A DNA stretch of 60,626 bases from a virus: positions 1 to 60,626 of IMG/VR virus record IMGVR_UViG_3300008113_004447; one strand, given 5' to 3'. This document shows, piece by piece, positions 1 through 60,626 of the stretch (positions are counted from its first letter, which is position 1; the number at the start of each line of letters is the position of its first letter). The position numbers were made by a program, and so were the translations under genes. The notes below the pieces were generated by a model. The model did no database searches, was not told the origin of the DNA, and saw nothing but the letters and a program-made list of their open reading frames with translations.

Positions 1-1
1 C

Positions 2-331
2 TTTCTAGAATTGGATGATGGTAGTTACTGTTATCTAACTCCTGCTACACTTGAGTATCAGGCGTACTTACACAAACTAGGCAATGATCCACAACGTAAA
101 CATCTTGTTAAAGCGCATCTATACTGCCGTCATATGGGCGACCTATTCGGTGGTCAAATCATTAAGAAACAAGTAGCACATATTTCAAGCGGCAAGTTCT
201 ACGACTTTGAAAATGGCGATGCCATGAAGATGTCCATACGTGAATTACGCACTGACGATTTAGGGGACGAGGCTCGTGTGGCATTTGAGTATGCTATTAA
301 GATGATGCGGGACCTATATCGTGGAGAGTAA
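2..331 (+). CDS. Heme oxygenase, 5'-truncated by the window edge
   Basis: Only the C-terminal part (109 codons plus stop) is inside the window; the frame is open from base 2, so the real start lies upstream. The segment KAHLYCRHMGDLFGGQ matches the heme-oxygenase signature around the distal helix (H.Y.R.MGDL.GGQ), which packs on the heme. The enzyme opens heme to biliverdin, CO and iron using reduced ferredoxin. The stop overlaps the GTG start of the bilin reductase by 11 nt, so the two are translationally coupled and probably act in sequence. Family assignment is strong; the missing N-terminus includes the proximal histidine. Confidence 0.9.
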   Translation, partial: FLELDDGSYCYLTPATLEYQAYLHKLGNDPQRKHLVKAHLYCRHMGDLFGGQIIKKQVAHISSGKFYDFENGDAMKMSIRELRTDDLGDEARVAFEYAIKMMRDLYRGE

Positions 332-1004
332 GGTTTGGGACACACTGATTGAGATCCAACATCTACTGGAAGATAACTTCAGCCGCACGGGTCAAGAGGT
401 TAATGAGCCTGGAATGGAAAGATTTAATCAACCTGGCTGGGTTAATCGTGTGTGGACTAGTGATCGGTATCGTCGTGCTCACGTTGATGTTGTAGACGCT
501 AGAGAAAGTAAAGGACTGTGGATGATGCACTGTTGTATCTTTCCGCATACTCATAATCCAGCACCGATCTATGGGTTTGACGTTATTGCTGGCAAGAACA
601 AAATCACAGGTTGTTTCCACGATTACTCAAAAGCAGGCGATACTGACCATCCGATGATGCAGTGGTTTCACGATGAAGTTGCTAAATTAGCATGGCGTAA
701 ACAACGTGCTTTACCTGAGTGGGCCACCAACATATTCAGTGGTAGCATGGTAGCCGCGGGCAATGTACAAGATCCAGAAGAACTAGAACAAATAACAGAT
801 CTCGCTCGAACTACTATAGAACACTATCTAAGCACAGTAGCAGAAACCAACAATACAGTACAAGATACTACCCAAGCACAGAACTACTACGCACAAAATC
901 AGAAGTGTAACCCGCATACACCTCGTGTAATGGTCAGTCTAGGGCTAAGTGAGGACGATGTACAGCATTTTATACAGGAATGCCTGTTCCCAGAAATCCG
1001 ATAA
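321..1004 (+). CDS. pcyX: Ferredoxin-dependent bilin reductase, PcyX/PcyA-like
   Basis: The 227-residue length fits ferredoxin-dependent bilin reductases (PcyA, PebS, PcyX). By eye alignment with cyanobacterial PcyA, the segment around WMMHCCIFPH places H70 at the PcyA H88 position and D87 (YGFDVIAG) at the PcyA catalytic D105 position, while the PcyA E76 position is D56. The C-terminus (CNPHTPRV...ECLFPEIR) matches the family end. It would reduce biliverdin from the upstream heme oxygenase to a phycobilin. Viral PcyX proteins studied before make phycoerythrobilin; that product here is inference. The start is GTG inside the heme oxygenase gene. No photosystem or phycobilisome genes are nearby. 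Confidence 0.88.
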   Translation: MESKVWDTLIEIQHLLEDNFSRTGQEVNEPGMERFNQPGWVNRVWTSDRYRRAHVDVVDARESKGLWMMHCCIFPHTHNPAPIYGFDVIAGKNKITGCFHDYSKAGDTDHPMMQWFHDEVAKLAWRKQRALPEWATNIFSGSMVAAGNVQDPEELEQITDLARTTIEHYLSTVAETNNTVQDTTQAQNYYAQNQKCNPHTPRVMVSLGLSEDDVQHFIQECLFPEIR

Positions 1005-1007
1005 ATA
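1002..1007 (+). promoter_or_regulatory. TAAATA late-promoter-like motif, 5 nt before the start
   Basis: ATAAATAA overlaps the bilin reductase stop and ends 5 nt before the ATG at 1013. There is no Shine-Dalgarno sequence in front of that ATG. Resembles the T4 late promoter TATAAATA; a transcript from it would be leaderless. Confidence 0.5.
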
Positions 1008-1012
1008 ACTGT

Positions 1013-2035
1013 ATGAGATCATTTGAATTCCTTACTGAAAAAACAATCGTAAATCCGCAGGTAAAACAAACCCAAGGAGTTATCAACAATAAAGTCAAAT
1101 CTATTTTTGATTTAGACGAGTTGAATCAGATTTATAGCTACGTTAGAAAGATGGATCTAGGTGGCGGATTTGAAGATATATTTGAAAAGGACGTGGATCT
1201 TAAACAAATCCAAACAACTTTATCAAAAGCGATTATTGATGTAAAAGCACCATTTGACGACAAAATGGCATTTGCAAAAGAGATAGTTACCACAGGTATT
1301 ATCGATATAGAAGCATTGTTAACATCAGGAGTCACTCGAAATGTTGTTGACTTGGTGGTAACGCAGTATCCTGCAATTTATCAAGGTGTTTCAAGTGAGT
1401 TGATGAACATCGCCGGGTCCTTTAAGAGCGGACCAACAAAGACTAATCGTGGAAAGGGTGAATTTTTCCTTGCTATATTGAGTCCGAATATTATGCTTAG
1501 TAAACAAGGTCATGGTGATCTAACTATAAACGGCAATGGGTATGAAGTTAAAGATAATCTAGCCCGAATTAAAGGACGTAAAGGTTACGGTTCTGTTGAG
1601 AATCCTACTAGCCCGCTTGCAGGACAAACATTTGGTGTGGGCGTAGGGGCCAGACAAAACTTCTGGACAGAGTTTGGACCTTTGGCTATCCAAGGTGGTG
1701 CGACACCGGCAGTGGTTGTTGACTTTGTCAAAAAACAATGGAACACCACTATTAAGTCTTTGTACCTAAATATTACAAATCAACAGTTAGCATCTATCAG
1801 TCCTTTCGACGAAAATGGTGTATTAAATTTCCAAGGTCTTCACGCTCCGATGAAAACATTGGCCTTTGATTATTATAAGAGTGCAGACGGATTTAAAGGT
1901 GTTTTGTTTGTTAACAGTTCAAAGATGACTATCACATACGTAGAAACTGCCGAAGAGTTTATCCAGTTAATCGGTGTTAAAAAATACGGATTTGATGCCG
2001 GAGCACAAAACGGCATGCAAGTTTCTACTCCATAA
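1013..2035 (+). CDS. Possible PD-(D/E)XK nuclease-fold phage protein
   Basis: The protein is 340 residues from the ATG at 1013; an upstream in-frame ATG at 980 lies inside the previous gene and is less likely. The N-terminus MRSFEFLTE resembles the short MKxFxxFLxE leaders common on proteins of T4-like marine phages. In the middle, KGEFFLAIL, then GDLTINGNGYEVK, fits the E...GD...ExK pattern of PD-(D/E)XK nucleases, so a nuclease or endonuclease-fold structural protein is plausible. I do not recognise a specific family. A terminator follows at 2054-2079. Confidence 0.5.
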   Translation: MRSFEFLTEKTIVNPQVKQTQGVINNKVKSIFDLDELNQIYSYVRKMDLGGGFEDIFEKDVDLKQIQTTLSKAIIDVKAPFDDKMAFAKEIVTTGIIDIEALLTSGVTRNVVDLVVTQYPAIYQGVSSELMNIAGSFKSGPTKTNRGKGEFFLAILSPNIMLSKQGHGDLTINGNGYEVKDNLARIKGRKGYGSVENPTSPLAGQTFGVGVGARQNFWTEFGPLAIQGGATPAVVVDFVKKQWNTTIKSLYLNITNQQLASISPFDENGVLNFQGLHAPMKTLAFDYYKSADGFKGVLFVNSSKMTITYVETAEEFIQLIGVKKYGFDAGAQNGMQVSTP

Positions 2036-2053
2036 ACAGTGAACTAACTATAT

Positions 2054-2079
2054 AAAATAGGACCGTTGGGTCCTATTTT
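2054..2079 (+). terminator. Rho-independent terminator
   Basis: An 11-bp perfect stem (AAAATAGGACC paired with GGTCCTATTTT) with a GTTG loop lies 18 nt after the stop at 2035. The symmetric A and T tracts mean it could also work on the minus strand. Confidence 0.85.
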
Positions 2080-2099
2080 CACGACCGGGTGTTGGATTT

Positions 2100-2125
2100 T
2101 TAACATGTTAAAAAATTAACATGTT
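2100..2125. promoter_or_regulatory. Tandem palindromes, candidate operator
   Basis: TTAACATGTTAA (2100-2111) is a perfect 12-bp palindrome, followed at 2116-2125 by a second copy of its first ten bases (TTAACATGTT). A TATAAT at 2144-2149 lies just downstream, so the pair sits where a repressor could act on the transcript of the gene at 2199. Confidence 0.4.
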
Positions 2126-2166
2126 GTAATAATAACACTGCGTTATAATCTTCACAGTTTCATAGT

Positions 2167-2172
2167 TAAATA
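2167..2172 (+). promoter_or_regulatory. TAAATA late-promoter-like motif with leader
   Basis: TTAAATATT is 26 nt upstream of the ATG at 2199; an AGGAG ribosome binding site lies between them. Confidence 0.4.
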
Positions 2173-2198
2173 TTATACTAACTAGTAGGAGCGACATC

Positions 2199-2630
2199 AT
2201 GATAGACGGAGTCAGGTCCGCCACAACTGCCCTTAAATCTGCGCAATCAGCAGGTAAAGAGCTAGGCGCAGTTGTATCAACCCAGCAGGCCGATATAGAG
2301 GCTACTGTTCAACACGAACATCAAGCCCGTGTAAAAGCTAAACTAACAGAGCAACATCGCGCATCAACATTGGAACTTCGAGCTCTTGAAAAATTTGAGT
2401 CCAAGATGAAGTACGAACGCGAAGTGGCTAGACTAAAAGCTGAGACTATTCGCAAGTACGGCAAGGATGCTTGGACCAAGGTAGAAGCTGAAAAAGCTCT
2501 TATGGAAAAAGAACATCAAGCCGAATTATCTGCAATGGATCGTGACCGTCAAAGACAGGTAGATCTACTGTGCTGGTGCTTTGTGGCTGGTGCCTTAATT
2601 ACTTACTTTTTAAAATTATACAAATTATGA
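2199..2630 (+). CDS. Coiled-coil protein with C-terminal membrane anchor
   Basis: The 143-residue protein is mostly charged helix (about residues 30-118, rich in K, E, A, R and Q) and ends in one membrane segment at about 123-140 (DLLCWCFVAGALITYFLKL). A good ribosome binding site (AGGAG) supports the ATG at 2199. The layout, long coiled coil plus a terminal membrane helix, recurs in the opposite-strand gene at 2715-3497, so the two may belong to the same membrane-associated structure. No enzymatic motif is visible. Confidence 0.75.
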   Translation: MIDGVRSATTALKSAQSAGKELGAVVSTQQADIEATVQHEHQARVKAKLTEQHRASTLELRALEKFESKMKYEREVARLKAETIRKYGKDAWTKVEAEKALMEKEHQAELSAMDRDRQRQVDLLCWCFVAGALITYFLKLYKL

Positions 2631-2707
2631 GACTACCACAAATTGTTCTAATATTAACACTGTTGATCACTACATTATTGATGTGGTTGGAGCATCAAAT
2701 AAAGTGA
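2627..2707 (+). CDS. 26-residue single-helix membrane microprotein
   Basis: The ATG overlaps the stop of the preceding gene (ATGA). The product is almost entirely one hydrophobic helix (residues 3-20, PQIVLILTLLITTLLMWL) followed by a polar tail. Size and coupling to a coiled-coil membrane protein suggest a phage membrane accessory peptide. Function unknown. Confidence 0.5.
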   Translation: MRLPQIVLILTLLITTLLMWLEHQIK

Positions 2708-2714
2708 TTGGCAT

Positions 2715-3497
2715 TTATCTACCTATGTAGATCTGTATGGCCGATTCCTTTTTACGGCTTTCCTCACTCTTAGGAAATAATCCATCTCCGTACTGAGGAT
2801 ATTTTTTCTGTCTATCGTGAGCCACCCACATAAACATTCCAGCCATAACAAATATTATAATCATGATTGCGACGCCTATCACAAACTCATGTTTTAATTG
2901 TTTCAATCTAGTTTGACGACGTCTTTCTTGAACTGCCTGAGATTGCATTTGTCGAGTGACAAGAAGTTTTTGTTCCTTGCTCATTTCTTTCATCATTTCT
3001 TCTACGTCTGTGTACAATGCACCCAATTCTTTGGGACTTTGATACACCATCAATTCACGCAGATCGATCTCCATTTGTTGAAGTTGTTTACGCATTAGCA
3101 CACGTTGTAGGGCACGTTTGCCCAAGCTGTCATCACCTGTGTAAACTTCAGTTTTTGCCCTGCGTTCTTCTTCTTCAAACACAGCTATACATTTGTAGTA
3201 GTTATCGTAATATGTGCCAAGGTGATTGCCAATCTCTGTGTAAATGCCAGTGTGCTCGTCTGCATTGGCTTGTTTGTTCAATGTGATTACACGATTCTTT
3301 TCTTCTATGTAGGCATTTTTCTGTGCTGGAGTGGGGGGTTTTTCGGGAGGAAAGAGCTTGTGAAATTGGTCGTCAAGATCTTTGAGGACGTCTTTGACTT
3401 CCCCAGCGGCACCTTTTATATCTTTGTAAAGTTTACAACCGGCCTTGACAGCAGATACTGCTCCGTTAGCCAATGCAAACAGCGTTAATGGATCCAC
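2715..3497 (-). CDS. Coiled-coil membrane-anchored phage protein
   Basis: The 260-residue product starts at GTG (3497) behind a GGAG ribosome binding site. An N-terminal alanine/glycine segment (FALANGAVSAVKAG) is followed by long charged helices (about 85-205) and one membrane helix at about 207-226 (VIGVAIMIIIFVMAGMFMWVA), then a basic tail. It is transcribed away from the gene at 3588. I do not know the function; structural, lysis or membrane-remodelling roles are all possible. Confidence 0.75.
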   Translation of the reverse strand: MDPLTLFALANGAVSAVKAGCKLYKDIKGAAGEVKDVLKDLDDQFHKLFPPEKPPTPAQKNAYIEEKNRVITLNKQANADEHTGIYTEIGNHLGTYYDNYYKCIAVFEEEERRAKTEVYTGDDSLGKRALQRVLMRKQLQQMEIDLRELMVYQSPKELGALYTDVEEMMKEMSKEQKLLVTRQMQSQAVQERRRQTRLKQLKHEFVIGVAIMIIIFVMAGMFMWVAHDRQKKYPQYGDGLFPKSEESRKKESAIQIYIGR

Positions 3498-3520
3498 GGA
3501 TTCGCTCCCGATTATACGAG

Positions 3521-3526
3521 TATTTA
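3521..3526 (-). promoter_or_regulatory. TAAATA late-promoter-like motif
   Basis: On the minus strand ATTAAATACT lies 23 nt upstream of the GTG at 3497, with a GGAG ribosome binding site in between. Confidence 0.4.
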
Positions 3527-3531
3527 ATCGA

Positions 3532-3560
3532 TTGACAAGTGATTACTCTGATGCTATAAT
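3532..3560 (+). promoter_or_regulatory. Sigma70 promoter TTGACA-N17-TATAAT
   Basis: Perfect -35 (3532-3537) and -10 (3555-3560) hexamers with a 17-nt spacer and an extended -10 (GATGCTATAAT). It drives the metallophosphoesterase and the small genes after it. The same GATGCTATAATAT block recurs at 5717 and 21747. Confidence 0.9.
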
Positions 3561-3587
3561 ATATACATATATTTCCATAGGGGTATT

Positions 3588-4430
3588 ATGAAAGTTCAAC
3601 TTGCTTCTGATCTACATCTTGAGTTTGCAGATGTCATGATCAAAAACGATACAGGTGCAGACGTACTTATACTGTCTGGCGATATTCTCGTGGCTGATGA
3701 TTTGCGTAATCAACCAGCAGATCTATCACTGGCAGATATCCCTGACGAGGGGTTTGGCCGTGCTAAACGTGCTCTGCGTTACAGAGACTTTTTCCTACGT
3801 GTAAGTTTCCAATTCAAACATGTAATTTACATTATGGGAAATCATGAACACTATCACGGCAAGTTTGATCGCAGTGCAGGAATTATTCGTGAAACACTTG
3901 GATACCTAAATATCCATAATGTCTATCTGTTGGATCGTGATACCAAACTGATCGACGATGTTTATTTCATCGGTGGTACCATGTGGACTGACTGTAACAA
4001 AAGTGATGCATTGACTCTGTATCATTTGGAACAGTGCATGAACGACTTCCGTGTGATTCGTATTGCCAATGAAAACTTTAAAAAGTTTTTGCCTTCACGT
4101 ACTGTTAAGGAGTTTACCAATACACGTGATTACTTTAAAACAGTAATCGGTAACTTGCCTCAAGATGCAAAGGTTGTTGTGTGTAGTCATCACGCTCCTA
4201 GTCACTTGAGCATACATGAAATCTACAAACACGACACCCTAATGAACGGCGGATATAGCACAGACATGAGTGAGTTCATTTTGGATCGAGCTTGTATCAA
4301 AGTATGGACACATGGTCACATGCACAACAACTTTGACTACATGGTTGGTGACACTCGAGTGATCTGTAACCCACATGGATATCCGGGTGAAAACGATAGT
4401 TTTGATTTTAATTTTACATTTGAGGTTTAA
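3588..4430 (+). CDS. Calcineurin-like metallophosphoesterase
   Basis: The 280-residue protein carries the full two-metal signature in order: DLHLE (about residue 8), GDI (31), GNHEHY (84), SHHAPS (about 205) and HGHMH (about 243). These bind the dinuclear metal centre that hydrolyses phosphate esters. The substrate cannot be told; phage members may be nucleases or phosphodiesterases. A strong sigma70 promoter precedes it, suggesting early expression. A second, shorter member of the superfamily is at 22334. Confidence 0.9.
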   Translation: MKVQLASDLHLEFADVMIKNDTGADVLILSGDILVADDLRNQPADLSLADIPDEGFGRAKRALRYRDFFLRVSFQFKHVIYIMGNHEHYHGKFDRSAGIIRETLGYLNIHNVYLLDRDTKLIDDVYFIGGTMWTDCNKSDALTLYHLEQCMNDFRVIRIANENFKKFLPSRTVKEFTNTRDYFKTVIGNLPQDAKVVVCSHHAPSHLSIHEIYKHDTLMNGGYSTDMSEFILDRACIKVWTHGHMHNNFDYMVGDTRVICNPHGYPGENDSFDFNFTFEV

Positions 4431-4718
4431 ATGAACGAACACACTAAAAAACTTGCCAACATCTGGGCTAACCGTAGAGCAGAAGAGGAGAAGCTGGGTA
4501 TTGTCTATACCTTTTCCGAAAAGGCCCTAGAAGTATTTGCTGACAAGGTTCGAGAAGAACACACTCAATCAGTTATAAAAATGTGTGCCAACACAATCAA
4601 TAACAATCTAAACGATCAGGCTCGTCGCAAACGCAACAACTTTGAAGTTATGGAAGCCATGGTCATTGTTGGGGCACTGATAGCCTGGGCCACTTGGTGG
4701 TACACCAATGCTCATTGA
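4431..4718 (+). CDS. Small phage protein with C-terminal membrane helix
   Basis: The 95-residue protein starts directly after the preceding stop. Its N-terminus (MNEHTKKLANIWANRR...FSEKALEVFADKV) resembles the gene at 5395 (MNERIKQL...LDLFAELIV), and it ends in a hydrophobic helix at about 74-91 (MEAMVIVGALIAWATWWY). Unknown function. Confidence 0.7.
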   Translation: MNEHTKKLANIWANRRAEEEKLGIVYTFSEKALEVFADKVREEHTQSVIKMCANTINNNLNDQARRKRNNFEVMEAMVIVGALIAWATWWYTNAH

Positions 4719-4719
4719 T

Positions 4720-4857
4720 ATGAAGATTATTGTACTCTACGCTATTGTATCGTTTGTGTTGTATCTTAATTGGACAGACATGGGTCAGGATAATGAAAAG
4801 CAAGCATTGGATAAAATACAAAATTCACAAGGACTCTTAGTAAAGGCAACACAATGA
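4720..4857 (+). CDS. 45-residue membrane microprotein
   Basis: The ATG at 4720 follows the previous stop (TGATATG) and the TGA overlaps the next ATG (4854). An N-terminal hydrophobic helix (KIIVLYAIVSFVLYLNW) is followed by a polar tail. An in-frame ATG at 4708 would overlap the previous gene. The tight coupling on both sides supports a real gene; function unknown. Confidence 0.55.
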   Translation: MKIIVLYAIVSFVLYLNWTDMGQDNEKQALDKIQNSQGLLVKATQ

Positions 4858-5096
4858 GTACACTAGCAGAATACTTTGCAGAGCACAGACCCAAACCTAA
4901 GTATCAAGTAGGTGATAGGATTGAAGGCACATATAAGGGCATACCTTATGTGGGCACTGCTTATACTGACAATATGCGTAGCGAACTAGAAGGCCCTATG
5001 GTGAGCGTACATTTAGACTTGCCTATAAAGATTGATAGTGTATGGCACAACAGCATCCGTGTGACATACAAACAGATTAAAGGATTGAGAACATGA
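4854..5096 (+). CDS. Hypothetical 80-residue protein
   Basis: Coupled to the previous gene by an ATGA overlap. A compact, probably beta-rich protein (YQVGDRIEGTYKGIPYVGTAYT) with no family that I recognise. Its last 45 coding bases (5042-5086) are repeated exactly at 5344-5388. Confidence 0.65.
   Translation: MSTLAEYFAEHRPKPKYQVGDRIEGTYKGIPYVGTAYTDNMRSELEGPMVSVHLDLPIKIDSVWHNSIRVTYKQIKGLRT
5042..5086 (+). repeat. 45-bp perfect direct repeat, copy 1
   Basis: Identical to 5344-5388. Copy 1 encodes the C-terminus of the 4854 gene; both copies lie a few bases before the start codon of the next gene (5093 and 5395). Confidence 0.95.
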
Positions 5097-5329
5097 CTAT
5101 CTTTATACCTGTGCTGTTTATTTGCCTTAACGGCAACTGCGAGTTCATGCAGGGCAAAACATATTACAAAAATGAAGCTCAATGTGTAGCCAGTTTGGAC
5201 ATGCAAAAACAGCACATGCGAAATTTGGTTAAGCAAGCAGAGCAACAAGGTACCAAGGGTGAAATAACCATTTTGGAAGGTACTTGTATTGATGCTGAAA
5301 TTAAAACCACCCAGGGACGAGTAACATGA
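5093..5329 (+). CDS. Hypothetical 78-residue cysteine-containing protein
   Basis: The product starts MTIFIPVLFICLNGNC and has cysteines at about 11, 16, 31 and 65 and a helix of Q, K and E. It looks like a small secreted or disulfide-type phage protein, with a weak hydrophobic N-terminus, but no signal cleavage site is clear. The start overlaps the previous stop (ACATGACT). Function unknown. Confidence 0.6.
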   Translation: MTIFIPVLFICLNGNCEFMQGKTYYKNEAQCVASLDMQKQHMRNLVKQAEQQGTKGEITILEGTCIDAEIKTTQGRVT

Positions 5330-5343
5330 AAGTAGGTGCCATA

Positions 5344-5388
5344 ATGGCACAACAGCATCCGTGTGACATACAAACAGATTAAAGGATT
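5344..5388 (+). repeat. 45-bp perfect direct repeat, copy 2
   Basis: Exact copy of 5042-5086, here without an intact reading frame: a remnant of the end of the 4854 gene just before the 5395 gene. Consistent with a duplication by recombination that moved a start region. Confidence 0.95.
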
Positions 5389-5394
5389 ACGTAA

Positions 5395-5688
5395 ATGAAT
5401 GAACGAATTAAGCAACTTAAACAACAAGCTGGGATTGACTATAATCCAGATCAAGAAGGATTGGATTTGTTTGCCGAGTTGATTGTGCGGGAATGTTGTT
5501 TAGCATTGTGGACAGAAGAATGTCATACAAGTGACTTAGCATTTGACGAAGTAAGGCGCAACGCTACAAGGATCAAAGAACACTTTGGTATCGACCCAAA
5601 TGAAATCACAGAAGATATGTTAACCCGGTCTATTACATGGATGGAACAACAGTTAGCAGATAAGAAACATTTCGGAGTTGAAGAATGA
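5395..5688 (+). CDS. Hypothetical 97-residue phage protein
   Basis: An acidic helical protein (FAELIVRECCLALW, then ...RIKEHFGID). The N-terminal half resembles the 4431 protein, suggesting an old duplication, which fits with the repeat just upstream. No catalytic motif. Confidence 0.7.
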   Translation: MNERIKQLKQQAGIDYNPDQEGLDLFAELIVRECCLALWTEECHTSDLAFDEVRRNATRIKEHFGIDPNEITEDMLTRSITWMEQQLADKKHFGVEE

Positions 5689-5698
5689 AATATGGCAA

Positions 5699-5727
5699 TT
5701 GACAATATTTCTATTTGATGCTATAAT
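5699..5727 (+). promoter_or_regulatory. Sigma70 promoter TTGACA-N17-TATAAT
   Basis: Perfect -35 (5699-5704) and -10 (5722-5727), 17-nt spacer, extended -10 GATGCTATAATATATAC, the same block as at 3551. It overlaps the end of the previous gene by a few bases and drives 5757 onward. Confidence 0.9.
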
Positions 5728-5756
5728 ATATACTTACATAGTGAACAGGGAATATC

Positions 5757-5927
5757 ATGGCAGGCAAAGCAAAATCAGTTTACCTTACAGTAACCACAAT
5801 GGATCACAAATCCGTTTTTCATCGTGTGTTCTTTAACGCTAAAGACTTCAACGACTACGTGAACAGCGAAGAATTCAAAGCCAAGTATCCAACAACAGAG
5901 TTTAAAATTGTAAAAGAAACATATTGA
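5757..5927 (+). CDS. Hypothetical 56-residue protein
   Basis: First gene after a perfect promoter, with an AGGG-type ribosome binding site (GAACAGGGAATATC). The product (MAGKAKSVYLTVTTMD...FFNAKDFNDYV) is a small alpha/beta protein with no recognised family. Position suggests high early expression. Confidence 0.7.
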   Translation: MAGKAKSVYLTVTTMDHKSVFHRVFFNAKDFNDYVNSEEFKAKYPTTEFKIVKETY

Positions 5928-5936
5928 AGTCTAGGT

Positions 5937-6392
5937 ATGAAAAAGATCTATTACGAAAAGGTTGGTCGTAAGTATGTGCCAGTTGCCGAATACGATAACG
6001 ACTTTTTGGACAGCTTCACCAAGGGTACTCATTTGGTTATGAGTTATCCAGGAGGCACTAGTCGTAGGTTTAATATTGATCCTAACTATGCCGCAATGAT
6101 TGCCGCAGGTCGTGTGGCCGAAGAAGCTATTTGTGAAGCAATACGTAAAGAAAGTGAACTACGGCCACAACAAACTCCTATCACTTTAGGACAAAAGAAG
6201 GCATGGCAAAAGTTGGCTAAGGAATTTGGGTCTGATCTTGCTACACTATCTGGTTTATGTATCCGTGATTGTGCAGAAGCTGGAGTAAAGGCCATGCAAC
6301 TAGAAGCGGATAAACTTATGCAACACGAAGGTGTACGTAAGGCCTACGATCATTTTATGTTGTTGTGTGAACTAACTAAAGATCGGCAATGA
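5937..6392 (+). CDS. Conserved phage protein with C-terminal KAYDHF helix
   Basis: The 151-residue protein begins MKKIYYEKVGRKYVPVAEYD and has a conserved-looking central part (HLVMSYPGGTSRRFNIDP). I believe relatives occur in T4-like marine phages, without known function. It ends in VRKAYDHFMLLCELT, a helix also seen at the ends of the proteins at 8295, 48293 and 50720 (see findings). Confidence 0.75.
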   Translation: MKKIYYEKVGRKYVPVAEYDNDFLDSFTKGTHLVMSYPGGTSRRFNIDPNYAAMIAAGRVAEEAICEAIRKESELRPQQTPITLGQKKAWQKLAKEFGSDLATLSGLCIRDCAEAGVKAMQLEADKLMQHEGVRKAYDHFMLLCELTKDRQ

Positions 6393-6658
6393 GCAAGCCC
6401 ATAGTAATGACTACTAGTGCTTGGGGCAACATTCTTGAAAGAATCAAAAAAAACGAAAATCCCAGCGTCTATCTTTCACGTACCAAGATGAAACATGTAC
6501 TGGGATTTACAGTGCGTGAACATACTGAATATCAGTATCATGTTAGTACGCACAATTCTTTCGATACAGCATCACATGTGTTTACTATACGTCTTGACTT
6601 TTACGATGAGCAGAAACGCACAATGTTTTTATTAAAATATGGCAACGGGCAAAACTGA
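6389..6658 (+). CDS. Small tandem-family protein 1 (FxLKW type)
   Basis: ATGA overlap with the previous gene. The 89-residue protein ends in FTIRLDFYDEQKRTMFLLKYG, the first of six consecutive small genes with the ending F...-D(A)-x2-F-x-LK-W/Y-G. The family looks like a small alpha/beta domain. Function unknown. Confidence 0.7.
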   Translation: MSKPIVMTTSAWGNILERIKKNENPSVYLSRTKMKHVLGFTVREHTEYQYHVSTHNSFDTASHVFTIRLDFYDEQKRTMFLLKYGNGQN

Positions 6659-6890
6659 AGTAGCAACTCTAAATGAACTGCTAGCAACACGAGCTAGGGC
6701 TGTGTTTCCCTATAGAGTAAACTTCAATAATATTACACGTAATCAAATTGAAGAAATGGCTTCGTGGTGTATTAACAACTGTAAAGAATTATGGCGTGAA
6801 GAACACTACCACGCATTATACTTTCAATTTGCAGACGAACGAGATGCCATGATGTTCATGCTGAAATTTGGCGGCAGAGGTAATGTATGA
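6639..6890 (+). CDS. Small tandem-family protein 2
   Basis: 83 residues; starts 20 nt inside the previous gene. Ends YFQFADERDAMMFMLKFGG, the family ending. The middle carries MASWCINNCKELWREE, also seen in copy 5 (LTWCLENCQSKF), suggesting a helix with paired cysteines. Confidence 0.7.
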   Translation: MATGKTEVATLNELLATRARAVFPYRVNFNNITRNQIEEMASWCINNCKELWREEHYHALYFQFADERDAMMFMLKFGGRGNV

Positions 6891-7144
6891 ATTTAGAAAA
6901 AGAAATCTTAGACGAACTTGGAACACAGATGCAGAGCGAGATGGATAAAGAAATACTCTGGGGAATGCTAGTCAAGATAGGTTGGACTCGAGTGTTATTA
7001 CCAAGATTTAACAGTCGAGAACACTCCGTTGATGTTATTACCTGGTTAGCAGATAACTGTAAAAATCCCCACGAACGTAGAGGTAACGAAGTTATCTTTG
7101 AAAATTCTGGAGATGCTGTTAACTTCATTATGAGATGGCGATGA
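6887..7144 (+). CDS. Small tandem-family protein 3
   Basis: 85 residues, ATGA overlap with copy 2. Middle ITWLADNCKNPHERR and ending VIFENSGDAVNFIMRWR fit the family. Confidence 0.7.
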   Translation: MNLEKEILDELGTQMQSEMDKEILWGMLVKIGWTRVLLPRFNSREHSVDVITWLADNCKNPHERRGNEVIFENSGDAVNFIMRWR

Positions 7145-7404
7145 AAACATTGGTACATCATTGGAGATTCAATGACGGAGTAACACCTATCAATCCCGGA
7201 AATCGGTTTGGAGAAACTGTTCTGCCACGCAGTTGGAGTTGTTGGGTATATCCTGAAGATGATCACGATTTTGAAATTTGGATGTCGCGGCATTGTCCTA
7301 CCGCAGATTATACACATCGTTTCAATAGCGGCAATCCCATGTGGACTGTTACTATTTTGGACGACAGAGAAGCGACCCTCTTTACACTGAAGTATGGCAA
7401 TTAA
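7141..7404 (+). CDS. Small tandem-family protein 4
   Basis: 87 residues from the ATG that overlaps the previous stop (ATGA); an in-frame ATG six bases upstream is also possible. Ends TVTILDDREATLFTLKYGN. Lacks the cysteine pair of copies 2 and 5. Confidence 0.65.
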   Translation: MKTLVHHWRFNDGVTPINPGNRFGETVLPRSWSCWVYPEDDHDFEIWMSRHCPTADYTHRFNSGNPMWTVTILDDREATLFTLKYGN

Positions 7405-7741
7405 CACACTTACCTGGGACACTAGCCACGGTTGGCTAGGGCCTCCTCCAACAAAGACTACATATAGACATACTGTAGTAGGAGATCGTGTGGAAGAAAC
7501 TAAAGAAGTAGTTGTTCATACATTCACAATGGGCGATGTTGAAGACCCAGACTTGTATGCAGCCCAACCACTTTGGGAATGGCAACAAAGTGAAGCAGGC
7601 AAATGGATTATGGAAAATGCTGTAGAAACACCATGTTGGCATAGAGCAGTAGATCACTTTGATCGCGGTTACAAGTATCAGATCCGTGCCAAACTGCAAG
7701 GTGCTAGATTAACAGAATGGTTATTAAGGCAAAGTAAATGA
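7394..7741 (+). CDS. Conserved phage hypothetical, 115 residues
   Basis: Different from its neighbours: HTFTMGDVEDPDLYAAQPLWEWQQSE is a strongly patterned stretch that I recognise from T4-like marine phage hypotheticals. It ends with YQIRAKLQGARLTEWLLR, a beta-alpha end like the small family around it. Function unknown. Confidence 0.7.
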   Translation: MAINTLTWDTSHGWLGPPPTKTTYRHTVVGDRVEETKEVVVHTFTMGDVEDPDLYAAQPLWEWQQSEAGKWIMENAVETPCWHRAVDHFDRGYKYQIRAKLQGARLTEWLLRQSK

Positions 7742-8007
7742 GCAGCACTCCGCATGAAGCTCGAACATCTACAATCTTTAAAGCTCTTCGAGCAGAAAAT
7801 CATTTGAAGGCGGACGAACGACTAATGGAGTTGTTGGGTACATATCATTCTGTCCACCTTGGTAATGATGAAGATTTCCCAGAAAAACTTACATGGTGTT
7901 TAGAGAATTGTCAAAGTAAATTTCGAGATCTTAGCGAAATTGACGGGCGAGTTTGGTATTTTGAAAATGAATACGATGCAACACTATTTGCAATAAAGTG
8001 GTCATGA
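7738..8007 (+). CDS. Small tandem-family protein 5
   Basis: 89 residues, ATGA overlap. Has LTWCLENCQSKF and ends VWYFENEYDATLFAIKWS. Confidence 0.7.
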   Translation: MSSTPHEARTSTIFKALRAENHLKADERLMELLGTYHSVHLGNDEDFPEKLTWCLENCQSKFRDLSEIDGRVWYFENEYDATLFAIKWS

Positions 8008-8255
8008 TTGATCCAAAATATCTAAAAGATCTAAGTCCTCCTAGAAATTTGTTGGATGCTTGTTTTTCCGTGCAGGTTAGCGATTCGGATATACCAATGT
8101 GGAAAATGAAAAAATGGGCACGTGATCAATGCCAAAGTTTTGTTTGGGCAGAATTAGTAGACACTTCGGATGTTAGCTACAACTACGATAGCGTTTCGGC
8201 ATTCTACTTTACCACAGAAGCGGACAAAATAATGTTTGCTCTTAAATGGAAATGA
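8004..8255 (+). CDS. Small tandem-family protein 6
   Basis: 83 residues from the ATG in an ATGA overlap at 8004 (a GTG at 7998 is in frame but less likely). Ends SAFYFTTEADKIMFALKWK. Last member of the array. Confidence 0.7.
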   Translation: MIDPKYLKDLSPPRNLLDACFSVQVSDSDIPMWKMKKWARDQCQSFVWAELVDTSDVSYNYDSVSAFYFTTEADKIMFALKWK

Positions 8256-8264
8256 TGTTATAAT
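8236..8264 (+). promoter_or_regulatory. Probable sigma70 promoter
   Basis: TATAAT at 8259-8264 with TTGCTC at 8236-8241 (17-nt spacer) lies across the end of the previous gene and precedes the gene at 8295. Confidence 0.6.
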
Positions 8265-8294
8265 AGTATATCATCACATTATAATTGGATTGAA

Positions 8295-8699
8295 ATGAAA
8301 ATCGGTTTTAGCCTTGGACGTTGCGTCCGTGATATTGTCAACGGTAGTGTAGCTATTAACGATGTGGCATTTATTATTGCCGCAACTAATATCCACGACG
8401 AACCTCAACTTAAAAATGTCATCAGCGACTATATGTATCGAGATGACGAATATCTTTATGGGCTTGATGAAGATACGTGTCAAGCTGTTGCTTTAGAACT
8501 TTGGGCAACTAATAAAATTTTACAACCACGTAGACAGGGCATGCATCGCCATCGTCAACCTGAAAATTCAATTTGGGTAGACATGTTTCCTACAACTCCT
8601 AGCGCCAGCGAAAGCGTTAAAACAGCATGGGAACAATACCGCTTTATGTTACATATGGTAGAGAATGTTGAAACAGATGCATTAGAAACATTTAAATGA
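8295..8699 (+). CDS. Conserved phage hypothetical with KTAWEQY helix
   Basis: The 134-residue protein begins MKIGFSLGRCVRDIVNG, a start seen in marine phage hypotheticals. Near the C-terminus SVKTAWEQYRFMLHMVE resembles the helix shared with the proteins at 5937, 48293 and 50720. No enzymatic motif. Confidence 0.7.
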   Translation: MKIGFSLGRCVRDIVNGSVAINDVAFIIAATNIHDEPQLKNVISDYMYRDDEYLYGLDEDTCQAVALELWATNKILQPRRQGMHRHRQPENSIWVDMFPTTPSASESVKTAWEQYRFMLHMVENVETDALETFK

Positions 8700-8774
8700 A
8701 TACTATAGATTGTAATAATACTGTAAATTAACATATGCTATAATGAGATAAGTAAAGTATACTTGGAGCAAAGA

Positions 8775-9341
8775 GTGAAAAAAGTTGACGATTTTAATGC
8801 GGAAGATCGGATTGATTTAAAATTGCTGGAAAATTCAGTATTTTTCCTCACAGGCGAAATCGCTGAAGAAAATATAGGAAAATGTATAAAGTGGCTGACC
8901 TACGAAAATCTTGACACTAAAACTGAAAAAGTTTTAACACTGTATGTTAACTCAACCGGTGGTGATTTATACCAAGCATTGGCGTTGATTGATATGATGA
9001 CCACTAGCAAGTATACCATACGTACTATTGGCGTAGGTACTGTGATGAGCGCAGCATTTTTAATTGTGGCATCTGGTTCTAAAGGAGAAAGGTATCTTTC
9101 TCAGCATACCAGTTGTATGTGTCATCAATTTGCCGGAGGTGGCAGTGATGCCAAGTTTCATGATCTCAAAGCTGAAATGAAAGAAAATGAAATGTTAAAC
9201 ATTGCAATGACAAATGTTCTAGTAACAGCCACAGGCAACGTGCCCAGTTATGTTAAGAAAAGACTTTTACCACCAACCGACGTGTACATGACAGCAGCCG
9301 AAATGATAGAACACGGTGCTGCCGACTACATCTTAGAATGA
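8775..9341 (+). CDS. clpP: ClpP-family serine protease
   Basis: 188 residues from GTG at 8775, chosen because GGAG lies 6 nt upstream; a TTG at 8763 is in frame. The ClpP triad is visible: S92 in VGTVMSAAF, H117 in CMCHQFAGG and D169 in PPTDVYMTAAE. YVNSTGGDLYQALALID is the oligomer-groove region. Phage ClpP proteins form barrel proteases, used for capsid/scaffold processing or with host Clp ATPases. No Clp ATPase is in the window. Very likely an active protease; role uncertain. Confidence 0.9.
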   Translation: MKKVDDFNAEDRIDLKLLENSVFFLTGEIAEENIGKCIKWLTYENLDTKTEKVLTLYVNSTGGDLYQALALIDMMTTSKYTIRTIGVGTVMSAAFLIVASGSKGERYLSQHTSCMCHQFAGGGSDAKFHDLKAEMKENEMLNIAMTNVLVTATGNVPSYVKKRLLPPTDVYMTAAEMIEHGAADYILE

Positions 9342-9348
9342 GGTTAAT

Positions 9349-9591
9349 ATGGAAGTAGTAAGTATTGGCGACAAGAAAGAAAAGAAAAGAAAAGACGACA
9401 TGTTAGAAGTTCTTGATGAGATGCGTCGACAAGTTGAAGCAGGCGAAATAGTTGAATTTGTAGCAACTTCACTTGACAACGATGGTATTGCGCAGATTCA
9501 TATATGTGCCATGGACATGCCTGGCAGCGTCGGACTTTATGAAATAGGCAAGCACTTGCTCATTGCTCAAGAAACATACGTTTTTGATTAA
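9349..9591 (+). CDS. Conserved phage hypothetical, 80 residues
   Basis: Follows ClpP by 7 nt with a GAGG ribosome binding site. LDEMRRQVEAGEIVEFVATSLDN and MPGSVGLYEIGKH give an alpha/beta pattern that occurs in small phage proteins. Function unknown. Confidence 0.7.
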   Translation: MEVVSIGDKKEKKRKDDMLEVLDEMRRQVEAGEIVEFVATSLDNDGIAQIHICAMDMPGSVGLYEIGKHLLIAQETYVFD

Positions 9592-9629
9592 ACGTTGTAA
9601 AAATGCCACATAAAGTAGTCATATTTTTC

Positions 9630-9658
9630 TTGACTGCTAAATAAAAAGACTACATAAT
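9630..9658 (+). promoter_or_regulatory. Possible promoter TTGACT-N17-CATAAT
   Basis: A weaker match than the others; its spacer contains CTAAATAA, so both promoter types overlap here. It precedes the stronger promoter at 9705. Confidence 0.4.
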
Positions 9659-9704
9659 ATACACATGTTGTTGATAACCTTTTGTTAAAAAATACAAATA
9701 GTGG

Positions 9705-9733
9705 TTGACAACAAGAACAAAAGAAGTTATACT
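9705..9733 (+). promoter_or_regulatory. Sigma70 promoter TTGACA-N17-TATACT
   Basis: Perfect -35 and five of six -10 bases with a 17-nt spacer, upstream of the small gene at 9766 and possibly the tRNA region. Confidence 0.8.
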
Positions 9734-9765
9734 ATTAACATAGTAAGGAATTAGAGAGAAACAAA

Positions 9766-9906
9766 ATGCAAAACTTATCAAATTTTAGACAACATAATAC
9801 AATAGCCAAACAGGTAGGCGTGCCTTCTTGCTGGTCATTGGATAGTCTATCATATGATCGTTTACCAGCAGAGATTATCTTGGGGTCCACGGAGATGTTA
9901 GTGTAA
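9766..9906 (+). CDS. Hypothetical 46-residue protein
   Basis: Follows a strong promoter. The product (MQNLSNFRQHNTIAKQ...SCWSLDSL) has no recognised family; it ends 27 nt before a strong terminator, so promoter, gene and terminator form a one-gene unit. Confidence 0.5.
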   Translation: MQNLSNFRQHNTIAKQVGVPSCWSLDSLSYDRLPAEIILGSTEMLV

Positions 9907-9933
9907 CATAAAATACACTTAAACTTCAAAGGA

Positions 9934-9967
9934 CCCCAGGATTAAACACCCTGGGGTTTTTGTTTTT
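9934..9967 (+). terminator. Rho-independent terminator
   Basis: CCCCAGG (9934-9940) pairs with CCTGGGG (9950-9956), followed by TTTTTGTTTTTG. Confidence 0.9.
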
Positions 9968-9979
9968 GTAAAGGAAAAA

Positions 9980-10156
9980 ATGGAACAGATAGATTACGAA
10001 AAATTGAATCAACGAATTGTTGAACAGGCTTATGAAGCCGCTCTTAGTAATACTCTTACTAAAGAACAGCTTCAAAAACTTATTCAAGATAAGTTTGAAC
10101 GTGCTAGAGTGTATCACGAAGCGTTAGTGAAATCGCCGACGTTTAGTGTAAACTAG
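9980..10156 (+). CDS. Hypothetical 58-residue helical protein
   Basis: AAAGGA ribosome binding site 6 nt upstream. Product MEQIDYEKLNQRIVEQAYEAAL...LIQDKFERARVYHEALV is all helix and acidic-basic mixed. Unknown function. It lies directly after a terminator, so it may need read-through or a later promoter. Confidence 0.55.
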   Translation: MEQIDYEKLNQRIVEQAYEAALSNTLTKEQLQKLIQDKFERARVYHEALVKSPTFSVN

Positions 10157-10394
10157 TACACCGTGTGAAGATACCAGTAACGAGGACTGGGCCCTGCACG
10201 TAAAACATGGGGCAAACGGGCGGCCTGTAGGATGGAGCACTTCTTCTAGTGTGAAAAATTACAGCGTATTAAAGCATTCTTTAAGAACAGGCAGCCTAAG
10301 TATTTTAGAGTGCTTTAATACACACTCTCTTGTAGCACTAGAAAGATAAACTAGATGTTGACAGCATAGCTGAGAGAGTGTATAGTTAGTACAT
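10157..10394 (+). ncRNA. Structured non-coding RNA candidate before the tRNAs
   Basis: This 238-nt gap has no credible gene but several perfect complementary segments: TTCTAGTG (10244-10251) with CACTAGAA (10336-10343), GTATTAAAGCA (10266-10276) with TGCTTTAATAC (10311-10321), and ACACTCTCT (10322-10330) with AGAGAGTGT (10373-10381). The third pairing crosses the first, which would make a pseudoknot. It does not resemble tmRNA or RNase P RNA as far as I can see. Confidence 0.5.
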
Positions 10395-10480
10395 GGAGGA
10401 ACGGCGCAGTTGGAGGGGCGCGGCAGACTGTAAATCTGTTCTCAAAAGGCTAGTAGGTTCGAATCTTACTTCCTCCACCA
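10395..10480 (+). tRNA. tRNA-Tyr (GTA)
   Basis: Seven-bp acceptor GGAGGAA/TTCCTCC, anticodon GTA, long variable arm, T-loop GTTCGAATC and encoded CCA. Confidence 0.95.
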
Positions 10481-10490
10481 GATTAAAAGT

Positions 10491-10575
10491 GCGACTGTGG
10501 TGAAATAGGTAGACACAAGAGACTTAAAATCTCTCGCCGCAAGGTGTACCGGTTCGATTCCGGTCAGTCGCACCA
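10491..10575 (+). tRNA. tRNA-Leu (TAA)
   Basis: Acceptor GCGACTG/CAGTCGC, anticodon loop ACTTAAAAT giving TAA, class II variable arm, encoded CCA. Confidence 0.95.
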
Positions 10576-10583
10576 GAAGTTTA

Positions 10584-10660
10584 GGACTGGTGGCGCAGTT
10601 GGTTAGCGCACATGCCTGTCACGCATGGGGTCGCGGGTTCGAGTCCCGTCCAGTCCGCCA
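10584..10660 (+). tRNA. tRNA-Asp (GTC)
   Basis: Acceptor GGACTGG/CCAGTCC, anticodon GTC, discriminator G, encoded CCA. Confidence 0.95.
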
Positions 10661-10665
10661 AATTT

Positions 10666-10741
10666 GCTCGGTTCGTCTATCGGTCTAGGACACTGCCCTT
10701 TCACGGCAGGAAGAGGGGTTCGATTCCCCTACCGAGTACCA
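10666..10741 (+). tRNA. tRNA-Glu (TTC)
   Basis: Acceptor GCTCGGT/ACCGAGT (first pair G:T), anticodon TTC, encoded CCA. Confidence 0.93.
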
Positions 10742-10746
10742 GTTAT

Positions 10747-10824
10747 GTGTCGGTGGCAGAGTGGCCCATTGCAACGGATTGCAAATCCGTAAAACCGTGA
10801 GTTCAAATCTCACCCGACACTCCA
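10747..10824 (+). tRNA. tRNA-Cys (GCA)
   Basis: Acceptor GTGTCGG/CCGACAC, anticodon GCA, discriminator T as in bacterial tRNA-Cys, encoded CCA. Confidence 0.94.
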
Positions 10825-10826
10825 AT

Positions 10827-10900
10827 GTATCCCTAATGTAATGGCAGCATCACAGTCTCCAAAACTGTTCGTCGGGGTTCGAGTCCCTGGGGGTACGCCA
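10827..10900 (+). tRNA. tRNA-Trp (CCA)
   Basis: Acceptor GTATCCC/GGGGTAC, anticodon CCA in loop CTCCAAA, discriminator G, encoded CCA. Confidence 0.9.
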
Positions 10901-10906
10901 ATTAAT

Positions 10907-10996
10907 GGAAGCGTGGCAGAGTCCGGTTTATTGCAACAGTCTTGAAAACTGTCGTGTCGAAAGGCACCGTGAGTTCGAATCTCACCGCTTCCGCCA
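10907..10996 (+). tRNA. tRNA-Ser (TGA)
   Basis: Acceptor GGAAGCG/CGCTTCC, anticodon TGA, long class II variable arm, discriminator G, encoded CCA. Confidence 0.94.
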
Positions 10997-11207
10997 AGTT
11001 TTGTAAGTGTTAGCAAGAGAAAGTCACGCTGTCTAGGTTTCTTCGAAGGACTGAAACAGTAGAAGGTGATGGGTTCGACACCCACTAGGTCCATTGAGGC
11101 GACTAAACTGGACCGGTATCCCAAGTAACGTATCCTGACCCTGCCGGCTTTGTATCAAGGGAAAATGGTTGCGATGAGAGGGGCGCAACTACTTACAAAT
11201 TCAATAC
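10997..11207 (+). ncRNA. Non-coding spacer with T-arm-like element
   Basis: No gene is credible in this 211-nt stretch. Within it, ATGGGTTCGACACCCA (about 11070-11085) forms a tRNA-like T-arm and is followed by CTAGGTCCA, which can pair partly with GGACTGA at about 11049. I cannot fold a full tRNA here. It could be a decayed tRNA or part of a structured RNA. Confidence 0.35.
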
Positions 11208-11282
11208 AGCCTATTAGCTCAGTGGTAGAGCACCGTCTTGATAAGGCGGGGGTCCTTGGATCGTTCCCAAGATAGGCTACCA
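11208..11282 (+). tRNA. tRNA-Ile (GAT)
   Basis: Acceptor AGCCTAT/ATAGGCT, D-arm TAGCTCAGTGGTAGAGC, anticodon GAT, encoded CCA. Confidence 0.94.
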
Positions 11283-11333
11283 ATTTTTTAAAAGGAGATC
11301 TGTCATGACAAGTGACAAGAGTGATAAGATGTC

Positions 11334-11407
11334 GGGGGTATAACTTAACGGTAAAGTAGTAGGCTTTTAACCTATTAATCAGAGTTCGATTCTCTGTGCC
11401 CCTACCA
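11334..11407 (+). tRNA. tRNA-Lys (TTT)
   Basis: Acceptor GGGGGTA/TGCCCCT with two wobble pairs, anticodon stem GTAGG/CCTAT and loop CTTTTAA giving TTT, encoded CCA. Confidence 0.88.
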
Positions 11408-11494
11408 TATAAAAACACATTTATCTCTCACATAGTCGAGAGTAGTAAGGACAGCACACCACCGTTGAGAAAAGTGTTAAGTGTGTTTTTATAT
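11407..11494 (+). ncRNA. Long hairpin joining tRNA-Lys and tRNA-Met
   Basis: ATATAAAAACACA (11407-11419) pairs perfectly with TGTGTTTTTATAT (11482-11494), 13 bp, with an inner CTCTC/GAGAG stem. The stem begins at the last base of tRNA-Lys and ends one base before tRNA-Met, as expected of a double-strand-specific RNase processing site. Confidence 0.6.
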
Positions 11495-11570
11495 GGTAAT
11501 GTAGCATAGTGGCTAATGCAACTGCTTCATACGCAGTCTATCGCTGGTTCGAGTCCAGCCATTACCACCA
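11495..11570 (+). tRNA. tRNA-Met (CAT)
   Basis: Acceptor GGTAATG/CATTACC with normal first pair, anticodon CAT, encoded CCA. Elongator Met is likeliest; an Ile tRNA needing lysidine modification cannot be excluded. Confidence 0.9.
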
Positions 11571-11577
11571 AATTGTT

Positions 11578-11650
11578 GGGGATTAGTTAAATGGTATAAC
11601 CGCGGATTTTGATTCCGTTATTAGAAGTTCGATTCTTCTATCCCCTGCCA
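11578..11650 (+). tRNA. tRNA-Gln (TTG)
   Basis: Acceptor TGGGGAT/ATCCCCT with an unpaired first position (weak first pair is normal for Gln), anticodon TTG, discriminator G, encoded CCA. Confidence 0.88.
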
Positions 11651-11665
11651 AAAAAGGAGAAATAT

Positions 11666-12196
11666 ATGCCGTGGATACAAAATGTAGCACTTGGTGATAT
11701 CCCAAAAGGACATCACGTGGCAGTGGGTGAAAACTCAATGCTGATTCAAATTGTGGATCCCGAAATGGAGTTCCCTAAACCCAAGCACAAGTTTAAAGAA
11801 GTTCATCAGTTTGAATTTTTAGACATTGAAGCCAACGACTTTACTATCGACGAAGCATTTCGTTGCAGCCAAGAGCAGGCCAACGAGCTGGTTCGATTGT
11901 TGCAACACGCATTAGAGAATCGCATGGATGTTGTTGTGCATTGTCATGCTGGCGTTTGTCGCAGCGGAGCAGTGTGCGAAATTGGTGTTATGCTAGGCTT
12001 TAGAGATACCGAGGCATTCCGCAGTCCCAACCTGTTAGTCAAACATCGCATGATGAGAGCCTTGGGTTGGTTATACGATGAGCAAGAACCCCACACTATT
12101 AATGGTGTGGCAGTTCCCGAAGATTGGTCCAACGACAACGAAAAAGTTTTTACACTTGCGGCTGCAAGACGTAATCGTAGATTAAATGAAAAATAA
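11666..12196 (+). CDS. Tyrosine/dual-specificity phosphatase-like protein
   Basis: 176 residues from ATG 11666, chosen because AAGGAGA precedes it and the longer frame runs into tRNA-Gln. HCHAGVCRSG (residues 92-101) is the HCx5R phosphate-binding loop of cysteine phosphatases with C93 as nucleophile and R99 binding phosphate. The general acid Asp cannot be placed with certainty. It sits alone between tRNAs. It may act on host phosphoproteins or on RNA 5' phosphates; the substrate cannot be inferred. Confidence 0.8.
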   Translation: MPWIQNVALGDIPKGHHVAVGENSMLIQIVDPEMEFPKPKHKFKEVHQFEFLDIEANDFTIDEAFRCSQEQANELVRLLQHALENRMDVVVHCHAGVCRSGAVCEIGVMLGFRDTEAFRSPNLLVKHRMMRALGWLYDEQEPHTINGVAVPEDWSNDNEKVFTLAAARRNRRLNEK

Positions 12197-12269
12197 CGGT
12201 CCGTAGCTCAATGGAATAGTTCTGATCTTGGACCCCAACTATTGGGAGTTCGACTTCTTTGCGGTACCA
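12197..12269 (+). pseudogene. Decayed tRNA-Arg copy
   Basis: The first 36 nt differ at only four positions from the intact tRNA-Arg at 13260, and a T-loop (GTTCGA) and CCA remain, but the acceptor, anticodon and T stems no longer pair. It begins immediately after the phosphatase stop. Confidence 0.65.
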
Positions 12270-12294
12270 AAAATTACAGAAATAGATATCATCC

Positions 12295-13245
12295 CTATCT
12301 TTGAAATAAGCCAGGTAACTTTTGTAAAAATATTACATCTTCAACTTTTGATTTAACAATAGATTTTAAAAACGCTCGGTGCGGTTTAATAACTATGCCT
12401 ATTGGAAATTCTAAAGGTGGTTTAATTATATTGTGATGAGATACCCATTCTTTAAAATCCTCAGAAGTATATACATCACTTAGGTTATTATCAACATCTA
12501 TATGAAAATTGCCATGCGAGCCAATCCGCCCTGTGCAATCTACACATGCAGGATCATCGTTGTCAAGAAAAGATTGTAAATATGATTTACCAAGTATAGA
12601 ACTATCAAGGAGAACTAACGGTTTTTTAAATTTCTTTTTGTATATTTGATATTTGTAATTTTCTTGTTGTTCTTCTAAATTAAAATCAATCCACGAATTA
12701 TCAGTTGGTGTAGAATTCATTATAACTTGTAAAAATGTCAACGGATATCCTTTTAAGATATTACGATTAACAACCTGTGTATATTGTTCTAAATTATGAA
12801 CTGATTCGTTAATTTGATTCAATAAGTCATGCCAATCTTGGTAACTTGTACATTTGATTTTAAAATTTGGATCAAATGGATTATTGATATTATCTGCATC
12901 ATGGTACCACAATACATTATATGTAAAAAATCTGTGCAATTGATTCAATAATTTTTGATCAAAATTAAAGTATTCAGGTAAATCAAACAAGTCTGTATTG
13001 AATCCAATATCTTTCAATTTTTGTAATGTTAATTTAATATTGTCCCAACTAGAATTTATGTTACTTAATGCATATGGCAACTCGTCTATATTGATTATGT
13101 CCGGTTGATTATGTATATTATTAACCATAGATGCCCTATCAAATCTGCAACTAGAAAATTTTTCAAACCATTTTCTAGTTGCAGAATTATCAAATAATTT
13201 GATATATATAGATTTTTTAGAAATAAATTTAATTCGAATATACAT
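12295..13245 (-). CDS. Unrecognised 316-residue protein inserted among tRNAs
   Basis: Start at ATG 13245; a longer frame would run through tRNA-Arg. The protein is rich in N, I, K and D and noticeably more AT-rich than its neighbours. Patterns seen: FDRASMVNN, ELPYALSNIN, two cysteines in CVDCTGRIGSHG and LEFPIGIVIKPH near the C-terminus. It is the only minus-strand gene in the tRNA region and is bracketed by tRNA-Arg and its degenerate copy, which suggests acquisition as a unit. TAAATA lies 5 nt before the ATG. Function unknown. Confidence 0.75.
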   Translation of the reverse strand: MYIRIKFISKKSIYIKLFDNSATRKWFEKFSSCRFDRASMVNNIHNQPDIINIDELPYALSNINSSWDNIKLTLQKLKDIGFNTDLFDLPEYFNFDQKLLNQLHRFFTYNVLWYHDADNINNPFDPNFKIKCTSYQDWHDLLNQINESVHNLEQYTQVVNRNILKGYPLTFLQVIMNSTPTDNSWIDFNLEEQQENYKYQIYKKKFKKPLVLLDSSILGKSYLQSFLDNDDPACVDCTGRIGSHGNFHIDVDNNLSDVYTSEDFKEWVSHHNIIKPPLEFPIGIVIKPHRAFLKSIVKSKVEDVIFLQKLPGLFQR

Positions 13246-13250
13246 AGGGT

Positions 13251-13256
13251 TATTTA
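13251..13256 (-). promoter_or_regulatory. TAAATA motif 5 nt before the start
   Basis: Minus-strand ATAAATAACCCT then ATG at 13245, with no Shine-Dalgarno sequence; the upstream base context is the 5' end of tRNA-Arg on the other strand. Confidence 0.5.
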
Positions 13257-13259
13257 TTA

Positions 13260-13334
13260 CGGTCCGTAGCTCAGTGGAAGAGTTCTGGTCTTCGAAACCA
13301 GCTGTCGGGAGTTCGAATCTCTCCGGACCGGCCA
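13260..13334 (+). tRNA. tRNA-Arg (TCG)
   Basis: Acceptor CGGTCCG/CGGACCG, anticodon stem CTGGT/ACCAG with loop CTTCGAA, discriminator G, encoded CCA. Confidence 0.93.
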
Positions 13335-13339
13335 ACAAC

Positions 13340-13416
13340 GGTGACGTTAGTGTTAACGGTCAGCACCACGGATTGTGATTCCGTTAGAATGGGTTCGAAT
13401 CCCATACGTTACCCCA
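13340..13416 (+). tRNA. tRNA-His (GTG)
   Basis: Acceptor GTGACGT/ACGTTAC with the His-specific extra G at 13340 opposite C73, anticodon GTG, encoded CCA. Confidence 0.93.
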
Positions 13417-13423
13417 AACATGG

Positions 13424-13463
13424 CTCTACTCGTTTGACATAGTCGATGCTGTAGAGTTTTTTT
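13424..13463 (+). terminator. Hairpin with T tract between tRNAs
   Basis: CTCTAC (13424-13429) pairs with GTAGAG (13451-13456), followed by TTTTTTT. It may terminate or attenuate the tRNA transcript, or be a processing hairpin. Confidence 0.45.
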
Positions 13464-13555
13464 GCCAGTGAGACTTGGTAGTCAGAGAGGTTTTATAAAC
13501 CTTTTAGCGCCAGATTAGCGTTCTTGAGAGGGTTCGATTCCCTCCGCTGGTACCA
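13464..13555 (+). tRNA. Atypical tRNA, anticodon TAT, long variable arm
   Basis: Acceptor GCCAGTG/CGCTGGT, T-arm GAGGG-TTCGATT-CCCTC and encoded CCA are clear. The anticodon arm GAGGT-TTTATAA-ACCTT gives TAT (Ile, AUA), but the D-arm is short and the variable region is about 24 nt, a class II feature normal for Leu, Ser and Tyr, not Ile. Identity is therefore uncertain. Confidence 0.6.
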
Positions 13556-13557
13556 AT

Positions 13558-13633
13558 GCAACTTTAGCTGATGTGGTCATAGCGGTGGTCTGAAGAGCCA
13601 TTGAACCAGGTTCGATCCCTGGAGGTTGCACCA
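13558..13633 (+). tRNA. tRNA-Phe (GAA)
   Basis: Acceptor GCAACTT/AGGTTGC, anticodon loop CTGAAGA giving GAA, encoded CCA. Confidence 0.92.
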
Positions 13634-13639
13634 ATCAAT

Positions 13640-13720
13640 GCCCCAGTAGACAAATTGGCAAAGTCGTCTCTCTCAAAAGGAGAAATTTTAATGCGGGTTC
13701 AAATCCCGCCTGGGGTACCA
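13640..13720 (+). tRNA. tRNA-Leu (CAA)
   Basis: Acceptor GCCCCAG/CTGGGGT, anticodon stem TCTCT/GGAGA with loop CTCAAAA, class II variable arm, encoded CCA. Confidence 0.9.
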
Positions 13721-13742
13721 CACATCGGCGATACATAGTAAT

Positions 13743-15338
13743 ATGAAAATTAAAAGTATAACAATTGTAGGTGGCGGGAGTGCCGGTTGGATGACTGCTG
13801 CCGGATTAATTGCACAAGTACCCAACATTGAAATAACTTTAATTGAATCACCAAACATTAATATCATTGGAGTTGGAGAAAGCACACTGGCTGGGTTTAA
13901 TGTGTTTCTTGATGCGCTAGATTTAAAAGACGAAGAATGGATGCCGCATTGCAATGCAACGTACAAGACATCTATTAAGTTTACAGACTTTAAAGAAAGA
14001 TTACAAGAACCTCAAAGTTTTCATTATCCTTTTGGCAGTCCTAAGGTTGATAATAAAAAATTTGGTATTATGGAATGGTTCTTGGCAAAGACCCAAGCCC
14101 CAGAGTTAGCGTCTAATACATTTGCAGAATATTATCACGATAATGTATTGATGACCAATGCTAATAAGTTTACCAACAACAGTCGTAACGAATTATCAAA
14201 TTTTAATTTTACATATGATACTGCGTATCATTTTGATGCAACGTTATTTGGACTTTATCTGCGAGATCACTATTGTAAACCCAGAGGCGTAACACATATT
14301 TTAGCAGAAGTAAAAAATGTGCAAGTTAGCAACAACGGAATTGACAGCATTACTTTAGACAACGACAGTAATGTCTCCTCAGATTTGTTTATCGACTGTA
14401 CAGGGTTTAAATCCTATCTTTTAGAAGAAACGCTAGGAGTAGCATTTAAATCGTTTGGTGATACATTATTAAATGACAGCGCCATTGCTACACATCTTCC
14501 ATACATCGACAAAGAACGAGAAATGGAAAGTGTTACTAACTGTACTGCTATAGAAAATGGCTGGGTCTGGAATATACCTGTATGGAATCGTATAGGAACC
14601 GGCTATGTGTATTCTAGTAAGTTTGCAACACAGGCACAAGCAGAAGAACAGTTTAGACAGCATTTAAAATCCAATCGCATGATTTGTCCAGATAGTGCTC
14701 GTGCTGATGCCGCAGTCTTTAAACATATCAAAATTCGCCATGGTGTTCACGAACGTTCTTGGGAAAAGAATGTAGTGGCCATTGGTCTGTCTAACGGTTT
14801 TATCGAGCCTTTAGAATCAACAGGTTTATTAATTACACATAACTCAATCATGAAGTTAATTGATACACTGCATTTAAAAGACGGTAATGTAAATCAATTT
14901 GATATTGACGTGTATAATTCAACATTCTTAAATGAAATTTTATCGTTTAAAGATTTTGTTAGTATGCATTATGCATTGTCGTCAAGAACGGATACAGAAT
15001 ACTGGCGATATGCAACACAGCAAACAACATATTCTAAGATTTTATCCAGTGGCGAGTGGACTACACTGAGCGACGGATACGTTGAGTTTGCCAAACAGAT
15101 TAATAAAAAAGAATTTGGTATGGATTTAGCAGGATTGATTTATATTGCTGCTGGCATGGGCTATACTCCAATAAGTCCTAGACACATGAAATTTACTAGT
15201 AAACTACATCCGGAAGTGTTAACAGCATTAGAAGTATATAAAAAATCATTAGCACTACACAAAGTTAAGATGGAAAGAAAGATATCTGCAATGCCAACTC
15301 ATTTTGAGTATCTATTAAAAAATATTTACAAACAGTAA
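13743..15338 (+). CDS. Flavin-dependent tryptophan-halogenase-family protein
   Basis: The 531-residue length is typical. The FAD-binding GGGSAGWMTA is at 10-19, the catalytic-type lysine of the halogenases is K75 (NATYKTSIKF), the WxWxIP signature is at 274-279 (WVWNIP), and the conserved FIEPLESTG stretch, holding the glutamate of the active site, follows at about 353. Members use FADH2, oxygen and halide to halogenate aromatic substrates; a viral halogenase is known from a cyanophage. No flavin reductase is nearby. It sits between tRNA-Leu and a promoter-driven tRNA group. Substrate unknown. Confidence 0.92.
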   Translation: MKIKSITIVGGGSAGWMTAAGLIAQVPNIEITLIESPNINIIGVGESTLAGFNVFLDALDLKDEEWMPHCNATYKTSIKFTDFKERLQEPQSFHYPFGSPKVDNKKFGIMEWFLAKTQAPELASNTFAEYYHDNVLMTNANKFTNNSRNELSNFNFTYDTAYHFDATLFGLYLRDHYCKPRGVTHILAEVKNVQVSNNGIDSITLDNDSNVSSDLFIDCTGFKSYLLEETLGVAFKSFGDTLLNDSAIATHLPYIDKEREMESVTNCTAIENGWVWNIPVWNRIGTGYVYSSKFATQAQAEEQFRQHLKSNRMICPDSARADAAVFKHIKIRHGVHERSWEKNVVAIGLSNGFIEPLESTGLLITHNSIMKLIDTLHLKDGNVNQFDIDVYNSTFLNEILSFKDFVSMHYALSSRTDTEYWRYATQQTTYSKILSSGEWTTLSDGYVEFAKQINKKEFGMDLAGLIYIAAGMGYTPISPRHMKFTSKLHPEVLTALEVYKKSLALHKVKMERKISAMPTHFEYLLKNIYKQ

Positions 15339-15339
15339 G

Positions 15340-15368
15340 TTGACAGACTGTAACGAATCGTATATAAT
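15340..15368 (+). promoter_or_regulatory. Sigma70 promoter TTGACA-N17-TATAAT for tRNAs
   Basis: Perfect hexamers with a 17-nt spacer begin directly after the halogenase stop and precede tRNA-Leu (TAG) at 15404. Confidence 0.9.
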
Positions 15369-15403
15369 ATACTTTGTTCATTAAAAATTTAAGTTGTTAT
15401 TTT

Positions 15404-15486
15404 GCCCCGATGGTGGAATTGGTAGACACGCTGGTCTTAGAAGCCAGTGCGCGAGCGTCCGAGTTCGAGTCTCGGTTGGGGCACCA
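15404..15486 (+). tRNA. tRNA-Leu (TAG)
   Basis: Class II tRNA, anticodon stem CTGGT/GCCAG with loop CTTAGAA, encoded CCA. Confidence 0.95.
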
Positions 15487-15496
15487 TATAAAAGAA

Positions 15497-15572
15497 GGGT
15501 CGTTAGCTCAGTTGGTAGAGCGTCTGCCTTACACGCAGAATGTCGGCAGTTCGAGACTGTCACGACCCACCA
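15497..15572 (+). tRNA. tRNA-Val (TAC)
   Basis: Acceptor GGGTCGT/ACGACCC, anticodon TAC, encoded CCA. Confidence 0.95.
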
Positions 15573-15580
15573 AGTATTAC

Positions 15581-15668
15581 GGAGCATTGGCCGACCGGTT
15601 AAGGCAACAGATTGCTAATCTGTCATTCAGCAATGGGTGAGTAGGTTCGATTCCTACATGCTCCGCCA
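15581..15668 (+). tRNA. tRNA-Ser (GCT)
   Basis: Acceptor GGAGCAT/ATGCTCC, anticodon GCT, class II variable arm, discriminator G, encoded CCA. Confidence 0.95.
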
Positions 15669-15691
15669 ATTTTTAAAAGAGAGAAAAACAT

Positions 15692-15904
15692 ATGAAACCA
15701 GGTCCAAATTATAGAATGAGTTCTTTGACTAAAGCAAGTCTAGCATTGAGTAAAGTACTAGATCCGCATAAACGAGGCGAGTGGAAACGTGCCATGATTG
15801 ATGCAGAATTGAATGCAGCCGTACAACCAAAACGTGAACCACGCAAACCAGGAAATGGTAATTTTACCACCCATGCATCTGGGACCGTGTCTTCAGGAAG
15901 CTGA
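15692..15904 (+). CDS. Hypothetical 70-residue basic protein
   Basis: Starts MKPGPNYRMSSLTKASLALSK behind an AGAGAG sequence. Basic middle and a Ser/Gly-rich tail, no recognised family. The stop nearly touches the next start (ATG 15906). Confidence 0.6.
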   Translation: MKPGPNYRMSSLTKASLALSKVLDPHKRGEWKRAMIDAELNAAVQPKREPRKPGNGNFTTHASGTVSSGS

Positions 15905-15905
15905 C

Positions 15906-16196
15906 ATGGGCAAGGGATCTAAAGCAAGACCGTTTAGCGTCAGCCAAGAAGAATTTGACAACAGTTTTGAACTTATTTTTGGGAAGAAAGACAAAATGCA
16001 AATACGTGTAAAAGAAGATGTAACAGAATTTGGCAAGTGTGGTTGCGGTCGTAGCCCAACAGGTAAATGTATCGGTTGGCACGGACTCAATGAAGAACAA
16101 CTTAAGGCAGCACGAGATGCATGGGATTTAGCACAGTATCAAAAACAAGCATCAGAGTTGTGGAATAATAGTTGCACTAGTGGTAGAGCAGAGTAA
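15906..16196 (+). CDS. Small CDGSH-type iron-sulfur protein
   Basis: 96 residues from ATG 15906. KCGCGRSPTGKCIGWHG carries C45, C47, C55 and H59, matching the 3Cys-1His [2Fe-2S] ligand pattern of CDGSH proteins (CxCx2S...CxGxH), with one residue fewer between Ser and the third Cys and Ile in place of the usual Asp. The rest is helical. It may hold or transfer an iron-sulfur cluster. The partner is unknown, but the phage has many Fe-S enzymes. Confidence 0.7.
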   Translation: MGKGSKARPFSVSQEEFDNSFELIFGKKDKMQIRVKEDVTEFGKCGCGRSPTGKCIGWHGLNEEQLKAARDAWDLAQYQKQASELWNNSCTSGRAE

Positions 16197-16202
16197 TGTA
16201 TT

Positions 16203-16278
16203 GGGGGTGTAGCTCATCTGGTAGAGCAGGACCTTTGCAAGGTCAAGGTAGCGGGTTCAAGTCCTGTCACCTCCACCA
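16203..16278 (+). tRNA. tRNA-Ala (TGC)
   Basis: Acceptor GGGGGTG/CACCTCC, anticodon loop TTTGCAA giving TGC, encoded CCA. Confidence 0.93.
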
Positions 16279-16300
16279 ATAATTTAACGAGGATACTAGC

Positions 16301-16486
16301 ATGGCAAAAGGTGCCGGTGGTAAAAATATTAAAACAGCAAGTCCGATGCTAACCCGAAACGGTAAGACACGTTTGGGTCCATTGAATTTAACACAGTTAA
16401 CCAGCATGTTAGAGAAATCTAGCAAGCCAAAAGACAAAGCAAAAATTCAAAGTCGCATTAGAACTTTAGAAGCAAGAACTAAGTAA
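16301..16486 (+). CDS. Hypothetical 61-residue basic protein
   Basis: GAGGA ribosome binding site. MAKGAGGKNIKTASPMLTRN, then a Lys/Arg-rich helical C-terminus (KPKDKAKIQSRIRTLEARTK). Possibly nucleic-acid binding by composition only. Lies between tRNA-Ala and tRNA-Thr. Confidence 0.6.
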   Translation: MAKGAGGKNIKTASPMLTRNGKTRLGPLNLTQLTSMLEKSSKPKDKAKIQSRIRTLEARTK

Positions 16487-16493
16487 CAACGTT

Positions 16494-16569
16494 GCCCCTT
16501 TAGCTCATCTGGTAGAGCAACTGATTTGTAATCAGTAGGTGGTCTGTTCGAGTCGGACAAGGGGCACCA
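16494..16569 (+). tRNA. tRNA-Thr (TGT)
   Basis: Acceptor GCCCCTT/AAGGGGC, anticodon TGT, encoded CCA. Confidence 0.95.
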
Positions 16570-16575
16570 AAATAT

Positions 16576-16651
16576 TCTCCTATAGCTCAGCCGGTAGAGC
16601 GTTTGACTGTTAATCAAAATGTCCGTGGTTCGAGCCCACGTAGGGGAGCCA
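16576..16651 (+). tRNA. tRNA-Asn (GTT)
   Basis: Acceptor TCTCCTA/TAGGGGA, anticodon GTT, discriminator G, encoded CCA. Confidence 0.94.
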
Positions 16652-16666
16652 AAACAAAGGTAATCG

Positions 16667-17284
16667 ATGAAATTTGCATTTTTTAATCCAACAGTAGTTG
16701 CAGTAGATGATGTGCCTGCTGAACTATATACTAACTTTAAAAGTCAAGTAGATTATGCACATCATCAGTCTCAATTTAATGATGCTGGTAATTCTAATAT
16801 CAGTGTTCGTGGCGGACAACAGATACAGCTATTGCCAAACGAATTTGGGTTAGATACTACTGATCTAAAAACGTTTGTTGAATCAAGATGCCGAGTTTAT
16901 ATTGATACTATATTGAAAACATTAGTACGAAATGATCTCAGTGATTATGAGCCTGTATTAATTAGTGCATGGACTATTAGACAAGAAAGTGGTCAGTATC
17001 AAGCATTACATAGTCACGAAGCACACATTAGTGGAAATATGTATATTGATGTTCCAGACTTAGATTTAAATTCAAACAGCAGTGATGCAAACATTGAATT
17101 TAGATTGCCGGTCATTAGAAACCCTTTAAATTTTATTTTTACTGATGCGTGGAGATTTACTCCGCAGCCTATGAAAATGGTAGTATTTCCAAGTCATCTT
17201 CCACATACCGTATATCCGTGGCAAGGACAAGGACACAGAACTATTTTGGCATGGGATGTTAAATTAATTCCAAGAAAAGATTGA
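16667..17284 (+). CDS. 2OG-Fe(II) oxygenase-like protein, TIGR02466 type
   Basis: 205 residues, AAAGGT ribosome binding site. The double-stranded beta-helix is visible: SWTIRQESGQYQALHSHEAHISGNMYIDVP (iron ligands near LHSHE) and VVFPSHLPHTVYPW with distal His and HRTILAWD carrying the 2OG-binding Arg. These small phage oxygenases are common in marine T4-like phages; substrate unknown. First of fourteen such genes in the window. (Segment given as motif summary: HSHE about 119-122, SHLPH about 179-183.). Confidence 0.8.
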   Translation: MKFAFFNPTVVAVDDVPAELYTNFKSQVDYAHHQSQFNDAGNSNISVRGGQQIQLLPNEFGLDTTDLKTFVESRCRVYIDTILKTLVRNDLSDYEPVLISAWTIRQESGQYQALHSHEAHISGNMYIDVPDLDLNSNSSDANIEFRLPVIRNPLNFIFTDAWRFTPQPMKMVVFPSHLPHTVYPWQGQGHRTILAWDVKLIPRKD

Positions 17285-17309
17285 CAAACACTCTAAAAAG
17301 TGTTATAAT
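17281..17309 (+). promoter_or_regulatory. Sigma70 promoter TTGACA-N17-TATAAT
   Basis: Perfect hexamers overlapping the end of the oxygenase gene. The predicted transcript starts near 17316 and runs through 280 nt of structured non-coding sequence into rpoZ. Confidence 0.9.
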
Positions 17310-17315
17310 AGTTTT

Positions 17316-17594
17316 GTTGTGTAGCAATATACAACCGGTAAAGCGAAGGGTAGATGAGAATAGACACAAAGGTGTGAGCTTCATGCTTACTCCAAACTTA
17401 CAACCATCTGAACAATGGAACGTGTTTATGTGATCCGACCCTAATAGAATGTCATTTGTTAATCGGAAATATATGGACCTCTGTGTATTGTATATTGCAC
17501 ATTGTCAAAGGAAGATTACAACCCTTCCGTTGCATATTGTCCGGTCTATTACTTGACCTTTCGTTGACCCGTTATTTTTAACTTAAAGGATATC
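17316..17594 (+). ncRNA. Structured leader or ncRNA upstream of rpoZ
   Basis: No gene is credible here. GCAATATAC (17324-17332) pairs perfectly with GTATATTGC (17490-17498), GGAAG pairs with CTTCC around 17511-17527, and GGGT/ACCC segments lie between. With a perfect promoter at its 5' edge it is either an independent RNA or a long regulatory leader of rpoZ. Confidence 0.5.
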
Positions 17595-17804
17595 ATGGCT
17601 AGAATTACATCACAAAGAGCAGTTGAAGCAATCGGCGGAAACCGTTACGACCTAGTGTTGGCAGCTAGCCAGCGAGCAAGAGAATTGCGTCGCGGAGCAA
17701 CTCCAATGGTTGTATCCGACAACGGTCCAGTAGTTACTGCATTGAGAGAAATCGAACAAGGCAAGTATACTCAATTGGACTATTTAAAATCTATTAGGAG
17801 ATAA
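17595..17804 (+). CDS. rpoZ: RNA polymerase omega subunit (RpoZ)
   Basis: The 69-residue protein [34 protein letters not shown], then [13 protein letters not shown], matches bacterial omega almost end to end (MARIT..A...IGNRFDLVL.A..RAR.L, ...ALREIE.G). Omega binds and folds the beta-prime subunit and affects ppGpp response. A phage copy could replace host omega and redirect polymerase. No other polymerase subunit is in the window. Strong AAAGGA ribosome binding site. (Residues 1-34 and 46-58 hold the motifs.). Confidence 0.88.
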
Positions 17805-17805
17805 A

Positions 17806-18378
17806 ATGAATATTTCGTTACGCAAGGCAAACGTCTTGCAGAACTTGATCAATGAAGCTATTCGCAACATTAAGATCACCACCAATATTGAAATCAATGA
17901 ATTTCAAGATCCTGCAATTACATTGCAGACTGCAAACACCATGCTGTTTGAAAACGATGCACGTCGTCAAAAACTGTTGTTGGCGTTATACAACATTCGT
18001 GGACTTGTTGGCACAGCCAATGCTAGTTCAGGAATTGATTTAAAATTAGCAACTGCTGCCTTCGTGGACAAGCGTATCAATCAACTTGAAGACATTACTG
18101 CTCTTTCTCCAATGATGGAAGAACAAGTATTAGTAGGTAAGTTGGATAAGATTCGTAATCGCAAGGACGAAAGTCGTGCAAGTTTGTATGGTCGTGATGA
18201 TACGGTATCTACTAGTGTTGTAAGCCAAGAACAGATCAAAATGGCAAAAGCAGAGGTTCAAAATCTCAAGAAGCAAAAACAGAAAATCAATGATGAGATT
18301 CTTGAGCTCAACATTAAAACTGAGATTCCCCTCAGTGACGATGTAAACGAATTGCTAAAGGTCGAAGGCCTGCTGTAA
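17806..18378 (+). CDS. Hypothetical 190-residue helical phage protein
   Basis: AGGAG ribosome binding site, one base after rpoZ's stop. Starts MNISLRKANVLQNLINEAI; a coiled coil at about 143-170 (QIKMAKAEVQNLKKQKQKIN) precedes the end. Relatives seem common in marine phages. Co-transcription with omega is likely. Confidence 0.7.
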   Translation: MNISLRKANVLQNLINEAIRNIKITTNIEINEFQDPAITLQTANTMLFENDARRQKLLLALYNIRGLVGTANASSGIDLKLATAAFVDKRINQLEDITALSPMMEEQVLVGKLDKIRNRKDESRASLYGRDDTVSTSVVSQEQIKMAKAEVQNLKKQKQKINDEILELNIKTEIPLSDDVNELLKVEGLL

Positions 18379-18717
18379 TAAACCCCGCGTTAACTCAGCG
18401 TTAAAGAGTTAGGTGATGGTTGAGTTCCTTAACGACAACTTGGTACATACGGACTTACCACACAGCCCTCCTTAGGGGCCTAGGAAAAAACCGTAGGTGA
18501 GGTCTAACACCTTCCCATAAGAATAAACGTTATGGACAGAGTAACAGCTCAGTCTAGGGCTCATGTGGTGTGAGTAGCTAGACACTTTATAAAAGCTCTT
18601 TGAGCGGCTACAATGGAACTACACTGAACTTGCTATGATACCGGTCGACGCAAGAGGTGCCACGAAGAGTAGGGCCGTCAAGGATTCAAGCGCCACAGAG
18701 AGCCTCTATAAAGTTAT
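18379..18717 (+). ncRNA. Structured ~340-nt non-coding RNA candidate
   Basis: No gene is credible. Long-range stem: ACTTTATA (18584-18591) plus GCTCT (18595-18599) pairs with AGAGC (18699-18703) plus TATAAAGT (18707-18714). A nested hairpin GTCTAG (18552-18557)/CTAGAC (18578-18583) contains CTCA/TGAG. A D-arm-like AACTC...GAGTT is near 18393. It ends 3 nt before the initiator-like tRNA. Not recognisable as tmRNA, RNase P or a group I intron. Confidence 0.5.
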
Positions 18718-18793
18718 CGCGGGATGGAAAAGTTGGCATTTCGTCAGTCTCATAAGCTGAAGGTCGTCGGTTCGAATCCGGCTCCCGCAACCA
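18718..18793 (+). tRNA. Initiator-like tRNA-fMet (CAT)
   Basis: CGCGGGA...CTCCCGCAACCA keeps the C1:A72 mismatch and discriminator A that mark bacterial initiators, and GAAGGTCGTCGGTTCGAATCC closely matches E. coli tRNA-fMet. The anticodon stem TCAGT/GCTGA lacks the usual three G:C pairs next to the loop. Anticodon CAT, encoded CCA. Confidence 0.88.
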
Positions 18794-18806
18794 ATTTGAG
18801 GACATA

Positions 18807-19556
18807 ATGTTTTTTATCAAACGTAAAAAAATAACAGTTGATTGTTTTATTAACAATCCGGCAATATATGATCTATTCAAAATTGATCATGCACACAAAT
18901 ATGCTCCTAAAGAATGGCGACAACTGCCACCGTTAGTTGATGTAAAGTCACTTCAGGACCCAAAAAGTAAAGAAACCATTCCTGTGCCAACAGCAAAGCG
19001 ATGCGTTGGTATTGTTAACTTGTTTACTACTGGGTTTATAATGCCTTGTTGGAGTGACTTCAAAATTGAAATGATGACTGATGGATTGTTTTACAAGCAC
19101 GATCCTATGAATGACTTAGATGCTAATCCTCATCCTCCGTTTATGTATTGGGATAGCCTGTACAAAGGGTTTCAACATGTAAAGATTTCTAGCCCTTGGT
19201 TAATTAAAGAAAAGACCGGTGTTAATTTTACATGGAATCAATGTACCTATAATAATACTGATCGTCACCAAACGTATCATGCACTATCAGCTGTACTTGA
19301 TTTTAAAGCACAATATAATACGCATCTAAATGTTTTCATTAAAAAAGGATCTACTGTTACTTTTAATGCAGGTGATCCTCTAGTACATTTAATTCCGTTA
19401 TCTGAAAAAGAAGTAGATGTAAAATGTCATCTAATCGACGATACAGAATATGCAAAAATGTCTAACGCATACACACGCAAAAGCATGTGGGCCGGACAGC
19501 ATAGAGCATTGCATAATCAAAAAGAAGAATCTAAATGTCCGTTTGGATTTAAGTAA
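18807..19556 (+). CDS. Unrecognised 249-residue phage protein
   Basis: GAGG ribosome binding site. Patterned segments KEWRQLPPLVD, RCVGIVNLFTTGFIMPCWSDFKI, HPPFMYWDSLYKGF, and a beta-rich second half with GDPLVHLIPL. This looks like a cupin-like or 2OG-oxygenase-adjacent family found in marine viruses, but I cannot see an HxD...H iron site. The C-terminus ends in SKCPFGFK. Function unknown. Confidence 0.75.
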   Translation: MFFIKRKKITVDCFINNPAIYDLFKIDHAHKYAPKEWRQLPPLVDVKSLQDPKSKETIPVPTAKRCVGIVNLFTTGFIMPCWSDFKIEMMTDGLFYKHDPMNDLDANPHPPFMYWDSLYKGFQHVKISSPWLIKEKTGVNFTWNQCTYNNTDRHQTYHALSAVLDFKAQYNTHLNVFIKKGSTVTFNAGDPLVHLIPLSEKEVDVKCHLIDDTEYAKMSNAYTRKSMWAGQHRALHNQKEESKCPFGFK

Positions 19557-19562
19557 AAAATT

Positions 19563-19639
19563 CGGAGTGTAGCGCAGTCTGGTAGCGCACCTGGTTTGGG
19601 ACCAGGGGGTCCAAGGTTCGAATCCTTGTACTCCGACCA
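19563..19639 (+). tRNA. tRNA-Pro (TGG)
   Basis: Acceptor CGGAGTG/TACTCCG, anticodon TGG, encoded CCA. Confidence 0.95.
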
Positions 19640-19644
19640 ATAAC

Positions 19645-20238
19645 ATGATAATAATTGATAACGCATTTTCAGAAAGTATATTCAAAAAAATACAAGAAGA
19701 AATTCTTGGATTTGGATTTGATTGGCATTACGGCCGCAGAGTCAATGAAGATGACGGTTCTAATGAAAATAGTTTTTTAATTGGGTGGGTACACACTGTT
19801 GCTGACTCGGGATTAGAACAAAAATTTACTCCCGAACTGTATTCACTAATCGAGTCTGAATTATCTAAAGTATTAGCTAACAATAATGAACCCTGTGTTG
19901 AAATAGGCAGGGTAAGAATAATTTGTAATACAACTGCAGATAAGTCATATATCACACAACCACATGTTGATTTTGATAATACTCATCAAACAGTTTTGTT
20001 ATACATAAATGATGCCGACGGTGATACTATTATATACAATGAAAAATTCAAGCCGGGATTGGGTATTGGTTCAGTGCAACTATGCAAGTCTATCAAACAC
20101 AAATTAACAGTTAAAGCAGAGATTACACCAAAGGCAAATAGATTAGTTATTTTCAATGGATTACATTATCATAGTGGTACTACTCCGACAGAATCAGATC
20201 GTCGTGTAGTCATGAATATCAACTACAAACAGAAGTAA
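19645..20238 (+). CDS. 2OG-Fe(II) oxygenase, prolyl-4-hydroxylase type
   Basis: 197 residues. QPHVDFDNTHQTVLLYINDADGD holds the HxD iron ligands (about H109 and D111), with the distal His in GLHYHSG (about 177) and the 2OG Arg in SDRRVVMNIN. This is the small P4H-like fold used to hydroxylate peptides or small molecules. It starts six bases after tRNA-Pro, with no clear ribosome binding site. Confidence 0.85.
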   Translation: MIIIDNAFSESIFKKIQEEILGFGFDWHYGRRVNEDDGSNENSFLIGWVHTVADSGLEQKFTPELYSLIESELSKVLANNNEPCVEIGRVRIICNTTADKSYITQPHVDFDNTHQTVLLYINDADGDTIIYNEKFKPGLGIGSVQLCKSIKHKLTVKAEITPKANRLVIFNGLHYHSGTTPTESDRRVVMNINYKQK

Positions 20239-20257
20239 GATTAAATAAAAGAACAAT

Positions 20258-20331
20258 GCGGGGTTAGTTTAATGGTAAAACAGCAGATTTCCAATCTTCG
20301 GTCGAGAGTTCGATTCTCTCACTCCGCTCCA
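20258..20331 (+). tRNA. tRNA-Gly (TCC)
   Basis: Acceptor GCGGGGT/ACTCCGC, loop TTTCCAA giving TCC, one mismatch in the anticodon stem, discriminator T, encoded CCA. Confidence 0.9.
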
Positions 20332-20344
20332 TACAAAGGACACA

Positions 20345-20962
20345 ATGAGCACTGAACATTATTATGGCAACTTTCCTAATTTGGGATTTGTAGGCGCTAC
20401 GCTGTCCGAAGAAGAAGTAAGTACTATCAAAGCAGAAATTGCAGACATACAGGCCAACTTTGACACTGCTGAACAAATACATCACAGTCATGCTGGCAAT
20501 ATCAAAAAAGAATACACACTGACAAAATCGCTGCCTGCAATCTTCGATGCAGTAGTTCCGCTAGTAACAGAATATCAAAAGGTTTTTGATTTTGGGTTGA
20601 AAGGTGAGCACCAGTATGCTATTTCTACAGCATGGGTTAACTTTCAAATTAAGCATGAATTCTTTACCGGACACACTCATCAAGGCTTGTTCAGTTTCGC
20701 TCTTTGGGTACAAGTGCCATACACTATTGCGGAAGAACAAGAATACTGTTCAACTCAAGACAAATATATTAACACTATACCTTCATTTAATTTCCATTAT
20801 ACAGATGCGCTAGGACGTATTCGTCCTTGGGTTATTCCAGTAGATTCTACCTTTGAAAATAAAATTGTAGTATTTCCCGGCCCAATGACCCATTCAGTCA
20901 ATCCGTTTTACAGTTCAGATGGATATCGTATTGCTGTATCGGGAAATATTGACTATGCCTGA
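20345..20962 (+). CDS. 2OG-Fe(II) oxygenase-like protein, TIGR02466 type
   Basis: 205 residues, AAAGGA ribosome binding site. FFTGHTHQGLFSFALWV supplies proximal ligands (H111/H113 region), FPGPMTHSVNPFY the distal His and GYRIAVSGN the Arg. Same size and order of motifs as the protein at 16667. Coupled to the following oxygenase by an 8-nt overlap. Confidence 0.8.
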   Translation: MSTEHYYGNFPNLGFVGATLSEEEVSTIKAEIADIQANFDTAEQIHHSHAGNIKKEYTLTKSLPAIFDAVVPLVTEYQKVFDFGLKGEHQYAISTAWVNFQIKHEFFTGHTHQGLFSFALWVQVPYTIAEEQEYCSTQDKYINTIPSFNFHYTDALGRIRPWVIPVDSTFENKIVVFPGPMTHSVNPFYSSDGYRIAVSGNIDYA

Positions 20963-21533
20963 TACTGTTATCGATTCTAACGATGTTTTTCGCAAGTTTG
21001 ATTTTAGTTCCACGATTACAGAGCAAGACAATCAAACAGCAATAGATATTGTTAAACAGATAATTGCCGCTGGCAACTATTTTAAAAATAGTCCACCATA
21101 CCAGACACAAGAAAATATCTTCAGCAGACCCGAAGCTGTTTGGTTAAAGTATCGAATGAGTTTCTTATTCAGTGTATTCATGTATTTGGGCCGCGAGGTT
21201 CGAGTATCTGAAATGATGGCTTGGTCATTTATGACCAATTTAGATACAGTAGAAAATCGAGATACATATTGGCACAATCATTGGCACCCAAAAAATCCAG
21301 ATAGTAAAATGATGAGTGGTATTATGTATTTGCATATTCCGCAAGATGTTAAGAATCGAGATACTTGCGGTACTGAAATGGCTCCTAACGGACCAGACGG
21401 TGACGAAAAGTTTTTTGTACGTCCTAGTGATTACACTTGGTTAATTTATCCTAGTGATCAATGGCATAGGCCAGGCATAGTTCAGAGTGCCGATTATAGA
21501 TTTATTATTGCGGCGGATATAGAATATCAATAA
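20955..21533 (+). CDS. 2OG-Fe(II) oxygenase-like protein
   Basis: 192 residues from ATG 20955, which overlaps the previous stop by 8 nt; an earlier ATG at 20919 would overlap by 44 nt. TYWHNHWHPKNP carries candidate iron His residues, SDQWHRPGI the distal His and ADYRFIIAADIEYQ the Arg. Forms a two-gene unit with 20345. Confidence 0.78.
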   Translation: MPDTVIDSNDVFRKFDFSSTITEQDNQTAIDIVKQIIAAGNYFKNSPPYQTQENIFSRPEAVWLKYRMSFLFSVFMYLGREVRVSEMMAWSFMTNLDTVENRDTYWHNHWHPKNPDSKMMSGIMYLHIPQDVKNRDTCGTEMAPNGPDGDEKFFVRPSDYTWLIYPSDQWHRPGIVQSADYRFIIAADIEYQ

Positions 21534-21537
21534 TTCT

Positions 21538-21612
21538 CTGGCGTTAGTATAATGGATAATACAGTAGCCTTCTAAGCTATCAATAGAGGTTCGATTCCTC
21601 TACGCCGGACCA
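21538..21612 (+). tRNA. tRNA-Arg (TCT)
   Basis: Acceptor CTGGCGT/ACGCCGG, anticodon stem GTAGC/GCTAT with loop CTTCTAA, encoded CCA. Confidence 0.93.
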
Positions 21613-21619
21613 GTATTAT

Positions 21620-21695
<76 letters not shown>

Positions 21696-21728
21696 ATTTA
21701 TTAGTAAATAATATACCGATATCCCCAC

Positions 21729-21757
21729 TTGACACACACGCAAAATGATGCTATAAT
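21729..21757 (+). promoter_or_regulatory. Sigma70 promoter TTGACA-N17-TATAAT
   Basis: Perfect hexamers, 17-nt spacer, extended -10 GATGCTATAAT as at 3551 and 5717. Drives the TraR-like gene. Confidence 0.9.
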
Positions 21758-21793
21758 ATTTAATGTAAAAACATAAAGTTGAAGGAAGAATGT

Positions 21794-22045
21794 ATGATTA
21801 AAGAATACGAAAGCATTCAAGGTGACAATTTAGAAGAAGCCGACATGGCTCAATTGCTGTCAGTGACTGCTAACGCAGATGCGGTAGCACGAGTTCGGGC
21901 TGCTATTCCAACAGGCCCCAGTCAAAGTCACTGTGACGAATGCGGTGAAGAGATTCCTTTAGCAAGACAACAGGCACTACGTGGTTGCAAGACCTGTATT
22001 GATTGCCAAAATTTATTAGATAGACTTAAGAAAAATTACGGGTAA
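21794..22045 (+). CDS. DksA/TraR-type C4 zinc-finger protein
   Basis: 83 residues from ATG 21794 (GAAGGAAG ribosome binding site; the TTG at 21779 is in frame but unsupported). C-x2-C...C-x2-C in HCDECGEEIPLARQQALRG and CKTCIDCQ is the DksA/TraR zinc finger, including the EIPLARQQAL stretch. TraR-type proteins bind the RNA polymerase secondary channel and mimic DksA plus ppGpp. With the phage omega subunit, this is a second candidate modifier of host polymerase. Ends at a terminator. Confidence 0.85.
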   Translation: MIKEYESIQGDNLEEADMAQLLSVTANADAVARVRAAIPTGPSQSHCDECGEEIPLARQQALRGCKTCIDCQNLLDRLKKNYG

Positions 22046-22065
22046 GCCTGTGGCATCTATGCAAC

Positions 22066-22098
22066 ACCCCGTTGATTTTGGTTGACGGGGTTTCTTTT
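22066..22098 (+). terminator. Rho-independent terminator overlapping a promoter
   Basis: ACCCCGT (22066-22072) pairs with ACGGGGT (22085-22091) and is followed by TTCTTTTTG. The 3' half of the stem contains the -35 of the next promoter (22082-22087). Confidence 0.85.
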
Positions 22099-22110
22099 TG
22101 GTGTTACAAT
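22082..22110 (+). promoter_or_regulatory. Sigma70 promoter TTGACG-N17-TACAAT, leaderless
   Basis: Hexamers at 22082-22087 and 22105-22110, spacer 17. The ATG at 22117 is 6 nt after the -10, where transcription should begin, so the mRNA would have no leader. Confidence 0.7.
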
Positions 22111-22116
22111 AGACAA

Positions 22117-22317
22117 ATGATAGAAGTAAAAAGCAAAACAAAAACACAAGAATTTGAAACATTAGCCCTGGCAATGGCATGGGCTAAAGTAACTGGAGAA
22201 TTTGTTACTATTCAAGTTAATGGAATGGAACTTGTAGGCAAGTTTGGGGCAGACAGCATTGTTGACGGCAAATGCCCAGACGGTGTTGATTATACTTGGA
22301 AAAAACGAAGAATTTAA
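22117..22317 (+). CDS. Hypothetical 66-residue protein
   Basis: The start at 22117 is chosen because the upstream terminator excludes the longer frame. MIEVKSKTKTQEFETLALAMAWAKVTGEFV looks like a small alpha/beta domain with an RWxxK-like end. Unknown function. Overlaps no neighbour; 16 nt before the metallophosphoesterase. (Motif is residues 1-30.). Confidence 0.6.
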   Translation: MIEVKSKTKTQEFETLALAMAWAKVTGEFVTIQVNGMELVGKFGADSIVDGKCPDGVDYTWKKRRI

Positions 22318-22333
22318 AAGAATAGGGGGCATT

Positions 22334-22939
22334 ATGCCAGCAGTATTTTTAGTAAGCGATACACACTTTGGTCACTCGGGTGTTTGCCGCTTTACCGAAG
22401 CAGACGGAGTAACAAAAATTCGCCCGTGGACTGATCCAGACGAAATGGACGAAGCCATGATTGCCGCTTGGAACGATCGCGTTCGACCCAACGACAAAGT
22501 CTACCACTTGGGTGATGTTGTTATCAATCGTAAAAGTTTAAAAACTTTAGCACGTTTAAACGGAGACAAAGTGTTGATCCGAGGTAACCATGACATTTTT
22601 CGAGACGACGAGTACCGCGAATACTTCCGAGAATTACGTGCTTACCATGTTATGAATGGAATGATTTTAAGTCATATTCCCTTGCACGAAGCAAGTTTAG
22701 GTCGTTTCGGTGTTAACATCCACGGACACTTACACACAAATCGTGTGTTGAAAGCTCGTGGTGTTGATGCTAAAACAGGTGCTACATTATACAGTGACGA
22801 AATCGATGTTAGGTATCATTGCGTATGTGTGGAACAAATCCCAGACTTTGCACCTATTTTGTTTGAAGATGTTATCAAACGCATCGAAGCAGAAGGTGGT
22901 GTAGTAGGCTTTAAGAACGGTAATGGACCTACAATGTAG
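22334..22939 (+). CDS. Calcineurin-like metallophosphoesterase, phage type
   Basis: 201 residues from ATG 22334 (AGGGGG ribosome binding site). SDTHFGH (8-14), HLGDV, RGNHD, SHIPLHE and IHGHLH give the full metal-ligand order. Short members with SDxHFGH, often annotated as phage phosphoesterases, hydrolyse phosphodiesters or pyrophosphates. Ends at a strong terminator. Confidence 0.9.
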   Translation: MPAVFLVSDTHFGHSGVCRFTEADGVTKIRPWTDPDEMDEAMIAAWNDRVRPNDKVYHLGDVVINRKSLKTLARLNGDKVLIRGNHDIFRDDEYREYFRELRAYHVMNGMILSHIPLHEASLGRFGVNIHGHLHTNRVLKARGVDAKTGATLYSDEIDVRYHCVCVEQIPDFAPILFEDVIKRIEAEGGVVGFKNGNGPTM

Positions 22940-22943
22940 TACA

Positions 22944-22972
22944 AGATAGGGCTCTTAGAGCCCTATCTTTTT
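22944..22972 (+). terminator. Rho-independent terminator
   Basis: AGATAGGGCTC (22944-22954) pairs with GAGCCCTATCT (22958-22968), then TTTTT. Confidence 0.93.
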
Positions 22973-23009
22973 GACTGTTTTTTCTAGGTTTATATGTTGA
23001 GCACCGGCA

Positions 23010-23015
23010 TAAATA
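23010..23015 (+). promoter_or_regulatory. TAAATA late-promoter-like motif with leader
   Basis: CATAAATAC lies 30 nt before the ATG at 23046, just after a terminator and with CAGGAG in between. Placement before a structural gene supports the late-promoter reading. Confidence 0.6.
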
Positions 23016-23045
23016 CAACATAATTGAAAAATCAGGAGTGCTAGA

Positions 23046-24713
23046 ATGCCTTTACAATTACGAAGAGGACTCGCGAGTCAAAGAGCAAGCAAAACCTATG
23101 CTTCCGGTGAACTTGTCTATATTACAGATACCGGGGCCTTGTACATAGGTAATGGAGTAACCGCGGGCGGTGTGGCCATTGCTAATCTTCCCCAACAAGA
23201 TATTAAAGATTTTACTGCTGCCATGTTTACTGGCGGCTCTCACACTGGCATTACATTTAGTTATAACAGCACAACAAAACTAGTTAGTGCAGCCGTAGAT
23301 ATAGAAATTTCAAACTACGCAGGAACTATTAGAGCAGACGCATTCAAAGGTACATTAGTTGGCGAAGATTCTACAATTTTAGTTGATGCACTTGCTGGAA
23401 AAATTAATCTAAGCGGAACTGTTCAAGGTCATATTATTCCTAATGCTACTGAAACGTATGACTTAGGTAGTTCATCTTACAAATTTAGAGATTTGTATCT
23501 AAGCGGGTCTAGCATCAAACTTGGCGGAGCAACAATTACAGCTTCGGGTTCAGCAGTTAATTTACCTGCCGGGTCAACTGTAAACGGTGTAGTAATCGGT
23601 ACAGGCACTAGTACCGGCGACGGCGTCATTGCAGGCATGAATTACAATATTAATATTGTAGGTGATGACAGTACGTTGATGTTAAATGCTCGAACAAGAA
23701 CTATAACAGCAGCCGGTGGATTCGTTGGTGATCTAAGTGGTAATACATTCGGTAATGCCAGTACTGCAACTACGTTACAAAATACCAGAACAATCAATAG
23801 TGTAAACTTTAACGGTAGTGCCAATATATCAATTAATACTTTAATTAACGGTTTAAATGATATTTCATTAGAATCTAATGGCAATTTAACACTAGCCGAC
23901 GGTGTAGAAATCACATCTTCTACTTCTGGTGCTATATCATACATAAAAGCTGCTCCTACAAAGAATATTGGCATTACCACTTACGACTCGACAATTGGTG
24001 TTTCAGCAAAATTAACAGGTGTCGACATATATACATTCGGTAGTTCTACTACTAGAACATGGTCGTTTGGAAACAATGGTATATTGACGTTACCTGGTAA
24101 CGGAACAATTTCTTCCGCTGGCGGCCTTGTTAATATTCCAGCCGGATCTACAATTGGTGGCGTGGCTATTAGCACAGCTACCCAAGTTAGTTTAGGTGAT
24201 TATACATTCACTAATAGTACTATTAATATTGGTACCGCTACGTCAACGTTGACTAGCAGTAATTCTGAACCTTTTGAGATTAAAACATTAACCACAGGCT
24301 CCTCTGGTGGCATGCCTTTCTATGGTATTAAAGCATCCAAAGGAACTGTTGCTGTTCCAACAACAACTGCGGCGAGTGACAAACTTGGCGGTTTTAATAT
24401 ACAGGGCTATGCTGTTAATGCTTTTAAATCTGCCGCAACATTCTTTGCAGAATGGGAATCTACTGCGACCCTAAGCGACGATAACCCAGGATCTAAATTA
24501 TCTATTGTTACTGGAAATAATGCCGGTGGTGTCAATATACTAACCTACGACAGCAAAGGAGTTTTATCTGCTCCAATTTTCAAAGCAACAAGTTATGCTA
24601 CTGGAAGTTTACCGACAAGCCCAGTCGCAGGATGGATTGTATACGATTCAACTACTAATGAGTTTAAAGGCTATAGAGGTGGTGGTTCAGCTGGTTGGGT
24701 AGTACTAGGTTAA
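23046..24713 (+). CDS. Tail-fibre-like structural protein
   Basis: 555 residues. The N-terminal LQLRRGLASQRASKTYASGE, followed by ITDTGALYIGNG, resembles the N-terminal domain of phage tropism-determinant/fibre proteins. The rest is a low-charge, Ser/Thr/Gly/Asn-rich beta repeat region with repeated LPAGSTVNGV, IPAGSTIGGV and NATETYDLGSSSYKFRDLYLSGSS blocks that occur in marine phage structural proteins. Likely a virion fibre or baseplate-wedge decoration binding the host surface. Preceded by a late-type promoter. Confidence 0.85.
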   Translation: MPLQLRRGLASQRASKTYASGELVYITDTGALYIGNGVTAGGVAIANLPQQDIKDFTAAMFTGGSHTGITFSYNSTTKLVSAAVDIEISNYAGTIRADAFKGTLVGEDSTILVDALAGKINLSGTVQGHIIPNATETYDLGSSSYKFRDLYLSGSSIKLGGATITASGSAVNLPAGSTVNGVVIGTGTSTGDGVIAGMNYNINIVGDDSTLMLNARTRTITAAGGFVGDLSGNTFGNASTATTLQNTRTINSVNFNGSANISINTLINGLNDISLESNGNLTLADGVEITSSTSGAISYIKAAPTKNIGITTYDSTIGVSAKLTGVDIYTFGSSTTRTWSFGNNGILTLPGNGTISSAGGLVNIPAGSTIGGVAISTATQVSLGDYTFTNSTINIGTATSTLTSSNSEPFEIKTLTTGSSGGMPFYGIKASKGTVAVPTTTAASDKLGGFNIQGYAVNAFKSAATFFAEWESTATLSDDNPGSKLSIVTGNNAGGVNILTYDSKGVLSAPIFKATSYATGSLPTSPVAGWIVYDSTTNEFKGYRGGGSAGWVVLG

Positions 24714-25318
24714 CGATAGTAACAATGCTCGGGGATGATTTTATCCTCGAACCATTTGTAATCAACTTCCCCAAATACACGCATAGTAATTCGAGTCCCT
24801 AGACCTTTAGGGACTCTGTGTTTTATAGAATCGTTTAATAACATAGCATTACCAGGGATAGATACGTACTCGTTTAATTTTTCACTCCAAACTTCACACC
24901 ATGTGTTAGCCGTAGAGGGAATAATACTCAACCCTAAAGTATGCAGATGATCGTCACTATTATCCCAATCTGTGTGTTCGACACACGGAACATCTGGAAA
25001 GTATACAACACGCACAGCAGTTAACTTTTGAAAAGGTAACGATTCAAGTATAGACTGTGTATACGGTATTTCCAAGTTGCACCATTCATATGAATCAATA
25101 GTTCCGGACTTGGCACCCCTATAACTATACTCAATAGGGGCTGTGCTATTGCGTAAAAATAATGAATACGCAGTAACCTCTTCTTTAGACCCTCGTTCTG
25201 CAGGATATGAAAATGGTACACATTTATCCGAGTGCATGGCCGCTAATAACTCCTGAGACATTTTTTTGTAATCGATGTCCAAATTTAATCCAGCGGCTAT
25301 TATGTTTTTATAATCCAT
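24710..25318 (-). CDS. 2OG-Fe(II) oxygenase-like protein
   Basis: 202 residues, converging with the fibre gene by a 4-bp overlap. VVYFPDVPCVEHTDWDN supplies HxD (about H116, D118), SIKHRVPKGL the distal His (about 165) and TRITMRVFGEVDY the Arg. A small aspartyl/asparaginyl-hydroxylase-like phage oxygenase; position beside the fibre invites the idea that it modifies virion protein, but this is inference. TAAATA lies 4 nt before its ATG. Confidence 0.78.
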   Translation of the reverse strand: MDYKNIIAAGLNLDIDYKKMSQELLAAMHSDKCVPFSYPAERGSKEEVTAYSLFLRNSTAPIEYSYRGAKSGTIDSYEWCNLEIPYTQSILESLPFQKLTAVRVVYFPDVPCVEHTDWDNSDDHLHTLGLSIIPSTANTWCEVWSEKLNEYVSIPGNAMLLNDSIKHRVPKGLGTRITMRVFGEVDYKWFEDKIIPEHCYYR

Positions 25319-25322
25319 GAAT

Positions 25323-25328
25323 TATTTA
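25323..25328 (-). promoter_or_regulatory. TAAATA motif 4 nt before the start
   Basis: Minus-strand CTAAATAATTC then ATG at 25318; no Shine-Dalgarno. Confidence 0.5.
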
Positions 25329-25374
25329 GTGGTGGTCCATTACTAGTGATATATAATAGATAAAAGGATACTAT

Positions 25375-26232
25375 ATGAATTATCATCTGCACGAAAACGG
25401 TTGGACTATTATTTTAGACGACGTGGATCTCAAAACAATCAGTCAAGATGAAATTAACCAAATATCTAAATTGTTATCTACTAACACATGTGTGGTTGTT
25501 AAAAAACAATTCTTAACTGTAACTGAAGAATTAAGAGTTATAAACATGTTTAAGAATCCAGAGCCTCTTTATAAACCAACTGATTTTGATTTTATTCATA
25601 GTGCTGCAGATTTAACGCAAGATCCAACAGGAGTCATCTGTCGTGTGTCAGGAGCATTAAACGATCACGGAATGGAAGGCATTGCCGGATATGTTGACGA
25701 GATGACATGGCATTGTAATCACCCTTATCGTGCAGATCGTAGACCAGTCGTTTGGCTCTATGGCGTAAAAGGAACAGTCGGGTCTCGTACCAGTTGGAAT
25801 AATAATATTATGACGTACCGTGACCTTGATCAAAGTATGAAGGATTTATTAGCTGATGTAAAAATTATTGCTAAAAAAGGAATGAATCACTGTGCTAGAC
25901 TAGATGCCGAGGAAGGCGGTGGCGAAGCTGTAGAAGATTTTACTCCTAATATTGTTCATACAAATATTGCAGGTATCAAGGGTTTGTATTTTCCGTTTTT
26001 ACAAATTGACAGATTTAAAGACTGGTCTGTAGAAGAAAGTCAAAAAATTATTAAACCCCTAACTGAATTCACAACCCAAGAAAAATATTGTTATCACCAT
26101 GATTGGGAAGATGGCGATCTTGTTCTTAGCGAGCAGTGGCTAGGAATACACAAACGGTGGCGATTTGAAGGGATTAAAAATAGGTTAGTACACAGGGCCG
26201 TAATGGATTTTCCTGATCAAAATTATCAATAA
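25375..26232 (+). CDS. TauD-like oxygenase paralogue A, H-x-N at iron site
   Basis: 285 residues, AAAGGA ribosome binding site. The fold markers of TauD/TfdA dioxygenases are present: WHCNHP (112-117), GSRTSWNNN, HDWEDGDLVLSEQWLGIHKRW with the distal His (about 261) and LVHRAV with the 2OG Arg. The usual HxD is H113-C114-N115: the carboxylate ligand is replaced by Asn. Paralogue C (27751) has the same change; B (26235) has normal HSD. Such loss of the Asp occurs in halogenating relatives, though there with Ala or Gly. Confidence 0.8.
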   Translation: MNYHLHENGWTIILDDVDLKTISQDEINQISKLLSTNTCVVVKKQFLTVTEELRVINMFKNPEPLYKPTDFDFIHSAADLTQDPTGVICRVSGALNDHGMEGIAGYVDEMTWHCNHPYRADRRPVVWLYGVKGTVGSRTSWNNNIMTYRDLDQSMKDLLADVKIIAKKGMNHCARLDAEEGGGEAVEDFTPNIVHTNIAGIKGLYFPFLQIDRFKDWSVEESQKIIKPLTEFTTQEKYCYHHDWEDGDLVLSEQWLGIHKRWRFEGIKNRLVHRAVMDFPDQNYQ

Positions 26233-26234
26233 CA

Positions 26235-27098
26235 ATGAAGTACACACTAGACAAAAACGGTTGGACTGTTTTAATAGATTTTGATTTAAAAACAGCCACA
26301 CAAGAAGACATCAATCAAATAGCGTTGTTGTTAAACACTAATACTCTAGTGGTTGCTAAAAAACAAAACTTATCTTTAGAAGAACAGTTACGCATTACTA
26401 AAATGTTTAAAGATCCTGTATTTCTAGATCCAGAGTTTCATCCAGATAGTCAAAGCATAGTTGTACCAAACACCGATGGACTGTTTCTTAGAGTTGGCGG
26501 AGTCGAGGACGAACATGGTGTACCTGGTATTGCCGAAAGCGTTGCCGAAGTAATATGGCATAGTGATCCGCATTGGCCTAATCTTGAATGTATGCTGCTT
26601 ATGATAATTGCAAATTATGGAACGAACAATTCAACTACTAGCTGGTGCAACAATTTATTGGCTTATTCAGAGTTAGATCAAGATACTAAAAATTCACTAG
26701 ATGGGCTATCTGCTATATTGTTAACTGGAATAGATTTTAATAAAGATCTTCAGTTTGTTGACGAGTACGGACTACCGAGGCCTCCAAGTTCAGGATTAAA
26801 TCAATCCGGCATTAAGGTTGTTCAATCTAATCTATCCGGGCAAAAAGGTTTATATTTCCCATTTAACCAATTGCACGGGTTTGAAGGAATGTCAGAAGCA
26901 GATAGTAAAGCTCTAATTAAAAAAGTTTCTGATCATATTACACAAGAAAAATACTGTTATCATCACACATGGGATGACGGCGATGTTGTTTTTACAGATC
27001 AAAGATTTGGTCTACATAAACGGCATCATTGCAATCATATTAAACAACGATCATTGCAGAGATCGGTTTTTAATTATCCGGATCAGGAATATCAATGA
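26235..27098 (+). CDS. TauD-like oxygenase paralogue B, canonical H-x-D
   Basis: 287 residues, closely related to 25375 over the whole length (MKYTLDKNGWTVLID; HTWDDGDVVFTDQRFGLHKRH). Iron site WHSDPH has H109 and D111. Probably an active Fe/2OG dioxygenase. Followed by an ATGA overlap to the 27095 gene. Confidence 0.85.
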   Translation: MKYTLDKNGWTVLIDFDLKTATQEDINQIALLLNTNTLVVAKKQNLSLEEQLRITKMFKDPVFLDPEFHPDSQSIVVPNTDGLFLRVGGVEDEHGVPGIAESVAEVIWHSDPHWPNLECMLLMIIANYGTNNSTTSWCNNLLAYSELDQDTKNSLDGLSAILLTGIDFNKDLQFVDEYGLPRPPSSGLNQSGIKVVQSNLSGQKGLYFPFNQLHGFEGMSEADSKALIKKVSDHITQEKYCYHHTWDDGDVVFTDQRFGLHKRHHCNHIKQRSLQRSVFNYPDQEYQ

Positions 27099-27742
27099 GA
27101 GATTATTTTGAATCAGATGCAAGGTATCTAAAATTAGATATTCCGTTTGATCACAAACTAATGCTTGCTGAAGCTCAAGCACTGCGTCATAGATTTATTC
27201 CTCATCGATACGATGAGTCTAGTCACAGAGGGTGGTCTTCATTGTCACTATACGGATTACATGAATCTAAAACTGAAAATTGGGACGAGTACGGATACGC
27301 TTCTGGTGCAGATGCTGCAAAAGATTTTGTGTGGACAGATGCTGCAAAAGAATGTCCTACTATTATGAATTTTTTATTAAATAGTTTTCCATGTAAAAAA
27401 TATGGTAGAGTAAGATTAATGCTATTGGAACCAGGCGGATGGATTGGTATGCACTCCGATGGTAAGATGAAATTTGTAGAAAATGTCAACGTAGCTCTTA
27501 ATAATCCGCTAGGTTGTAAATGGCTATGGAACAACGGCCAAGAGTTAATTATGGCCCCAGGAAGTATGTATGCTATGAATCTAAGCTATCAGCATAGTGT
27601 GGTAAACGAAAGTGACGAAGATAGATTTCATTTAATAATTGCTAAACACGATTCTACAGACGAATGGAAATTAACTATGAATATGGCAGCTACGCTTGCT
27701 GGAGTTACAGGAACATATGTACCTCTTGATATGTACGCATAA
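27095..27742 (+). CDS. Aspartyl/asparaginyl hydroxylase-like oxygenase
   Basis: 215 residues, ATGA overlap with the previous gene. RVRLMLLEPGGWIGMHSDG gives HxD, ALNNPLGCKWLWNNG and MAPGSMYAMNLSYQHSVVN give the distal His, and EDRFHLIIAKHD the Arg. Matches the Asp/Asn beta-hydroxylase-type jelly roll. Wedged between TauD-like paralogues B and C, so the four are one operon. Confidence 0.82.
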   Translation: MRDYFESDARYLKLDIPFDHKLMLAEAQALRHRFIPHRYDESSHRGWSSLSLYGLHESKTENWDEYGYASGADAAKDFVWTDAAKECPTIMNFLLNSFPCKKYGRVRLMLLEPGGWIGMHSDGKMKFVENVNVALNNPLGCKWLWNNGQELIMAPGSMYAMNLSYQHSVVNESDEDRFHLIIAKHDSTDEWKLTMNMAATLAGVTGTYVPLDMYA

Positions 27743-27750
27743 GGACTAAC

Positions 27751-28587
27751 ATGAAATATCATATACACGAAAATGGATGGACAGTAATTGTTGACGAGAT
27801 TGATCTTAAAACTATTACTCAAGAAGATATTAATTATCTAGCAAAATTAATTGCAAAAAATACTTGTGTAGTAATTCGTGATCAATTCTTAACTACTGAA
27901 GAAGAAGTTAGAGTTATCAAGATGTTTAAGGATCCTTATTCGTTTGATCCTGATAATCGAGAAGCCGAAGCAGGGTATAGAAATTGCATAGTGCCCGATA
28001 GTGAAGGATATGTTATACGAGTTACTGGAGATGTCGACGAACACGGTAATCCGGGATTTGCAGGAGACGATGATGAATTAAAATGGCACTGCAATGACGC
28101 TACTCGACACGAAAGAAGATCAATAGTTTGGCTATACGGAATCAAGGGAACTGTTGGATCTAGGACTACGTGGAATAATAACATTTTATCGTATAATGAT
28201 TTAGATCAAGATACAAAAAATAAACTGCTTCCGCTAAAAGCTCGAATGAAGCATTGGCGTGATAACGACGATAACGAACCAGGTGTAGAAGAATTTACTC
28301 CTAACATTGTTCATACAAATATTGCCGGTAATACTGGATTGTTTTTTCCGTTCCTACAAATACACAGTTTACTAGGTGTCGACAAAGATGAATCAGAAAA
28401 ACTTATGACGTTTTTATCAGAACATACTGTGCAGGAAAAATATCTGTATCATCACGATTGGAAAGATGGGGATCTAATTATTTCTGAACAATGGCTGGGA
28501 ATACATAAAAGATGGCAATTCCCAGGAATGGTTGATCGATTGCTACATCGAATTGTTTTTAACTTTCCAGACCAAGACTATTCTTAA
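27751..28587 (+). CDS. TauD-like oxygenase paralogue C, H-x-N at iron site
   Basis: 278 residues, AAGGA ribosome binding site. Very close to 25375 (MKYHIHENGWTVIVDEIDLKTI; GSRTTWNNNILSYNDLDQ). Iron site is H113-C114-N115 in WHCNDA. Distal His in WLGIHKRW and Arg in LLHRIV are kept. Ends by a 4-bp convergent overlap with the next minus-strand gene. (Motif stretches are residues 1-20 and 137-154.). Confidence 0.8.
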   Translation: MKYHIHENGWTVIVDEIDLKTITQEDINYLAKLIAKNTCVVIRDQFLTTEEEVRVIKMFKDPYSFDPDNREAEAGYRNCIVPDSEGYVIRVTGDVDEHGNPGFAGDDDELKWHCNDATRHERRSIVWLYGIKGTVGSRTTWNNNILSYNDLDQDTKNKLLPLKARMKHWRDNDDNEPGVEEFTPNIVHTNIAGNTGLFFPFLQIHSLLGVDKDESEKLMTFLSEHTVQEKYLYHHDWKDGDLIISEQWLGIHKRWQFPGMVDRLLHRIVFNFPDQDYS

Positions 28588-30029
28588 TCAACACCGAGTG
28601 GTTTGCACCCTTTATTAAACCAGTCATTTTGGTGCCACGGTAATTTTTTAAGTTTCGAAATATCAGTCATTTCAAAACTAGTAACTGGACCGTAGCTGTG
28701 CTGAACGGTTCTTTCTAATTCATATCCATCTGCTGCCCTAGATGTCAACATTAATATTATATTAGGATCGAGCTCAATTAATTTTCCTAATATTTTATTT
28801 TCGCAAGCAATTCTATATTTTAATGGCAAGTTAGCAATATACGGACCGTGATTAAAAAGATCACTAAGATTCAACAAAGTCTTTTTATTAGGCTCTAACC
28901 AATTAAAATTATGTGCAGCAGTATAATCAATTGAGATATATTCATAACTTAATTTTTTAACTTGTGACCATACTGTGTCCCAATCATTGAATACTGAAAG
29001 AAACATTTTCCACTGCTCATCAATTTGAGTAAAATAAGATTCTGAAATAGTAATTGGGCCGTTTGGTACTATAGGCATATTCTGTTTATAAAACTCAGCG
29101 TAATTTTTACCGTCCCAGTTAGTTACCATTTCTTTCATAAACATTAAACAATTATAATTAATGTCTGTAAAGATAACTTTAGTGTCTTTGGTAAATCCAA
29201 TTAATTGCAAATTACGAATCCAATTAAATCCAATACCAACTGTTGCATATTGTTCTACAGGACCATCAAACTCAATAGATTCTCTAAGAGGATCAGAATT
29301 CCATCCGGCAAAAAAATTGTCGCAAAAAAACTGGTGTTGTTTAATTTCTGAATACATTCTTGTAAACACATGATCATGTTCGTAGTATATGTATTTTTTA
29401 CTGTCTCGAATACTTTCTCCAAGATCAATTAGTGTCTTGTTATTTTCAAAAGCAATTTTTAAAATATTCCAGCCGTGTAGTTTAGTGTCATAGGTTTTAA
29501 TTTCAGTACCAGTCTTAATCCACACCGGAATTTCGTGATCGTCATATTGGTACTCTACACTTCGCAACGGTTCTAATTGACTGTACGATTCGATAGACTC
29601 ATTGCCTACTGCTGGAAATCCTAATAACGCATACTCTTCTAAATTTATAATATAAAATTGATGATGTAATTCAAAGCAGGCATTTTTAAAATAAGAATGA
29701 GTGCTTCTATCTAATATATGTCCCGCAATAAAAAATTCTTCTGTACACTTTTGTTCTATGGCTGGGAACAATCTATCAGACAGTCCTAAACTTGTGCCGC
29801 CGGCTATAATTACTGCGTGAGTATAACCATCAGTGGCTGCATGATATAATAATTCGTTTTCATTTTCCCCCACATACACATCAAATTGTTTTACAGCAAA
29901 CCTATGCACCATATAATCAGTTAAATTAATGTTAACATCTTTTGCCCAAATACTATGGCAAGAATCTAAATTGTCAACTATACAACATAGGATAGATTTT
30001 TCTTTGTCAGTTTTAAATTTTGTTACCAT
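28584..30029 (-). CDS. Unrecognised 481-residue protein, two-domain
   Basis: The first 130 residues show a Rossmann-like strand pattern (YTHAVIIAGGTSLGLSDRLFPAI; EFFIAGHILDRS; FYIINLEEYALLGFP) like glycosyltransferase or nucleotide-binding proteins. The second part has VGIGFNWIRNLQLIGF followed by VIFTDINYNCLMFMKEM, reminiscent of a SAM-binding fold but not a clean match. Near the C-terminus: ANLPLKYRIACENKILGKLIELDPNIIL. In one operon with the GNAT-like and kinase-like genes. Function unknown. Confidence 0.75.
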   Translation of the reverse strand: MVTKFKTDKEKSILCCIVDNLDSCHSIWAKDVNINLTDYMVHRFAVKQFDVYVGENENELLYHAATDGYTHAVIIAGGTSLGLSDRLFPAIEQKCTEEFFIAGHILDRSTHSYFKNACFELHHQFYIINLEEYALLGFPAVGNESIESYSQLEPLRSVEYQYDDHEIPVWIKTGTEIKTYDTKLHGWNILKIAFENNKTLIDLGESIRDSKKYIYYEHDHVFTRMYSEIKQHQFFCDNFFAGWNSDPLRESIEFDGPVEQYATVGIGFNWIRNLQLIGFTKDTKVIFTDINYNCLMFMKEMVTNWDGKNYAEFYKQNMPIVPNGPITISESYFTQIDEQWKMFLSVFNDWDTVWSQVKKLSYEYISIDYTAAHNFNWLEPNKKTLLNLSDLFNHGPYIANLPLKYRIACENKILGKLIELDPNIILMLTSRAADGYELERTVQHSYGPVTSFEMTDISKLKKLPWHQNDWFNKGCKPLGVD

Positions 30030-30574
30030 CTAGGATATTTCTCCAATTCCTCTAAAAATTTGTTTGGAAATAATTGCCATACTGTTTGTTGGGTTCCTCG
30101 ATACTCAATTTCTTTAATACGTTTCATCTGCCCACTAGCTTCCATAACAGGACCAAAAATGTTATGCACTAGACGCTGGGTGCCTACGCTACTCTCGTTA
30201 CTGGTAATATATAGATCGGCCCACGGGGGAGTCCACTCAATACATGCCGGAATTAAAAACTGACTAGTAACATGCTGATGTGTGACTATTTGATTACGTG
30301 TGCGTATACTAGGAATAGGAATATGATCTGAGAATACACATGTACGTGCAGCTATTCGAAAGGCATCTTCTCCCATCTCAGGAAAGCTGTGTGCAGCTAC
30401 ACTGCCTATTGCTTTATCATAATAATAAAGAATCCAAACGGCCCAGGCTTTTTCTTTTGATAAGCTGTCTACTAACATCCGTTGACTAGCATTGTTAGTA
30501 AATCCTTTCGATTCAGCAGTAGTATAAAATTCTGTCAAATCTAATTCTGCCGACCACGGAACTACTTTAAACAT
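30023..30574 (-). CDS. GNAT-like protein, uncertain
   Basis: 183 residues. WAVWILYYYDKAIGSVAAHSFPE resembles the central strands of GNAT acetyltransferases (…AvG.V…), and TQRLVHNIFGPVMEASGQMKRI could be the acetyl-CoA helix region, but the Q/RxxGxG/A loop is not evident. Overlaps neighbours by 7 and 13 nt, so it belongs to a three-gene unit. Confidence 0.5.
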   Translation of the reverse strand: MFKVVPWSAELDLTEFYTTAESKGFTNNASQRMLVDSLSKEKAWAVWILYYYDKAIGSVAAHSFPEMGEDAFRIAARTCVFSDHIPIPSIRTRNQIVTHQHVTSQFLIPACIEWTPPWADLYITSNESSVGTQRLVHNIFGPVMEASGQMKRIKEIEYRGTQQTVWQLFPNKFLEELEKYPRW

Positions 30575-31248
30575 TTTATTTTCTCAATAAAGTCTGCAGG
30601 GTACATATTGCTAAAACTGTCCCAACATAATTGTTGAAGAGTATCTAGTGGCTGCGGAGTGTCCCAACCGATTCCTAAACTGTCAGTGTATTTTTTCATT
30701 TCTTCTTGTCTGTTAGAATGAATGTGACTTAGATGATCTTTAATGCTAATCGGACCTTCATCTTCGTGATAGCAAAAGAAATAATTTATAGTTTTTAACT
30801 GACCTTCAACTAAAAAATAACTACTAGGATGCATACTATACTTGTATAATCCTAACATACGATGCGCCTGGAAAGATCTTAACATTTGATCCTGCCAATC
30901 GGGCAACACTACATCAAAAGAACATTGTTGATCTAAACTTTGCTGCCAAAAATCAACTCCGTCTACTTCTAAATAGATTTTTCGTTCTGTATAATCGATA
31001 TCTAAAATAACAGGAATTAAATGTGTAAATGCAGTTTTAACATATTTCAGATATTCTACTTCTCTATTCCATTTAGCTTCCATTAGATCCGGATCAACTA
31101 CTTGGTTCTGTCCTTTGTGATAGTCACTGTCGTTATGGTACCATTGTACAAAAGTTTTCTTATCTTCAGATATTAAACTAGTGTAAATTAAATTATTTCG
31201 CCAGGGCTCTTGTCCAGGCACTTGATTGTAGTAGTATTCGTATTTCAT
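30562..31248 (-). CDS. Kinase-fold-like paralogue 1
   Basis: 228 residues starting MKYEYYYNQVPGQEPWRNNLIYTSLI. The sequence order (REVEYLKYV...IPVILDIDYTERKIYLEVDG...MHPSSYFLVEGQLKTINYFFCY) follows the E-helix, hinge and catalytic-loop order of aminoglycoside-kinase-like folds, but HxDxxxxN and DFG are not intact. Related to the gene at 35153. Possibly a pseudokinase or binding protein. TAAATA is 6 nt upstream of the start. Confidence 0.5.
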   Translation of the reverse strand: MKYEYYYNQVPGQEPWRNNLIYTSLISEDKKTFVQWYHNDSDYHKGQNQVVDPDLMEAKWNREVEYLKYVKTAFTHLIPVILDIDYTERKIYLEVDGVDFWQQSLDQQCSFDVVLPDWQDQMLRSFQAHRMLGLYKYSMHPSSYFLVEGQLKTINYFFCYHEDEGPISIKDHLSHIHSNRQEEMKKYTDSLGIGWDTPQPLDTLQQLCWDSFSNMYPADFIEKIKCLK

Positions 31249-31254
31249 AGGTTG

Positions 31255-31260
31255 TATTTA
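31255..31260 (-). promoter_or_regulatory. TAAATA motif 6 nt before the start
   Basis: Minus-strand TTAAATACAACCT then ATG at 31248; no Shine-Dalgarno. Divergent from the plus-strand motif at 31270. Confidence 0.5.
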
Positions 31261-31269
31261 ATTTATCCA

Positions 31270-31275
31270 TAAATA
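31270..31275 (+). promoter_or_regulatory. TAAATA late-promoter-like motif with leader
   Basis: CATAAATATCG lies 29 nt before the ATG at 31305, with TTAGGA as ribosome binding site. Confidence 0.5.
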
Positions 31276-31304
31276 TCGTGAGACAAATATAATTTAGGAT
31301 TTTA

Positions 31305-32363
31305 ATGACTACCCAAACTGTATCACTTTGTGAAACCTGTTATCGACATATTCCTGCAGAACGGTTTGAGCGCGAAGGAGCAATGTGGTTAGGTAAGACG
31401 TGCGCCAAACACGGATATCAAGAAGCAATATTAGATATTAACACAGAATTTTATAAAAGTCAAAAATATACTCGCCGAACTCCTAGCTCATATTGGTTAG
31501 ATATTACTAATAGGTGCAATTTAGATTGTCCACATTGTTATCAAATTCCAGATAACACTAGCAAAGACCCAGACATTGATTATTTGTTAATGCAGGTACA
31601 ATCTTGGCCCGATGACGGTTTGCCTGTTAGTCTTGTTGGGGCAGAACCTACAGTAAGAAAAGATCTTGCAGATTTAGTGTTAGCCATACAGGCATTGCCC
31701 GGCAAACCTAGAACTGTTATAATAGTCACTAACGGGGTGTATCTTGCTAAATGGGATTATGTAAAAAGATTCGAAGGTATCCCTAGACTTAAATGGACGT
31801 TTGGATTAAATCATCCAGATTACAACGGCGGCAATATTAGAGTTAAGCAGTTAGAAGGTTTAGAGAACTGCATTAAATTAGGGCTCGAAGTTAAAACATT
31901 AACTTACACATTAGGCAATTTAACTCAATTAACTGATGTTCTCGAGGAAGTGCAAACATTTCATCGAAGAGGCGTTTGTCATAATGCAAGAATACAAGTA
32001 GGAGTTAATATTGGTCGAGTTCCGGAGGAGACTGAAGATAGCGAACTGTATCTTTCGGAATTAGTATGCGAAGCTGAAAAAATATGTACAGAAAAAAATT
32101 GGACATATTTTCCGGATATTGTTGGTGGTAACAGAACACACTACGCTGTAGATATTAACGGTGCAGAGCATAAATTTATTAAATGGTGCGATGTCAAAAC
32201 TATTGACCTTGAAGAAGTACAAAGTGAATCTTGGGCTAACATTGTGCCAGGAAAGCCAATGTCAACTTTATTGCATCAAGTGATATTAAGAGATCAGGCA
32301 ATAAACAAAGGATTACCGTTATTTGATACTATACCGGAAAAGTATCAAAGACAGGACATATGA
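31305..32363 (+). CDS. Radical SAM protein, MJ0619/Tes-like, paralogue 1
   Basis: 352 residues. The N-terminal CETCYRHIPAERFEREG...KTCAKHG (C9, C12, C33, H36) is the zinc-ribbon-like leader of the MJ0619/tetraether-synthase radical SAM group. The radical SAM site is C71-NLD-C75-PH-C78 (DITNRCNLDCPHC), and VSLVGAEPTVRKDL replaces the usual GGEP. Known relatives act on pterins or lipids, so substrate is open. Overlaps the next paralogue by 4 nt (ATGA). Confidence 0.88.
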   Translation: MTTQTVSLCETCYRHIPAERFEREGAMWLGKTCAKHGYQEAILDINTEFYKSQKYTRRTPSSYWLDITNRCNLDCPHCYQIPDNTSKDPDIDYLLMQVQSWPDDGLPVSLVGAEPTVRKDLADLVLAIQALPGKPRTVIIVTNGVYLAKWDYVKRFEGIPRLKWTFGLNHPDYNGGNIRVKQLEGLENCIKLGLEVKTLTYTLGNLTQLTDVLEEVQTFHRRGVCHNARIQVGVNIGRVPEETEDSELYLSELVCEAEKICTEKNWTYFPDIVGGNRTHYAVDINGAEHKFIKWCDVKTIDLEEVQSESWANIVPGKPMSTLLHQVILRDQAINKGLPLFDTIPEKYQRQDI

Positions 32364-33427
32364 AAAAATTAGCAGACACTACATCAATTTGTGAGCATTG
32401 TTATAGACATGTGCCAGCAGTTCGATTTGAACGAGACGGTGCTATTTGGTTGAGTAAAAAATGCGTATGGCACGGAGAGTCAGAATATCTTGTAGAGCCT
32501 AACGCTGATTTTTATATTAACTATACATATCCAATCCCTGAAAATACTACGTATTGTCTAGACATCACTAATAGATGCAATTTAAATTGCCCACATTGTT
32601 ATCAAATCCCCGACAATATGAGTAAGGATCCGTCAATAGACGATATTCTTAATATAATAAAATCTTGGGATGATGACGGGTATGCTGTTGCGTTAATGGG
32701 CGCAGAGCCAACGACTCGAAAAGATCTTCCTGAACTATGCAGGGCTATTCAATCATTACCCGGCAAGTTACGTGCAATTATGATTTTAACCAATGGGGTA
32801 TATTTGTCCGATTACGAATATGCTGAACAATTTGCAGACATGCCGAAAGTGTTGTGGACGGTTGGATTAAATCACCCCGACTATCAAGGTGCAACTGTTA
32901 GAAAGAAACAAATTGAAGGTATTGAAAATTGTTTAAAGCTAGGAATGAAAATTAAGAATGTTAGTTACACTCTTGAAACTATTTCTCAGCTTGAATACTG
33001 CTTAGAAGAAATACAAGAGTTCGGTAATAGAATTTGTAGTCAGTATCGAATTCGGGTTGGTACAGACATTGGCCGTCACCCTGGCGAGGAAAAAGTATTT
33101 CTATCGGAACTGATAGAAATGGTAATTGCAGTGTGTGACAAGAAAGGATGGCAACATGAGTATGATCCAGAATATGGGATTAGAGTACATTATCCTTTGC
33201 GTATTAATGGCATATTAGTTAAAATTATTCAATGGCCGGATGTACGTACTATTGATCTTGAAGAAGAGCAAACTGAGTCTTGGGCCGATATGCTACCAGG
33301 AAAACCAGTGTCTCCACTTGTTCACCAAGTTATACTTAGAGATGGTGCAGTAAATAAAAATTTACCTTTATATGATACTGTACCTGAAAAATATCAGAGA
33401 AAATATGATACACGGAATAAACAATAA
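32360..33427 (+). CDS. Radical SAM protein, MJ0619/Tes-like, paralogue 2
   Basis: 355 residues, clear tandem duplicate of 31305. Leader CEHCYRHVPAVRFERDG (C11, C14, C35), radical SAM C73-NLN-C77-PH-C80, and MGAEPTTRKDL. The C-termini match (LPLYDTVPEKYQRK). Two near-equal copies suggest distinct substrates or successive positions of one substrate. Confidence 0.88.
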   Translation: MKKLADTTSICEHCYRHVPAVRFERDGAIWLSKKCVWHGESEYLVEPNADFYINYTYPIPENTTYCLDITNRCNLNCPHCYQIPDNMSKDPSIDDILNIIKSWDDDGYAVALMGAEPTTRKDLPELCRAIQSLPGKLRAIMILTNGVYLSDYEYAEQFADMPKVLWTVGLNHPDYQGATVRKKQIEGIENCLKLGMKIKNVSYTLETISQLEYCLEEIQEFGNRICSQYRIRVGTDIGRHPGEEKVFLSELIEMVIAVCDKKGWQHEYDPEYGIRVHYPLRINGILVKIIQWPDVRTIDLEEEQTESWADMLPGKPVSPLVHQVILRDGAVNKNLPLYDTVPEKYQRKYDTRNKQ

Positions 33428-33440
33428 AACATATTACAAC

Positions 33441-34205
33441 ATGGAACAATATGTGGATATGGAAGCATTTGAAAAAATGCAGCCAGAAATCCTAACAGGA
33501 TTTGCTGTAGCAAGACATCATGCTAAAGAAGGTACATGGATGGCACCGGGGTTTACCTTTGATGATATGAGCTATAAGCTGCACTGGAAACCTATATACC
33601 AAGCAATGGAAGAATTTAAAGCATTGCCAGACGGGCCTCTTAAACAAGCAGGTATGGCACTAATGCCTAAGAATTTTAAAAACTTTCAAGAACGTAACGT
33701 ATTCACTCGTTTCTTAAAAATGGCCATGGGTGCTTATGATCCTTACATCTATTATTACTTGTGGGAAGAAGGTTCGTGGGACGATAGAACAGCACCTCGC
33801 AAACTAACACCCGAAGCACAATATTTCCCTAATGTAGTTAAGTGGGTCGAAAGCCTTGTAGGTACAGTGTTTGAAGATATTGGGCGTGTTATATTCTTTC
33901 ATTGCGAAGCAGACGGCATCCCGTTTGAACACAGAGACTTAGATGCTCGGAATGGGGTTAATGTTGTTGTCCCGCATCGTAATGAATTTATACATATACG
34001 TCCTAACACTAAGAAGGCAATGTACCTGTGGGATCCAGAGACTAAAAATAAAACTTACTTGAACTGCCGTGCTGCATGGTGGAATGATGTTGACTGGCAC
34101 GGTGGTGAACAGATTATGGAACAGAGCTACGGGTTACGCATTGACGGCAAATTTACACAAGCATTCCGTAAACAGTTAGGCGTTGATCATTTAGAGAACT
34201 ATTAA
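33441..34205 (+). CDS. 2OG-Fe(II) oxygenase-like protein, 254 residues
   Basis: The start is uncertain: ATG 33441 lies after the previous stop, ATG 33405 would overlap by 23 nt. FHCEADGIPFEHRDLDARNG gives HxD (EHRD), VDWHGGEQ the distal His and SYGLRIDG the Arg. VFTRFLKMAMGAYDPYIYYYLWEEG is an added helical part. Follows the two radical SAM paralogues in one transcript. (Longest motif quoted is split by spacing in the protein as residues about 90-115.). Confidence 0.78.
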   Translation: MEQYVDMEAFEKMQPEILTGFAVARHHAKEGTWMAPGFTFDDMSYKLHWKPIYQAMEEFKALPDGPLKQAGMALMPKNFKNFQERNVFTRFLKMAMGAYDPYIYYYLWEEGSWDDRTAPRKLTPEAQYFPNVVKWVESLVGTVFEDIGRVIFFHCEADGIPFEHRDLDARNGVNVVVPHRNEFIHIRPNTKKAMYLWDPETKNKTYLNCRAAWWNDVDWHGGEQIMEQSYGLRIDGKFTQAFRKQLGVDHLENY

Positions 34206-34615
34206 TGAAATTTATTGAAAAATTTAAAGAAATGGCTCGACCTGGTTATTCAAATAATAATTTTTTCTTTCATCAGATGAATCCAAAATCTAAAGAAATG
34301 CAAAATTTTAAATTTACTCTACCTGAGTTGCCTGAAACACGAACCGACGTTAATTGGTGGTTTGTAATGTTATATCCTGGCGAGTTCCAAGCTATGCACA
34401 TCGACCCTCAACTGACTGAAGTCAGTAATCCGGTACGATACACTATGTTTTTACAAGATTGGGAACCCGGACACATATTTGTCTACGATGACAAAGTTGC
34501 TGCAAATTATAAAGCCGGTGATATATTTGAGTGGAGTGATCCTATGACCGTACACGGGCCGGCAAATATAGGATACAACACAAGATACACTCTACAAATA
34601 ACTATGTACGATTAA
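34205..34615 (+). CDS. Minimal 2OG-Fe(II) oxygenase-like protein
   Basis: 136 residues, one of the smallest here. WWFVMLYPGEFQAMHIDPQL gives HxD, IFEWSDPMTVHGPANIG the distal His and NTRYTLQITMYD the Arg. Starts within the stop of the previous gene; ends in a 4-bp convergent overlap. Confidence 0.75.
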   Translation: MKFIEKFKEMARPGYSNNNFFFHQMNPKSKEMQNFKFTLPELPETRTDVNWWFVMLYPGEFQAMHIDPQLTEVSNPVRYTMFLQDWEPGHIFVYDDKVAANYKAGDIFEWSDPMTVHGPANIGYNTRYTLQITMYD

Positions 34616-35160
34616 CTATGAACAATTATATGAAAAATATACTGTGGACGTAGTCCGGCATTGATTCCGCTGTGCCATTCTTTGTAATTGTTCCACTTTA
34701 TCAACTGTCCAAAATCTTGATTGTACAGATAATCATTACCTACAATAAGAATATGGCCGTGATTAGCACCTTCCATAAAACAACTATATCTTGTTAAAGT
34801 TCCTTTTTCAAGATAAGCAGCTTCCTCTTCGTCAACATCCCAATGCCACGGAGCCATATAGCCCGGGTCTATTCGACTTATCCAGGCACGTACTAATCTA
34901 CCGCCCATGTCTTTAGCAAACTTTGTTGCAAACATTTCATCAAAATGTTCTTTAGGATAAAAATTAGTCCATTTGATACTGTCCATATTGAAATTAGCAG
35001 CTTGCCATCTTTCATATATTTCTTTGTATCCCGGAGTTTCTAAATTCCATATTTCTGGATCTGTAGTAATTGTTTTTCCTTGTTGGGATGATATAACGGC
35101 AATCAGTTGACTCCAGTTATACTCTCCTCCTGACGTGCCTAACGATGTAACACTATTCAT
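34612..35160 (-). CDS. 2OG-Fe(II) oxygenase-like protein
   Basis: 182 residues from ATG 35160, chosen because it overlaps the upstream stop by 8 nt; the longer frame (35196) overlaps by 44. WISRIDPGYMAPWHWDVDEEE gives HxD (WHWD), EWHSGINAGLRPQYIFHI the distal His and Arg. Operon with the kinase-like and hydroxylase-like genes upstream. Confidence 0.78.
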   Translation of the reverse strand: MNSVTSLGTSGGEYNWSQLIAVISSQQGKTITTDPEIWNLETPGYKEIYERWQAANFNMDSIKWTNFYPKEHFDEMFATKFAKDMGGRLVRAWISRIDPGYMAPWHWDVDEEEAAYLEKGTLTRYSCFMEGANHGHILIVGNDYLYNQDFGQLIKWNNYKEWHSGINAGLRPQYIFHIIVHS

Positions 35161-35836
35161 TGAATAACCTTTTATAAAATTTTGGAAACGGATCACCTGG
35201 CCATTTCACATGTGTTGAAAGTGTTCTTTTAAAAAACATTTCAAAATCTATTAACCCATCAGAAGTAACTTCATCAAATCGAGTTCTTGATCCTTGGCCT
35301 AACATACCTTCTATTTTAGCTTTTTCAAGATACCTCTCTTCATGAGAAATACAAGAATAAAAATCAAAGGTTTTTAATTTATTATTTTTATCTAGATAAA
35401 AGCAATGGGGATATAACGCCATTTTGTAATACCCGGCAGAGACAACGTCTTTTAAAATATTGAATAATTGTGGTTGCCAATCCGAGCACTCTTTGTCAAT
35501 GTCACGGCTATCAGTATATACAATATCATTGCAAGTTTCAACATTCCATTCGATAAAAATCTTTTTGTTTTCTTTATCAATTTCAATAATGGAAGGTGCC
35601 CAACTGTACCCTTGAAATATTTCAAGATACTTAACTTCTCTTTCAAAAAAGAAATCTACTAATTCTTTTGTAAGCCGTGTATTTTCTTTTTGGTATTCAC
35701 TAGTTTCATCCCACAACATGCACATTATATTGCCCTCCGGATTAATCAACGGAGTGTACAATAAATTTGTGGCACATCGGATCTTATCTACAGGATCTTG
35801 CTTGTAGTAATATTTCCAATTGGTTGTATCTATCAT
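35153..35836 (-). CDS. Kinase-fold-like paralogue 2
   Basis: 227 residues, related to 30562 (WKYYYKQDPVDKIRCATNLLYTPLI; FEREVKYLEIF; YPHCFYLDKNNKLKTFDFYSC). Catalytic kinase residues are not recognisable. Both copies sit in minus-strand operons with 2OG oxygenases or unknown enzymes, so a shared partner role is plausible. (Motifs at about 6-30, 66-76 and 140-160.). Confidence 0.5.
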   Translation of the reverse strand: MIDTTNWKYYYKQDPVDKIRCATNLLYTPLINPEGNIMCMLWDETSEYQKENTRLTKELVDFFFEREVKYLEIFQGYSWAPSIIEIDKENKKIFIEWNVETCNDIVYTDSRDIDKECSDWQPQLFNILKDVVSAGYYKMALYPHCFYLDKNNKLKTFDFYSCISHEERYLEKAKIEGMLGQGSRTRFDEVTSDGLIDFEMFFKRTLSTHVKWPGDPFPKFYKRLFNE

Positions 35837-36504
35837 AATATGTGTAACTCGAATTCAGGATATAAAATATTTTTCAAATCATCTATTGCTATCTTTTCTA
35901 TAGTGAAAGAAACACAAGTCGGTGTGTGGTTAAATGCAGTTATCAAATTATTTTTATTGGCATAATTCAACCACACACTAATAGTTTGATCAAAAAAGAA
36001 TCTAGCATTATTTTGATCTAACCTCGATGGCGTAATTTTAACATCGATTGGGTTGTTCAAAATGTTAGGGGTCAATAGTTTTCTTACAACCAATTGTACT
36101 CGAACTATCTGGCCAAAGTTTGCTGCACTGTGCCTCGGACTAGCATCCATTTCATACCAAAATCCATCTTGGGTAGTTTCAAACATTTCTTGGCTATCAA
36201 TGTTAATTATAAAACTTTCGCTACCAGAAAGATTTAAATGGTAACGATCGTCAATGTCGGAATGACACTGATAACATTCCCCTGCCTTTAAGCCGATAAT
36301 CCTAGCTTCTCCAAAATCTACAGGAAGTGTGTTTAAAATCTTTTCCCAAGCTGTATCTTTATACTCTAATTTGGTTTCCCAGGGATCATAAAAGAATCTA
36401 CCCGTTGGTTCATTAATAGTCAACCGGAAATCAGTAGGCGGAACGGACTGTAGTGCGTCTTGTATCAGATTTGTAGAGACTGTATAATGTAACTTAGTTA
36501 GCAT
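35833..36504 (-). CDS. Asp/Asn hydroxylase-like 2OG oxygenase with extra domain
   Basis: 223 residues from ATG 36504; the longer frame runs across the divergent promoter. LKAGECYQCHSDIDDRYHLN gives HxD, MDASPRHSAANFG the distal His and IVRVQLVVRKLL the Arg. The last 70 residues (IDVKITPSRLDQNNARFFFDQ...) form an added domain that I do not recognise. TAAATA is 4 nt before the ATG. Confidence 0.78.
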   Translation of the reverse strand: MLTKLHYTVSTNLIQDALQSVPPTDFRLTINEPTGRFFYDPWETKLEYKDTAWEKILNTLPVDFGEARIIGLKAGECYQCHSDIDDRYHLNLSGSESFIINIDSQEMFETTQDGFWYEMDASPRHSAANFGQIVRVQLVVRKLLTPNILNNPIDVKITPSRLDQNNARFFFDQTISVWLNYANKNNLITAFNHTPTCVSFTIEKIAIDDLKNILYPEFELHIL

Positions 36505-36508
36505 GAAA

Positions 36509-36514
36509 TATTTA
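36509..36514 (-). promoter_or_regulatory. TAAATA motif 4 nt before the start
   Basis: Minus-strand CATAAATATTTC then ATG at 36504; no Shine-Dalgarno. Back to back with the motif at 36533. Confidence 0.55.
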
Positions 36515-36532
36515 TGTGATACTTTAATGGTG

Positions 36533-36538
36533 TAAATA
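36533..36538 (+). promoter_or_regulatory. TAAATA motif 4 nt before the start
   Basis: GTAAATAAAAC then ATG at 36543; no Shine-Dalgarno. The whole divergent intergenic region is only 38 bp. Confidence 0.55.
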
Positions 36539-36542
36539 AAAC

Positions 36543-37391
36543 ATGAGTAGAATAACCATTGCACCGACTTACGATGCACAATGGCTTGAGATTGAGAGGC
36601 CGCAGCCTCTCACTGATTTTAAAATTGAACAACTTCAGCAAGATGTATTAAGTGGAAAAATTGACAAGGATATTACGGACAGCGTCTATGACAATTTTAA
36701 ATTTGAAGTTGAGCAATGGCTACTGAGGTCTCCGTTTAATAATTTTATAGGGCTTGATTCATTTTTACGCAAAGATATTATAAACGGATGTACACAATTT
36801 ATTGATAACTTATACATGCAAGGGCCTGTACAAGTATTACGTAACGATTACAAATATCACGAAAGATTGGGATTAGCGTATGTAAAAGATGTGGGCTCGC
36901 TGATACCAGATGTTCCATTAATCCTAGCGATGCCGTTTCCTAGCATCGGTGCGCCACATCAAGACATGGAGGAAATATTAAATGAATGTTTGGTTAAAAA
37001 GATTAAGGTCCACATTGACGGTGCTTGGACCACCTGTTGTCGTAATATCATATTTGATTATGGGCATCCTGCTATATCTAGTGTTGGTATTAGTCTTTCC
37101 AAGGGTCTAGGGTTAGGATGGAACAGAATAGGTTTACGTTGGACTCGGCAATCAACTCTAGATAGTGTTACAATAATGAATGACTTCCATATGAACAATC
37201 GTGCATTGGCAATGATTGGCTTACATTTTATACGCAATTTGCCACCGGATTATCTTTGGTTAACGTATGGTGAACATTATTATAAAGTCTGTAGAGATTT
37301 CAATTTACTTCCAACACGAAGTATACACCTAGCAATAAAGGACGGACATCCAGTAGGGGTAAGCCCATTGATAAGGTATTTAGAACAATGA
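36543..37391 (+). CDS. Aminotransferase-like PLP protein (fold type I), short
   Basis: 282 residues, shorter than the usual 380-400. KVHIDGAW carries D159, where the Asp that binds the PLP ring nitrogen is expected. SLSKGLGLGWNRIG carries K187, the Schiff-base lysine, and R195, a phosphate ligand (class I/II pattern SxSKxxG...RxG). The N-terminal part is abbreviated and the small C-terminal domain reduced. Overlaps the PP-loop gene by 4 nt, so both act with the radical SAM gene that follows. Reaction unknown. Confidence 0.7.
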   Translation: MSRITIAPTYDAQWLEIERPQPLTDFKIEQLQQDVLSGKIDKDITDSVYDNFKFEVEQWLLRSPFNNFIGLDSFLRKDIINGCTQFIDNLYMQGPVQVLRNDYKYHERLGLAYVKDVGSLIPDVPLILAMPFPSIGAPHQDMEEILNECLVKKIKVHIDGAWTTCCRNIIFDYGHPAISSVGISLSKGLGLGWNRIGLRWTRQSTLDSVTIMNDFHMNNRALAMIGLHFIRNLPPDYLWLTYGEHYYKVCRDFNLLPTRSIHLAIKDGHPVGVSPLIRYLEQ

Positions 37392-38125
37392 AGTTACATA
37401 ATGTAGACGGAGTTAATATACCATTCGAAACTACATGGAATAATATTGCCATTAGTGTAAGCGGTGGCGCTGATAGTGCTATGTTAGCTTATCTTCTTTG
37501 CAACCTAGTTCCTAGCTATCAAAAGAATTTCAAAGTTCATGTCATTAGCCATGTACGTATGTGGAAAACAAGACCATGGCAACAATGGGACAGCGTGTCT
37601 GTTTATAACTGGCTTACACATCGATTTCCTAATATAACATTCCAGAGACATATTAATTTTATAGCACCCGAATTAGAGTACGGAAACATAGGTCCGTCAT
37701 TGACAGACGAATACGGAAAAAATGTTAGTGGTGATAATATAGAACAACGATCATTTGCTGAATTTACTTGTCATCGTGAAGATGTTGATGCGTACTATAA
37801 TGCTGTTACACGCAATCCTAAAGATGTAAATTTTAAAGGGATGTCGGAAAGAGACATTGACCCCAACGAAAGTAATCAACATTTAACAATAATGATCCAT
37901 ATGGGGAAATACGCAATTCACCCGTTTAGATTTGTAGAAAAGTCTTGGATAGTTAATCAATACAAACGATTAGACATTGAAGATCTATTTAATATTACCC
38001 GTAGCTGCGAAGGCGAGTTTAACGGAATAAATTATAAAACATATACACCTGGACAATTTGTTCCGTTATGTAACGAATGTTTTTGGTGTAAAGAAAGGGC
38101 GTGGGCAATTGAACAGCAACATTAA
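37388..38125 (+). CDS. QueC-like PP-loop ATPase
   Basis: 245 residues. SVSGGADSAMLAYLL (23-37) is the PP-loop (SGGxDS) that adenylates a carboxyl or carbonyl. Near the C-terminus TRSCEGE...LCNECFWCKERAWAI gives the four-cysteine zinc site of QueC, the 7-cyano-7-deazaguanine synthase that makes a nitrile. True QueC or a relative that amidates or activates another acid cannot be told apart here. A QueD homologue is at 56379; neither QueE nor a transferase is certain. Confidence 0.75.
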   Translation: MKLHNVDGVNIPFETTWNNIAISVSGGADSAMLAYLLCNLVPSYQKNFKVHVISHVRMWKTRPWQQWDSVSVYNWLTHRFPNITFQRHINFIAPELEYGNIGPSLTDEYGKNVSGDNIEQRSFAEFTCHREDVDAYYNAVTRNPKDVNFKGMSERDIDPNESNQHLTIMIHMGKYAIHPFRFVEKSWIVNQYKRLDIEDLFNITRSCEGEFNGINYKTYTPGQFVPLCNECFWCKERAWAIEQQH

Positions 38126-39377
38126 TCCTCCAACATTTTGTATGCACCCTTTTACAGGACTAGCTACTAGAGAAGACGGTGCTATACAAGTATGCTGCCG
38201 TAGCCATCCTATTGGCTGGATACAAGAACAATCACTAGAAGAAATATGGAACGGCGATAACATGAAACGTATTCGCAAACAGGTACTCGGCGGTGTCCGT
38301 CCTCCTGAGTGTGAACCATGTTTTAGTTTAGAAGACCAAGGGGTTGAAAGTTTAAGATTGCGACATATCAAAGGCGAAATACCAGAAGCACGTATTAAAT
38401 TATATCCAAACGCAACTGCGGCAATGCATAGTGATTTTACTATGCCTTTTGAAATTCCAACAATGGAATTAAAATTAAATAATCTTTGCAATTTAAAGTG
38501 TCGTATGTGTCATCCAGGCGATAGCACCAGTTGGAATGATTGGAGTGAAATTAAAGATTTTTATAAAGGTTCTGGACAGGTTATTTTTAATCTAGTAGAA
38601 GAACATAATTTAGAAAATAAACCGTTACTTGATAAGTTCGAAGATAACCCTAATTGGTGGGCGAGTTTAGAAAAGAACCTGCCTCACTTTAGACGTGTGG
38701 AGTTTGCAGGTGGCGAGCCGCTAATGGATCCACAGCATTATCGAATCTTAGACATGCTTGCTCCGTATGGACACCAAATTGAAATTAAGTATGCTACTAA
38801 TCTAACTACCTTAGGTAAAGGTAATAGAACAGTTTGGGAATACTGGCCCAAGTTCAAATCAGTGGCTGTAAATGTAAGCATAGACGGAATTAGTTCTAGT
38901 TATGAATATGTTAGAGGAAATGCTTCGTGGGAAGAATTAATTAATAATATAAAACAAATACAAACTATCCCTAATATTAGTCGTATAGTCGGTGCTGTTG
39001 CAGTGCAAGTAAGCAATGTATTGGTATTAGATAAAATGATAGAATATTTTTTAAATGATTTAGGTATTGTATTTTATACAAACATGGTAAAATACCCTAA
39101 TGTATTATCCATTCAAACATTACCGGCGCCTTTAAAGAATATTGCATATCATAAATTAGAAGTAATGAAAAGTAAAATATTAGAATATAAAATGATTAAA
39201 GAACATCCAATGCTTGTAGGAATTACTATTGGACAAATTGAAGGAGTTCAAAATTTCCTCCGTGCTAAGGATGAAAATCACTTATGGAAAGATTGTATCG
39301 AATTTAATCGTAAACTAGATGTCACCCGCAGTCAAAGTTTTACAGATGTAACTCCGGAATTCAAACCATATGTATAA
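38109..39377 (+). CDS. Twitch-domain radical SAM protein 1
   Basis: About 422 residues from a TTG at 38109, chosen because the conserved FCMHPFTGLATREDG must be included and no ATG precedes it outside the previous gene; the start is uncertain. N-terminal twitch (C11, C29-C30, C68, C71) binds an auxiliary cluster; the radical SAM site is C127-NLK-C131-RM-C134, then FAGGEPLMDPQH. Twitch/SPASM radical SAM enzymes commonly modify peptides. Overlaps the PP-loop gene. Confidence 0.85.
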   Translation: MNSNINPPTFCMHPFTGLATREDGAIQVCCRSHPIGWIQEQSLEEIWNGDNMKRIRKQVLGGVRPPECEPCFSLEDQGVESLRLRHIKGEIPEARIKLYPNATAAMHSDFTMPFEIPTMELKLNNLCNLKCRMCHPGDSTSWNDWSEIKDFYKGSGQVIFNLVEEHNLENKPLLDKFEDNPNWWASLEKNLPHFRRVEFAGGEPLMDPQHYRILDMLAPYGHQIEIKYATNLTTLGKGNRTVWEYWPKFKSVAVNVSIDGISSSYEYVRGNASWEELINNIKQIQTIPNISRIVGAVAVQVSNVLVLDKMIEYFLNDLGIVFYTNMVKYPNVLSIQTLPAPLKNIAYHKLEVMKSKILEYKMIKEHPMLVGITIGQIEGVQNFLRAKDENHLWKDCIEFNRKLDVTRSQSFTDVTPEFKPYV

Positions 39378-40263
39378 AATTACAAGTTCGTGGCCTCATC
39401 AAGATCAAATTAAAATTGAATGGAATCTTGGCAAACGTTGCAACTACGACTGTACATATTGTCCATCAAGTATCCATGATAACTTTAGTCCGCATACCGA
39501 TATTAATTTGTTAGAAGCAACTGTGGACAAATTATGCAAGCTCGGCAAACCTCTAAGAATAAGCCTAACTGGTGGCGAGCCGTGTGTACACCCTGACATA
39601 GAAGATTTATTAGACTATTTTAAACGCAAGGGTATTTTTTGGGTCAATTTAACAACCAACGGCACTAGGGGTTATCGTTGGTATCTTCAACACGAAATGT
39701 TTTTTAATCATCTTGTGTTTAGTTTACATTTTGAACACGAATGGGCTAGAATATTTGATACTATTTTAAAATATTATGATAGTACAGAAAGAGATTTCTT
39801 TGTTAATGTAATGGCTCATCATGACTACATGCACAATGTTAAAGTTGTTGTTAAAAAGTTTGATGAAATTGGAGTCAAATATGCTGTTCGCAGAATTCGT
39901 TGGACCGAAGGTGATCATAATGTATTTGACGATTTGAAATATGATGGTAAAGATCTACAATGGATCTTGGACCATGACGCTACCGTTAAACCAAACTGTC
40001 GTATTGATGAAGAAAAAATTATCCATGCCAATGATGTGATTAAACAACACTTAAATCAATTCAAAGGTTGGCAATGCAATGCAGGCTTGGAAAGTTTGAT
40101 GATTAACTGGGACGGCGAAGTGCATCGTGCTACTTGTAGAGTAGGCGGTAGTTTAGGCAACATATATCAAGGTACCTTTACTATTCCTACCTCCCCAATT
40201 ATATGTACTAGAGATTACTGCACCTGTGCTGCAGATATACCATTATCTAAATTAAAGATTTAG
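39370..40263 (+). CDS. Radical SAM protein with C-terminal Cys-rich region
   Basis: 297 residues. CNYDCTYC (C24, C28, C31) and LTGGEPCVHPDIEDLL are canonical. The end, GWQCNAGLESLMINWDGEVHRATC then ICTRDYCTCAAD, looks like a SPASM-type auxiliary cluster site and is shared with 40247 and 46902. Overlaps 38109 by 8 nt; 17-bp convergent overlap with 40247. (Cys-rich part about residues 236-290.). Confidence 0.87.
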   Translation: MYKITSSWPHQDQIKIEWNLGKRCNYDCTYCPSSIHDNFSPHTDINLLEATVDKLCKLGKPLRISLTGGEPCVHPDIEDLLDYFKRKGIFWVNLTTNGTRGYRWYLQHEMFFNHLVFSLHFEHEWARIFDTILKYYDSTERDFFVNVMAHHDYMHNVKVVVKKFDEIGVKYAVRRIRWTEGDHNVFDDLKYDGKDLQWILDHDATVKPNCRIDEEKIIHANDVIKQHLNQFKGWQCNAGLESLMINWDGEVHRATCRVGGSLGNIYQGTFTIPTSPIICTRDYCTCAADIPLSKLKI

Positions 40264-41248
40264 TAACATGTGTCTCTGGTTGGCATGAGCATGTTTCGCG
40301 TGGACATATGATTGACTTAAAATCAATTATTGGGGCAAAGTCTTGTTCAAATGTTTCTGAAAATACATTAGGCACATTATCCCCAAATACTGACTCCTGA
40401 CACGAACCTGTTGCTGATCCGTCTGGGTTTATCAATAGTGTTTCTAACGCAACATTACACTTCCAGCCTTTAAATTTGTTCCATCGATTAACTATAATCG
40501 AATGTGCTCTAGCAGGATATGCTGACTCATCATCAAACATCACAATACTTTCGTGTGTTCTAATGTCTCCAAAGTTTCTAATAATCCAATCAGAATCAGG
40601 AACACGCTTGAGACTAGCATTAACATAGGCCAGCTGTTCTTCGTTGTAGACATCCATTCCCCGTCCAGGCGAATCAACAACTTCCTTAGTTTGAATATAC
40701 CAAGGATATTCACTTTGTTTCATCTTTTCAACATATGAAATACACTTATCCCAATTTTGTGCATCCATTAACATAAGTCCGTTTACTTTAACTCCGTTGC
40801 TGTGTAACTTATCAGCGACCGCAACATAGTGATCGATATCAGTAAACTCATTATGTCCGCTTAAAGTTACTGCATCAAAGTATGCTGAATTTTCATTCCA
40901 CCAATTTAGTGTACGAGATCCGTTGGTAATAACAGTAATGCGAACATCGTGTTGTTCTTTTATTTCTTTACAAAACTTTTCAATATGCGGCCATATAGTT
41001 GGTTCGCCGCCGCCAGTAAGCATCAAGTTAAATTTTGTTTTGTTAAGATTGTTAGTGTATGCATCGAACAATATACGGAAATTCTTGATAACTGTGTCAA
41101 TATTCTTTGGGTATCTAAATTTGTTTACATTTCCAGAACCAGGGAAACAATAAGAACAGTTGAAATTACAGATGTCAGTGGGTATAAACCTTACGTGAAG
41201 GACATCTGGTTCTTGTGTTGATATAATTTTTATAGGAATTTTTTTCAT
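40247..41248 (-). CDS. Radical SAM protein with C-terminal Cys-rich region
   Basis: 333 residues. CNFNCSYC (C27, C31, C34), LMLTGGGEPTIWPHI, and the shared end GWKCNVALETLLINPDGS...ICPRETCSCQPETHVTK. Homologous to its convergent neighbour 39370, which suggests a duplication with inversion. Last gene of the seven-gene minus-strand operon. Confidence 0.87.
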   Translation of the reverse strand: MKKIPIKIISTQEPDVLHVRFIPTDICNFNCSYCFPGSGNVNKFRYPKNIDTVIKNFRILFDAYTNNLNKTKFNLMLTGGGEPTIWPHIEKFCKEIKEQHDVRITVITNGSRTLNWWNENSAYFDAVTLSGHNEFTDIDHYVAVADKLHSNGVKVNGLMLMDAQNWDKCISYVEKMKQSEYPWYIQTKEVVDSPGRGMDVYNEEQLAYVNASLKRVPDSDWIIRNFGDIRTHESIVMFDDESAYPARAHSIIVNRWNKFKGWKCNVALETLLINPDGSATGSCQESVFGDNVPNVFSETFEQDFAPIIDFKSIICPRETCSCQPETHVTKSLI

Positions 41249-42654
41249 AATATGTGTGCCAGTTCTGGAAATATTTTTTTAGCATCCAGATGTCGAATTT
41301 CATCTAAGTTTTTAATGTACTCTTTGAAGTCTGGCAACATATGACTATGGTCTTCTGCATCAATAAATTTTAAAATGCCTTCCCATCGTTTCCAGCCATA
41401 GGGATTATGATGCCAGAAGTTGTCGTCTTGAGTGTAATTGTCCCATAACCATTGTTTAAATTCAACAAACTGTTGCCGTATTTCGTCTTTGTCTTTTTGC
41501 GGTAGTATCCTAGCACTCAAGAAAGTAGGAATATATAACAGGTGTAGATTTATGATACCGCCCCCTGTTTCATAATCATCTAATTTAAACTTATTAATTT
41601 TTTTAAAGTTCTGTTCTAACTTCCATTTAGCAAAATCGACAATATGTTTGACGTTTAACACCTGTACCGCACAAGCAACAGCACAATGTACATTATCAGG
41701 AGCATTGTCCATTAGACGTAAACTAGCTAAGATGTCTTGCCAATCGGTCGGAAATCTAATATAGCCGTTACGTAAGTGTACTGCATCGATGCTAAATGCA
41801 AACCGCACCTGTTTGAACTGTGCCCAGATATCAATTATTTCTTGGTTGACAAAAATGCCGTTTGAATTATAGCGTAGACTAATTTGTTTGGCATATCCAC
41901 GTTTAATAATTTCATCTAAGAATCTACGATGCTCTTTAATCATTAAAGGCTCACCGCCAGCAAAGTATAACTGTGTTATATTAGGAATTTGATCAAATAC
42001 ATCGTTCCAAAATTCTGGCTTCTCGTACCAAGTATTATTAAATTCTGCTGCTTTCCAATCGATTTGTTTTAACACAATAGGACTAGAAGTCATGTTAACT
42101 ACTTTAGCATGATCCTGTATCCAACGACTGCTATCGTGCGGACTACACATAACACATTTTAAATTGCAGGTATGCCCAAGCCTTAGATCTAAGTAACGAA
42201 TAACAGGAGGAACTACTCCATCTTCTGTGGTATCGGCAATTAGTTGAGCAACATCTAACCCATCGCGATTCCATTCATACATTTCCCATAGACGTTTGCT
42301 CACAATACCGTTGCTTTCTTCTTCAAAACATTTACTACAACTAGCTGGTATCTTACCTTCTAGCATTGTCTTACGTACATCACGCATATATTCATTGTTG
42401 AATGCGCTTAGAGGAGTATCCTTGCCAAAGTTTGCAGGCTCTCCGTTTTCTTTTTTAACCAATCCTACAGTATGATCGCCAGTATGAGCTCCGCTAGCGT
42501 TAGTAACACAACACAATCTAGCATCTCCATTAGGGCGAGTAGCCATATGAATCCAAGGAAGGGCACAGAAGCTATAACTTCCAGTGAGTTTCTCAATTAA
42601 TCTCTGGCCTGCACCAATACGAGTATCTTCGGGCTGTAGCCAAAATACTTTCAT
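41245..42654 (-). CDS. Twitch-domain radical SAM protein 2
   Basis: 469 residues. N-terminal twitch SFCALPWIHMATRPNGDARLCC (C30, C48, C49) with C106/C109, radical SAM site C163-NLK-C167-VM-C170, and YFAGGEPLMIKEHRRFL. Same architecture as 38109 on the other strand. ATGA overlaps on both sides. (Twitch block about residues 28-49.). Confidence 0.87.
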   Translation of the reverse strand: MKVFWLQPEDTRIGAGQRLIEKLTGSYSFCALPWIHMATRPNGDARLCCVTNASGAHTGDHTVGLVKKENGEPANFGKDTPLSAFNNEYMRDVRKTMLEGKIPASCSKCFEEESNGIVSKRLWEMYEWNRDGLDVAQLIADTTEDGVVPPVIRYLDLRLGHTCNLKCVMCSPHDSSRWIQDHAKVVNMTSSPIVLKQIDWKAAEFNNTWYEKPEFWNDVFDQIPNITQLYFAGGEPLMIKEHRRFLDEIIKRGYAKQISLRYNSNGIFVNQEIIDIWAQFKQVRFAFSIDAVHLRNGYIRFPTDWQDILASLRLMDNAPDNVHCAVACAVQVLNVKHIVDFAKWKLEQNFKKINKFKLDDYETGGGIINLHLLYIPTFLSARILPQKDKDEIRQQFVEFKQWLWDNYTQDDNFWHHNPYGWKRWEGILKFIDAEDHSHMLPDFKEYIKNLDEIRHLDAKKIFPELAHIL

Positions 42655-43712
42655 TTAACTTCCTGATCCTTAAATTTAGCAAAGGTGTTTGTAGGACCTA
42701 CCCCACAGCTTCTAGCACAGACAATCATTTTTTCCTTATACCAGTAGTCGTCCCACATAGTTTGAAATGCTTCTGAATCAATTATATCTTGTAACGGACG
42801 CTCTATTAGATTAACAGTACCCAATCTTGAACTCATATCGTCATGTTGACGTTTCATTTCGTTACGTACACCGGCAGCTTCGTCATCGCTGATAACTGTA
42901 TAAGGTATATTTGCCATCCAGCAACAAGGATAAAAATCTTTGTATGCATCGATGTACACTTCGTTTTCATGTTGTGCTTTACAATGAATAGTCGAATCAG
43001 CAAGAATTTCCTTGTAAGCCTGAATAACTTTTCTATCAATAAATTTTAAAGGAGTATCAGATGCTGGCTCAACATAATGTGTTAAATTACCAGCTCGATC
43101 TACAACAGCCTGTCTCGGTTCTATGATAAATCTACTGCTGTTTTTTAAGGTGAATCTTGCAAACCCTAATTCATCTGCCATGCGTCTTGCATCTTCAACT
43201 TGATGTTCATTATGTTTGAATCGTATAAAACACCATTCTGCATTTCCGCCAGCAGCTATAAATGCCTGTGCATTTTTTAGAACCGTTTCAAATTTAGTAC
43301 CTACTCGATACAGGTGATGTGTATCTTCTAGTCCATCTAATGCAAAGACAACAATGTGGTCCGACGGTAATGCCTGAGCTAGCTTTTGCCACCAGTCGGT
43401 TGTACGGGCACCACCATTTGTATGTACTGCTACGTGTACTGTAGGAGCAGTGATCTTTGCATATGCGCACATCTTGATTAAATCATTGTTAAGCATCGGA
43501 TCGCCGAACGTCCCGCAGAAATAGAAACTGTGCAATTGTTTCAAAAACTCTGGATACATGATGGTTTTAAAATCTTCAAAGGTCCATTCGTTGATTTTAA
43601 TCAACGGGTTTTCTTTACCGCTATCAATATTTCTACTGCACATAGGACAACTTGCTTGGCAGTTATTGGATATTTCCAAATGTACTTGTTTTATTTCGTT
43701 AAATTTAAACAT
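42651..43712 (-). CDS. Radical SAM protein, CQASCPMC tandem copy 1
   Basis: 353 residues. NCQASCPMCSRN (C18, C22, C25), FYFCGTFGDPMLNNDL in place of GGEP, VHTNGGARTTDWW, and a C-terminal set of cysteines (DFYPCCWM; VCARSCGVG) likely binding an auxiliary cluster. Close paralogue of 43705. Confidence 0.85.
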   Translation of the reverse strand: MFKFNEIKQVHLEISNNCQASCPMCSRNIDSGKENPLIKINEWTFEDFKTIMYPEFLKQLHSFYFCGTFGDPMLNNDLIKMCAYAKITAPTVHVAVHTNGGARTTDWWQKLAQALPSDHIVVFALDGLEDTHHLYRVGTKFETVLKNAQAFIAAGGNAEWCFIRFKHNEHQVEDARRMADELGFARFTLKNSSRFIIEPRQAVVDRAGNLTHYVEPASDTPLKFIDRKVIQAYKEILADSTIHCKAQHENEVYIDAYKDFYPCCWMANIPYTVISDDEAAGVRNEMKRQHDDMSSRLGTVNLIERPLQDIIDSEAFQTMWDDYWYKEKMIVCARSCGVGPTNTFAKFKDQEVK

Positions 43713-44793
43713 TAGTTTCTACAATTTTAATTTTTTGCTCATTGATACTTATGTAAGGACTGTATGGTCCGCACATTATTATACAAGTAGAACTGGATCT
43801 TTCATCCCATTTTTTCTGCCACATAGTTTGCCATTGATCAGTATCGACAATGTTTTTTAACCCTGTAGTTAACACATTAAATTTTGGAAACGATAATACC
43901 TGTTCTTGAACTTTTGCGCCTTCTTCTACAATGGAATCTTCTTCATATAAATTATACTGTTTCAATAATTTAGAATCATAACTGGTATACATGAATGCGC
44001 CAATCATACAACACGGACTCAATAGGTAGTGAGCATCGATGTACAGCTCTTTGTCATTTTGTGATTGACAATGTATCTCGTCAGCTCTCGGCCACTCTTG
44101 ATGCCCAGCAACATCATTCTTGCTAACAAACTTAACTACGCTATCTGTAGTTTGCTCTATGTTATATAAAAGTTTACCATCAGCATCTACTACAGGGAAC
44201 GGTCTACTGAATCGTTTACTATTCTTTACTGTAAAACGTTTGAAACCAATTTTGGCCGATACTTTTTCTGCTTCGCTAACCTGATGTTCGTTATGTTTGA
44301 ATTTAATAAAGACCCATTCGGCAATTCCGCCTGCTTGAATAAAGGCACAGGCATTATCGATAATTTTTTTGAACGACGTGCCGATACGATAAATGTGGTG
44401 AGTACCTTCTAGCCCGTCTAACGCAAAAATTACTCTGTGATTTGGCGGCAACGACTGTGCTAACAGTTTCCACCACGAGGCAGATCTTGCGCTGCCGTTG
44501 GTATGTATTAGAACTTCAATATTAGGAGCATGCTCTTTTACATACTCACACATTTTGATTAGATTATTATTTAGAATAGGATCGCCAAAGTCTCCACAGA
44601 AGCTGAGTTGATTAATTTGTTCTAACACATCCATTGAAAAAATTGTAATAAAGTCATCAAGACTCCAATCATTCAAAGGCAAAAGAGGATTTTCTATCCC
44701 GCCATGGATGTTTCTAGGACACATTGGACAGGATGCTTGACACCTATTAGTGATCTCAACCTGCACAATTTCTAATTGATCGAACTTAAACAT
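43705..44793 (-). CDS. Radical SAM protein, CQASCPMC tandem copy 2
   Basis: 362 residues, aligned with 42651 throughout (RCQASCPMCPRN; LSFCGDFGDPILNNNL; LIHTNGSARSASWW; FIKFKHNEHQV). C-terminal cysteines LLSPCCMIG and TCIIMCGPY are kept. Overlaps neighbours by 8 nt. Confidence 0.85.
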   Translation of the reverse strand: MFKFDQLEIVQVEITNRCQASCPMCPRNIHGGIENPLLPLNDWSLDDFITIFSMDVLEQINQLSFCGDFGDPILNNNLIKMCEYVKEHAPNIEVLIHTNGSARSASWWKLLAQSLPPNHRVIFALDGLEGTHHIYRIGTSFKKIIDNACAFIQAGGIAEWVFIKFKHNEHQVSEAEKVSAKIGFKRFTVKNSKRFSRPFPVVDADGKLLYNIEQTTDSVVKFVSKNDVAGHQEWPRADEIHCQSQNDKELYIDAHYLLSPCCMIGAFMYTSYDSKLLKQYNLYEEDSIVEEGAKVQEQVLSFPKFNVLTTGLKNIVDTDQWQTMWQKKWDERSSSTCIIMCGPYSPYISINEQKIKIVETNV

Positions 44794-46378
44794 TTAGTTT
44801 CTTATTAATATAATTTTGAACGTGGTCTTTGTATTTTTGATCAGCAGTATCTACTTCCGATACTCTCTTATCATATACATCTTCGTATTGATTTGTTTCA
44901 TTATAGATAAACAGTCGATCAGTCAGAAAAGGATTACACCCCCGTAGGCCTTTAAATCCGTTGTTTGAATAAAAATCTTTTACTAGAGTTTCAGCTTGGT
45001 ACCAATCCATTGTGTTATGTTGCCAAATAACAATGTCATTCCTGGTACTGCCTACGCCACCGCCCCTGGGAGTTGTTGATTGAAAGACTACATCTTTGTT
45101 TGCATCTTTAAAAACATCGTACCCTGGATTCTGTCTTGCCTCTAACTTAACAAGACCATTGCTTACAAGCTCTTTGGTAAATCGACTTTGATTAGTAAGT
45201 GTTTCATCATAGTCGCCTATCTCTAATATGTGTGCGCTGGCGCTTTGTCTAGTCCAATGAGTATTCAACCATGCTAAACTAGTGTTCCAGGACTCGGTAG
45301 TTTCGCCCGGTATACCGCAAATCATTTGTATGTTTGCTCTATAACGTTTAGGTGCATGTGTATCAGTGTATGTCTGAAACTCTAATAGGCCCTGTTGTAA
45401 CTTGTCAGGATCCATTCCCTTGCGCACAAGTTTACCGGCCTCATGATTAAAAGTTTCAATACCCATACTGTGGCCAAGGAAGCCTAATTTAATATAGGTG
45501 TCCCAGTGCTCTTTGTGTTTAACAACTAAGTCCCCGCGAGCAAATCCACATATCCACGGATCATATCCTAGTTCGTCGACTGCCTCTGCATATTTTTGTA
45601 ATTTCTCAGGACGGTCGTTAAACGTTTCGTCCATTACTCGCCAATTTTTAATGCCCCACTTCTCATAACCTGTTTGCATTTGACGTTTAAATTCTTCTTT
45701 GCTAACACTAACGTCTTTGGATTGTCCAAGTAATGGAAAATTACAATAGCTGCAACTAAACATACAACCACGTGCTGTTTCAATTTGCGGACAATCATAC
45801 GGGCTCATAAAATCACGAGCTTCGTAGTCTACTAGATAGCTGTCTAATGGTGTACTTGGGTAATGATATAACCCCCTAATGACTTTCTTTGTACCAAAAA
45901 ACGCAGGATCAGTTAGTAACGGTGCGCCTAATGTACCAGTAAGATGCTTGCATAACGACAAGATAGCATTCTCACCATAGCTATCTACCCAGTAGTCAAC
46001 TCCATCAGCTGGAGTAACTAGTGCATTATTGCCGCCGACTACAACAGGTATAGTGGGGTATGATAGTTTAAGCCACGTAATGAATTCATTTAAGTAAGGA
46101 CTCCACGGATTTAAAAATGCTGTGCCAAAACAGAACATAACTGTGTTGTCTGTTGTACGTGAACGTACTAGTTCCTGTAATTCTTCTAATCGCCAAAAAG
46201 CAGTAAAGTCAACGACTTCAGCGTCCCAATCATTCATACGTAAAAACGTTGCCACACGGTGTGGCCAGAGGGCTCGTTCCCAACGCTTGCCTGTTAACGA
46301 AAAGAATAATGCGTGGTTCATTGATGTCCAATTACCATAAATCTTTTGTACAAGGGCAATTCTAATTCGCCTGTCCAT
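44786..46378 (-). CDS. B12-binding-domain radical SAM protein
   Basis: 530 residues from the ATG at 46378; starts at 46399 and 46321 are also in frame. RIALVQKIYGNW is the first strand of a cobalamin-binding Rossmann domain and YPTIPVVVGGNNALV the region before its GG turn; the DxHxxG loop is not evident. Radical SAM site RGCMFSCSYC (C205, C209, C212), then MICGIPGETTESWN. This class often methylates or ring-contracts unreactive carbons. Ends with a helical tail. Confidence 0.83.
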   Translation of the reverse strand: MDRRIRIALVQKIYGNWTSMNHALFFSLTGKRWERALWPHRVATFLRMNDWDAEVVDFTAFWRLEELQELVRSRTTDNTVMFCFGTAFLNPWSPYLNEFITWLKLSYPTIPVVVGGNNALVTPADGVDYWVDSYGENAILSLCKHLTGTLGAPLLTDPAFFGTKKVIRGLYHYPSTPLDSYLVDYEARDFMSPYDCPQIETARGCMFSCSYCNFPLLGQSKDVSVSKEEFKRQMQTGYEKWGIKNWRVMDETFNDRPEKLQKYAEAVDELGYDPWICGFARGDLVVKHKEHWDTYIKLGFLGHSMGIETFNHEAGKLVRKGMDPDKLQQGLLEFQTYTDTHAPKRYRANIQMICGIPGETTESWNTSLAWLNTHWTRQSASAHILEIGDYDETLTNQSRFTKELVSNGLVKLEARQNPGYDVFKDANKDVVFQSTTPRGGGVGSTRNDIVIWQHNTMDWYQAETLVKDFYSNNGFKGLRGCNPFLTDRLFIYNETNQYEDVYDKRVSEVDTADQKYKDHVQNYINKKLNV

Positions 46379-46911
46379 AGAACATTTTCTAACTGACATT
46401 GTTGTGTAAACTCAGTTAGGTCTTTTGCGGTTCGAACATGCTCTGGAATATTATAATTGTTACTTTGTAAAACAAGCAAACTATTATGCGGCATTCCACT
46501 TAACCACAAGTCATATTGGTCCTGGGTAATATGTTCACAGCTGGTATTGATAACAACATCAGCATCGCTACGTATTTCGCACATATCGGAAGTGATAGCA
46601 CGAAACATCCCAGCCATCTCTTCTTTTTTATTCATCATGGTAGCAATAGGTTCGCACAATGGATCGATGTCAATGCTACGAATAGTAGTTACGCAGATGT
46701 CGCTTTGGAATAACATACTTGCTAATACTCCAACCCACCCTCCATGAATGTCAATGCTGACAACTTTGTTTACATTTTTACGAAGGTTAGTAATTAACCA
46801 TTCTTTGCTTTTAAGTTGTCCCTGCCAAAAGGCATCCATGGTCCTCATAGGATCAGGACTTTGGCGGATGGCCTGCATCCAATAATGTAGGTGTTCTGTA
46901 TCTATTTGCAT
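46318..46911 (-). CDS. SAM-dependent methyltransferase-like protein
   Basis: 197 residues. VVSIDIHGGWVGVLASML fits motif I of class I methyltransferases, IRSIDIDPLCEPIATMM motif II (acidic end of strand 2) and DADVVINTSCEHI motif IV. NTSCEHI with LVLQSNNY suggests a small-molecule or peptide methyltransferase. Overlaps both neighbours, so it is part of the radical SAM operon. Confidence 0.75.
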   Translation of the reverse strand: MQIDTEHLHYWMQAIRQSPDPMRTMDAFWQGQLKSKEWLITNLRKNVNKVVSIDIHGGWVGVLASMLFQSDICVTTIRSIDIDPLCEPIATMMNKKEEMAGMFRAITSDMCEIRSDADVVINTSCEHITQDQYDLWLSGMPHNSLLVLQSNNYNIPEHVRTAKDLTEFTQQCQLENVLWTGELELPLYKRFMVIGHQ

Positions 46912-47879
46912 TTTGGTATCTTGCTATCTGCTGAACTCACACAGTTAGGAGTAATGCAGCGTTGAGGAGTTTTAAATAACTCAAATTTTTCTAAAGAGCC
47001 TAACGGTTCATCATGACAACTATATGATCTTTTAACTTCCTCACCTCTTATTATAACACTTTGATATCCGCTATTGCAATCCCAGTCTTTAAATTTGTTA
47101 AAACCGTAGGCATTGAATCGTTCTGCTTGATCGAATAAATGTTTAGTGCCGTCTGCTTCATATAGGGCAATTTGGTAAGTGTCTTCACCATTAGCACGTT
47201 GTGGAAATCCTGTTTGCATCTTGTGTATCATGTCTTCGGTATAGCCATCAACGATGCCCGATGCAGTTGGATTACTCTGTGGCTTTAGCGTTACGTTGAT
47301 TCCACGCTTATGGAAACGTTCCATGCGTTCATACAGTTCATAAAACTTTTCAGGTACCATTACTTGATTGATTGTAACGTGTACTAGTTCGTATTGTAAC
47401 TGTAAACACTTGTCGCCAAACTCTTGTTCCTTGGCAAACTCATCGTGAAAGCTGGCTGTAATACTTCTACGTTGTAACAGCGCAGTGTTGGCACACCAAG
47501 TGTTCCACCATTTGCTACCGGGACTCAAATTGGTAGTCATATGGATACTTTGGTAAGGGCTTTCGGTTTCGTCCAAATGTTTAACAAGATCATTTAACTG
47601 TTTATAAGCAGTGGGCTCACCGCCCGAGAAGCTCCAATGAAATTGATTGAATCCATTTTCACGAGCCTGTCGTTTGATTTCATCTACTGTTCGTTTGTAT
47701 ACATCTAACGATTGGTGATCTACTTTGTCACTGCGGGCATAGGGCCAACAGTAGCTACATTTATAATTGCAAAATCTTCCCAAAATCCAGCTAGTAGAAA
47801 ACAACGGTTGGCTTAACATTGTTCGTTGTCCAAATCGTACAATATTGTTAAACGGAATATTTTGAAAATTAGTTGTCAT
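46902..47879 (-). CDS. Radical SAM protein, first gene of the minus operon
   Basis: 325 residues. CNYKCSYC (C37, C41, C44), FSGGEPTAYKQLNDLV, and an end with WDCNSGYQSVIIRGEEVKRSYSC then CITPNCVSSADSKIPKCK, comparable with 39370 and 40247. Leads a seven-gene run (46902 down to 40247) in which all genes overlap. A TAAATA motif lies 10 nt upstream. (Cys-rich end about residues 272-325.). Confidence 0.87.
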   Translation of the reverse strand: MTTNFQNIPFNNIVRFGQRTMLSQPLFSTSWILGRFCNYKCSYCWPYARSDKVDHQSLDVYKRTVDEIKRQARENGFNQFHWSFSGGEPTAYKQLNDLVKHLDETESPYQSIHMTTNLSPGSKWWNTWCANTALLQRRSITASFHDEFAKEQEFGDKCLQLQYELVHVTINQVMVPEKFYELYERMERFHKRGINVTLKPQSNPTASGIVDGYTEDMIHKMQTGFPQRANGEDTYQIALYEADGTKHLFDQAERFNAYGFNKFKDWDCNSGYQSVIIRGEEVKRSYSCHDEPLGSLEKFELFKTPQRCITPNCVSSADSKIPKCK

Positions 47880-47889
47880 AAAGTGCTAA

Positions 47890-47895
47890 TATTTA
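47890..47895 (-). promoter_or_regulatory. TAAATA late-promoter-like motif
   Basis: Minus-strand TTAAATATT, 10 nt before the ATG at 47879; would drive the radical SAM operon. Confidence 0.5.
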
Positions 47896-47907
47896 ACCGA
47901 TAACCGC

Positions 47908-47936
47908 TTGCATTATGTTAAACAAGGTTATATAAT
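47908..47936 (+). promoter_or_regulatory. Sigma70 promoter TTGCAT-N17-TATAAT
   Basis: -35 at 47908-47913, -10 at 47931-47936, spacer 17. The tRNA-like gene starts 7 nt after the -10, where transcription should begin. Confidence 0.75.
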
Positions 47937-47942
47937 AATAGT

Positions 47943-48054
47943 GTGGTCGTGAGTGGAATATGGCAGACCTCCAGCTCGTTGGGAAACGATGTTAGGGTGA
48001 GAGGCAACGTCTTAGACATCGCCTTTGTAGGTTCGAATCCTACCGACCACACCA
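47943..48054 (+). tRNA. Atypical 112-nt tRNA-like gene, anticodon unresolved
   Basis: Acceptor GTGGTCG/CGACCAC, T-arm GTAGG-TTCGAAT-CCTAC, discriminator A and encoded CCA are excellent, and GAGTGGAATATGGCAGACCTC resembles a Leu/Ser-type D-arm. The middle is far too long: TCGTT-GGGA-AACGA is a perfect tetraloop hairpin and GATGT/ACATC another stem. No 7-nt anticodon loop can be placed. Either an unusual class II tRNA, a tRNA with an insertion, or a tRNA-like RNA. Confidence 0.6.
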
Positions 48055-48099
48055 ATTACTATTATAAGTAGTAGAACATAACTATAAGGAAAAAATATT

Positions 48100-48288
48100 A
48101 TGTCAACAGTTGATCAATTAAAAGCAGACTTCGAAGCATTCTTGGCAGAGGACGCAAAGTTTACAGCAGGTAATGGCGCAGCAGGTACTCGCGCTCGTAA
48201 AGCTCTACAAGAAGTTGCCAAGGGTGTTAAAGCTCGCCGCAATGAAATTACGACAGAAAAGAACGCCCGCAAAGAAGCCAAGGCTTAA
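48100..48288 (+). CDS. Histone-H1-like basic protein
   Basis: 62 residues. QLKADFEAFLAEDAKFTAGN then AAGTRARKALQEVAKGVKARRNEI matches the bacterial histone-H1-like (Hc1-type) pattern (...GNxxAGTRARKALxExxK...), with a basic KNARKEAKA tail. Probably binds DNA non-specifically, on phage or host chromosome. AAGGA ribosome binding site. Confidence 0.7.
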   Translation: MSTVDQLKADFEAFLAEDAKFTAGNGAAGTRARKALQEVAKGVKARRNEITTEKNARKEAKA

Positions 48289-48292
48289 TACA

Positions 48293-48805
48293 ATGAGCGA
48301 TCAAGATTCTACAGTAGATCTTGGTGAAGACGGTGCCACTGCCACCATCGATTGGGGTGGCACTGATACCATTACTCTTAGCCCAAGTACCTACGGAATT
48401 GACCTAAGCCGCTTTAGTACTAATACTTTGAGTACTGGTACTAATACTATTTCAATGCCGTCCAGTTCTACATATTACAGCCCAGGTGCAACTGTTGGTG
48501 GCATTACCACTATCAACAACATTAGCAACAATAGCCAATGGACTACCGGGACTAGCGGTTATACATTTAATAACACTCCGAACACTGTTCATATTAGCAA
48601 CACTGGTATTGAAATGGCAGCTGGTACTGATATTACTGTTGATGGACAGAGTCTGAAAAAGTTCATGAAGAAAATGGAACAGCGACTTGCTATTCTAGTA
48701 CCTGATCCTGCTAAGTTAGAAAAATTTGAAGCACTTAAAAAAGCCTACGAACATTATAAAACAATGGAAAGTCTTTGTTTTGATGAACCGGAAGAAGAGC
48801 AGTGA
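48293..48805 (+). CDS. Phage protein with low-complexity middle and KKAYEHY end
   Basis: 170 residues from ATG 48293. Acidic N-terminus (DSTVDLGEDGATATIDW), a Ser/Thr/Asn-rich middle, then VDGQSLKKFMKKMEQRLAIL and VPDPAKLEKFEALKKAYEHYKTMESL, an end typical of T4-like marine phage proteins. It shares the KKAYEHY helix with 5937, 8295 and 50720. (C-terminal block about residues 115-160.). Confidence 0.7.
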   Translation: MSDQDSTVDLGEDGATATIDWGGTDTITLSPSTYGIDLSRFSTNTLSTGTNTISMPSSSTYYSPGATVGGITTINNISNNSQWTTGTSGYTFNNTPNTVHISNTGIEMAAGTDITVDGQSLKKFMKKMEQRLAILVPDPAKLEKFEALKKAYEHYKTMESLCFDEPEEEQ

Positions 48806-49341
48806 ACATTGAAGTACTTGATGATTTAATTCCAAAACATCTACAAGATTTTTTTGAATTAAGTATTTTGGGAAAGTCGGGCGATAAACAAATGCACCCG
48901 ATAGTTTCTTTAAAGGTCAAATACGAATTATCAGCAGAAGAACAGTATGCTCCTATGAGTTTTGTTCATGTGTTAAAATCATCAAATACGCTTTCAGAGC
49001 ACTTGCCTAACTTTGGGCTGATACCCCAGCTGGCATGTGGACACATTGGGCGTGTCATGAAAGAAATAATTGTAGCAAGGATATTTGTTTTAATGCCCTA
49101 TACCACAGATTTGGAACACTATTCGCCACATGTGGACTTGCCCTTTCCACATACTGTTGTGTTATACTATGTCAATGACGCAGATGGTGACACAGTGATC
49201 TTTGACCAAGACAACAACATTGTAAAACGTGTTTCACCCAAGCGTGGTCGCATTTTAATGTTCGATGGTACACTGTACCACGGTGGTGGAGTTCCAAAAG
49301 ATGGTCCTCGCTGCGCTATTAATTTTGATATTGTTACCTAA
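48802..49341 (+). CDS. 2OG-Fe(II) oxygenase, prolyl-4-hydroxylase type
   Basis: 179 residues from GTG in the overlap GTGA. HYSPHVDLPFPHTVVLYYVND gives HxD (PHVD), RGRILMFDGTLYHGGG the distal His and GPRCAINFDIVT the Arg. Related to 19645 (same VNDADGDTVI / INDADGDTII block). Fourteenth 2OG oxygenase of the window. (Iron site at about 110-112.). Confidence 0.83.
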   Translation: MNIEVLDDLIPKHLQDFFELSILGKSGDKQMHPIVSLKVKYELSAEEQYAPMSFVHVLKSSNTLSEHLPNFGLIPQLACGHIGRVMKEIIVARIFVLMPYTTDLEHYSPHVDLPFPHTVVLYYVNDADGDTVIFDQDNNIVKRVSPKRGRILMFDGTLYHGGGVPKDGPRCAINFDIVT

Positions 49342-49351
49342 GGAAATTTAA

Positions 49352-50029
49352 ATGGATGTTCGATTACTCAGCTACAGTCAACCCACACAGGAATTTGCAG
49401 ATCTTGGTATCGGAGATGCACAGGAACTCATTGCGTATTGCGCCCGTGTCAGCAATCCTAGCAACCAACTTAACACCGAGACATCAGAAAAACTTATCCG
49501 ATACTTGGTCAAGCACCAACACTGGAGCCCACTCGAAATGGTCTCCGCCTGTATCGAAATTACCACAACCAGAGACATTGCTCGACAAATCTTGCGACAC
49601 AGAAGTTTTAGTTTCCAAGAGTTCAGTCAGCGATATGCTGACCCTACTAAAGACCTGTCGTTTGTATTGCGAGAAGCTAGACTCCAAGATACAAAAAACA
49701 GACAGAACAGCATCTCAACAGATGATACAGAGTTACAAGCATGGTGGGAAGCTAAACAAAAATGGATCATCGAACAATCTAAAAACGCATATGCCCAAGC
49801 TATCGATAAAGGCATAGCAAAAGAACAAGCCCGTGCTGTATTACCAGAAGGGCTTACAGAAAGTCGACTATATATGAATGGCACATTGCGTAGTTGGATT
49901 CACTTTATTGAATTGCGTAGTGCTAATGGTACCCAATTGGAGCATCAAGAAGTTGCGGTTGCTTGCGCCAAAGCAATTGCTGCAATTTTTCCAATGACTG
50001 GAAGTTTAATTAATAATCAAGGAGATTAA
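49352..50029 (+). CDS. thyX: Flavin-dependent thymidylate synthase ThyX
   Basis: 225 residues. RHRSFSFQEFSQRY (about 78-91) is the ThyX motif RHRxxSxxExSxRY, which binds FAD and dUMP. ARAVLPEGLTESRLYMNGTLRSW is the C-terminal active-site part. Makes dTMP from dUMP with methylene-tetrahydrofolate; a common phage nucleotide gene. AAGGA ribosome binding site. Confidence 0.95.
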   Translation: MDVRLLSYSQPTQEFADLGIGDAQELIAYCARVSNPSNQLNTETSEKLIRYLVKHQHWSPLEMVSACIEITTTRDIARQILRHRSFSFQEFSQRYADPTKDLSFVLREARLQDTKNRQNSISTDDTELQAWWEAKQKWIIEQSKNAYAQAIDKGIAKEQARAVLPEGLTESRLYMNGTLRSWIHFIELRSANGTQLEHQEVAVACAKAIAAIFPMTGSLINNQGD

Positions 50030-50030
50030 C

Positions 50031-50723
50031 ATGTTTGGAACAGGATATACTGGAAATGAATTAGCGTATCGCTCAGCTTCGGGCATTAACGAAGCCATGG
50101 GGCGAGTGTATGGACACATGAGTCTTGCTGTAATTACCAGCATGCTTATAAGTTATTTTGTGGGAACTAGCCCTGAGCTCTTGCAATTCTTTTTCACCGG
50201 AGTCATGAAGTGGATTGTGATGTTTGCGCCACTAGTTGCTATTCTTGGAATGACATTTGCTTCTGAGAAATTAGATAAAACAGGATTACAAATCTTCTTG
50301 CATGGTTTTGCCGCCCTGATGGGATTGAGTTTTGCTGTAATCTTTGCGGTGTTTACTATGGGAAGTATCGTTACAGCCTTTATGGGTGCGGCGGTATTGT
50401 TTGCCACTATGAGCGGATACGGATATTTCACAAAGAAAGATCTAAGCTCTATGGGCCAGATGATGTTTGTGGGGTTAATTGCTATTGTAATTGCCAGCAT
50501 CATCAATATCTTTATTGGCAGTACAGTAATGCAAATGGTTATTAGTGCGTTGGCTATCATTATTTTTATGGGATTAACTGCTTACGACACACAGAACATT
50601 CGTGAAATAGTTTCTCAAGATACTGATACTGGTCGAGAAGAAGTATTTGGTGCACTTAGTTTATATATGAATTTTATTAATTTGTTTTTAAGCCTATTAC
50701 AATTATTTGGCGATCGTAAATGA
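50031..50723 (+). CDS. Bax inhibitor-1 family membrane protein
   Basis: 230 residues with about seven membrane helices beginning near residue 30. The pattern GRVYGHMSLAVITSMLISYFV at the start, GYFTKKDLSSMGQMMFVGLI in the middle, and TAYDTQNIREI then ALSLYMNFINLFLSLLQL at the end is that of the YccA/YbhL BI-1 family. In bacteria these are linked to membrane protein quality control (FtsH) and calcium leak. Starts one base after ThyX stop. (TM blocks quoted are single helices.). Confidence 0.9.
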   Translation: MFGTGYTGNELAYRSASGINEAMGRVYGHMSLAVITSMLISYFVGTSPELLQFFFTGVMKWIVMFAPLVAILGMTFASEKLDKTGLQIFLHGFAALMGLSFAVIFAVFTMGSIVTAFMGAAVLFATMSGYGYFTKKDLSSMGQMMFVGLIAIVIASIINIFIGSTVMQMVISALAIIIFMGLTAYDTQNIREIVSQDTDTGREEVFGALSLYMNFINLFLSLLQLFGDRK

Positions 50724-51103
50724 CCGAACGGCTTGATCAGTTTTGTAAGAACTACGAAATACAAATCGTAGATGATCAAAAACGTAGGGCCAGATATCAC
50801 CCCCCTACGTATTTTACAGATCCTCTGCGAGCAGACATTGTCAGCAAGGATTTTGTAGAATATGAAACAGAGAAAGTCTTCACAGTTCAAATACCAGAAA
50901 GTAGATTTCGTGCCCTAGTCGAAATGGAACAGAGATTTTTTGGCAATCACACTCACGGTTATAGTGATGCTGACATGTTTTCCATGCTTATGGAAAAAGA
51001 ACGTGAAGAAAGTTGGTATCGGCAATCAAACAACGGTATTAAAAAAGCCTACGAGCAATATAGTATTATGTTAAACTTAGCAGGATATCAGAGGAAAATA
51101 TAG
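50720..51103 (+). CDS. Phage hypothetical with KKAYEQY end
   Basis: 127 residues, ATGA overlap with the membrane protein. VFTVQIPESRFRALVEMEQRFF is a recognisable phage block; the end IKKAYEQYSIMLNLAGY is the shared helix. Function unknown. Confidence 0.7.
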   Translation: MTERLDQFCKNYEIQIVDDQKRRARYHPPTYFTDPLRADIVSKDFVEYETEKVFTVQIPESRFRALVEMEQRFFGNHTHGYSDADMFSMLMEKEREESWYRQSNNGIKKAYEQYSIMLNLAGYQRKI

Positions 51104-51312
51104 TGGAAACTAAAAAAAGAACAGTAGTAAGAATGCTTACATATCGATTAACAGCATGGTTGTTTACAATCTTTTGGACATATTTGTTTACTGGAGATAT
51201 TAGTAGTGCCACAGGATTTGCCACAGCATTGCACATTCTTTTAAGTATAGATTATTACATTCACGAAAGAATTTGGTTAAAGATTAAATGGGGCAAAATT
51301 GATGCATCTTGA
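51103..51312 (+). CDS. DUF2061-family membrane protein
   Basis: 69 residues from a GTG overlapping the previous stop by one base (GAGGA ribosome binding site). KKRTVVRMLTYRLTAWLFTIFWTYLFTGD, two membrane helices and DYYIHERIWLKIKWGKI match DUF2061, small membrane proteins of unknown role. (Motif blocks residues 4-31 and 50-66.). Confidence 0.82.
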   Translation: METKKRTVVRMLTYRLTAWLFTIFWTYLFTGDISSATGFATALHILLSIDYYIHERIWLKIKWGKIDAS

Positions 51313-51337
51313 CATGTTTCTAGAAAGATAGTATAAT
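51309..51337 (+). promoter_or_regulatory. Sigma70 promoter TTGACA-N17-TATAAT
   Basis: Perfect hexamers, spacer 17, overlapping the end of the DUF2061 gene; drives 51374 onward. Confidence 0.9.
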
Positions 51338-51373
51338 TAAAGTGTTCGACAGGATAATCTTTAAGGAATAAAA

Positions 51374-52210
51374 ATGCGTAGTCATTATTGGACAATTGGA
51401 AAATTTGCAGACTGGGTTCGAGGAACTCCAGGTCCCGGAGCATTGACCTCTGAAGGATGGGATGCATGGCATACCAAAGCACAAACAGAGCATCCTATTC
51501 GCTATTGGATAGCCGAAGAAGGGATCGACTATGTTCAAAAATTTGTTTACTATATACCGGACCGACTAAATGACATACGCTATTATATTAATAATCGCTG
51601 GGTCTCTCACAGCCATGCTCTTACGGCCCATCCTCGAGACATACAACCGGGTAACTGGAGTGATGTTGGCAGTCGCTTTCTTCCTTGTATGTTCAACGAG
51701 CTTGTGGACTTTGTTGAAATAGAACAAGCATGGCATCACTGCATGTGGAGTGATGAAGCCAAAACTGAATTTGAAGTGCCTTGGTATCGCAAAGGTTGGC
51801 TACGTTGGCGTACATGGCGCTGTCCAGAAGCAGGCATGGAATATCTCAAGTGGGCAAGTGGACTGGTGATAGACGAAAATATGGGATCTAATCCTGACAG
51901 CAAGGGCTACGGCCAACCAACTTATCAAGCTAATAGTGCTAAAGAAATCATCGAGCTGTACACTTGGTGGACTGTGACTTATCGTGCTCGTCCAGACCCT
52001 TATGAAGCAAGTGGATGGACTGCGGCATGTGAAGCAAGTCGTGAAGCCAATGGTGGCAAACTAAGTTTTAGCACACCTAAAGATCCTGCCCGTAAAAAGG
52101 CACAAGACAAGGCACACAAACTTCTTCAAAAGATCGAAGCAGATTATGAAAAAGAGGATGAAGCCATGATGATCCGACTTATTAAAATTCGAAATAGTTT
52201 GTGGACTTGA
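51374..52210 (+). CDS. Conserved large-phage hypothetical, 278 residues
   Basis: AAGGA ribosome binding site. IRYYINNRWVSHSHALTAHPRDIQPGNW and FNELVDFVEIEQAWHHCMW, rich in W, H and R, are conserved-looking and recall proteins of marine T4-like phages. C-terminal coiled coil (KAQDKAHKLLQKIEADYEKEDEAM). Function unknown. (Blocks at about 68-95 and 110-128.). Confidence 0.72.
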   Translation: MRSHYWTIGKFADWVRGTPGPGALTSEGWDAWHTKAQTEHPIRYWIAEEGIDYVQKFVYYIPDRLNDIRYYINNRWVSHSHALTAHPRDIQPGNWSDVGSRFLPCMFNELVDFVEIEQAWHHCMWSDEAKTEFEVPWYRKGWLRWRTWRCPEAGMEYLKWASGLVIDENMGSNPDSKGYGQPTYQANSAKEIIELYTWWTVTYRARPDPYEASGWTAACEASREANGGKLSFSTPKDPARKKAQDKAHKLLQKIEADYEKEDEAMMIRLIKIRNSLWT

Positions 52211-52211
52211 T

Positions 52212-52397
52212 ATGAAAACATCATCTTTTAGAAATTGGATTCAGGAATTATGGATGCAACATAAAGACGAGTACACGGATTTGAAACTTCCAATTCCCGA
52301 AGAAACCTTATCTGAGTACTTTCAGAAATACAAATTTTGGCTCAAGAGAGAATACCGGCACCAATTAACATTAGAAAAGGAAAAACATGGACACTAA
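52212..52397 (+). CDS. Hypothetical 61-residue protein
   Basis: Starts one base after the previous stop. Aromatic, basic helical protein (FRNWIQELWMQHKDEY). Overlaps the next gene by 11 nt. Unknown. Confidence 0.65.
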   Translation: MKTSSFRNWIQELWMQHKDEYTDLKLPIPEETLSEYFQKYKFWLKREYRHQLTLEKEKHGH

Positions 52398-52626
52398 TTC
52401 AGATAACGGACTTGACGACCTGTATCAAGAATACTGGGCTATTCATGCTAAAATGATTGACAAGGATAACAATCCATTAGAGATTGCCGCTATCTTGATG
52501 GCACAATCATTGAGTATGTACAAAACTATTCTTGATACTGATGAGTATAATAAGATTGTAGACAACATTGCAGATCTTCGAGACAAAGTGCAGATTCTAT
52601 CGCAGGACCAACAGTATATTCAATGA
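52387..52626 (+). CDS. Conserved phage hypothetical, 79 residues
   Basis: LDDLYQEYWAIHAKMIDKDNNPLEIAAILMAQSLSMYKTIL is a pattern I associate with marine phage proteins; all helix. Unknown function. (Block is residues 9-49.). Confidence 0.7.
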   Translation: MDTNSDNGLDDLYQEYWAIHAKMIDKDNNPLEIAAILMAQSLSMYKTILDTDEYNKIVDNIADLRDKVQILSQDQQYIQ

Positions 52627-52781
52627 AACAATTTATTTCGACTATCCTCTTTCATATAGGCGATTGGGTCAGTTACCCTATGTGTAAATTTGATTGGGCA
52701 TGGTTGTATCCGATTTATAACAAGCTCATGACTTGGAGTTCTAATTTAGACACTGCTGGAAAGATTTGGAAAGATGGATAA
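52623..52781 (+). CDS. 52-residue aromatic-rich small protein
   Basis: ATGA overlap with 52387 and 8-nt overlap with 52774 support it. MKQFISTILFHIGDWVSYPM then FDWAWLYPIYNKLMTWSSNL: hydrophobic and Trp-rich, possibly membrane-associated. Unknown. Confidence 0.6.
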   Translation: MKQFISTILFHIGDWVSYPMCKFDWAWLYPIYNKLMTWSSNLDTAGKIWKDG

Positions 52782-53313
52782 GGTTTCAAAGAGTCCCGAA
52801 CGACATACCTTTCAAATGGAAGGATATATCAAGCGCCAGGAAGAGAAAGGATTAGAACCTCTTGAAGAATATATTGAGATGTTCAAAACCTGGCGCCAAC
52901 AGGATGAAGAAAATCTCGTGGATCCAGCGTGGCAAAAAGACAACATGCAGTACGATCTCCGTAGCACCGAATGGATTCTAGAAAAGGTCCGGACAAATGA
53001 AAATTATGCTCAAAATCTCTACGCCGCTATCTGTAATAACGACTTTCAAAAATTAGACGTCATCCCCATTCTCAAGAATCAAACCTGGAGCGCCTCGTGG
53101 CGTTCCGCCGGAGGCATTATTGCCGACATGAGAGAACAAGGTGACTATATCGATTGGTATTGTAGCGGCATCGGCAATGACGAGTCAGGGTACGGATTGG
53201 ATCACCGGCAGGCAACCGGGTATGTACCCGAAGGTGTAGTCACAGAAGAAATCAAAAACGACTTAAAAACCCTTGGTTGGGTAGTGTTACAACAAGATTT
53301 GGATAACTATTAA
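52774..53313 (+). CDS. Conserved phage hypothetical, 179 residues
   Basis: YDLRSTEWILEKVRTNENYAQNLYAAICNND, then WSASWRSAGGIIADMREQGDYIDWYCSGI and EGVVTEEIKNDLKTLGW, are highly patterned blocks that recur in large marine phage genomes as I recall. No enzymatic motif. (Blocks about 47-78, 97-127, 152-170.). Confidence 0.72.
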   Translation: MDKVSKSPERHTFQMEGYIKRQEEKGLEPLEEYIEMFKTWRQQDEENLVDPAWQKDNMQYDLRSTEWILEKVRTNENYAQNLYAAICNNDFQKLDVIPILKNQTWSASWRSAGGIIADMREQGDYIDWYCSGIGNDESGYGLDHRQATGYVPEGVVTEEIKNDLKTLGWVVLQQDLDNY

Positions 53314-53335
53314 TTTTAGGAGATGGTAATTTAAA

Positions 53336-53527
53336 ATGAACTTCGAACTTTATGAAGTTTGGGCAGTTGAAGATGACGGTCACGAAGAGTTGCTCGAAAC
53401 AACAGCTAGCAGAAAACAAGCATTTGAATTTGCAAAAAGCAGTCTGGATGAAGATTGTAAAGAAGTAATTATATATCGTGAAAACGATCAGGGTGAATTG
53501 CAGGAAGTAGAACGGTTGACATCGTGA
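53336..53527 (+). CDS. Hypothetical 63-residue acidic protein
   Basis: TAGGAGA lies 14 nt upstream. NFELYEVWAVEDDGHEELLE then a helix and a strand, a small alpha/beta protein. The next promoter's -35 lies in its last codons. Confidence 0.65.
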   Translation: MNFELYEVWAVEDDGHEELLETTASRKQAFEFAKSSLDEDCKEVIIYRENDQGELQEVERLTS

Positions 53528-53544
53528 GCAAATGGTGTTATAAT
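53516..53544 (+). promoter_or_regulatory. Sigma70 promoter TTGACA-N17-TATAAT
   Basis: Perfect hexamers, spacer 17, before the 392-residue gene at 53577. Confidence 0.9.
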
Positions 53545-53576
53545 ATACATATTGTTAAACGATACTAGGAGCAAAC

Positions 53577-54755
53577 ATGGCAACTAAGGCAAAACATCTA
53601 GCAGAAGCTCGGGCATCTAAAGGAAAAGATTATTCTCCAAAGTGGGATAATGTCAATGAGTTAACTACTGATCAATATTCCAAACACTTTCGTGTTAGTA
53701 TGCAATGGTATCGATTAGAGTCGAGTGGTAGAGAACTTAAACCCAAAGTAATCAATTGGATGAGTACTGCTGGGTATTCTAAAGAAGATATTGCTAGTTT
53801 TAAAAAGTCCAAAGATAATCGCTGTTCTCTTACTATGGGATCTATTGCAGCCTGCTTGCTTAGAGGCATGCCAGATGTAAGAGAAGATTTCAATCAAGGC
53901 CGATCAACTGTTGCCTGGTTACGGGATGCTATTAAAGATGCCCTCGAACAAGGAAAATACGATATTGATGAAGATGCAGTGGCAGAAGCGGCTGAGGCAG
54001 TTAAGACAACCGTGTATGTACCCAGTATTCAGGAACGGTTGCGTGAATCGGCAATTGGTATGACTACTGAAATTGAAGATGCTATTGAAAATTTCCAAGC
54101 AGATCCAGAAGCATTTGATCCAAAAGCATTTAAAATTTTAAATCTTCTCAAAGCTAAACAAGCTAAAGCCGCACACACTCGTATCATTAAGAACTTTTAT
54201 ATTCGAAATTTAGAAGAACTTACCGAAGCTGCTAATACAAAAGAAGAACAACTTAAAGAAGCATACAGCCATCTAAGTAAGATTCAACTAAAGAAAATTA
54301 CAGCGTTCTATCAGGAAGTTGTTAGTGCCTGCGATATGCTTGGACAAGAAGCCAAAGTTAATCGCAAGCCACGTGCCAAGAAACCCACAGATAAATCTAA
54401 AGTGGTTGCTAAACTCAAATATCAAAAGACTAACGAGCCACTAAAACTTGTAAGTATTAATCCAGAAGATATTATAGGTGCCCAAGAATTATGGATTTAT
54501 AATAGTAAATCACGTAAATTAGGCCGCTATGTTGCAGACGAATACAAAGAACTCAGCGTTAAAGGTACTACAATTACTGGCTTCAATGAAAGTAAATCTG
54601 TACAAAAGACTGTACGTAAGCCCGAGGAAAAACTCAAAGAGTTTAAGGCAGCTAACAAAGTTGCGTTACGTAAGTTCTTGGACGAGATTAACGCTACAGA
54701 TGCCCGCATGAACGGACGCATTAACGAAGAAACCATTTTACTTAAAATTGCCTGA
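53577..54755 (+). CDS. Conserved phage protein, 392 residues, helical
   Basis: AGGAG ribosome binding site. SKHFRVSMQWYRLESSGRELKPKV at the start, a long Ala/Lys/Glu helical middle, then a basic linker (KVNRKPRAKKPTDKSK) and a beta domain (GAQELWIYNSKSRKLGRYVA). The basic linker and linked domains suggest nucleic-acid contact or a core/replication-associated role. Related proteins exist in marine T4-like phages. Function unknown. (Blocks about 36-60, 256-272, 300-322.). Confidence 0.7.
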   Translation: MATKAKHLAEARASKGKDYSPKWDNVNELTTDQYSKHFRVSMQWYRLESSGRELKPKVINWMSTAGYSKEDIASFKKSKDNRCSLTMGSIAACLLRGMPDVREDFNQGRSTVAWLRDAIKDALEQGKYDIDEDAVAEAAEAVKTTVYVPSIQERLRESAIGMTTEIEDAIENFQADPEAFDPKAFKILNLLKAKQAKAAHTRIIKNFYIRNLEELTEAANTKEEQLKEAYSHLSKIQLKKITAFYQEVVSACDMLGQEAKVNRKPRAKKPTDKSKVVAKLKYQKTNEPLKLVSINPEDIIGAQELWIYNSKSRKLGRYVADEYKELSVKGTTITGFNESKSVQKTVRKPEEKLKEFKAANKVALRKFLDEINATDARMNGRINEETILLKIA

Positions 54756-54776
54756 CACTCTTTCTGTGTAGTTTGA

Positions 54777-54782
54777 TAAATA
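54777..54782 (+). promoter_or_regulatory. TAAATA motif 5 nt before the start
   Basis: GATAAATATCGTT then ATG at 54788; no Shine-Dalgarno. Stands before a fibre-type gene. Confidence 0.55.
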
Positions 54783-54787
54783 TCGTT

Positions 54788-55666
54788 ATGAACGATCAAA
54801 CTACACCTAATCCAATCGATATTATTAGCCAGGCTTTACAGGATCTAGCTGCCACACGGTCTGCTCAAGATCTTATTATTCAGGATTTAAGATTCCTAGA
54901 ATTTAAAGCTAAAAAAACCGAATCCAACAACGGGAAAGGGCTTCTTTTTAGCGGCGAGGGATACAGCCGCCAATTTGTGTTTAACACAGATCATTTCTTT
55001 TCATCCGAGCATATTAATCTTGATAGTAATAGACACTATGCTATCGACGGAGTCAAAGTTCTTGATAGCCAGTCGTTAGGATCAGGAGTTACAAAAAGTA
55101 GTTTAAAAGAAGTCGGAAGATTGAAAGGACTTATTGTAGACGGGTCCGTGGTTATAAATCAATATATGTTTTATAACGCCACAACCGATCGCTTAGGATT
55201 AGGAACAGAATCTCCTAATGCTGGGTTGAGCGTGGCGGAAAACGGTATTGAAGTGATGATTGGTTCTAATTTTGATACCAATCACGGTATCATTGGTACG
55301 TTTGGCAGTAACAATTTCGATATTGTAACTGACGACACTCCAAGAATTTCTATCAAGGCTAACGGAAACATCGATCTTGGCAATCCTACTAAAAATCCAA
55401 TTCATGTTGTAGTTCACGGAAAATTAGCTGTAGGAGTTAAGATTCCAGATCCTGCTGTTGACTTGCATGTCAACGGTGCGGTAAGACTAAACAATCATAT
55501 TCAAATGTATGCCTCGTCTACACCTAAAGAAGGAAACTATACAGTTGGTGATCTTGTGTGGAATTCTTATCCTAGATTAGGTGGATGCGTGGGTTGGGTA
55601 TGTTTGAAAGCCGGTAATCCAGGAATGTGGAACCCGTTTGGCGAGATCAAAGAATCAGGTAACTAA
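54788..55666 (+). CDS. Tail-fibre or tail-tip structural protein
   Basis: 292 residues from ATG 54788. N-terminal helix (PIDIISQALQDLAATRSAQD) followed by beta-rich repeats typical of phage fibres (FYNATTDRLGLGTESPNAGLSV; VHVNGAVRLNNHIQM-like shaft; GDLVWNSYPRLGGCVGWVCL). The GLGTESPNAGLSV stretch resembles the shaft repeat (LGIGTxxPxxxLxV) of many fibres and intramolecular-chaperone proteins. Overlaps the glycosyltransferase gene by one base. Confidence 0.8.
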   Translation: MNDQTTPNPIDIISQALQDLAATRSAQDLIIQDLRFLEFKAKKTESNNGKGLLFSGEGYSRQFVFNTDHFFSSEHINLDSNRHYAIDGVKVLDSQSLGSGVTKSSLKEVGRLKGLIVDGSVVINQYMFYNATTDRLGLGTESPNAGLSVAENGIEVMIGSNFDTNHGIIGTFGSNNFDIVTDDTPRISIKANGNIDLGNPTKNPIHVVVHGKLAVGVKIPDPAVDLHVNGAVRLNNHIQMYASSTPKEGNYTVGDLVWNSYPRLGGCVGWVCLKAGNPGMWNPFGEIKESGN

Positions 55667-56265
55667 TGCCTATTGTTGTTGTTGGGAATGGCGAAAGTAG
55701 GCAAGTACTTGATCTACACTCTATTTCTCAACGACACACTATTGTAGGATGTAACGCATTACATCGAGACTTAGTTGTTCCGCATCTTGTATGTTGCGAT
55801 CAACGAATGGTCGACGAAGCTTTGGCTTCTCAAAATAATCAAAATACCATAATCTATACTAGACCCGAATGGGCAAAGTTTTATTCAAAGTATGTTCGTC
55901 AGGTTCCGTCTCTGCCGTATACAGGAACCCTACGACAAGATCAACTGTGGCATTGGGGTAGTGGTCCGTTGGCGTTGTTAGTGGCTTGTGGATTAGAATC
56001 CGAAACCATATACTTGGTAGGTTTTGATCTTCAAGGCAATGATAATAAATTAAACAACGTTTACAAAGATTCTAAAAATTATCTTAAATCAACCGCAACC
56101 GCAGTAGATCCAATATACTGGATTTATCAAATTGCCAAAATCTTTACATTATACCCGTCTAAATTGTTTGTGGTATTAAATAACAAAGAGTGGTCCGCAC
56201 CCAAATCATGGTCTCAAAAAAATGTTGTGTTTAAAAATATATGTGATTCAGAGGTTGACATATAA
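55666..56265 (+). CDS. Sialyltransferase-like (GT42/DUF115-type) protein
   Basis: 199 residues. MPIVVVGNGESRQVLDLHSI matches the VGNGxS start of CstII-type sialyltransferases and phage DUF115-like proteins; LWHWGSGPLALLVAC and YLVGFDLQGND continue the fold. CMP-sugar transfer is inferred from the fold only. One-base overlap with the fibre gene suggests it modifies that fibre or a related glycan. Confidence 0.65.
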   Translation: MPIVVVGNGESRQVLDLHSISQRHTIVGCNALHRDLVVPHLVCCDQRMVDEALASQNNQNTIIYTRPEWAKFYSKYVRQVPSLPYTGTLRQDQLWHWGSGPLALLVACGLESETIYLVGFDLQGNDNKLNNVYKDSKNYLKSTATAVDPIYWIYQIAKIFTLYPSKLFVVLNNKEWSAPKSWSQKNVVFKNICDSEVDI

Positions 56266-56282
56266 ATATCAGACTGTATAAT
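56255..56282 (+). promoter_or_regulatory. Overlapping early and late promoter motifs
   Basis: TTGACA (56255-56260), 16-nt spacer, TATAAT (56277-56282). Inside the spacer is TATAAATA (56261-56268), an exact T4-type late octamer. Drives QueD (56379), perhaps at both stages. Confidence 0.75.
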
Positions 56283-56378
56283 ATACAGTATACACACACA
56301 AAGAGGACTCTATGGCATCATCCCTCTCTAAACACTCTGCAGTCATCAAACTTGCTACCTATATAAAGGAGACTAGAG

Positions 56379-56894
56379 ATGGCAAAATTTTACTCAACAA
56401 AAACTTACGGCAACGACCGCGGCTTATCATGCTGTTTTAGACAATGGCGTGCCACACACAGCCACTGTTCAACACTGCATGGTTACTCAATTGGTATCAA
56501 ACTGATATTCGAGTGCGACACACTGGATGACAAAAACTGGTGCATGGACTTTGGAGGTCTAAAAGAATTCAAAGCATGGGCAGATCACATGTTCGATCAC
56601 ACACTAGTAGTTGCTGAAGACGATCCAATGCTGGATTTTTTCAAACACATGAACGAGATTGTAGACATTGAAAGCAAAGATCATCTAAGCAAACTTCCAT
56701 ACGAGCGTGGCGCCTTGTGCGATTTACGCATTGTACCTGGAGTAGGCTGTGAAATGTTTGCCAAGATGGCCTATGACCAGATGGCTGAACTTCTAGCATC
56801 AGGCGATATGCGTTATCCAATTAATCCAACTGTAAGAATCAAATCAGTTGAAGTATTTGAACACGGAGCCAATTCTGCTACTTACGAAGGGTAA
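56379..56894 (+). CDS. queD: QueD-like 6-carboxytetrahydropterin synthase
   Basis: 171 residues, AAAGGAG ribosome binding site. CFRQWRATHSHCSTLHGYS contains a Cys/His cluster, FGGLKEFKAWADHMFDHTLVV and KSVEVFEHGANSATYE are the conserved core of the QueD/PTPS family. In classic QueD the zinc ligands include HGH; here it reads HGY (H34-G-Y36), a change I recall from phage members. First step toward preQ0; partners GCH1 and QueE are not identified. (Cys/His block residues 19-37.). Confidence 0.85.
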   Translation: MAKFYSTKTYGNDRGLSCCFRQWRATHSHCSTLHGYSIGIKLIFECDTLDDKNWCMDFGGLKEFKAWADHMFDHTLVVAEDDPMLDFFKHMNEIVDIESKDHLSKLPYERGALCDLRIVPGVGCEMFAKMAYDQMAELLASGDMRYPINPTVRIKSVEVFEHGANSATYEG

Positions 56895-56896
56895 GT

Positions 56897-57088
56897 ATGA
56901 ATAGTTTTGAAAAAGTTTGGGCCCGGGCAACTGGGCACCGAATGGGACAAACTGATGAGGATATACCAGATGTGCCTATCCTCACTCTACGTGAAGCTCG
57001 CATTGTTTTATTCTTAAAAACTTTTTGGGTAGTCATCCACGTTGTAACCTGTGGGTTTATTATTGCCAATACCATCAGACATTGGTAA
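56897..57088 (+). CDS. Small phage membrane protein, 63 residues
   Basis: One membrane helix at about 42-60 (TFWVVIHVVTCGFIIANTI) after an N-terminal FEKVWARATGHRMGQTDED. Similar small proteins ending in ...RHW are common in marine phages. Function unknown. Starts directly after QueD. Confidence 0.75.
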   Translation: MNSFEKVWARATGHRMGQTDEDIPDVPILTLREARIVLFLKTFWVVIHVVTCGFIIANTIRHW

Positions 57089-57091
57089 ATA
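57086..57091 (+). promoter_or_regulatory. TAAATA motif 5 nt before the start
   Basis: GGTAAATAATAAT then ATG at 57097; overlaps the preceding stop; no Shine-Dalgarno. Confidence 0.5.
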
Positions 57092-57096
57092 ATAAT

Positions 57097-57918
57097 ATGC
57101 GTACATTTAATATTCATAATATCGAACTAGGAAATAATAAACCGTTAGTATTAATTGCTGGCCCTTGTCAAATTGAAAGTCTAGATCATGCATTTGAAAC
57201 TGCTCATGCTATAAAAGAAACTTGTGATAATTTAGGGATTAAATTTATATATAAAAGCAGTTTTGATAAAGCTAATAGATCTAGCATATCAACTCAAAGA
57301 GGTATTGGAATTGACGAAGGTTTAAAAATTCTTAATACCATTAAACATAATCTTGGAGTGCCTGTTTTAACTGACATTCATGAAAGCTATCAGGCAGAGT
57401 TATGTGCAACAGCTGGCATTGACGTTTTACAAATACCAGCATTCCTATGCAGACAGACTGACCTATTATTGGCTGCTGGAGAAACCGGCTGTGCTATCAA
57501 TGTCAAGAAAGGACAGTTCCTTGCTCCCCACGATATGAAAAATGTTGCGGCAAAGATTGCTTCAACTGGTAATGAACGCATCATGTTATGCGAAAGAGGA
57601 TATACTCATGGATACAATAATCTTGTGGTGGACATGCGCAGTCTACCTATTATGGCAAGCACTGGCTATCCAGTGGTCTTTGATGCCACACATTCTGTTC
57701 AACAACCTGGAGGCATGGGAGAAAGATCTGGCGGAGATCGGACCATGGTCCCGTACCTGGCGAGAGCTGCTGTAGCCACAGGGTGTGTTGCTGCTGTGTT
57801 TATGGAAACGCACGAAGATCCAGATAACGCACCCAGCGACGGTCCTAACATGATACACATATCACAACTAAAAGTCATTTTATCTCAATTACAATCTATT
57901 GATAAGGTAGTTAAATGA
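57097..57918 (+). CDS. kdsA: 3-deoxy-D-manno-octulosonate-8-phosphate synthase
   Basis: 273 residues from ATG 57097. IAGPCQIES, YKSSFDKANRSS, RGIGIDEGLKIL, LTDIHE, DVLQIPAFLCRQTDLL, VKKGQF and VFDATHSVQQPGG are in the KdsA order. Condenses arabinose-5-phosphate with phosphoenolpyruvate to Kdo-8-P, the inner sugar of LPS. Rare in phages; together with two glycosyltransferases it suggests sugar modification of host envelope or virion. ATGA overlap with the next gene. Confidence 0.93.
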   Translation: MRTFNIHNIELGNNKPLVLIAGPCQIESLDHAFETAHAIKETCDNLGIKFIYKSSFDKANRSSISTQRGIGIDEGLKILNTIKHNLGVPVLTDIHESYQAELCATAGIDVLQIPAFLCRQTDLLLAAGETGCAINVKKGQFLAPHDMKNVAAKIASTGNERIMLCERGYTHGYNNLVVDMRSLPIMASTGYPVVFDATHSVQQPGGMGERSGGDRTMVPYLARAAVATGCVAAVFMETHEDPDNAPSDGPNMIHISQLKVILSQLQSIDKVVK

Positions 57919-58607
57919 TTTCAGTATTATGTGTTAGATTCGGTACCAAGTATGGCGTTGATTATGTTGAGCGGTTACGCAACATGGTGTCGCGGCATCT
58001 CACAGTACCCTATGAATTTTTTTGTTTGACTGACGACCCTACTCCAATTGCAGGGGTTAAACTACTAGTACAGCCTAATGCCAAATATGCTAGACCGTGG
58101 TGGCACAAAGTTCATATGTTTGATCCCACATTGGGATTACAAGGTCGTATACTTTATTTTGATCTTGATGTAATTATTCATGCAAATATTGACAAGTTAG
58201 TAGATTTTCAAGATCAAGAATTTAGAGGAATTCGAGACTTTAATAGAAAATATCATAAAGATTGGAAAATCCTTAATAGTTCCACAATGTGTTGGCCAGC
58301 AGGACAGCACTCAGATATCTATAATCATTTTATGGCTGATACAAAACGTGCCCAACAAATGCACGGCGATCAAGATTGGATTTGGCAAATAGCTAAAAAT
58401 CGAATCAAGTTTTGGCCGGACGAATGGTTAATGAGCTACAAATGGGAAATTCGAGATCGAAGTGAAATACAATTTTCTCATCCAAATAGAATCTTTCGAG
58501 ATGTTCGAAATCCTACAATTCCTAACGACTGCGCCGTTTGTGTTTTCCATGGCGATCCAAAACCGGAAGATATTAAAGATCCATTTGTAGTTGACAACTG
58601 GCGATAA
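57915..58607 (+). CDS. GT-A glycosyltransferase (GT8-like)
   Basis: 230 residues. VLCVRFGTKYGVDYVERLRNMV, YEFFCLTDDP and RILYFDLDVIIHANI hold the GT-A core with the DxD metal motif DLDV. CVFHGDPKPED near the C-terminus matches the usual HF.G..KPW end. Probably transfers a nucleotide-activated sugar; coupled to KdsA by ATGA overlap. (DxD at about 76-78.). Confidence 0.85.
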   Translation: MISVLCVRFGTKYGVDYVERLRNMVSRHLTVPYEFFCLTDDPTPIAGVKLLVQPNAKYARPWWHKVHMFDPTLGLQGRILYFDLDVIIHANIDKLVDFQDQEFRGIRDFNRKYHKDWKILNSSTMCWPAGQHSDIYNHFMADTKRAQQMHGDQDWIWQIAKNRIKFWPDEWLMSYKWEIRDRSEIQFSHPNRIFRDVRNPTIPNDCAVCVFHGDPKPEDIKDPFVVDNWR

Positions 58608-58619
58608 TGATGCTATACT
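58591..58619 (+). promoter_or_regulatory. Sigma70 promoter TTGACA-N17-TATACT, leaderless
   Basis: -35 58591-58596, -10 58614-58619, extended GATGC. The ATG at 58626 is 6 nt after the -10, so the mRNA would start at the ATG. Confidence 0.75.
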
Positions 58620-58625
58620 AGTAGT

Positions 58626-58859
58626 ATGAACTTTACTACTCATCACAGTCAGATACGCACACTCAAACAGAATGATCCTCGGTTTCATATCCAGGATGAA
58701 TTCACAATCACTCCCAGAGCCGGTTTTGAAATTAGTCAACGATGCCCAGAAAATTATCGAAGCCTAATTCAAGAATGTATTCACCATGGCTGGCTCAAAC
58801 CTATAGCACATGTTACTGAACGTGAACTACTTTTTATGGGACTATCTAATGAAAATTAA
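58626..58859 (+). CDS. Conserved phage hypothetical, 77 residues
   Basis: PRAGFEISQRCPENYRSLIQECIHHGWLKPIAHVTERELLFMGL is a strongly patterned block recalling marine phage hypotheticals. Short, mixed alpha/beta. No known function. No Shine-Dalgarno sequence. (Block residues 31-74.). Confidence 0.72.
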   Translation: MNFTTHHSQIRTLKQNDPRFHIQDEFTITPRAGFEISQRCPENYRSLIQECIHHGWLKPIAHVTERELLFMGLSNEN

Positions 58860-59016
58860 ATTTGACAAAGACACCATGCCCGACGAACTGTACAATTCGT
58901 TGTTACAACATTTTGTAAATGAAGCAGTTGGGCTAGGTGTAGAAGTAACTAAGTTTACCGAGTTTAACAACTGGGTAGTTGAGTGTACAATTAACGAGAA
59001 AGCGGCGGTGCATTAA
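58849..59016 (+). CDS. Hypothetical 55-residue protein
   Basis: ATG 58849 overlaps the previous gene by 11 nt. MKIKFDKDTMPDELYNSLLQ, a small alpha/beta protein, unknown. Its stop overlaps the start of the UV endonuclease gene. Confidence 0.65.
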   Translation: MKIKFDKDTMPDELYNSLLQHFVNEAVGLGVEVTKFTEFNNWVVECTINEKAAVH

Positions 59017-60041
59017 TGATTAAACGTATTGGTTTTGCTTGCAAATGGCTAGATGATGCTACTGAAGTAAAAGGCATGAAGGTGAATGCTGTCAATAGAG
59101 AACTAAATGGTCGTAGCACTACCATGCGGTGGTTGCGTGAACATCCACTAGAAGCCGAACAACGTCAGTGGGATATCATGAATCACAATACTGTGGCCGC
59201 AGTTAAAATGATTGAGCGTGTGGCTCAACTGCCTCCTGAACGCAGAATGGTTCGAATTGGATCTGAGATGTTACAGGGATACACTGAAAAAGACTGGAAG
59301 GTATGGTGGCAACAGCCCGACGTTCAAAGCCACTTAGAAAAAATATTTGCTCCGGTAGGTGAGGCAGCTCGTAAGCATAATGTACGCATCAGCTTTCATC
59401 CAGGACAGTTTTGTGTGTTGGCATCAGAAAATCCCGGTATTGTGGAACGAAGTATTGAGGAATTTGAATATCATGCTGACATGGCTCGTTGGATGGGCTT
59501 TGGTAAAACATTCCAAGACATGAAGATCAATGTGCATATCTCAGGCAAGCGTGGCCCAGATGGTATTCGCGATGCTCTTAAACGGTTGAGTCCAGAAGCA
59601 AGAAACTGTATTACCATTGAAAATGACGAAATGTCGTGGGGTGTTGACAGTAGTCTCGAATTGGTCAATGACTGTGCCCTTGTACTAGACATTCACCATC
59701 ATTGGATTCGCACTGGAGAGTACATTCAACCCAACGATGACAGAGTCAAACGCTTGATCGATTCTTGGCGTGGTGTGCGTCCAGTGTGTCATTACAGTGT
59801 GAGTAGAGAAGACGTGTTGATTGATCATGCTGTTGATGTTGCACCCGATCACGCTCAATTGCTTGAATTAGGTTACAAAAAGCAAAAGATGCGGGCACAC
59901 AGTGATTGGTATTGGAATCAGCCCGTGACTGACTGGGCTCTCGGCTTCTGGGAGAACTTTGATATCATGTGCGAAAGCAAGGGCAAAAACTTGTCTAGTG
60001 CCCAAGTATACAACCGGGCACTAGAACTTAAACTGCCTTAG
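59016..60041 (+). CDS. uvsE: UV damage endonuclease (UVDE/UvsE-like)
   Basis: 341 residues. TIM-barrel metal-site motifs in order: VRISFHPGQFCVL (about 128), NVHISGKRG, ITIENDE, LDIHHHW, CHYSVSRE and MRAHSDWYWN, as in UVDE enzymes that nick 5' of UV photoproducts. Fits a phage of sunlit water. Ends in a 14-bp convergent overlap with 60028. Confidence 0.92.
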   Translation: MIKRIGFACKWLDDATEVKGMKVNAVNRELNGRSTTMRWLREHPLEAEQRQWDIMNHNTVAAVKMIERVAQLPPERRMVRIGSEMLQGYTEKDWKVWWQQPDVQSHLEKIFAPVGEAARKHNVRISFHPGQFCVLASENPGIVERSIEEFEYHADMARWMGFGKTFQDMKINVHISGKRGPDGIRDALKRLSPEARNCITIENDEMSWGVDSSLELVNDCALVLDIHHHWIRTGEYIQPNDDRVKRLIDSWRGVRPVCHYSVSREDVLIDHAVDVAPDHAQLLELGYKKQKMRAHSDWYWNQPVTDWALGFWENFDIMCESKGKNLSSAQVYNRALELKLP

Positions 60042-60240
60042 GCTTTCGTGGAGCACGTGGCTTTTTAACCGCAGCTGACTTTTTAGGTGCAGATTTAGCA
60101 ACAGACTTAACAACAGCTTCGGTAGCTTTTTCTGCTATCGGAGTTGGTATTGAAGCAACTTCAACCTTGTAAGGTACAACTTCTGGTTGTGTTGATTCTG
60201 CTGGCTTAGAGCCAAATAGTTTTTTAATAAATTCGATCAT
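60028..60240 (-). CDS. Small Ala/Lys/Pro-rich basic protein
   Basis: 70 residues. N-terminal MIEFIKKLFGSKPAES, then an Ala/Glu stretch and a basic SAPKKSAAVKKPRAPRKPKAV tail like H1-type DNA-binding tails. AAGGAG ribosome binding site; TAAATA lies 21 nt upstream. May bind DNA by charge; function unknown. (Tail residues about 49-70.). Confidence 0.65.
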   Translation of the reverse strand: MIEFIKKLFGSKPAESTQPEVVPYKVEVASIPTPIAEKATEAVVKSVAKSAPKKSAAVKKPRAPRKPKAV

Positions 60241-60261
60241 ATCGAAATCTCCTTGGAGTTT

Positions 60262-60267
60262 TATTTA
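60262..60267 (-). promoter_or_regulatory. TAAATA late-promoter-like motif with leader
   Basis: Minus-strand CATAAATAA before the gene ending at 60028, with an AAGGAG in between. Confidence 0.5.
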
Positions 60268-60284
60268 TGATTAAAATACCAGGC

Positions 60285-60290
60285 TAAATA
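60285..60290 (+). promoter_or_regulatory. TAAATA motif 5 nt before the start
   Basis: CTAAATACAATT then ATG at 60296; no Shine-Dalgarno. Divergent from 60262. Confidence 0.5.
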
Positions 60291-60295
60291 CAATT

Positions 60296-60626
60296 ATGGC
60301 ATATTCAAACAAAGTTATTGATCATTATGAAAATCCTCGCAATGTTGGATCTTTTGAAAAAAACGATCCAACAGTAGGCACTGGCATGGTTGGTGCTCCT
60401 GCTTGTGGTGACGTGATGAAACTACAGATAAAGGTAGGACAGGATGGCATTATCACAGATGCGAAATTCAAAACATACGGGTGCGGCTCAGCGATCGCAA
60501 GTTCATCACTCGTTACGGAGTGGGTCAAAGGTAAGACGTTGGATGAAGCAGGATCTATTAAGAATTCTGAAATCGCCGAACATCTTGCACTCCCCCCAGT
60601 TAAAATACATTGCTCAATTCTTGCTG
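60296..60626 (+). CDS. iscU: IscU/NifU-type iron-sulfur scaffold, 3'-truncated
   Basis: The first 110 residues are in the window and cover nearly the whole family length. MAYSNKVIDHYENPRNVGSF is the IscU start; the three cluster cysteines are C37 (PACGD), C63 (YGCGSAIAS) and C106 (KIHCSILA), with D39 and H105. It assembles [2Fe-2S] and [4Fe-4S] clusters with a cysteine desulfurase. A phage scaffold is unusual and fits the many Fe-S enzymes here. The last residues lie beyond the edge. Confidence 0.93.
   Translation, partial: MAYSNKVIDHYENPRNVGSFEKNDPTVGTGMVGAPACGDVMKLQIKVGQDGIITDAKFKTYGCGSAIASSSLVTEWVKGKTLDEAGSIKNSEIAEHLALPPVKIHCSILA

Follow-up and report, generated by a model that had tools for sequence, protein, structure and literature searches.

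Among the closest described counterparts of the gene analysed here is bacterial RpoZ, the omega subunit of RNA polymerase, as found in E. coli and Vibrio cholerae. Deletion of omega is usually non-lethal in bacteria (PMC9638019). Residues 2-5 of omega are described as coordinating, together with residues of beta', the ppGpp phosphates at polymerase site 1, and E. coli polymerase carrying an omega that lacks residues 2-5 was reported to bind ppGpp with a Kd of >100 uM (PMC7676912). The ppGpp-binding motif of omega is given as MAR (PMC6416229; PMC9638019). Omega has also been described as an activator docking site, for GafA of the gene transfer agent RcGTA, a phage-derived programme that contacts omega via this activator (PMC9638019). 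The secondary-channel factors TraR and DksA are likewise small proteins that act on the host polymerase and are tied to ppGpp control (PMC7676912).

The locus described here encodes an omega of 69 amino acids that resembles bacterial RpoZ in family, fold, core residues, MAR motif and the equivalent of R52, but differs from it in having a basic rather than a long acidic tail and in lying outside the gmk-rpoZ-spoT operon; in other viral omegas the ppGpp contacts are lost as well. While RcGTA uses the omega of its host, here the subunit is supplied by the phage, and whereas TraR and DksA act on a different subunit and at site 2, omega belongs to site 1. Phages of the phiKZ type carry multi-subunit RNA polymerases and so also possess RNA polymerase subunit genes; here omega was found alone. 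The RNA element that precedes the gene recalls GOLLD and ROOL, which are likewise large structured noncoding RNAs among phage tRNA genes, but it measures about 262 nt, differs in sequence, has no Rfam match and is always followed by the same gene, fam1, where this can be tested. No report of a phage-encoded omega was found in the titles and abstract openings of the open-licence literature, subscription papers and preprints being outside the scope of the search, and we know of no earlier account.

The omega gene and its viral relatives

The window, meaning the whole stretch of DNA that was analysed, is a single virus record, 60,626 bases in length. It contains 27 tRNA genes and a number of phage-type genes, including those for 2OG-Fe(II) oxygenases, a tryptophan halogenase, a phosphoesterase, thymidylate synthase and tail-fibre-like proteins. 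Four 2OG-Fe(II) oxygenase-like genes are found in 5 kb among the tRNA genes (16667-21533) and the tryptophan halogenase-like gene (13743-15338; phrog_2928, E 1.4e-151) is placed within the tRNA array. A ferredoxin-dependent bilin reductase (PF05996, E 3e-14) is encoded at 321-1004 and several radical SAM proteins at 31305-46399, one of which has an HMPTM zinc ribbon and another a SPASM domain. The omega locus lies inside the tRNA array, where omega is flanked by a 2OG oxygenase gene, the structured RNA and fam1; the gmk/spoT neighbourhood, which is common for rpoZ but not required of a family member, is absent. The features of interest are the following:

17281..17309, + strand: sigma70-like promoter read from the sequence, TTGACA (17281-17286), 17-nt spacer, TATAAT (17304-17309)
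17310..17571, + strand: structured noncoding RNA of about 262 nt with a 5' hairpin, a long closing helix and inner hairpins, based on covariation; no Rfam family
17583..17594, + strand: ribosome-binding site region (AAAGG) for the omega gene, read from the sequence
17595..17804, + strand: RNA polymerase omega subunit (69 aa) of the viral clade, with a basic tail and an intact set of ppGpp-site residues
17806..18378, + strand: fam1, next gene after omega, a 190-aa protein predicted to be all-helical; constant companion of the RNA
21794..22045, + strand: TraR/DksA-like zinc-finger protein, 83 aa (PF01258, phrog_54); candidate modifier of the host polymerase

The open reading frame spans exactly 17595-17804, from an ATG start to a TAA stop, and encodes a bona fide omega subunit. 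The protein was matched by Pfam PF01192 (E 1.3e-15, 57.6 bits, cut-off 26) and by the NCBIfam rpoZ profile TIGR00690 (E 3.3e-12, 46.3 bits, cut-off 23.6), the latter aligning omega residues 1-57 with profile positions 1-58 of 60. Its top PDB sequence match was an omega (E 1.8e-11), as were 23 of the 24 matches listed at E<=1, the remaining one being a non-omega protein at E 0.45, while no PHROG family was matched at E<=1. The predicted structure (pLDDT 84.9) most resembled the omega chains of solved polymerases, with its best Foldseek match in 8tom_K (E 4.7e-4, TM 0.78), the only match to pass E 0.001, which is unsurprising at 69 aa; among the matches listed, all 50 PDB entries were RNA polymerase or expressome structures. 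The original prediction of an omega subunit is thereby borne out. Its description of the RpoZ match as nearly end to end is accurate over residues 1-60 but not over the last ~10 residues, which have no counterpart in bacterial omega.

A scan of IMG/VR identified 50 loci encoding omega relatives, several of which are located on records of 260-353 kb with T4-type capsid genes. Among 20 omega-carrying records, the T4-type major capsid gene gp23 scored above cut-off in 9 and a terminase domain in 3; profile search of the window record returned neither. The window record is probably a fragment of a phage genome, and the omega-carrying phage is probably large and T4-like. Only 9 of 50,697 deposited phage records had an omega match and several of these resemble bacterial contigs or contaminants, two of them bearing Salmonella enterica assembly names, so that cultured phages give a scant view of the gene.

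In a phylogenetic tree, all 81 distinct viral omegas fell on one side of the branch separating them from 46 bacterial omegas (45 from fetched Pseudomonadota loci and that of E. coli) with an SH-aLRT support of 99. As the tree is based on 56 columns, has many open forks and no outgroup, and samples only Pseudomonadota on its bacterial side, the claim is limited to a viral lineage that is distinct from Pseudomonadota rpoZ, with its root unplaced. Two of the 81 viral sequences (L054 and L127) are highly degenerate omega-like proteins (23-26 bits) encoded at loci with RNA and fam1. The lineage is long-established, and omega is under purifying selection, with dN/dS of 0.07-0.36 in the eight closest pairs and a median of 0.34 over 95 pairs. 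Placement of the protein outside the omega family, by phylogeny or by structure, had been named as the outcome that would overturn the prediction; both the tree and the fold match leave omega-family membership standing. The relatives at 50 loci and the separate viral clade likewise agree with the gene being phage-encoded.

A structured RNA and fam1 at the omega locus

The omega gene is preceded by an RNA element with clear signs of conserved structure. In an alignment of 51 sequences (A2, comprising 51 of 52 representatives, the exception being L141, whose 5' end continues into foreign sequence), 97.9% of cells were paired and 32 of 51 base pairs changed on both sides. Double-change cells numbered 346 as compared with 114 in shuffled alignments, none of 500 shuffles reaching the observed value. 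Two further alignments held 51 of 55 (A3) and 37 of 42 (A4) rows. A promoter of the form TTGAC...TATxxT is found ahead of 57 of 70 distinct RNA copies, while in a few phages a tRNA gene, in place of a promoter, immediately precedes the RNA. The median distance from a 27-base motif of the RNA to the first start codon is ~31-33 nt irrespective of whether omega or fam1 comes first, which fits both a separate transcript and an omega-fam1 leader. Small open reading frames just upstream of omega, which had been grouped with it, were rejected since they are translated pieces of the RNA.

Searching Rfam 15 at E<=1 gave no match at 17310-17571 in the window. At E<=0.5, nine related loci returned only sub-threshold tRNA-Sec fragments at or near the element (26.8 bits, cut-off 47; L071 and L084). 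Assignment to a known Rfam family was thus rejected, as nothing scored above threshold at the element; GOLLD and tmRNA are found elsewhere in relatives, a GOLLD RNA being located at positions 325-787 of L063, ~1 kb upstream of an RNA-omega-fam1 locus. A 27-base piece of the RNA, when scanned, was found in 109 stretches of viral contigs. No copy was found in cultured phages by blastn, and when Caulobacter phage regions with a fam1 relative were scanned without gaps over 25 bases, at best 15 of the 25 agreed. Four phages in which omega is located elsewhere (L029, L042, L045 and L047) have a putative diverged form of the RNA ahead of fam1, assigned on the basis of alignment A5 and folding. Folded alone, the four diverged RNAs form a 5' hairpin, a closing helix and an inner arm, and the fold of all eight rows is weaker than that of these four (covariation term 4.2). 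Kept in deeply diverged phages and with fam1 behind it in every testable case, the element looks like an undescribed RNA family.

The gene fam1 is separated from omega by a single base in the window, while the two overlap by 4-23 bases in most near relatives. In 118 of 128 occurrences of the RNA the contig extends for 900 nt or more downstream, and fam1 follows in all 118, a count that includes some contigs fetched twice. After deduplication 73 RNA loci remained. The order was RNA-omega-fam1 in 33 of these and RNA-fam1-gap-omega in 19, while 15 had RNA-fam1 without omega in 1.5 kb; in the rest the contig was cut after fam1 (3) or after omega (1), or the locus was too short or cut (2). These counts make RNA and fam1 a fixed pair and omega a frequent companion, the tie of omega to the pair being positional only.

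Fam1 is predicted to be mostly helical (pLDDT 90.6). It had no Pfam match above cut-off, no PHROG match of weight and no PDB match of its fold at E<=0.001 (best 3kdq, E 0.035). Relatives were found in CcrColossus, CcrPW and other phages. Structural relatives, each either uncharacterised or without a name, were found in phages and, more weakly, in two giant viruses. A second conserved intergenic block is present at 18494-18586, between fam1 and tRNA-Met, with up to 93.5% identity over 93 bases in related loci; it also occurs at other places in L007 and L028.

A conserved core, a basic tail and the host polymerase

The window omega has the conserved core arginines corresponding to R26 and R28 of E. 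coli, the former being present in all 81 viral omegas and the latter in 78 of these. The tail, on the other hand, sets the two groups apart, being short and basic in viral omegas and long and acidic in bacterial ones. The median net charge of the whole protein was +4 for viral omegas (67 of 75 positive) compared to -11 for bacterial omegas (8 of 143 positive), and the medians for the part after residue 57 were +3 and -10, respectively; sequences were cut at 130 residues, and the degenerate L054 and L127 as well as four cut rows (L050, L053, L088 and L112) are excluded from the table. The net charge of the window omega is +5.

Genes for beta' (PF04998) and beta (PF00562) were detected in none of the 20 omega-carrying viral records, while 14 of 14 control genomes were positive. 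Records may be incomplete and the window is a probable fragment, but five of the records exceed 260 kb. A multi-subunit RNA polymerase of the phage itself was rejected on these grounds. As the 20 records yielded neither a beta nor a beta' gene, the phage omega most likely joins the host polymerase, in line with the action on host polymerase that was originally proposed. Replacement of host omega and a shift in promoter choice, which the proposal also named, are candidate consequences.

The same proposal counted the TraR/DksA-like protein as a second candidate modifier. The gene is real, starting with ATG at 21794, and its product matched PF01258 (E 1.1e-10, 41.7 bits, cut-off 24.9) and phrog_54 (E 6.9e-18), while scoring below the NCBIfam TraR cut-off (51.6 versus 59.7 bits). 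It is present in 1 of the 20 omega-carrying records, namely the window, and a general pairing of the two genes was therefore rejected.

Our preferred reading is that the viral omega joins the host polymerase and gives it a basic face, with loss of ppGpp contacts added in sister lineages only; we assign it a probability of roughly 0.55. According to this reading the phage omega, made from the same locus as the structured RNA and the helical fam1 protein, would bind host beta' and either replace host omega or fill up for it. The host polymerase would thereby gain a phage-specific face, consisting of the omega core and a short basic aromatic tail without the long acidic host tail, that phage transcription factors, possibly fam1, could use for docking. 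In sister lineages, loss of the N-terminal motif and R52 should deafen the polymerase to ppGpp at site 1. Bacteria usually tolerate omega deletion (PMC9638019), which counts against the preferred reading, as a phage may gain little by supplying the subunit.

Residues of ppGpp site 1

The residues of the ppGpp site were compared across viral and bacterial omegas, including R52, which we take to be a ppGpp contact at site 1. All 143 distinct Pseudomonadota omegas have A2 and R3, followed by V or I at position 4, and carry either R (135) or K (8) at position 52. The window omega has retained the N-terminal M-A-R-I as well as the arginine that corresponds to E. coli R52. Among viral omegas, scored without the degenerate L054 and L127 and with MAK (L008) and MSR (L052) counted as canonical, the N-terminus is kept in 46 of 79, all of which have R (39) or K (7) at position 52. 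It is changed in 33, and 28 of these are also changed at position 52, to L (18), N (6), E (2), M (1) or I (1). Of the other five, three keep R52 (L038 and L040, which have a two-residue insertion, and L050, which is cut by the contig end) and two are cut before position 52. Among the 77 readable viral omegas, 28 have hence lost both the motif and residue 52, and none has lost R52 with the N-terminus retained. In loss and in retention, the two components of the site thus go hand in hand.

The pattern invites the reading that phage omega exists in order to change site 1 and render the polymerase ppGpp-insensitive during infection. The joint loss, set against retention of both parts in every Pseudomonadota omega, speaks for it, as does the Kd of >100 uM of E. 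coli polymerase lacking omega residues 2-5 (PMC7676912). The loss classes may in principle simply match the omega of the respective hosts. A loss-class phage, L131, has a weak, sub-threshold match to betaproteobacterial tmRNA (36.4 bits, gathering score 84), which counts against such matching, as the omega of its host would then probably have the site. Permuted tmRNA genes are present up to ~5 kb from omega in the large phages L028, L029, L030, L046 and L048, with tags such as ANDEQFALAA; these are presumably of betaproteobacterial type and count in the same direction.

As a role shared by the family, however, ppGpp insensitivity is doubtful. The site is retained in the window copy as in 45 further viral omegas, and for the window copy the altered ppGpp response originally suggested is unlikely given that residues 2-4 and 52 are retained; whatever benefit this copy confers cannot be ppGpp blindness via omega. 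When the trait columns were excluded from the tree, 4 changes of the N-terminus and 3 of R52 were counted, but a correlated-loss test found just 1 independent pair on supported branches, and the association of the two losses was not significant. Polymerase combining the 2-5 deletion with beta' substitutions was reported still to bind ppGpp, just ~2-fold below wild type in one experiment (PMC7676912). Phage T4 was little affected in a host lacking ppGpp, forming larger plaques with few transcript changes and no significant change in burst size (PMC6024815), which makes strong selection on ppGpp less likely. An altered ppGpp response through omega nevertheless remains plausible, judging by these residues, in the loss-class relatives. 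The ppGpp-residue class changes 9 times on the fam1 tree, which suggests that omega alleles have been exchanged between phages.

Other explanations for a phage omega

A plainer explanation is that the phage tops up omega to fold or stabilise beta' once host synthesis stops, with no new property involved. The window omega is indeed ordinary in its structural core and in its ppGpp residues, and stabilisation of the polymerase is the known role of the subunit (PMC9638019). Both the near-uniform change of tail charge in a distinct viral clade and the disappearance of ppGpp residues from several classes argue for an altered property, and we consider mere supply rather unlikely. More speculative, and in our estimate improbable, is an extension of the preferred reading in which RNA and fam1 form a ribonucleoprotein that docks via the basic face of omega and remodels the host polymerase, several lineages also switching off ppGpp sensing at site 1.

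Small proteins that bind the host polymerase are common in phages, and the host tail is missing from phage omega; the protein could on this basis be a decoy or inhibitor that occupies beta' and disturbs host omega or host-specific transcription without forming a working phage polymerase. We regard this as very unlikely, as the omega core is conserved across the whole fold with no further sign of an inhibitor, and these phages, in which no beta or beta' was detected, appear to need the host polymerase. Contamination or misassembly, with a host rpoZ in a contig miscalled as viral, can be dismissed despite the contaminant-like records among the nine database matches, since the RNA, omega and fam1 order is repeated in many independent contigs, related records carry capsid genes, the tree separates the clade from bacteria and in the window the gene adjoins a 2OG oxygenase gene, the RNA and fam1 rather than gmk or spoT.

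Implications

The preferred reading, in which phage omega joins the host polymerase with a basic face, bears on how phages take over transcription. Known routes by which phages do so are to bind, modify or redirect the host RNA polymerase, and diverse phage omegas would add exchange of a core subunit to these. The roles of ppGpp site 1 and of the omega tail have long been open because the effects of omega deletion are weak. Natural omega variants with and without the ppGpp contacts, encoded at the same locus, constitute ready-made tests of both.

Follow-up and report, generated by a model that had tools for sequence, protein, structure and literature searches.

A recurrent cassette of radical SAM enzymes and 2OG oxygenases in uncultured giant T4-like phages

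Introduction

The closest described systems are those of the Campylobacter phages CP220, CPt10 and CP21 (Firehammervirus), which are likewise T4-like phages with a swappable radical SAM (rSAM) cluster near baseplate and tail genes (PMC2853527). Timms et al. (2010; PMC2853527) described 11 rSAM proteins in CP220 and 12 in CPt10, five of them encoded in a block that is interchangeable between phages; these clusters of five rSAM genes each, with an amidinotransferase, are dissimilar in sequence and alike in function. Nishimura et al. (2017; PMC5332604) reported twelve rSAM genes in a 183-kb marine T4-like genome, TARA_ERS488813_N000010, compared here by description only; the relevant part of its report places them under Fe–S protein metabolism and gives no account of clustering. 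Pelagimyophages gain and lose rSAM cassettes within a hypervariable tail-fibre host-recognition island, for which the part of the report concerned describes mainly glycosyltransferases and no cassette as large as the present one (PMC7029224). In cyanophage S-SSM6a a halogenated secondary metabolite cluster has been predicted (Iyer et al., 2021; PMC7824862). It resembles the present cassette in being a cluster (8–12 genes) with 2OG oxygenases, a halogenase and a predicted sugar- or amino-acid-derived product, but it has a carbamoyltransferase core and rSAM genes are not mentioned.

Here, we analysed a 60 626-nucleotide stretch of viral DNA (IMG/VR record IMGVR_UViG_3300008113_004447; hereafter the window). 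Its rSAM genes are clustered in T4-like phages and replaced between relatives, as in the interchangeable modules above. An earlier note on this DNA was aware of no comparable set in any phage described so far; CP220 and CPt10 (PMC2853527) and, as far as its report describes it, the 12-rSAM T4-like genome (PMC5332604) precede it. Compared with the earlier phage rSAM modules, the present one is new in its size, in its mix of enzymes, in its conserved core and in its breadth.

Results

Radical SAM proteins

A scan of the window with PF04055 gave exactly ten places, all within 31305–47879. The proteins are listed below; fractions give occurrence among 24 full cassettes.

31305..32363, + strand: R1, N-terminal zinc ribbon plus radical SAM (PF23545 1.8e-13, PF04055 5e-12)
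32360..33427, + strand: R2, paralogue of R1 (PF23545; PF04055 1.5e-15; 24/24)
38058..39377, + strand: R3, N-terminal twitch radical SAM (NF033640 E 5.9e-98, above cut-off; 24/24); start uncertain, may be 38109
39370..40263, + strand: R4, C-terminal SPASM/twitch-type radical SAM (PF04055 4e-14)
40247..41248, − strand: R5, SPASM/twitch-type (PF04055 7.5e-13; C-terminal Cys conserved)
41245..42654, − strand: R6, N-terminal twitch radical SAM (NF033640 E 5.7e-115; 24/24)
42651..43712, − strand: R7, twitch-like, phrog_21308 type (7.9e-24)
43705..44793, − strand: R8, twitch-like, phrog_21308 type (8.3e-22)
44786..46399, − strand: R9, B12-dependent-type radical SAM by similarity, PhpK-like (TIGR04479 1.2e-15, below equivalog cut-off)
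46902..47879, − strand: R10, SPASM/twitch-type, cassette end (PF04055 1.8e-13; Cys 268, 288, 308 and 313 invariant)

All ten belong to the radical SAM superfamily, as the earlier note had claimed: in profile searches of each protein nine exceed the PF04055 gathering score, and the tenth, R8 (E 4.7e-5, below that score), is placed through phrog_21308. CxxxCxxC is invariant in nine of the ten families (23–48 homologues). In R5 it is present in 42 of 47 copies; the other five are truncated at contig ends, and all complete copies have the motif. Among homologues, cysteines 9, 12, 33, 71, 75 and 78 of R1 and 244, 263, 264, 332 and 336 of R7 are invariant, and cysteines 236, 256, 279, 284 and 286 of R4 are conserved. 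R3 (328.6 bits) and R6 (384.6 bits) exceed the NCBI cut-off of 170 bits for the N-terminal twitch rSAM model NF033640. Thus N-terminal twitch, SPASM/twitch and B12 types are all represented, in agreement with the earlier note, with R9 assigned to the last by its similarity to B12-dependent rSAM families.

Several named functions were considered and set aside. R1 and R2 share the ribbon (PF23545) of Tes/HMPTM-type rSAM proteins but score 68–77 bits against cut-offs of 450–490. R4 scores 38.8 bits against 206.1 (TIGR03365) and 32.6 against 260.1 (TIGR03963) as QueE, and R9 scores 56.9 bits against the TIGR04479 cut-off of 600 as the P-methyltransferase PhpK. A 7-deazaguanine reading of R4 with the PP-loop gene was dropped with scores under cut-offs and with FolE and QueD elsewhere in relatives. 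In INPHARED, R2 and R9 had no match and R6 had three weak matches.

Oxygenases and other partners

Besides 2OG oxygenases, the partners comprise a predicted PLP enzyme of fold type I, two kinase-fold paralogues, a PP-loop protein resembling QueC and a methyltransferase-like protein.

23046..24713, + strand: tail-fibre-like protein with an Mtd_N (major tropism determinant N-terminal) domain (PF18454 E 1.1e-8; phrog tail fiber)
24710..25318, − strand: oxA, putative 2OG-Fe(II) oxygenase (HxD...H on reading the sequence; weak conservation in relatives)
25375..26232, + strand: TauD-like 2OG dioxygenase (phrog_24590, taurine catabolism dioxygenase, E 1e-9)
26235..27098, + strand: TauD-like 2OG dioxygenase, resembling its adjacent paralogue (TauD-like homologue in bacterial locus L146)
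27095..27742, + strand: oxB, 2OG-Fe(II) oxygenase (HxD...H by eye; kept in cassettes; homologues in L146)
27751..28587, + strand: TauD-like 2OG dioxygenase, resembling its paralogues (homologue in L146)
28584..30029, − strand: G28, conserved cassette protein (18/24)
30023..30574, − strand: G30a, conserved cassette protein (20/24), acyltransferase-like by eye only
30562..31248, − strand: G30b, kinase-fold protein, paralogue of that at 35153 (joint profile A2)
33372..34205, + strand: O33, predicted 2OG oxygenase (H187, D189, H243 and R256 invariant in 44 homologues; 23/24)
34205..34615, + strand: O34, predicted 2OG oxygenase (H65, D67, H117 and R127 invariant; 24/24)
34612..35196, − strand: o34m, predicted 2OG oxygenase (H118, D120 and H175 invariant; 23/24)
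35153..35836, − strand: k35, kinase-fold protein (profile A2 against PDB; 24/24)
35833..36579, − strand: o35, aspartyl/asparaginyl beta-hydroxylase-like 2OG oxygenase (solved beta-hydroxylases, 7v4f E 2.4e-14; H106, D108, H150, R160 and R166 invariant)
36543..37391, + strand: A36, predicted fold-type-I PLP enzyme, aminotransferase/decarboxylase-like (AlphaFold model pLDDT 75)
37388..38125, + strand: QueC-like PP-loop ATPase (PF01171 3.4e-3, below cut-off; phrog_1550, QueC-like, 8.8e-4)
46318..46911, − strand: M46, methyltransferase-like (20/24; Rossmann motif by eye)

Four 2OG oxygenases lie within 31305–47879, five directly upstream (24710–28587) and one downstream (48802); the earlier note was right that oxygenases are linked to the rSAM genes, but its count of five more in that interval does not hold. 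Its other partners fared unequally. A36 is probably a PLP enzyme, judging from its predicted fold (best Foldseek matches L-Thr-O-3-phosphate decarboxylase and HisC, E ~1e-8) and the invariant Lys187 in SLSKGxG. The PP-loop protein matches QueC-like profiles weakly, although proteins of the same kind in relatives exceed the QueC cut-off, and M46, with no significant profile match, is a candidate methyltransferase from inspection of its sequence only. PDB entries matched by the joint G30b/k35 profile A2 are those of protein kinases and of Bud32 (E 2e-4 to 5e-4), and this family has 384 relatives in IMG/VR. Profile searches gave no match for G30a and no convincing match for G28, the structure model of which (pLDDT 54) was too poor for structure search. 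The cassette of the window itself yielded no recognizable glycosyltransferase, which counts against glycan or tail decoration. Genes for a Trp halogenase, DAHP synthase and PTPS (QueD) lie elsewhere in the window.

The genes are packed nearly without gaps (−82 to +56 bp) on both strands, in alternating divergent and convergent runs. For nearly all cassette genes with an estimate, dN/dS is ~0.01–0.11, indicating strong purifying selection. The earlier note had listed a peptide among the possible products. Such a product (RiPP) is unsupported because no gap in the block is large enough for a precursor peptide gene and no family of conserved short ORFs in the flanks occurs in more than four of 29 sequences (28 loci plus the window). 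All of the peptide-maturase equivalog models listed scored far below cut-off for the window's rSAM proteins; without a precursor gene or a named-maturase score, an rSAM RiPP (sactipeptide/ranthipeptide) cluster was rejected.

Recurrence and genomic setting

The cassette recurs in dozens of IMG/VR contigs in the same order with genes exchanged, and sampled relatives have 6–18 rSAM domains. Among the 24 full cassettes seven families occur in all and three further families in 23; in more distant contigs many core families are again found together. The scattering in related phages that the earlier note had named as its own refutation was not seen, and its claim of linkage stands because the core keeps together in conserved order. 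Genes swapped in encode GT8, UDP-glucose dehydrogenase, AMP-binding (in some relatives only), GDSL-type, methyltransferase and Trp halogenase proteins, as read from 46 pooled proteins, some of them from Vibrio phage K566 and the window. These are sugar and small-molecule tailoring types, which speaks for glycan or tail decoration. Among the neighbouring genes of relatives, one for an epimerase (5e-46) and one for an HAD/NTP-transferase protein point the same way. Proteins beside rSAM genes in relatives G001 and G003 are glycosyltransferase-like by eye only, because those tested had no Pfam, PHROGs or PDB profile match.

The carriers make up a large assemblage of giant T4-like phages, all uncultured. 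The T4-type portal protein of G001 (phrog_213, E 4e-109; best matches Atu_ph07, PA5oct and 121Q) groups this one long relative tested, rather than the window itself, with jumbo T4-like phages. The R9 family was found at 65 distinct viral loci. A GTDB-wide scan gave only four, one a 40% homologue (Pseudomonadales MAG) and three at 27%, adjoining NRPS genes or TauD/2OG genes, a setting in keeping with a tailoring pathway; at one of these loci another B12-type rSAM gene accompanies several of the TauD/2OG kind. These nearest bacterial relatives of R9 point to natural-product pathways, an observation against a glycan product. A home for the cassette in bacteria was rejected on these four loci, in the genomes of which the kinase-fold profile also had no match.

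In the window the tail-fibre gene abuts the oxygenase end of the cassette. Within 4 kb of this end, 8/14 non-redundant relatives that could be tested carry an Mtd_N-like gene (an initial 13/19 was inflated by repeated contigs), against 1/15 at the opposite end and 1/92 background windows, the last count predating the removal of repeats. The best explanation is that jumbo T4-like phages carry the cassette within the tail-fibre region of their genomes, which serves host recognition. Tail adjacency could also merely mark a general accessory-gene hotspot, which would tell against a tail or glycan target.

The rSAM blocks of CPt10 and CP21 lie in a stretch with gp5/PAAR genes on one side and large or tail-fibre genes on the other; in CPt10 they are accompanied by genes for a PLP enzyme and a putative amidinotransferase. 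The R4, R5 and R10 profiles match CPt10/CP21 proteins to E 4e-21, part of which may be explained by superfamily-level likeness; most other families have no match. The Campylobacter block is smaller (about five rSAM genes), and no 2OG, kinase-fold, B12-type or full-length N-twitch families of the cassette were found in the stretches compared. Vibrio phages K566 and K567 (255-kb genome) have four clustered rSAM genes of the R3/R6 N-twitch type, but these are interleaved with glycosyltransferase-like genes, and no 2OG set or B12-type gene was found. A tail or glycosyltransferase setting is shared by the rSAM genes of CPt10/CP21, K566 and the pelagimyophages, which also favours glycan or tail decoration.

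Discussion

We tentatively favour, at a probability of about 0.4, a swappable tailoring pathway that puts a sugar- or amino-acid-derived group on the virion tail or a cell-surface glycan. The enzymes would act one after another on such a building block: A36 could aminate or decarboxylate it; the rSAM enzymes, one of B12 type, might methylate, epimerize, dehydrogenate or couple inert carbons; the 2OG oxygenases would hydroxylate; and the kinase-fold and PP-loop proteins may serve in activation or amidation. The finished group would pass to the virion tail or to a glycan on the surface of the infected cell, altering recognition or blocking superinfection, and gene swaps would give a different product in each phage.

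A diffusible small molecule, a secondary metabolite acting on the host, rival phages or competing bacteria, is a doubtful but serious alternative. PhpK, the named family nearest R9, serves a phosphinothricin-type product. The NRPS-type and multi-TauD/2OG settings of the bacterial R9 homologues, the Trp halogenase, DAHP synthase and PTPS genes elsewhere in the window and the cluster predicted in S-SSM6a (PMC7824862) point the same way; however, no NRPS/PKS or exporter gene is seen in the window's cassette, AMP-binding genes are confined to some relatives and the tail-gene neighbourhood is unexpected. It is unlikely that the enzymes act on amino-acid side chains in one of the phage's proteins, with the adjacent tail-fibre/tropism protein as the simplest candidate, so that receptor binding is varied by chemistry rather than by sequence. 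Seven of the ten rSAM proteins have invariant twitch/SPASM-type cysteines, a design frequent in peptide and protein maturases, o35 is aspartyl beta-hydroxylase-like and the Mtd_N gene adjoins the block, but twitch/SPASM domains are also known in enzymes with other than peptide substrates, neither a precursor nor a recognition element was found and we know of no tested substrate for the N-terminal-twitch rSAM family. That an oxygen-plus-radical pathway, through enzyme swaps, chemically diversifies the phage's own tropism protein in the tail fibre, or else a small molecule which that protein binds, seems distinctly unlikely; if true, receptor-binding variation would be produced by enzymes instead of sequence change.

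Phage thymidine hypermodification involves rSAM and PLP enzymes, and hypermodification of DNA or RNA could likewise be suggested as the role of the cassette by its QueC-like protein, by the PTPS (QueD) gene of the window and by FolE, which occurs in relatives. This is quite improbable: the deazaguanine pathway looks separate because relatives have their FolE, QueD and solitary rSAM genes at a distance from the cassette, R4 is far under the QueE cut-offs, such thymidylate-synthase family genes as were found show no linkage to the block, and the block is near tail genes, not replication genes. Frequent gain, loss and replacement of genes would suit a loose hotspot in which unrelated metabolic genes gather without contributing to one product, which is nevertheless highly improbable given the near-universal core, its kept order and overlapping start and stop codons, the strong purifying selection and the reassembly of many core families in more distant contigs.

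In the fifteen years since such modules were reported from Campylobacter phages, no functional paper on them has followed as far as a literature search shows. The core defined here, together with the cultured relatives CPt10, CP21 and Vibrio K566, makes the question of function testable. The cassette is a large conserved phage-borne enzyme set for chemistry on unreactive carbon atoms, in which oxygen-sensitive radical enzymes are encoded beside oxygen-dependent hydroxylases. Ten families are found together in nearly all full cassettes, and the product must therefore matter to the phage.

Radical SAM proteins

The ten radical SAM proteins proposed in the earlier note were borne out: a profile search placed PF04055 at ten positions in the 60.6 kb window, all within 31305–47879 and none outside it. 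Nine of the ten passed the Pfam gathering score; the protein at 43705–44793 (R8) scored below it, yet matched the viral family phrog_21308 clearly. Chance occurrence of the motifs was ruled out by the profile scores. Numbered in gene order, with start positions in parentheses, the proteins are

R1 (31305) and R2 (32360): zinc-ribbon radical SAM proteins, PF23545
R3 (38058) and R6 (41245): N-terminal-twitch radical SAM proteins, scoring far above the NF033640 cut-off
R4 (39370), R5 (40247) and R10 (46902): short radical SAM proteins whose C-terminal part carries a SPASM/twitch-like set of cysteines
R7 (42651) and R8 (43705): phrog_21308-type radical SAM proteins
R9 (44786): B12-type, PhpK-like radical SAM protein

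None of the ten reached the cut-off of a named-function equivalog in the equivalog profile search, so no reaction can be assigned to any of them. Wherever a gene copy is complete, its cluster cysteines are invariant. Intergenic distances in the block run from −82 to +56 bp (overlapping or almost touching genes), and dN/dS against relatives lies between ∼0.01 and 0.11 in almost every gene for which dS was usable.

Partner enzymes

Four predicted 2OG oxygenases with invariant His/Asp and Arg residues lie inside the interval (33372, 34205, 34612 and 35833), the last matching solved β-hydroxylases (E = 2.4e-14). Five more are found directly upstream (24710–28587), the TauD-like members being recognized by a phrog_24590 match and paralogy. 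Sequence-profile searches with the 36543 protein gave no match; its AlphaFold model (pLDDT 75) suggests a fold-type-I PLP enzyme, with L-threonine-O-3-phosphate decarboxylase and HisC as best matches, and Lys187 is invariant among homologues. The proteins at 35153 and 30562 are paralogues; a profile made jointly from them has weak matches to protein kinases and Bud32. Weak matches also point to a QueC-like PP-loop protein at 37388. The 46318 protein reads as a methyltransferase from its sequence; profile searches gave no significant support for this.

Distribution

Distinct IMG/VR loci numbered 65 with R9 and 30 with R2. R2, R3, R6, R9, the β-hydroxylase-like protein and the 35153 and 34205 proteins occur in 24/24 block-spanning loci, a set that was retrieved with R9 and selected for R6 and for R2 or the 33372 oxygenase, so that the counts for these genes partly reflect selection, and that may include a few near-duplicate contigs. 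R4 and the 34612 and 33372 oxygenases are each present in 23 of the 24 and R7 in 22; R5, R8, R10, R1, the 36543 gene and the PP-loop gene are more variable. Swapped positions are occupied by 55 clusters of variable genes. Relatives of the R3/R6 family number at least 513, and those of the kinase-fold family 384. Related contigs carry 9–15 radical SAM domains and others 6–18. The highest number observed here, 18, comes from the 211,612 bp contig IMGVR_UViG_3300027969_002424, mostly in two blocks (73–89 and 193–207 kb).

The portal protein of a 186 kb relative (G001) is nearest to those of Atu_ph07, PA5oct and 121Q-type phages; in this contig ARAGORN predicts a tmRNA, as well as a tRNA whose anticodon is CTA (label Pyl). 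Two of four bacterial R9 relatives adjoin NRPS genes, and one of the four has TauD/2OG genes and another radical SAM gene of the B12 type as neighbours. The four include a lone R9 homologue (40% identity) that occupies ordinary chromosomal surroundings in a Pseudomonadales MAG (L143:3495–5018).

Other genes of the window

The following were also observed.

10395–21695: 27 tRNA genes covering nearly all amino acids, interspersed with small genes
13743–15338: Tryptophan halogenase family protein (phrog_2928, E = 1e-151), with diverged homologues inside or near the cassettes of some relatives
47943–48054: 112 nt tRNA-like stretch at the cassette edge, with paired acceptor ends, T-arm and encoded CCA
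48100–48288: small Hc1-type histone-like protein adjoining the cassette (PF07432, E = 1.1e-13), overlapped by the 48173 ORF, whose true start is probably later, near 48293
49352–50029 and 59016–60041: ThyX thymidylate synthase (E = 3e-45) and UV-damage-repair-type endonuclease common to Erwinia, Dickeya, Vibrio and Aeromonas jumbo phages
50031–50723: Bax inhibitor-1 family membrane protein (PF01027, E = 5e-53)
56379–56894: 6-pyruvoyl tetrahydropterin synthase (QueD-type)
57025–57918: DAHP synthase (PF00793, E = 1.4e-71)

The tRNA-like stretch received no ARAGORN or Rfam call. Its 3′ part is exact in 13 fetched loci, one of which is a slice of the window itself and some of which are likely to be the same phage.

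Setting and possible product

An Mtd_N tail-fibre gene (23046–24713, + strand) abuts the oxygenase end of the cassette. Such a gene lies within 4 kb of this end in 8/14 non-redundant relatives and of the other end in 1/15; among background windows, counted with repeats still included, it was found in 1/92. N-twitch radical SAM genes adjoin proteins judged by eye to be glycosyltransferase-like in G001, a second relative (G003) and Vibrio phage K566; profile searches with those tested from G001 and G003 gave no confirmation. A pooled Pfam scan of 46 proteins (variable, K566 and window) returned, among others, GT8, UDP-glucose dehydrogenase, AMP-binding, Trp halogenase and Asp/Asn hydroxylase families, together with numerous methyltransferases.

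The gene types, their swapping and the tail position are together consistent with a pathway that tailors a sugar- or amino-acid-derived group, which would be placed on the virion tail or a cell-surface glycan; this placement and the reaction order are inferred. The strongest competing explanation is that the product is a diffusible metabolite, followed by modification of a tail protein. Modification of nucleic acid ranks third, and is weakened because FolE and QueD are located away from the cassette in relatives. A RiPP product is unlikely.

Relation to known phage modules

No published description of this cassette was found in a search of open-licence papers. CP220 and CPt10 encode 11 and 12 radical SAM proteins, respectively, and have an interchangeable block in which five radical SAM genes are accompanied by a putative amidinotransferase gene (PMC2853527). 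In CPt10 the annotated block contains a PLP gene as well, and its radical SAM proteins match the R4/R5/R10 profiles, in part perhaps through superfamily-level similarity. Two further reports describe 12 radical SAM genes in a TARA T4-like genome (PMC5332604) and, among pelagimyophage relatives, variation in the radical SAM cassettes of a tail-fibre island (PMC7029224). In the light of these precedents, the cassette is a larger and chemically richer form of a kind of module already known.
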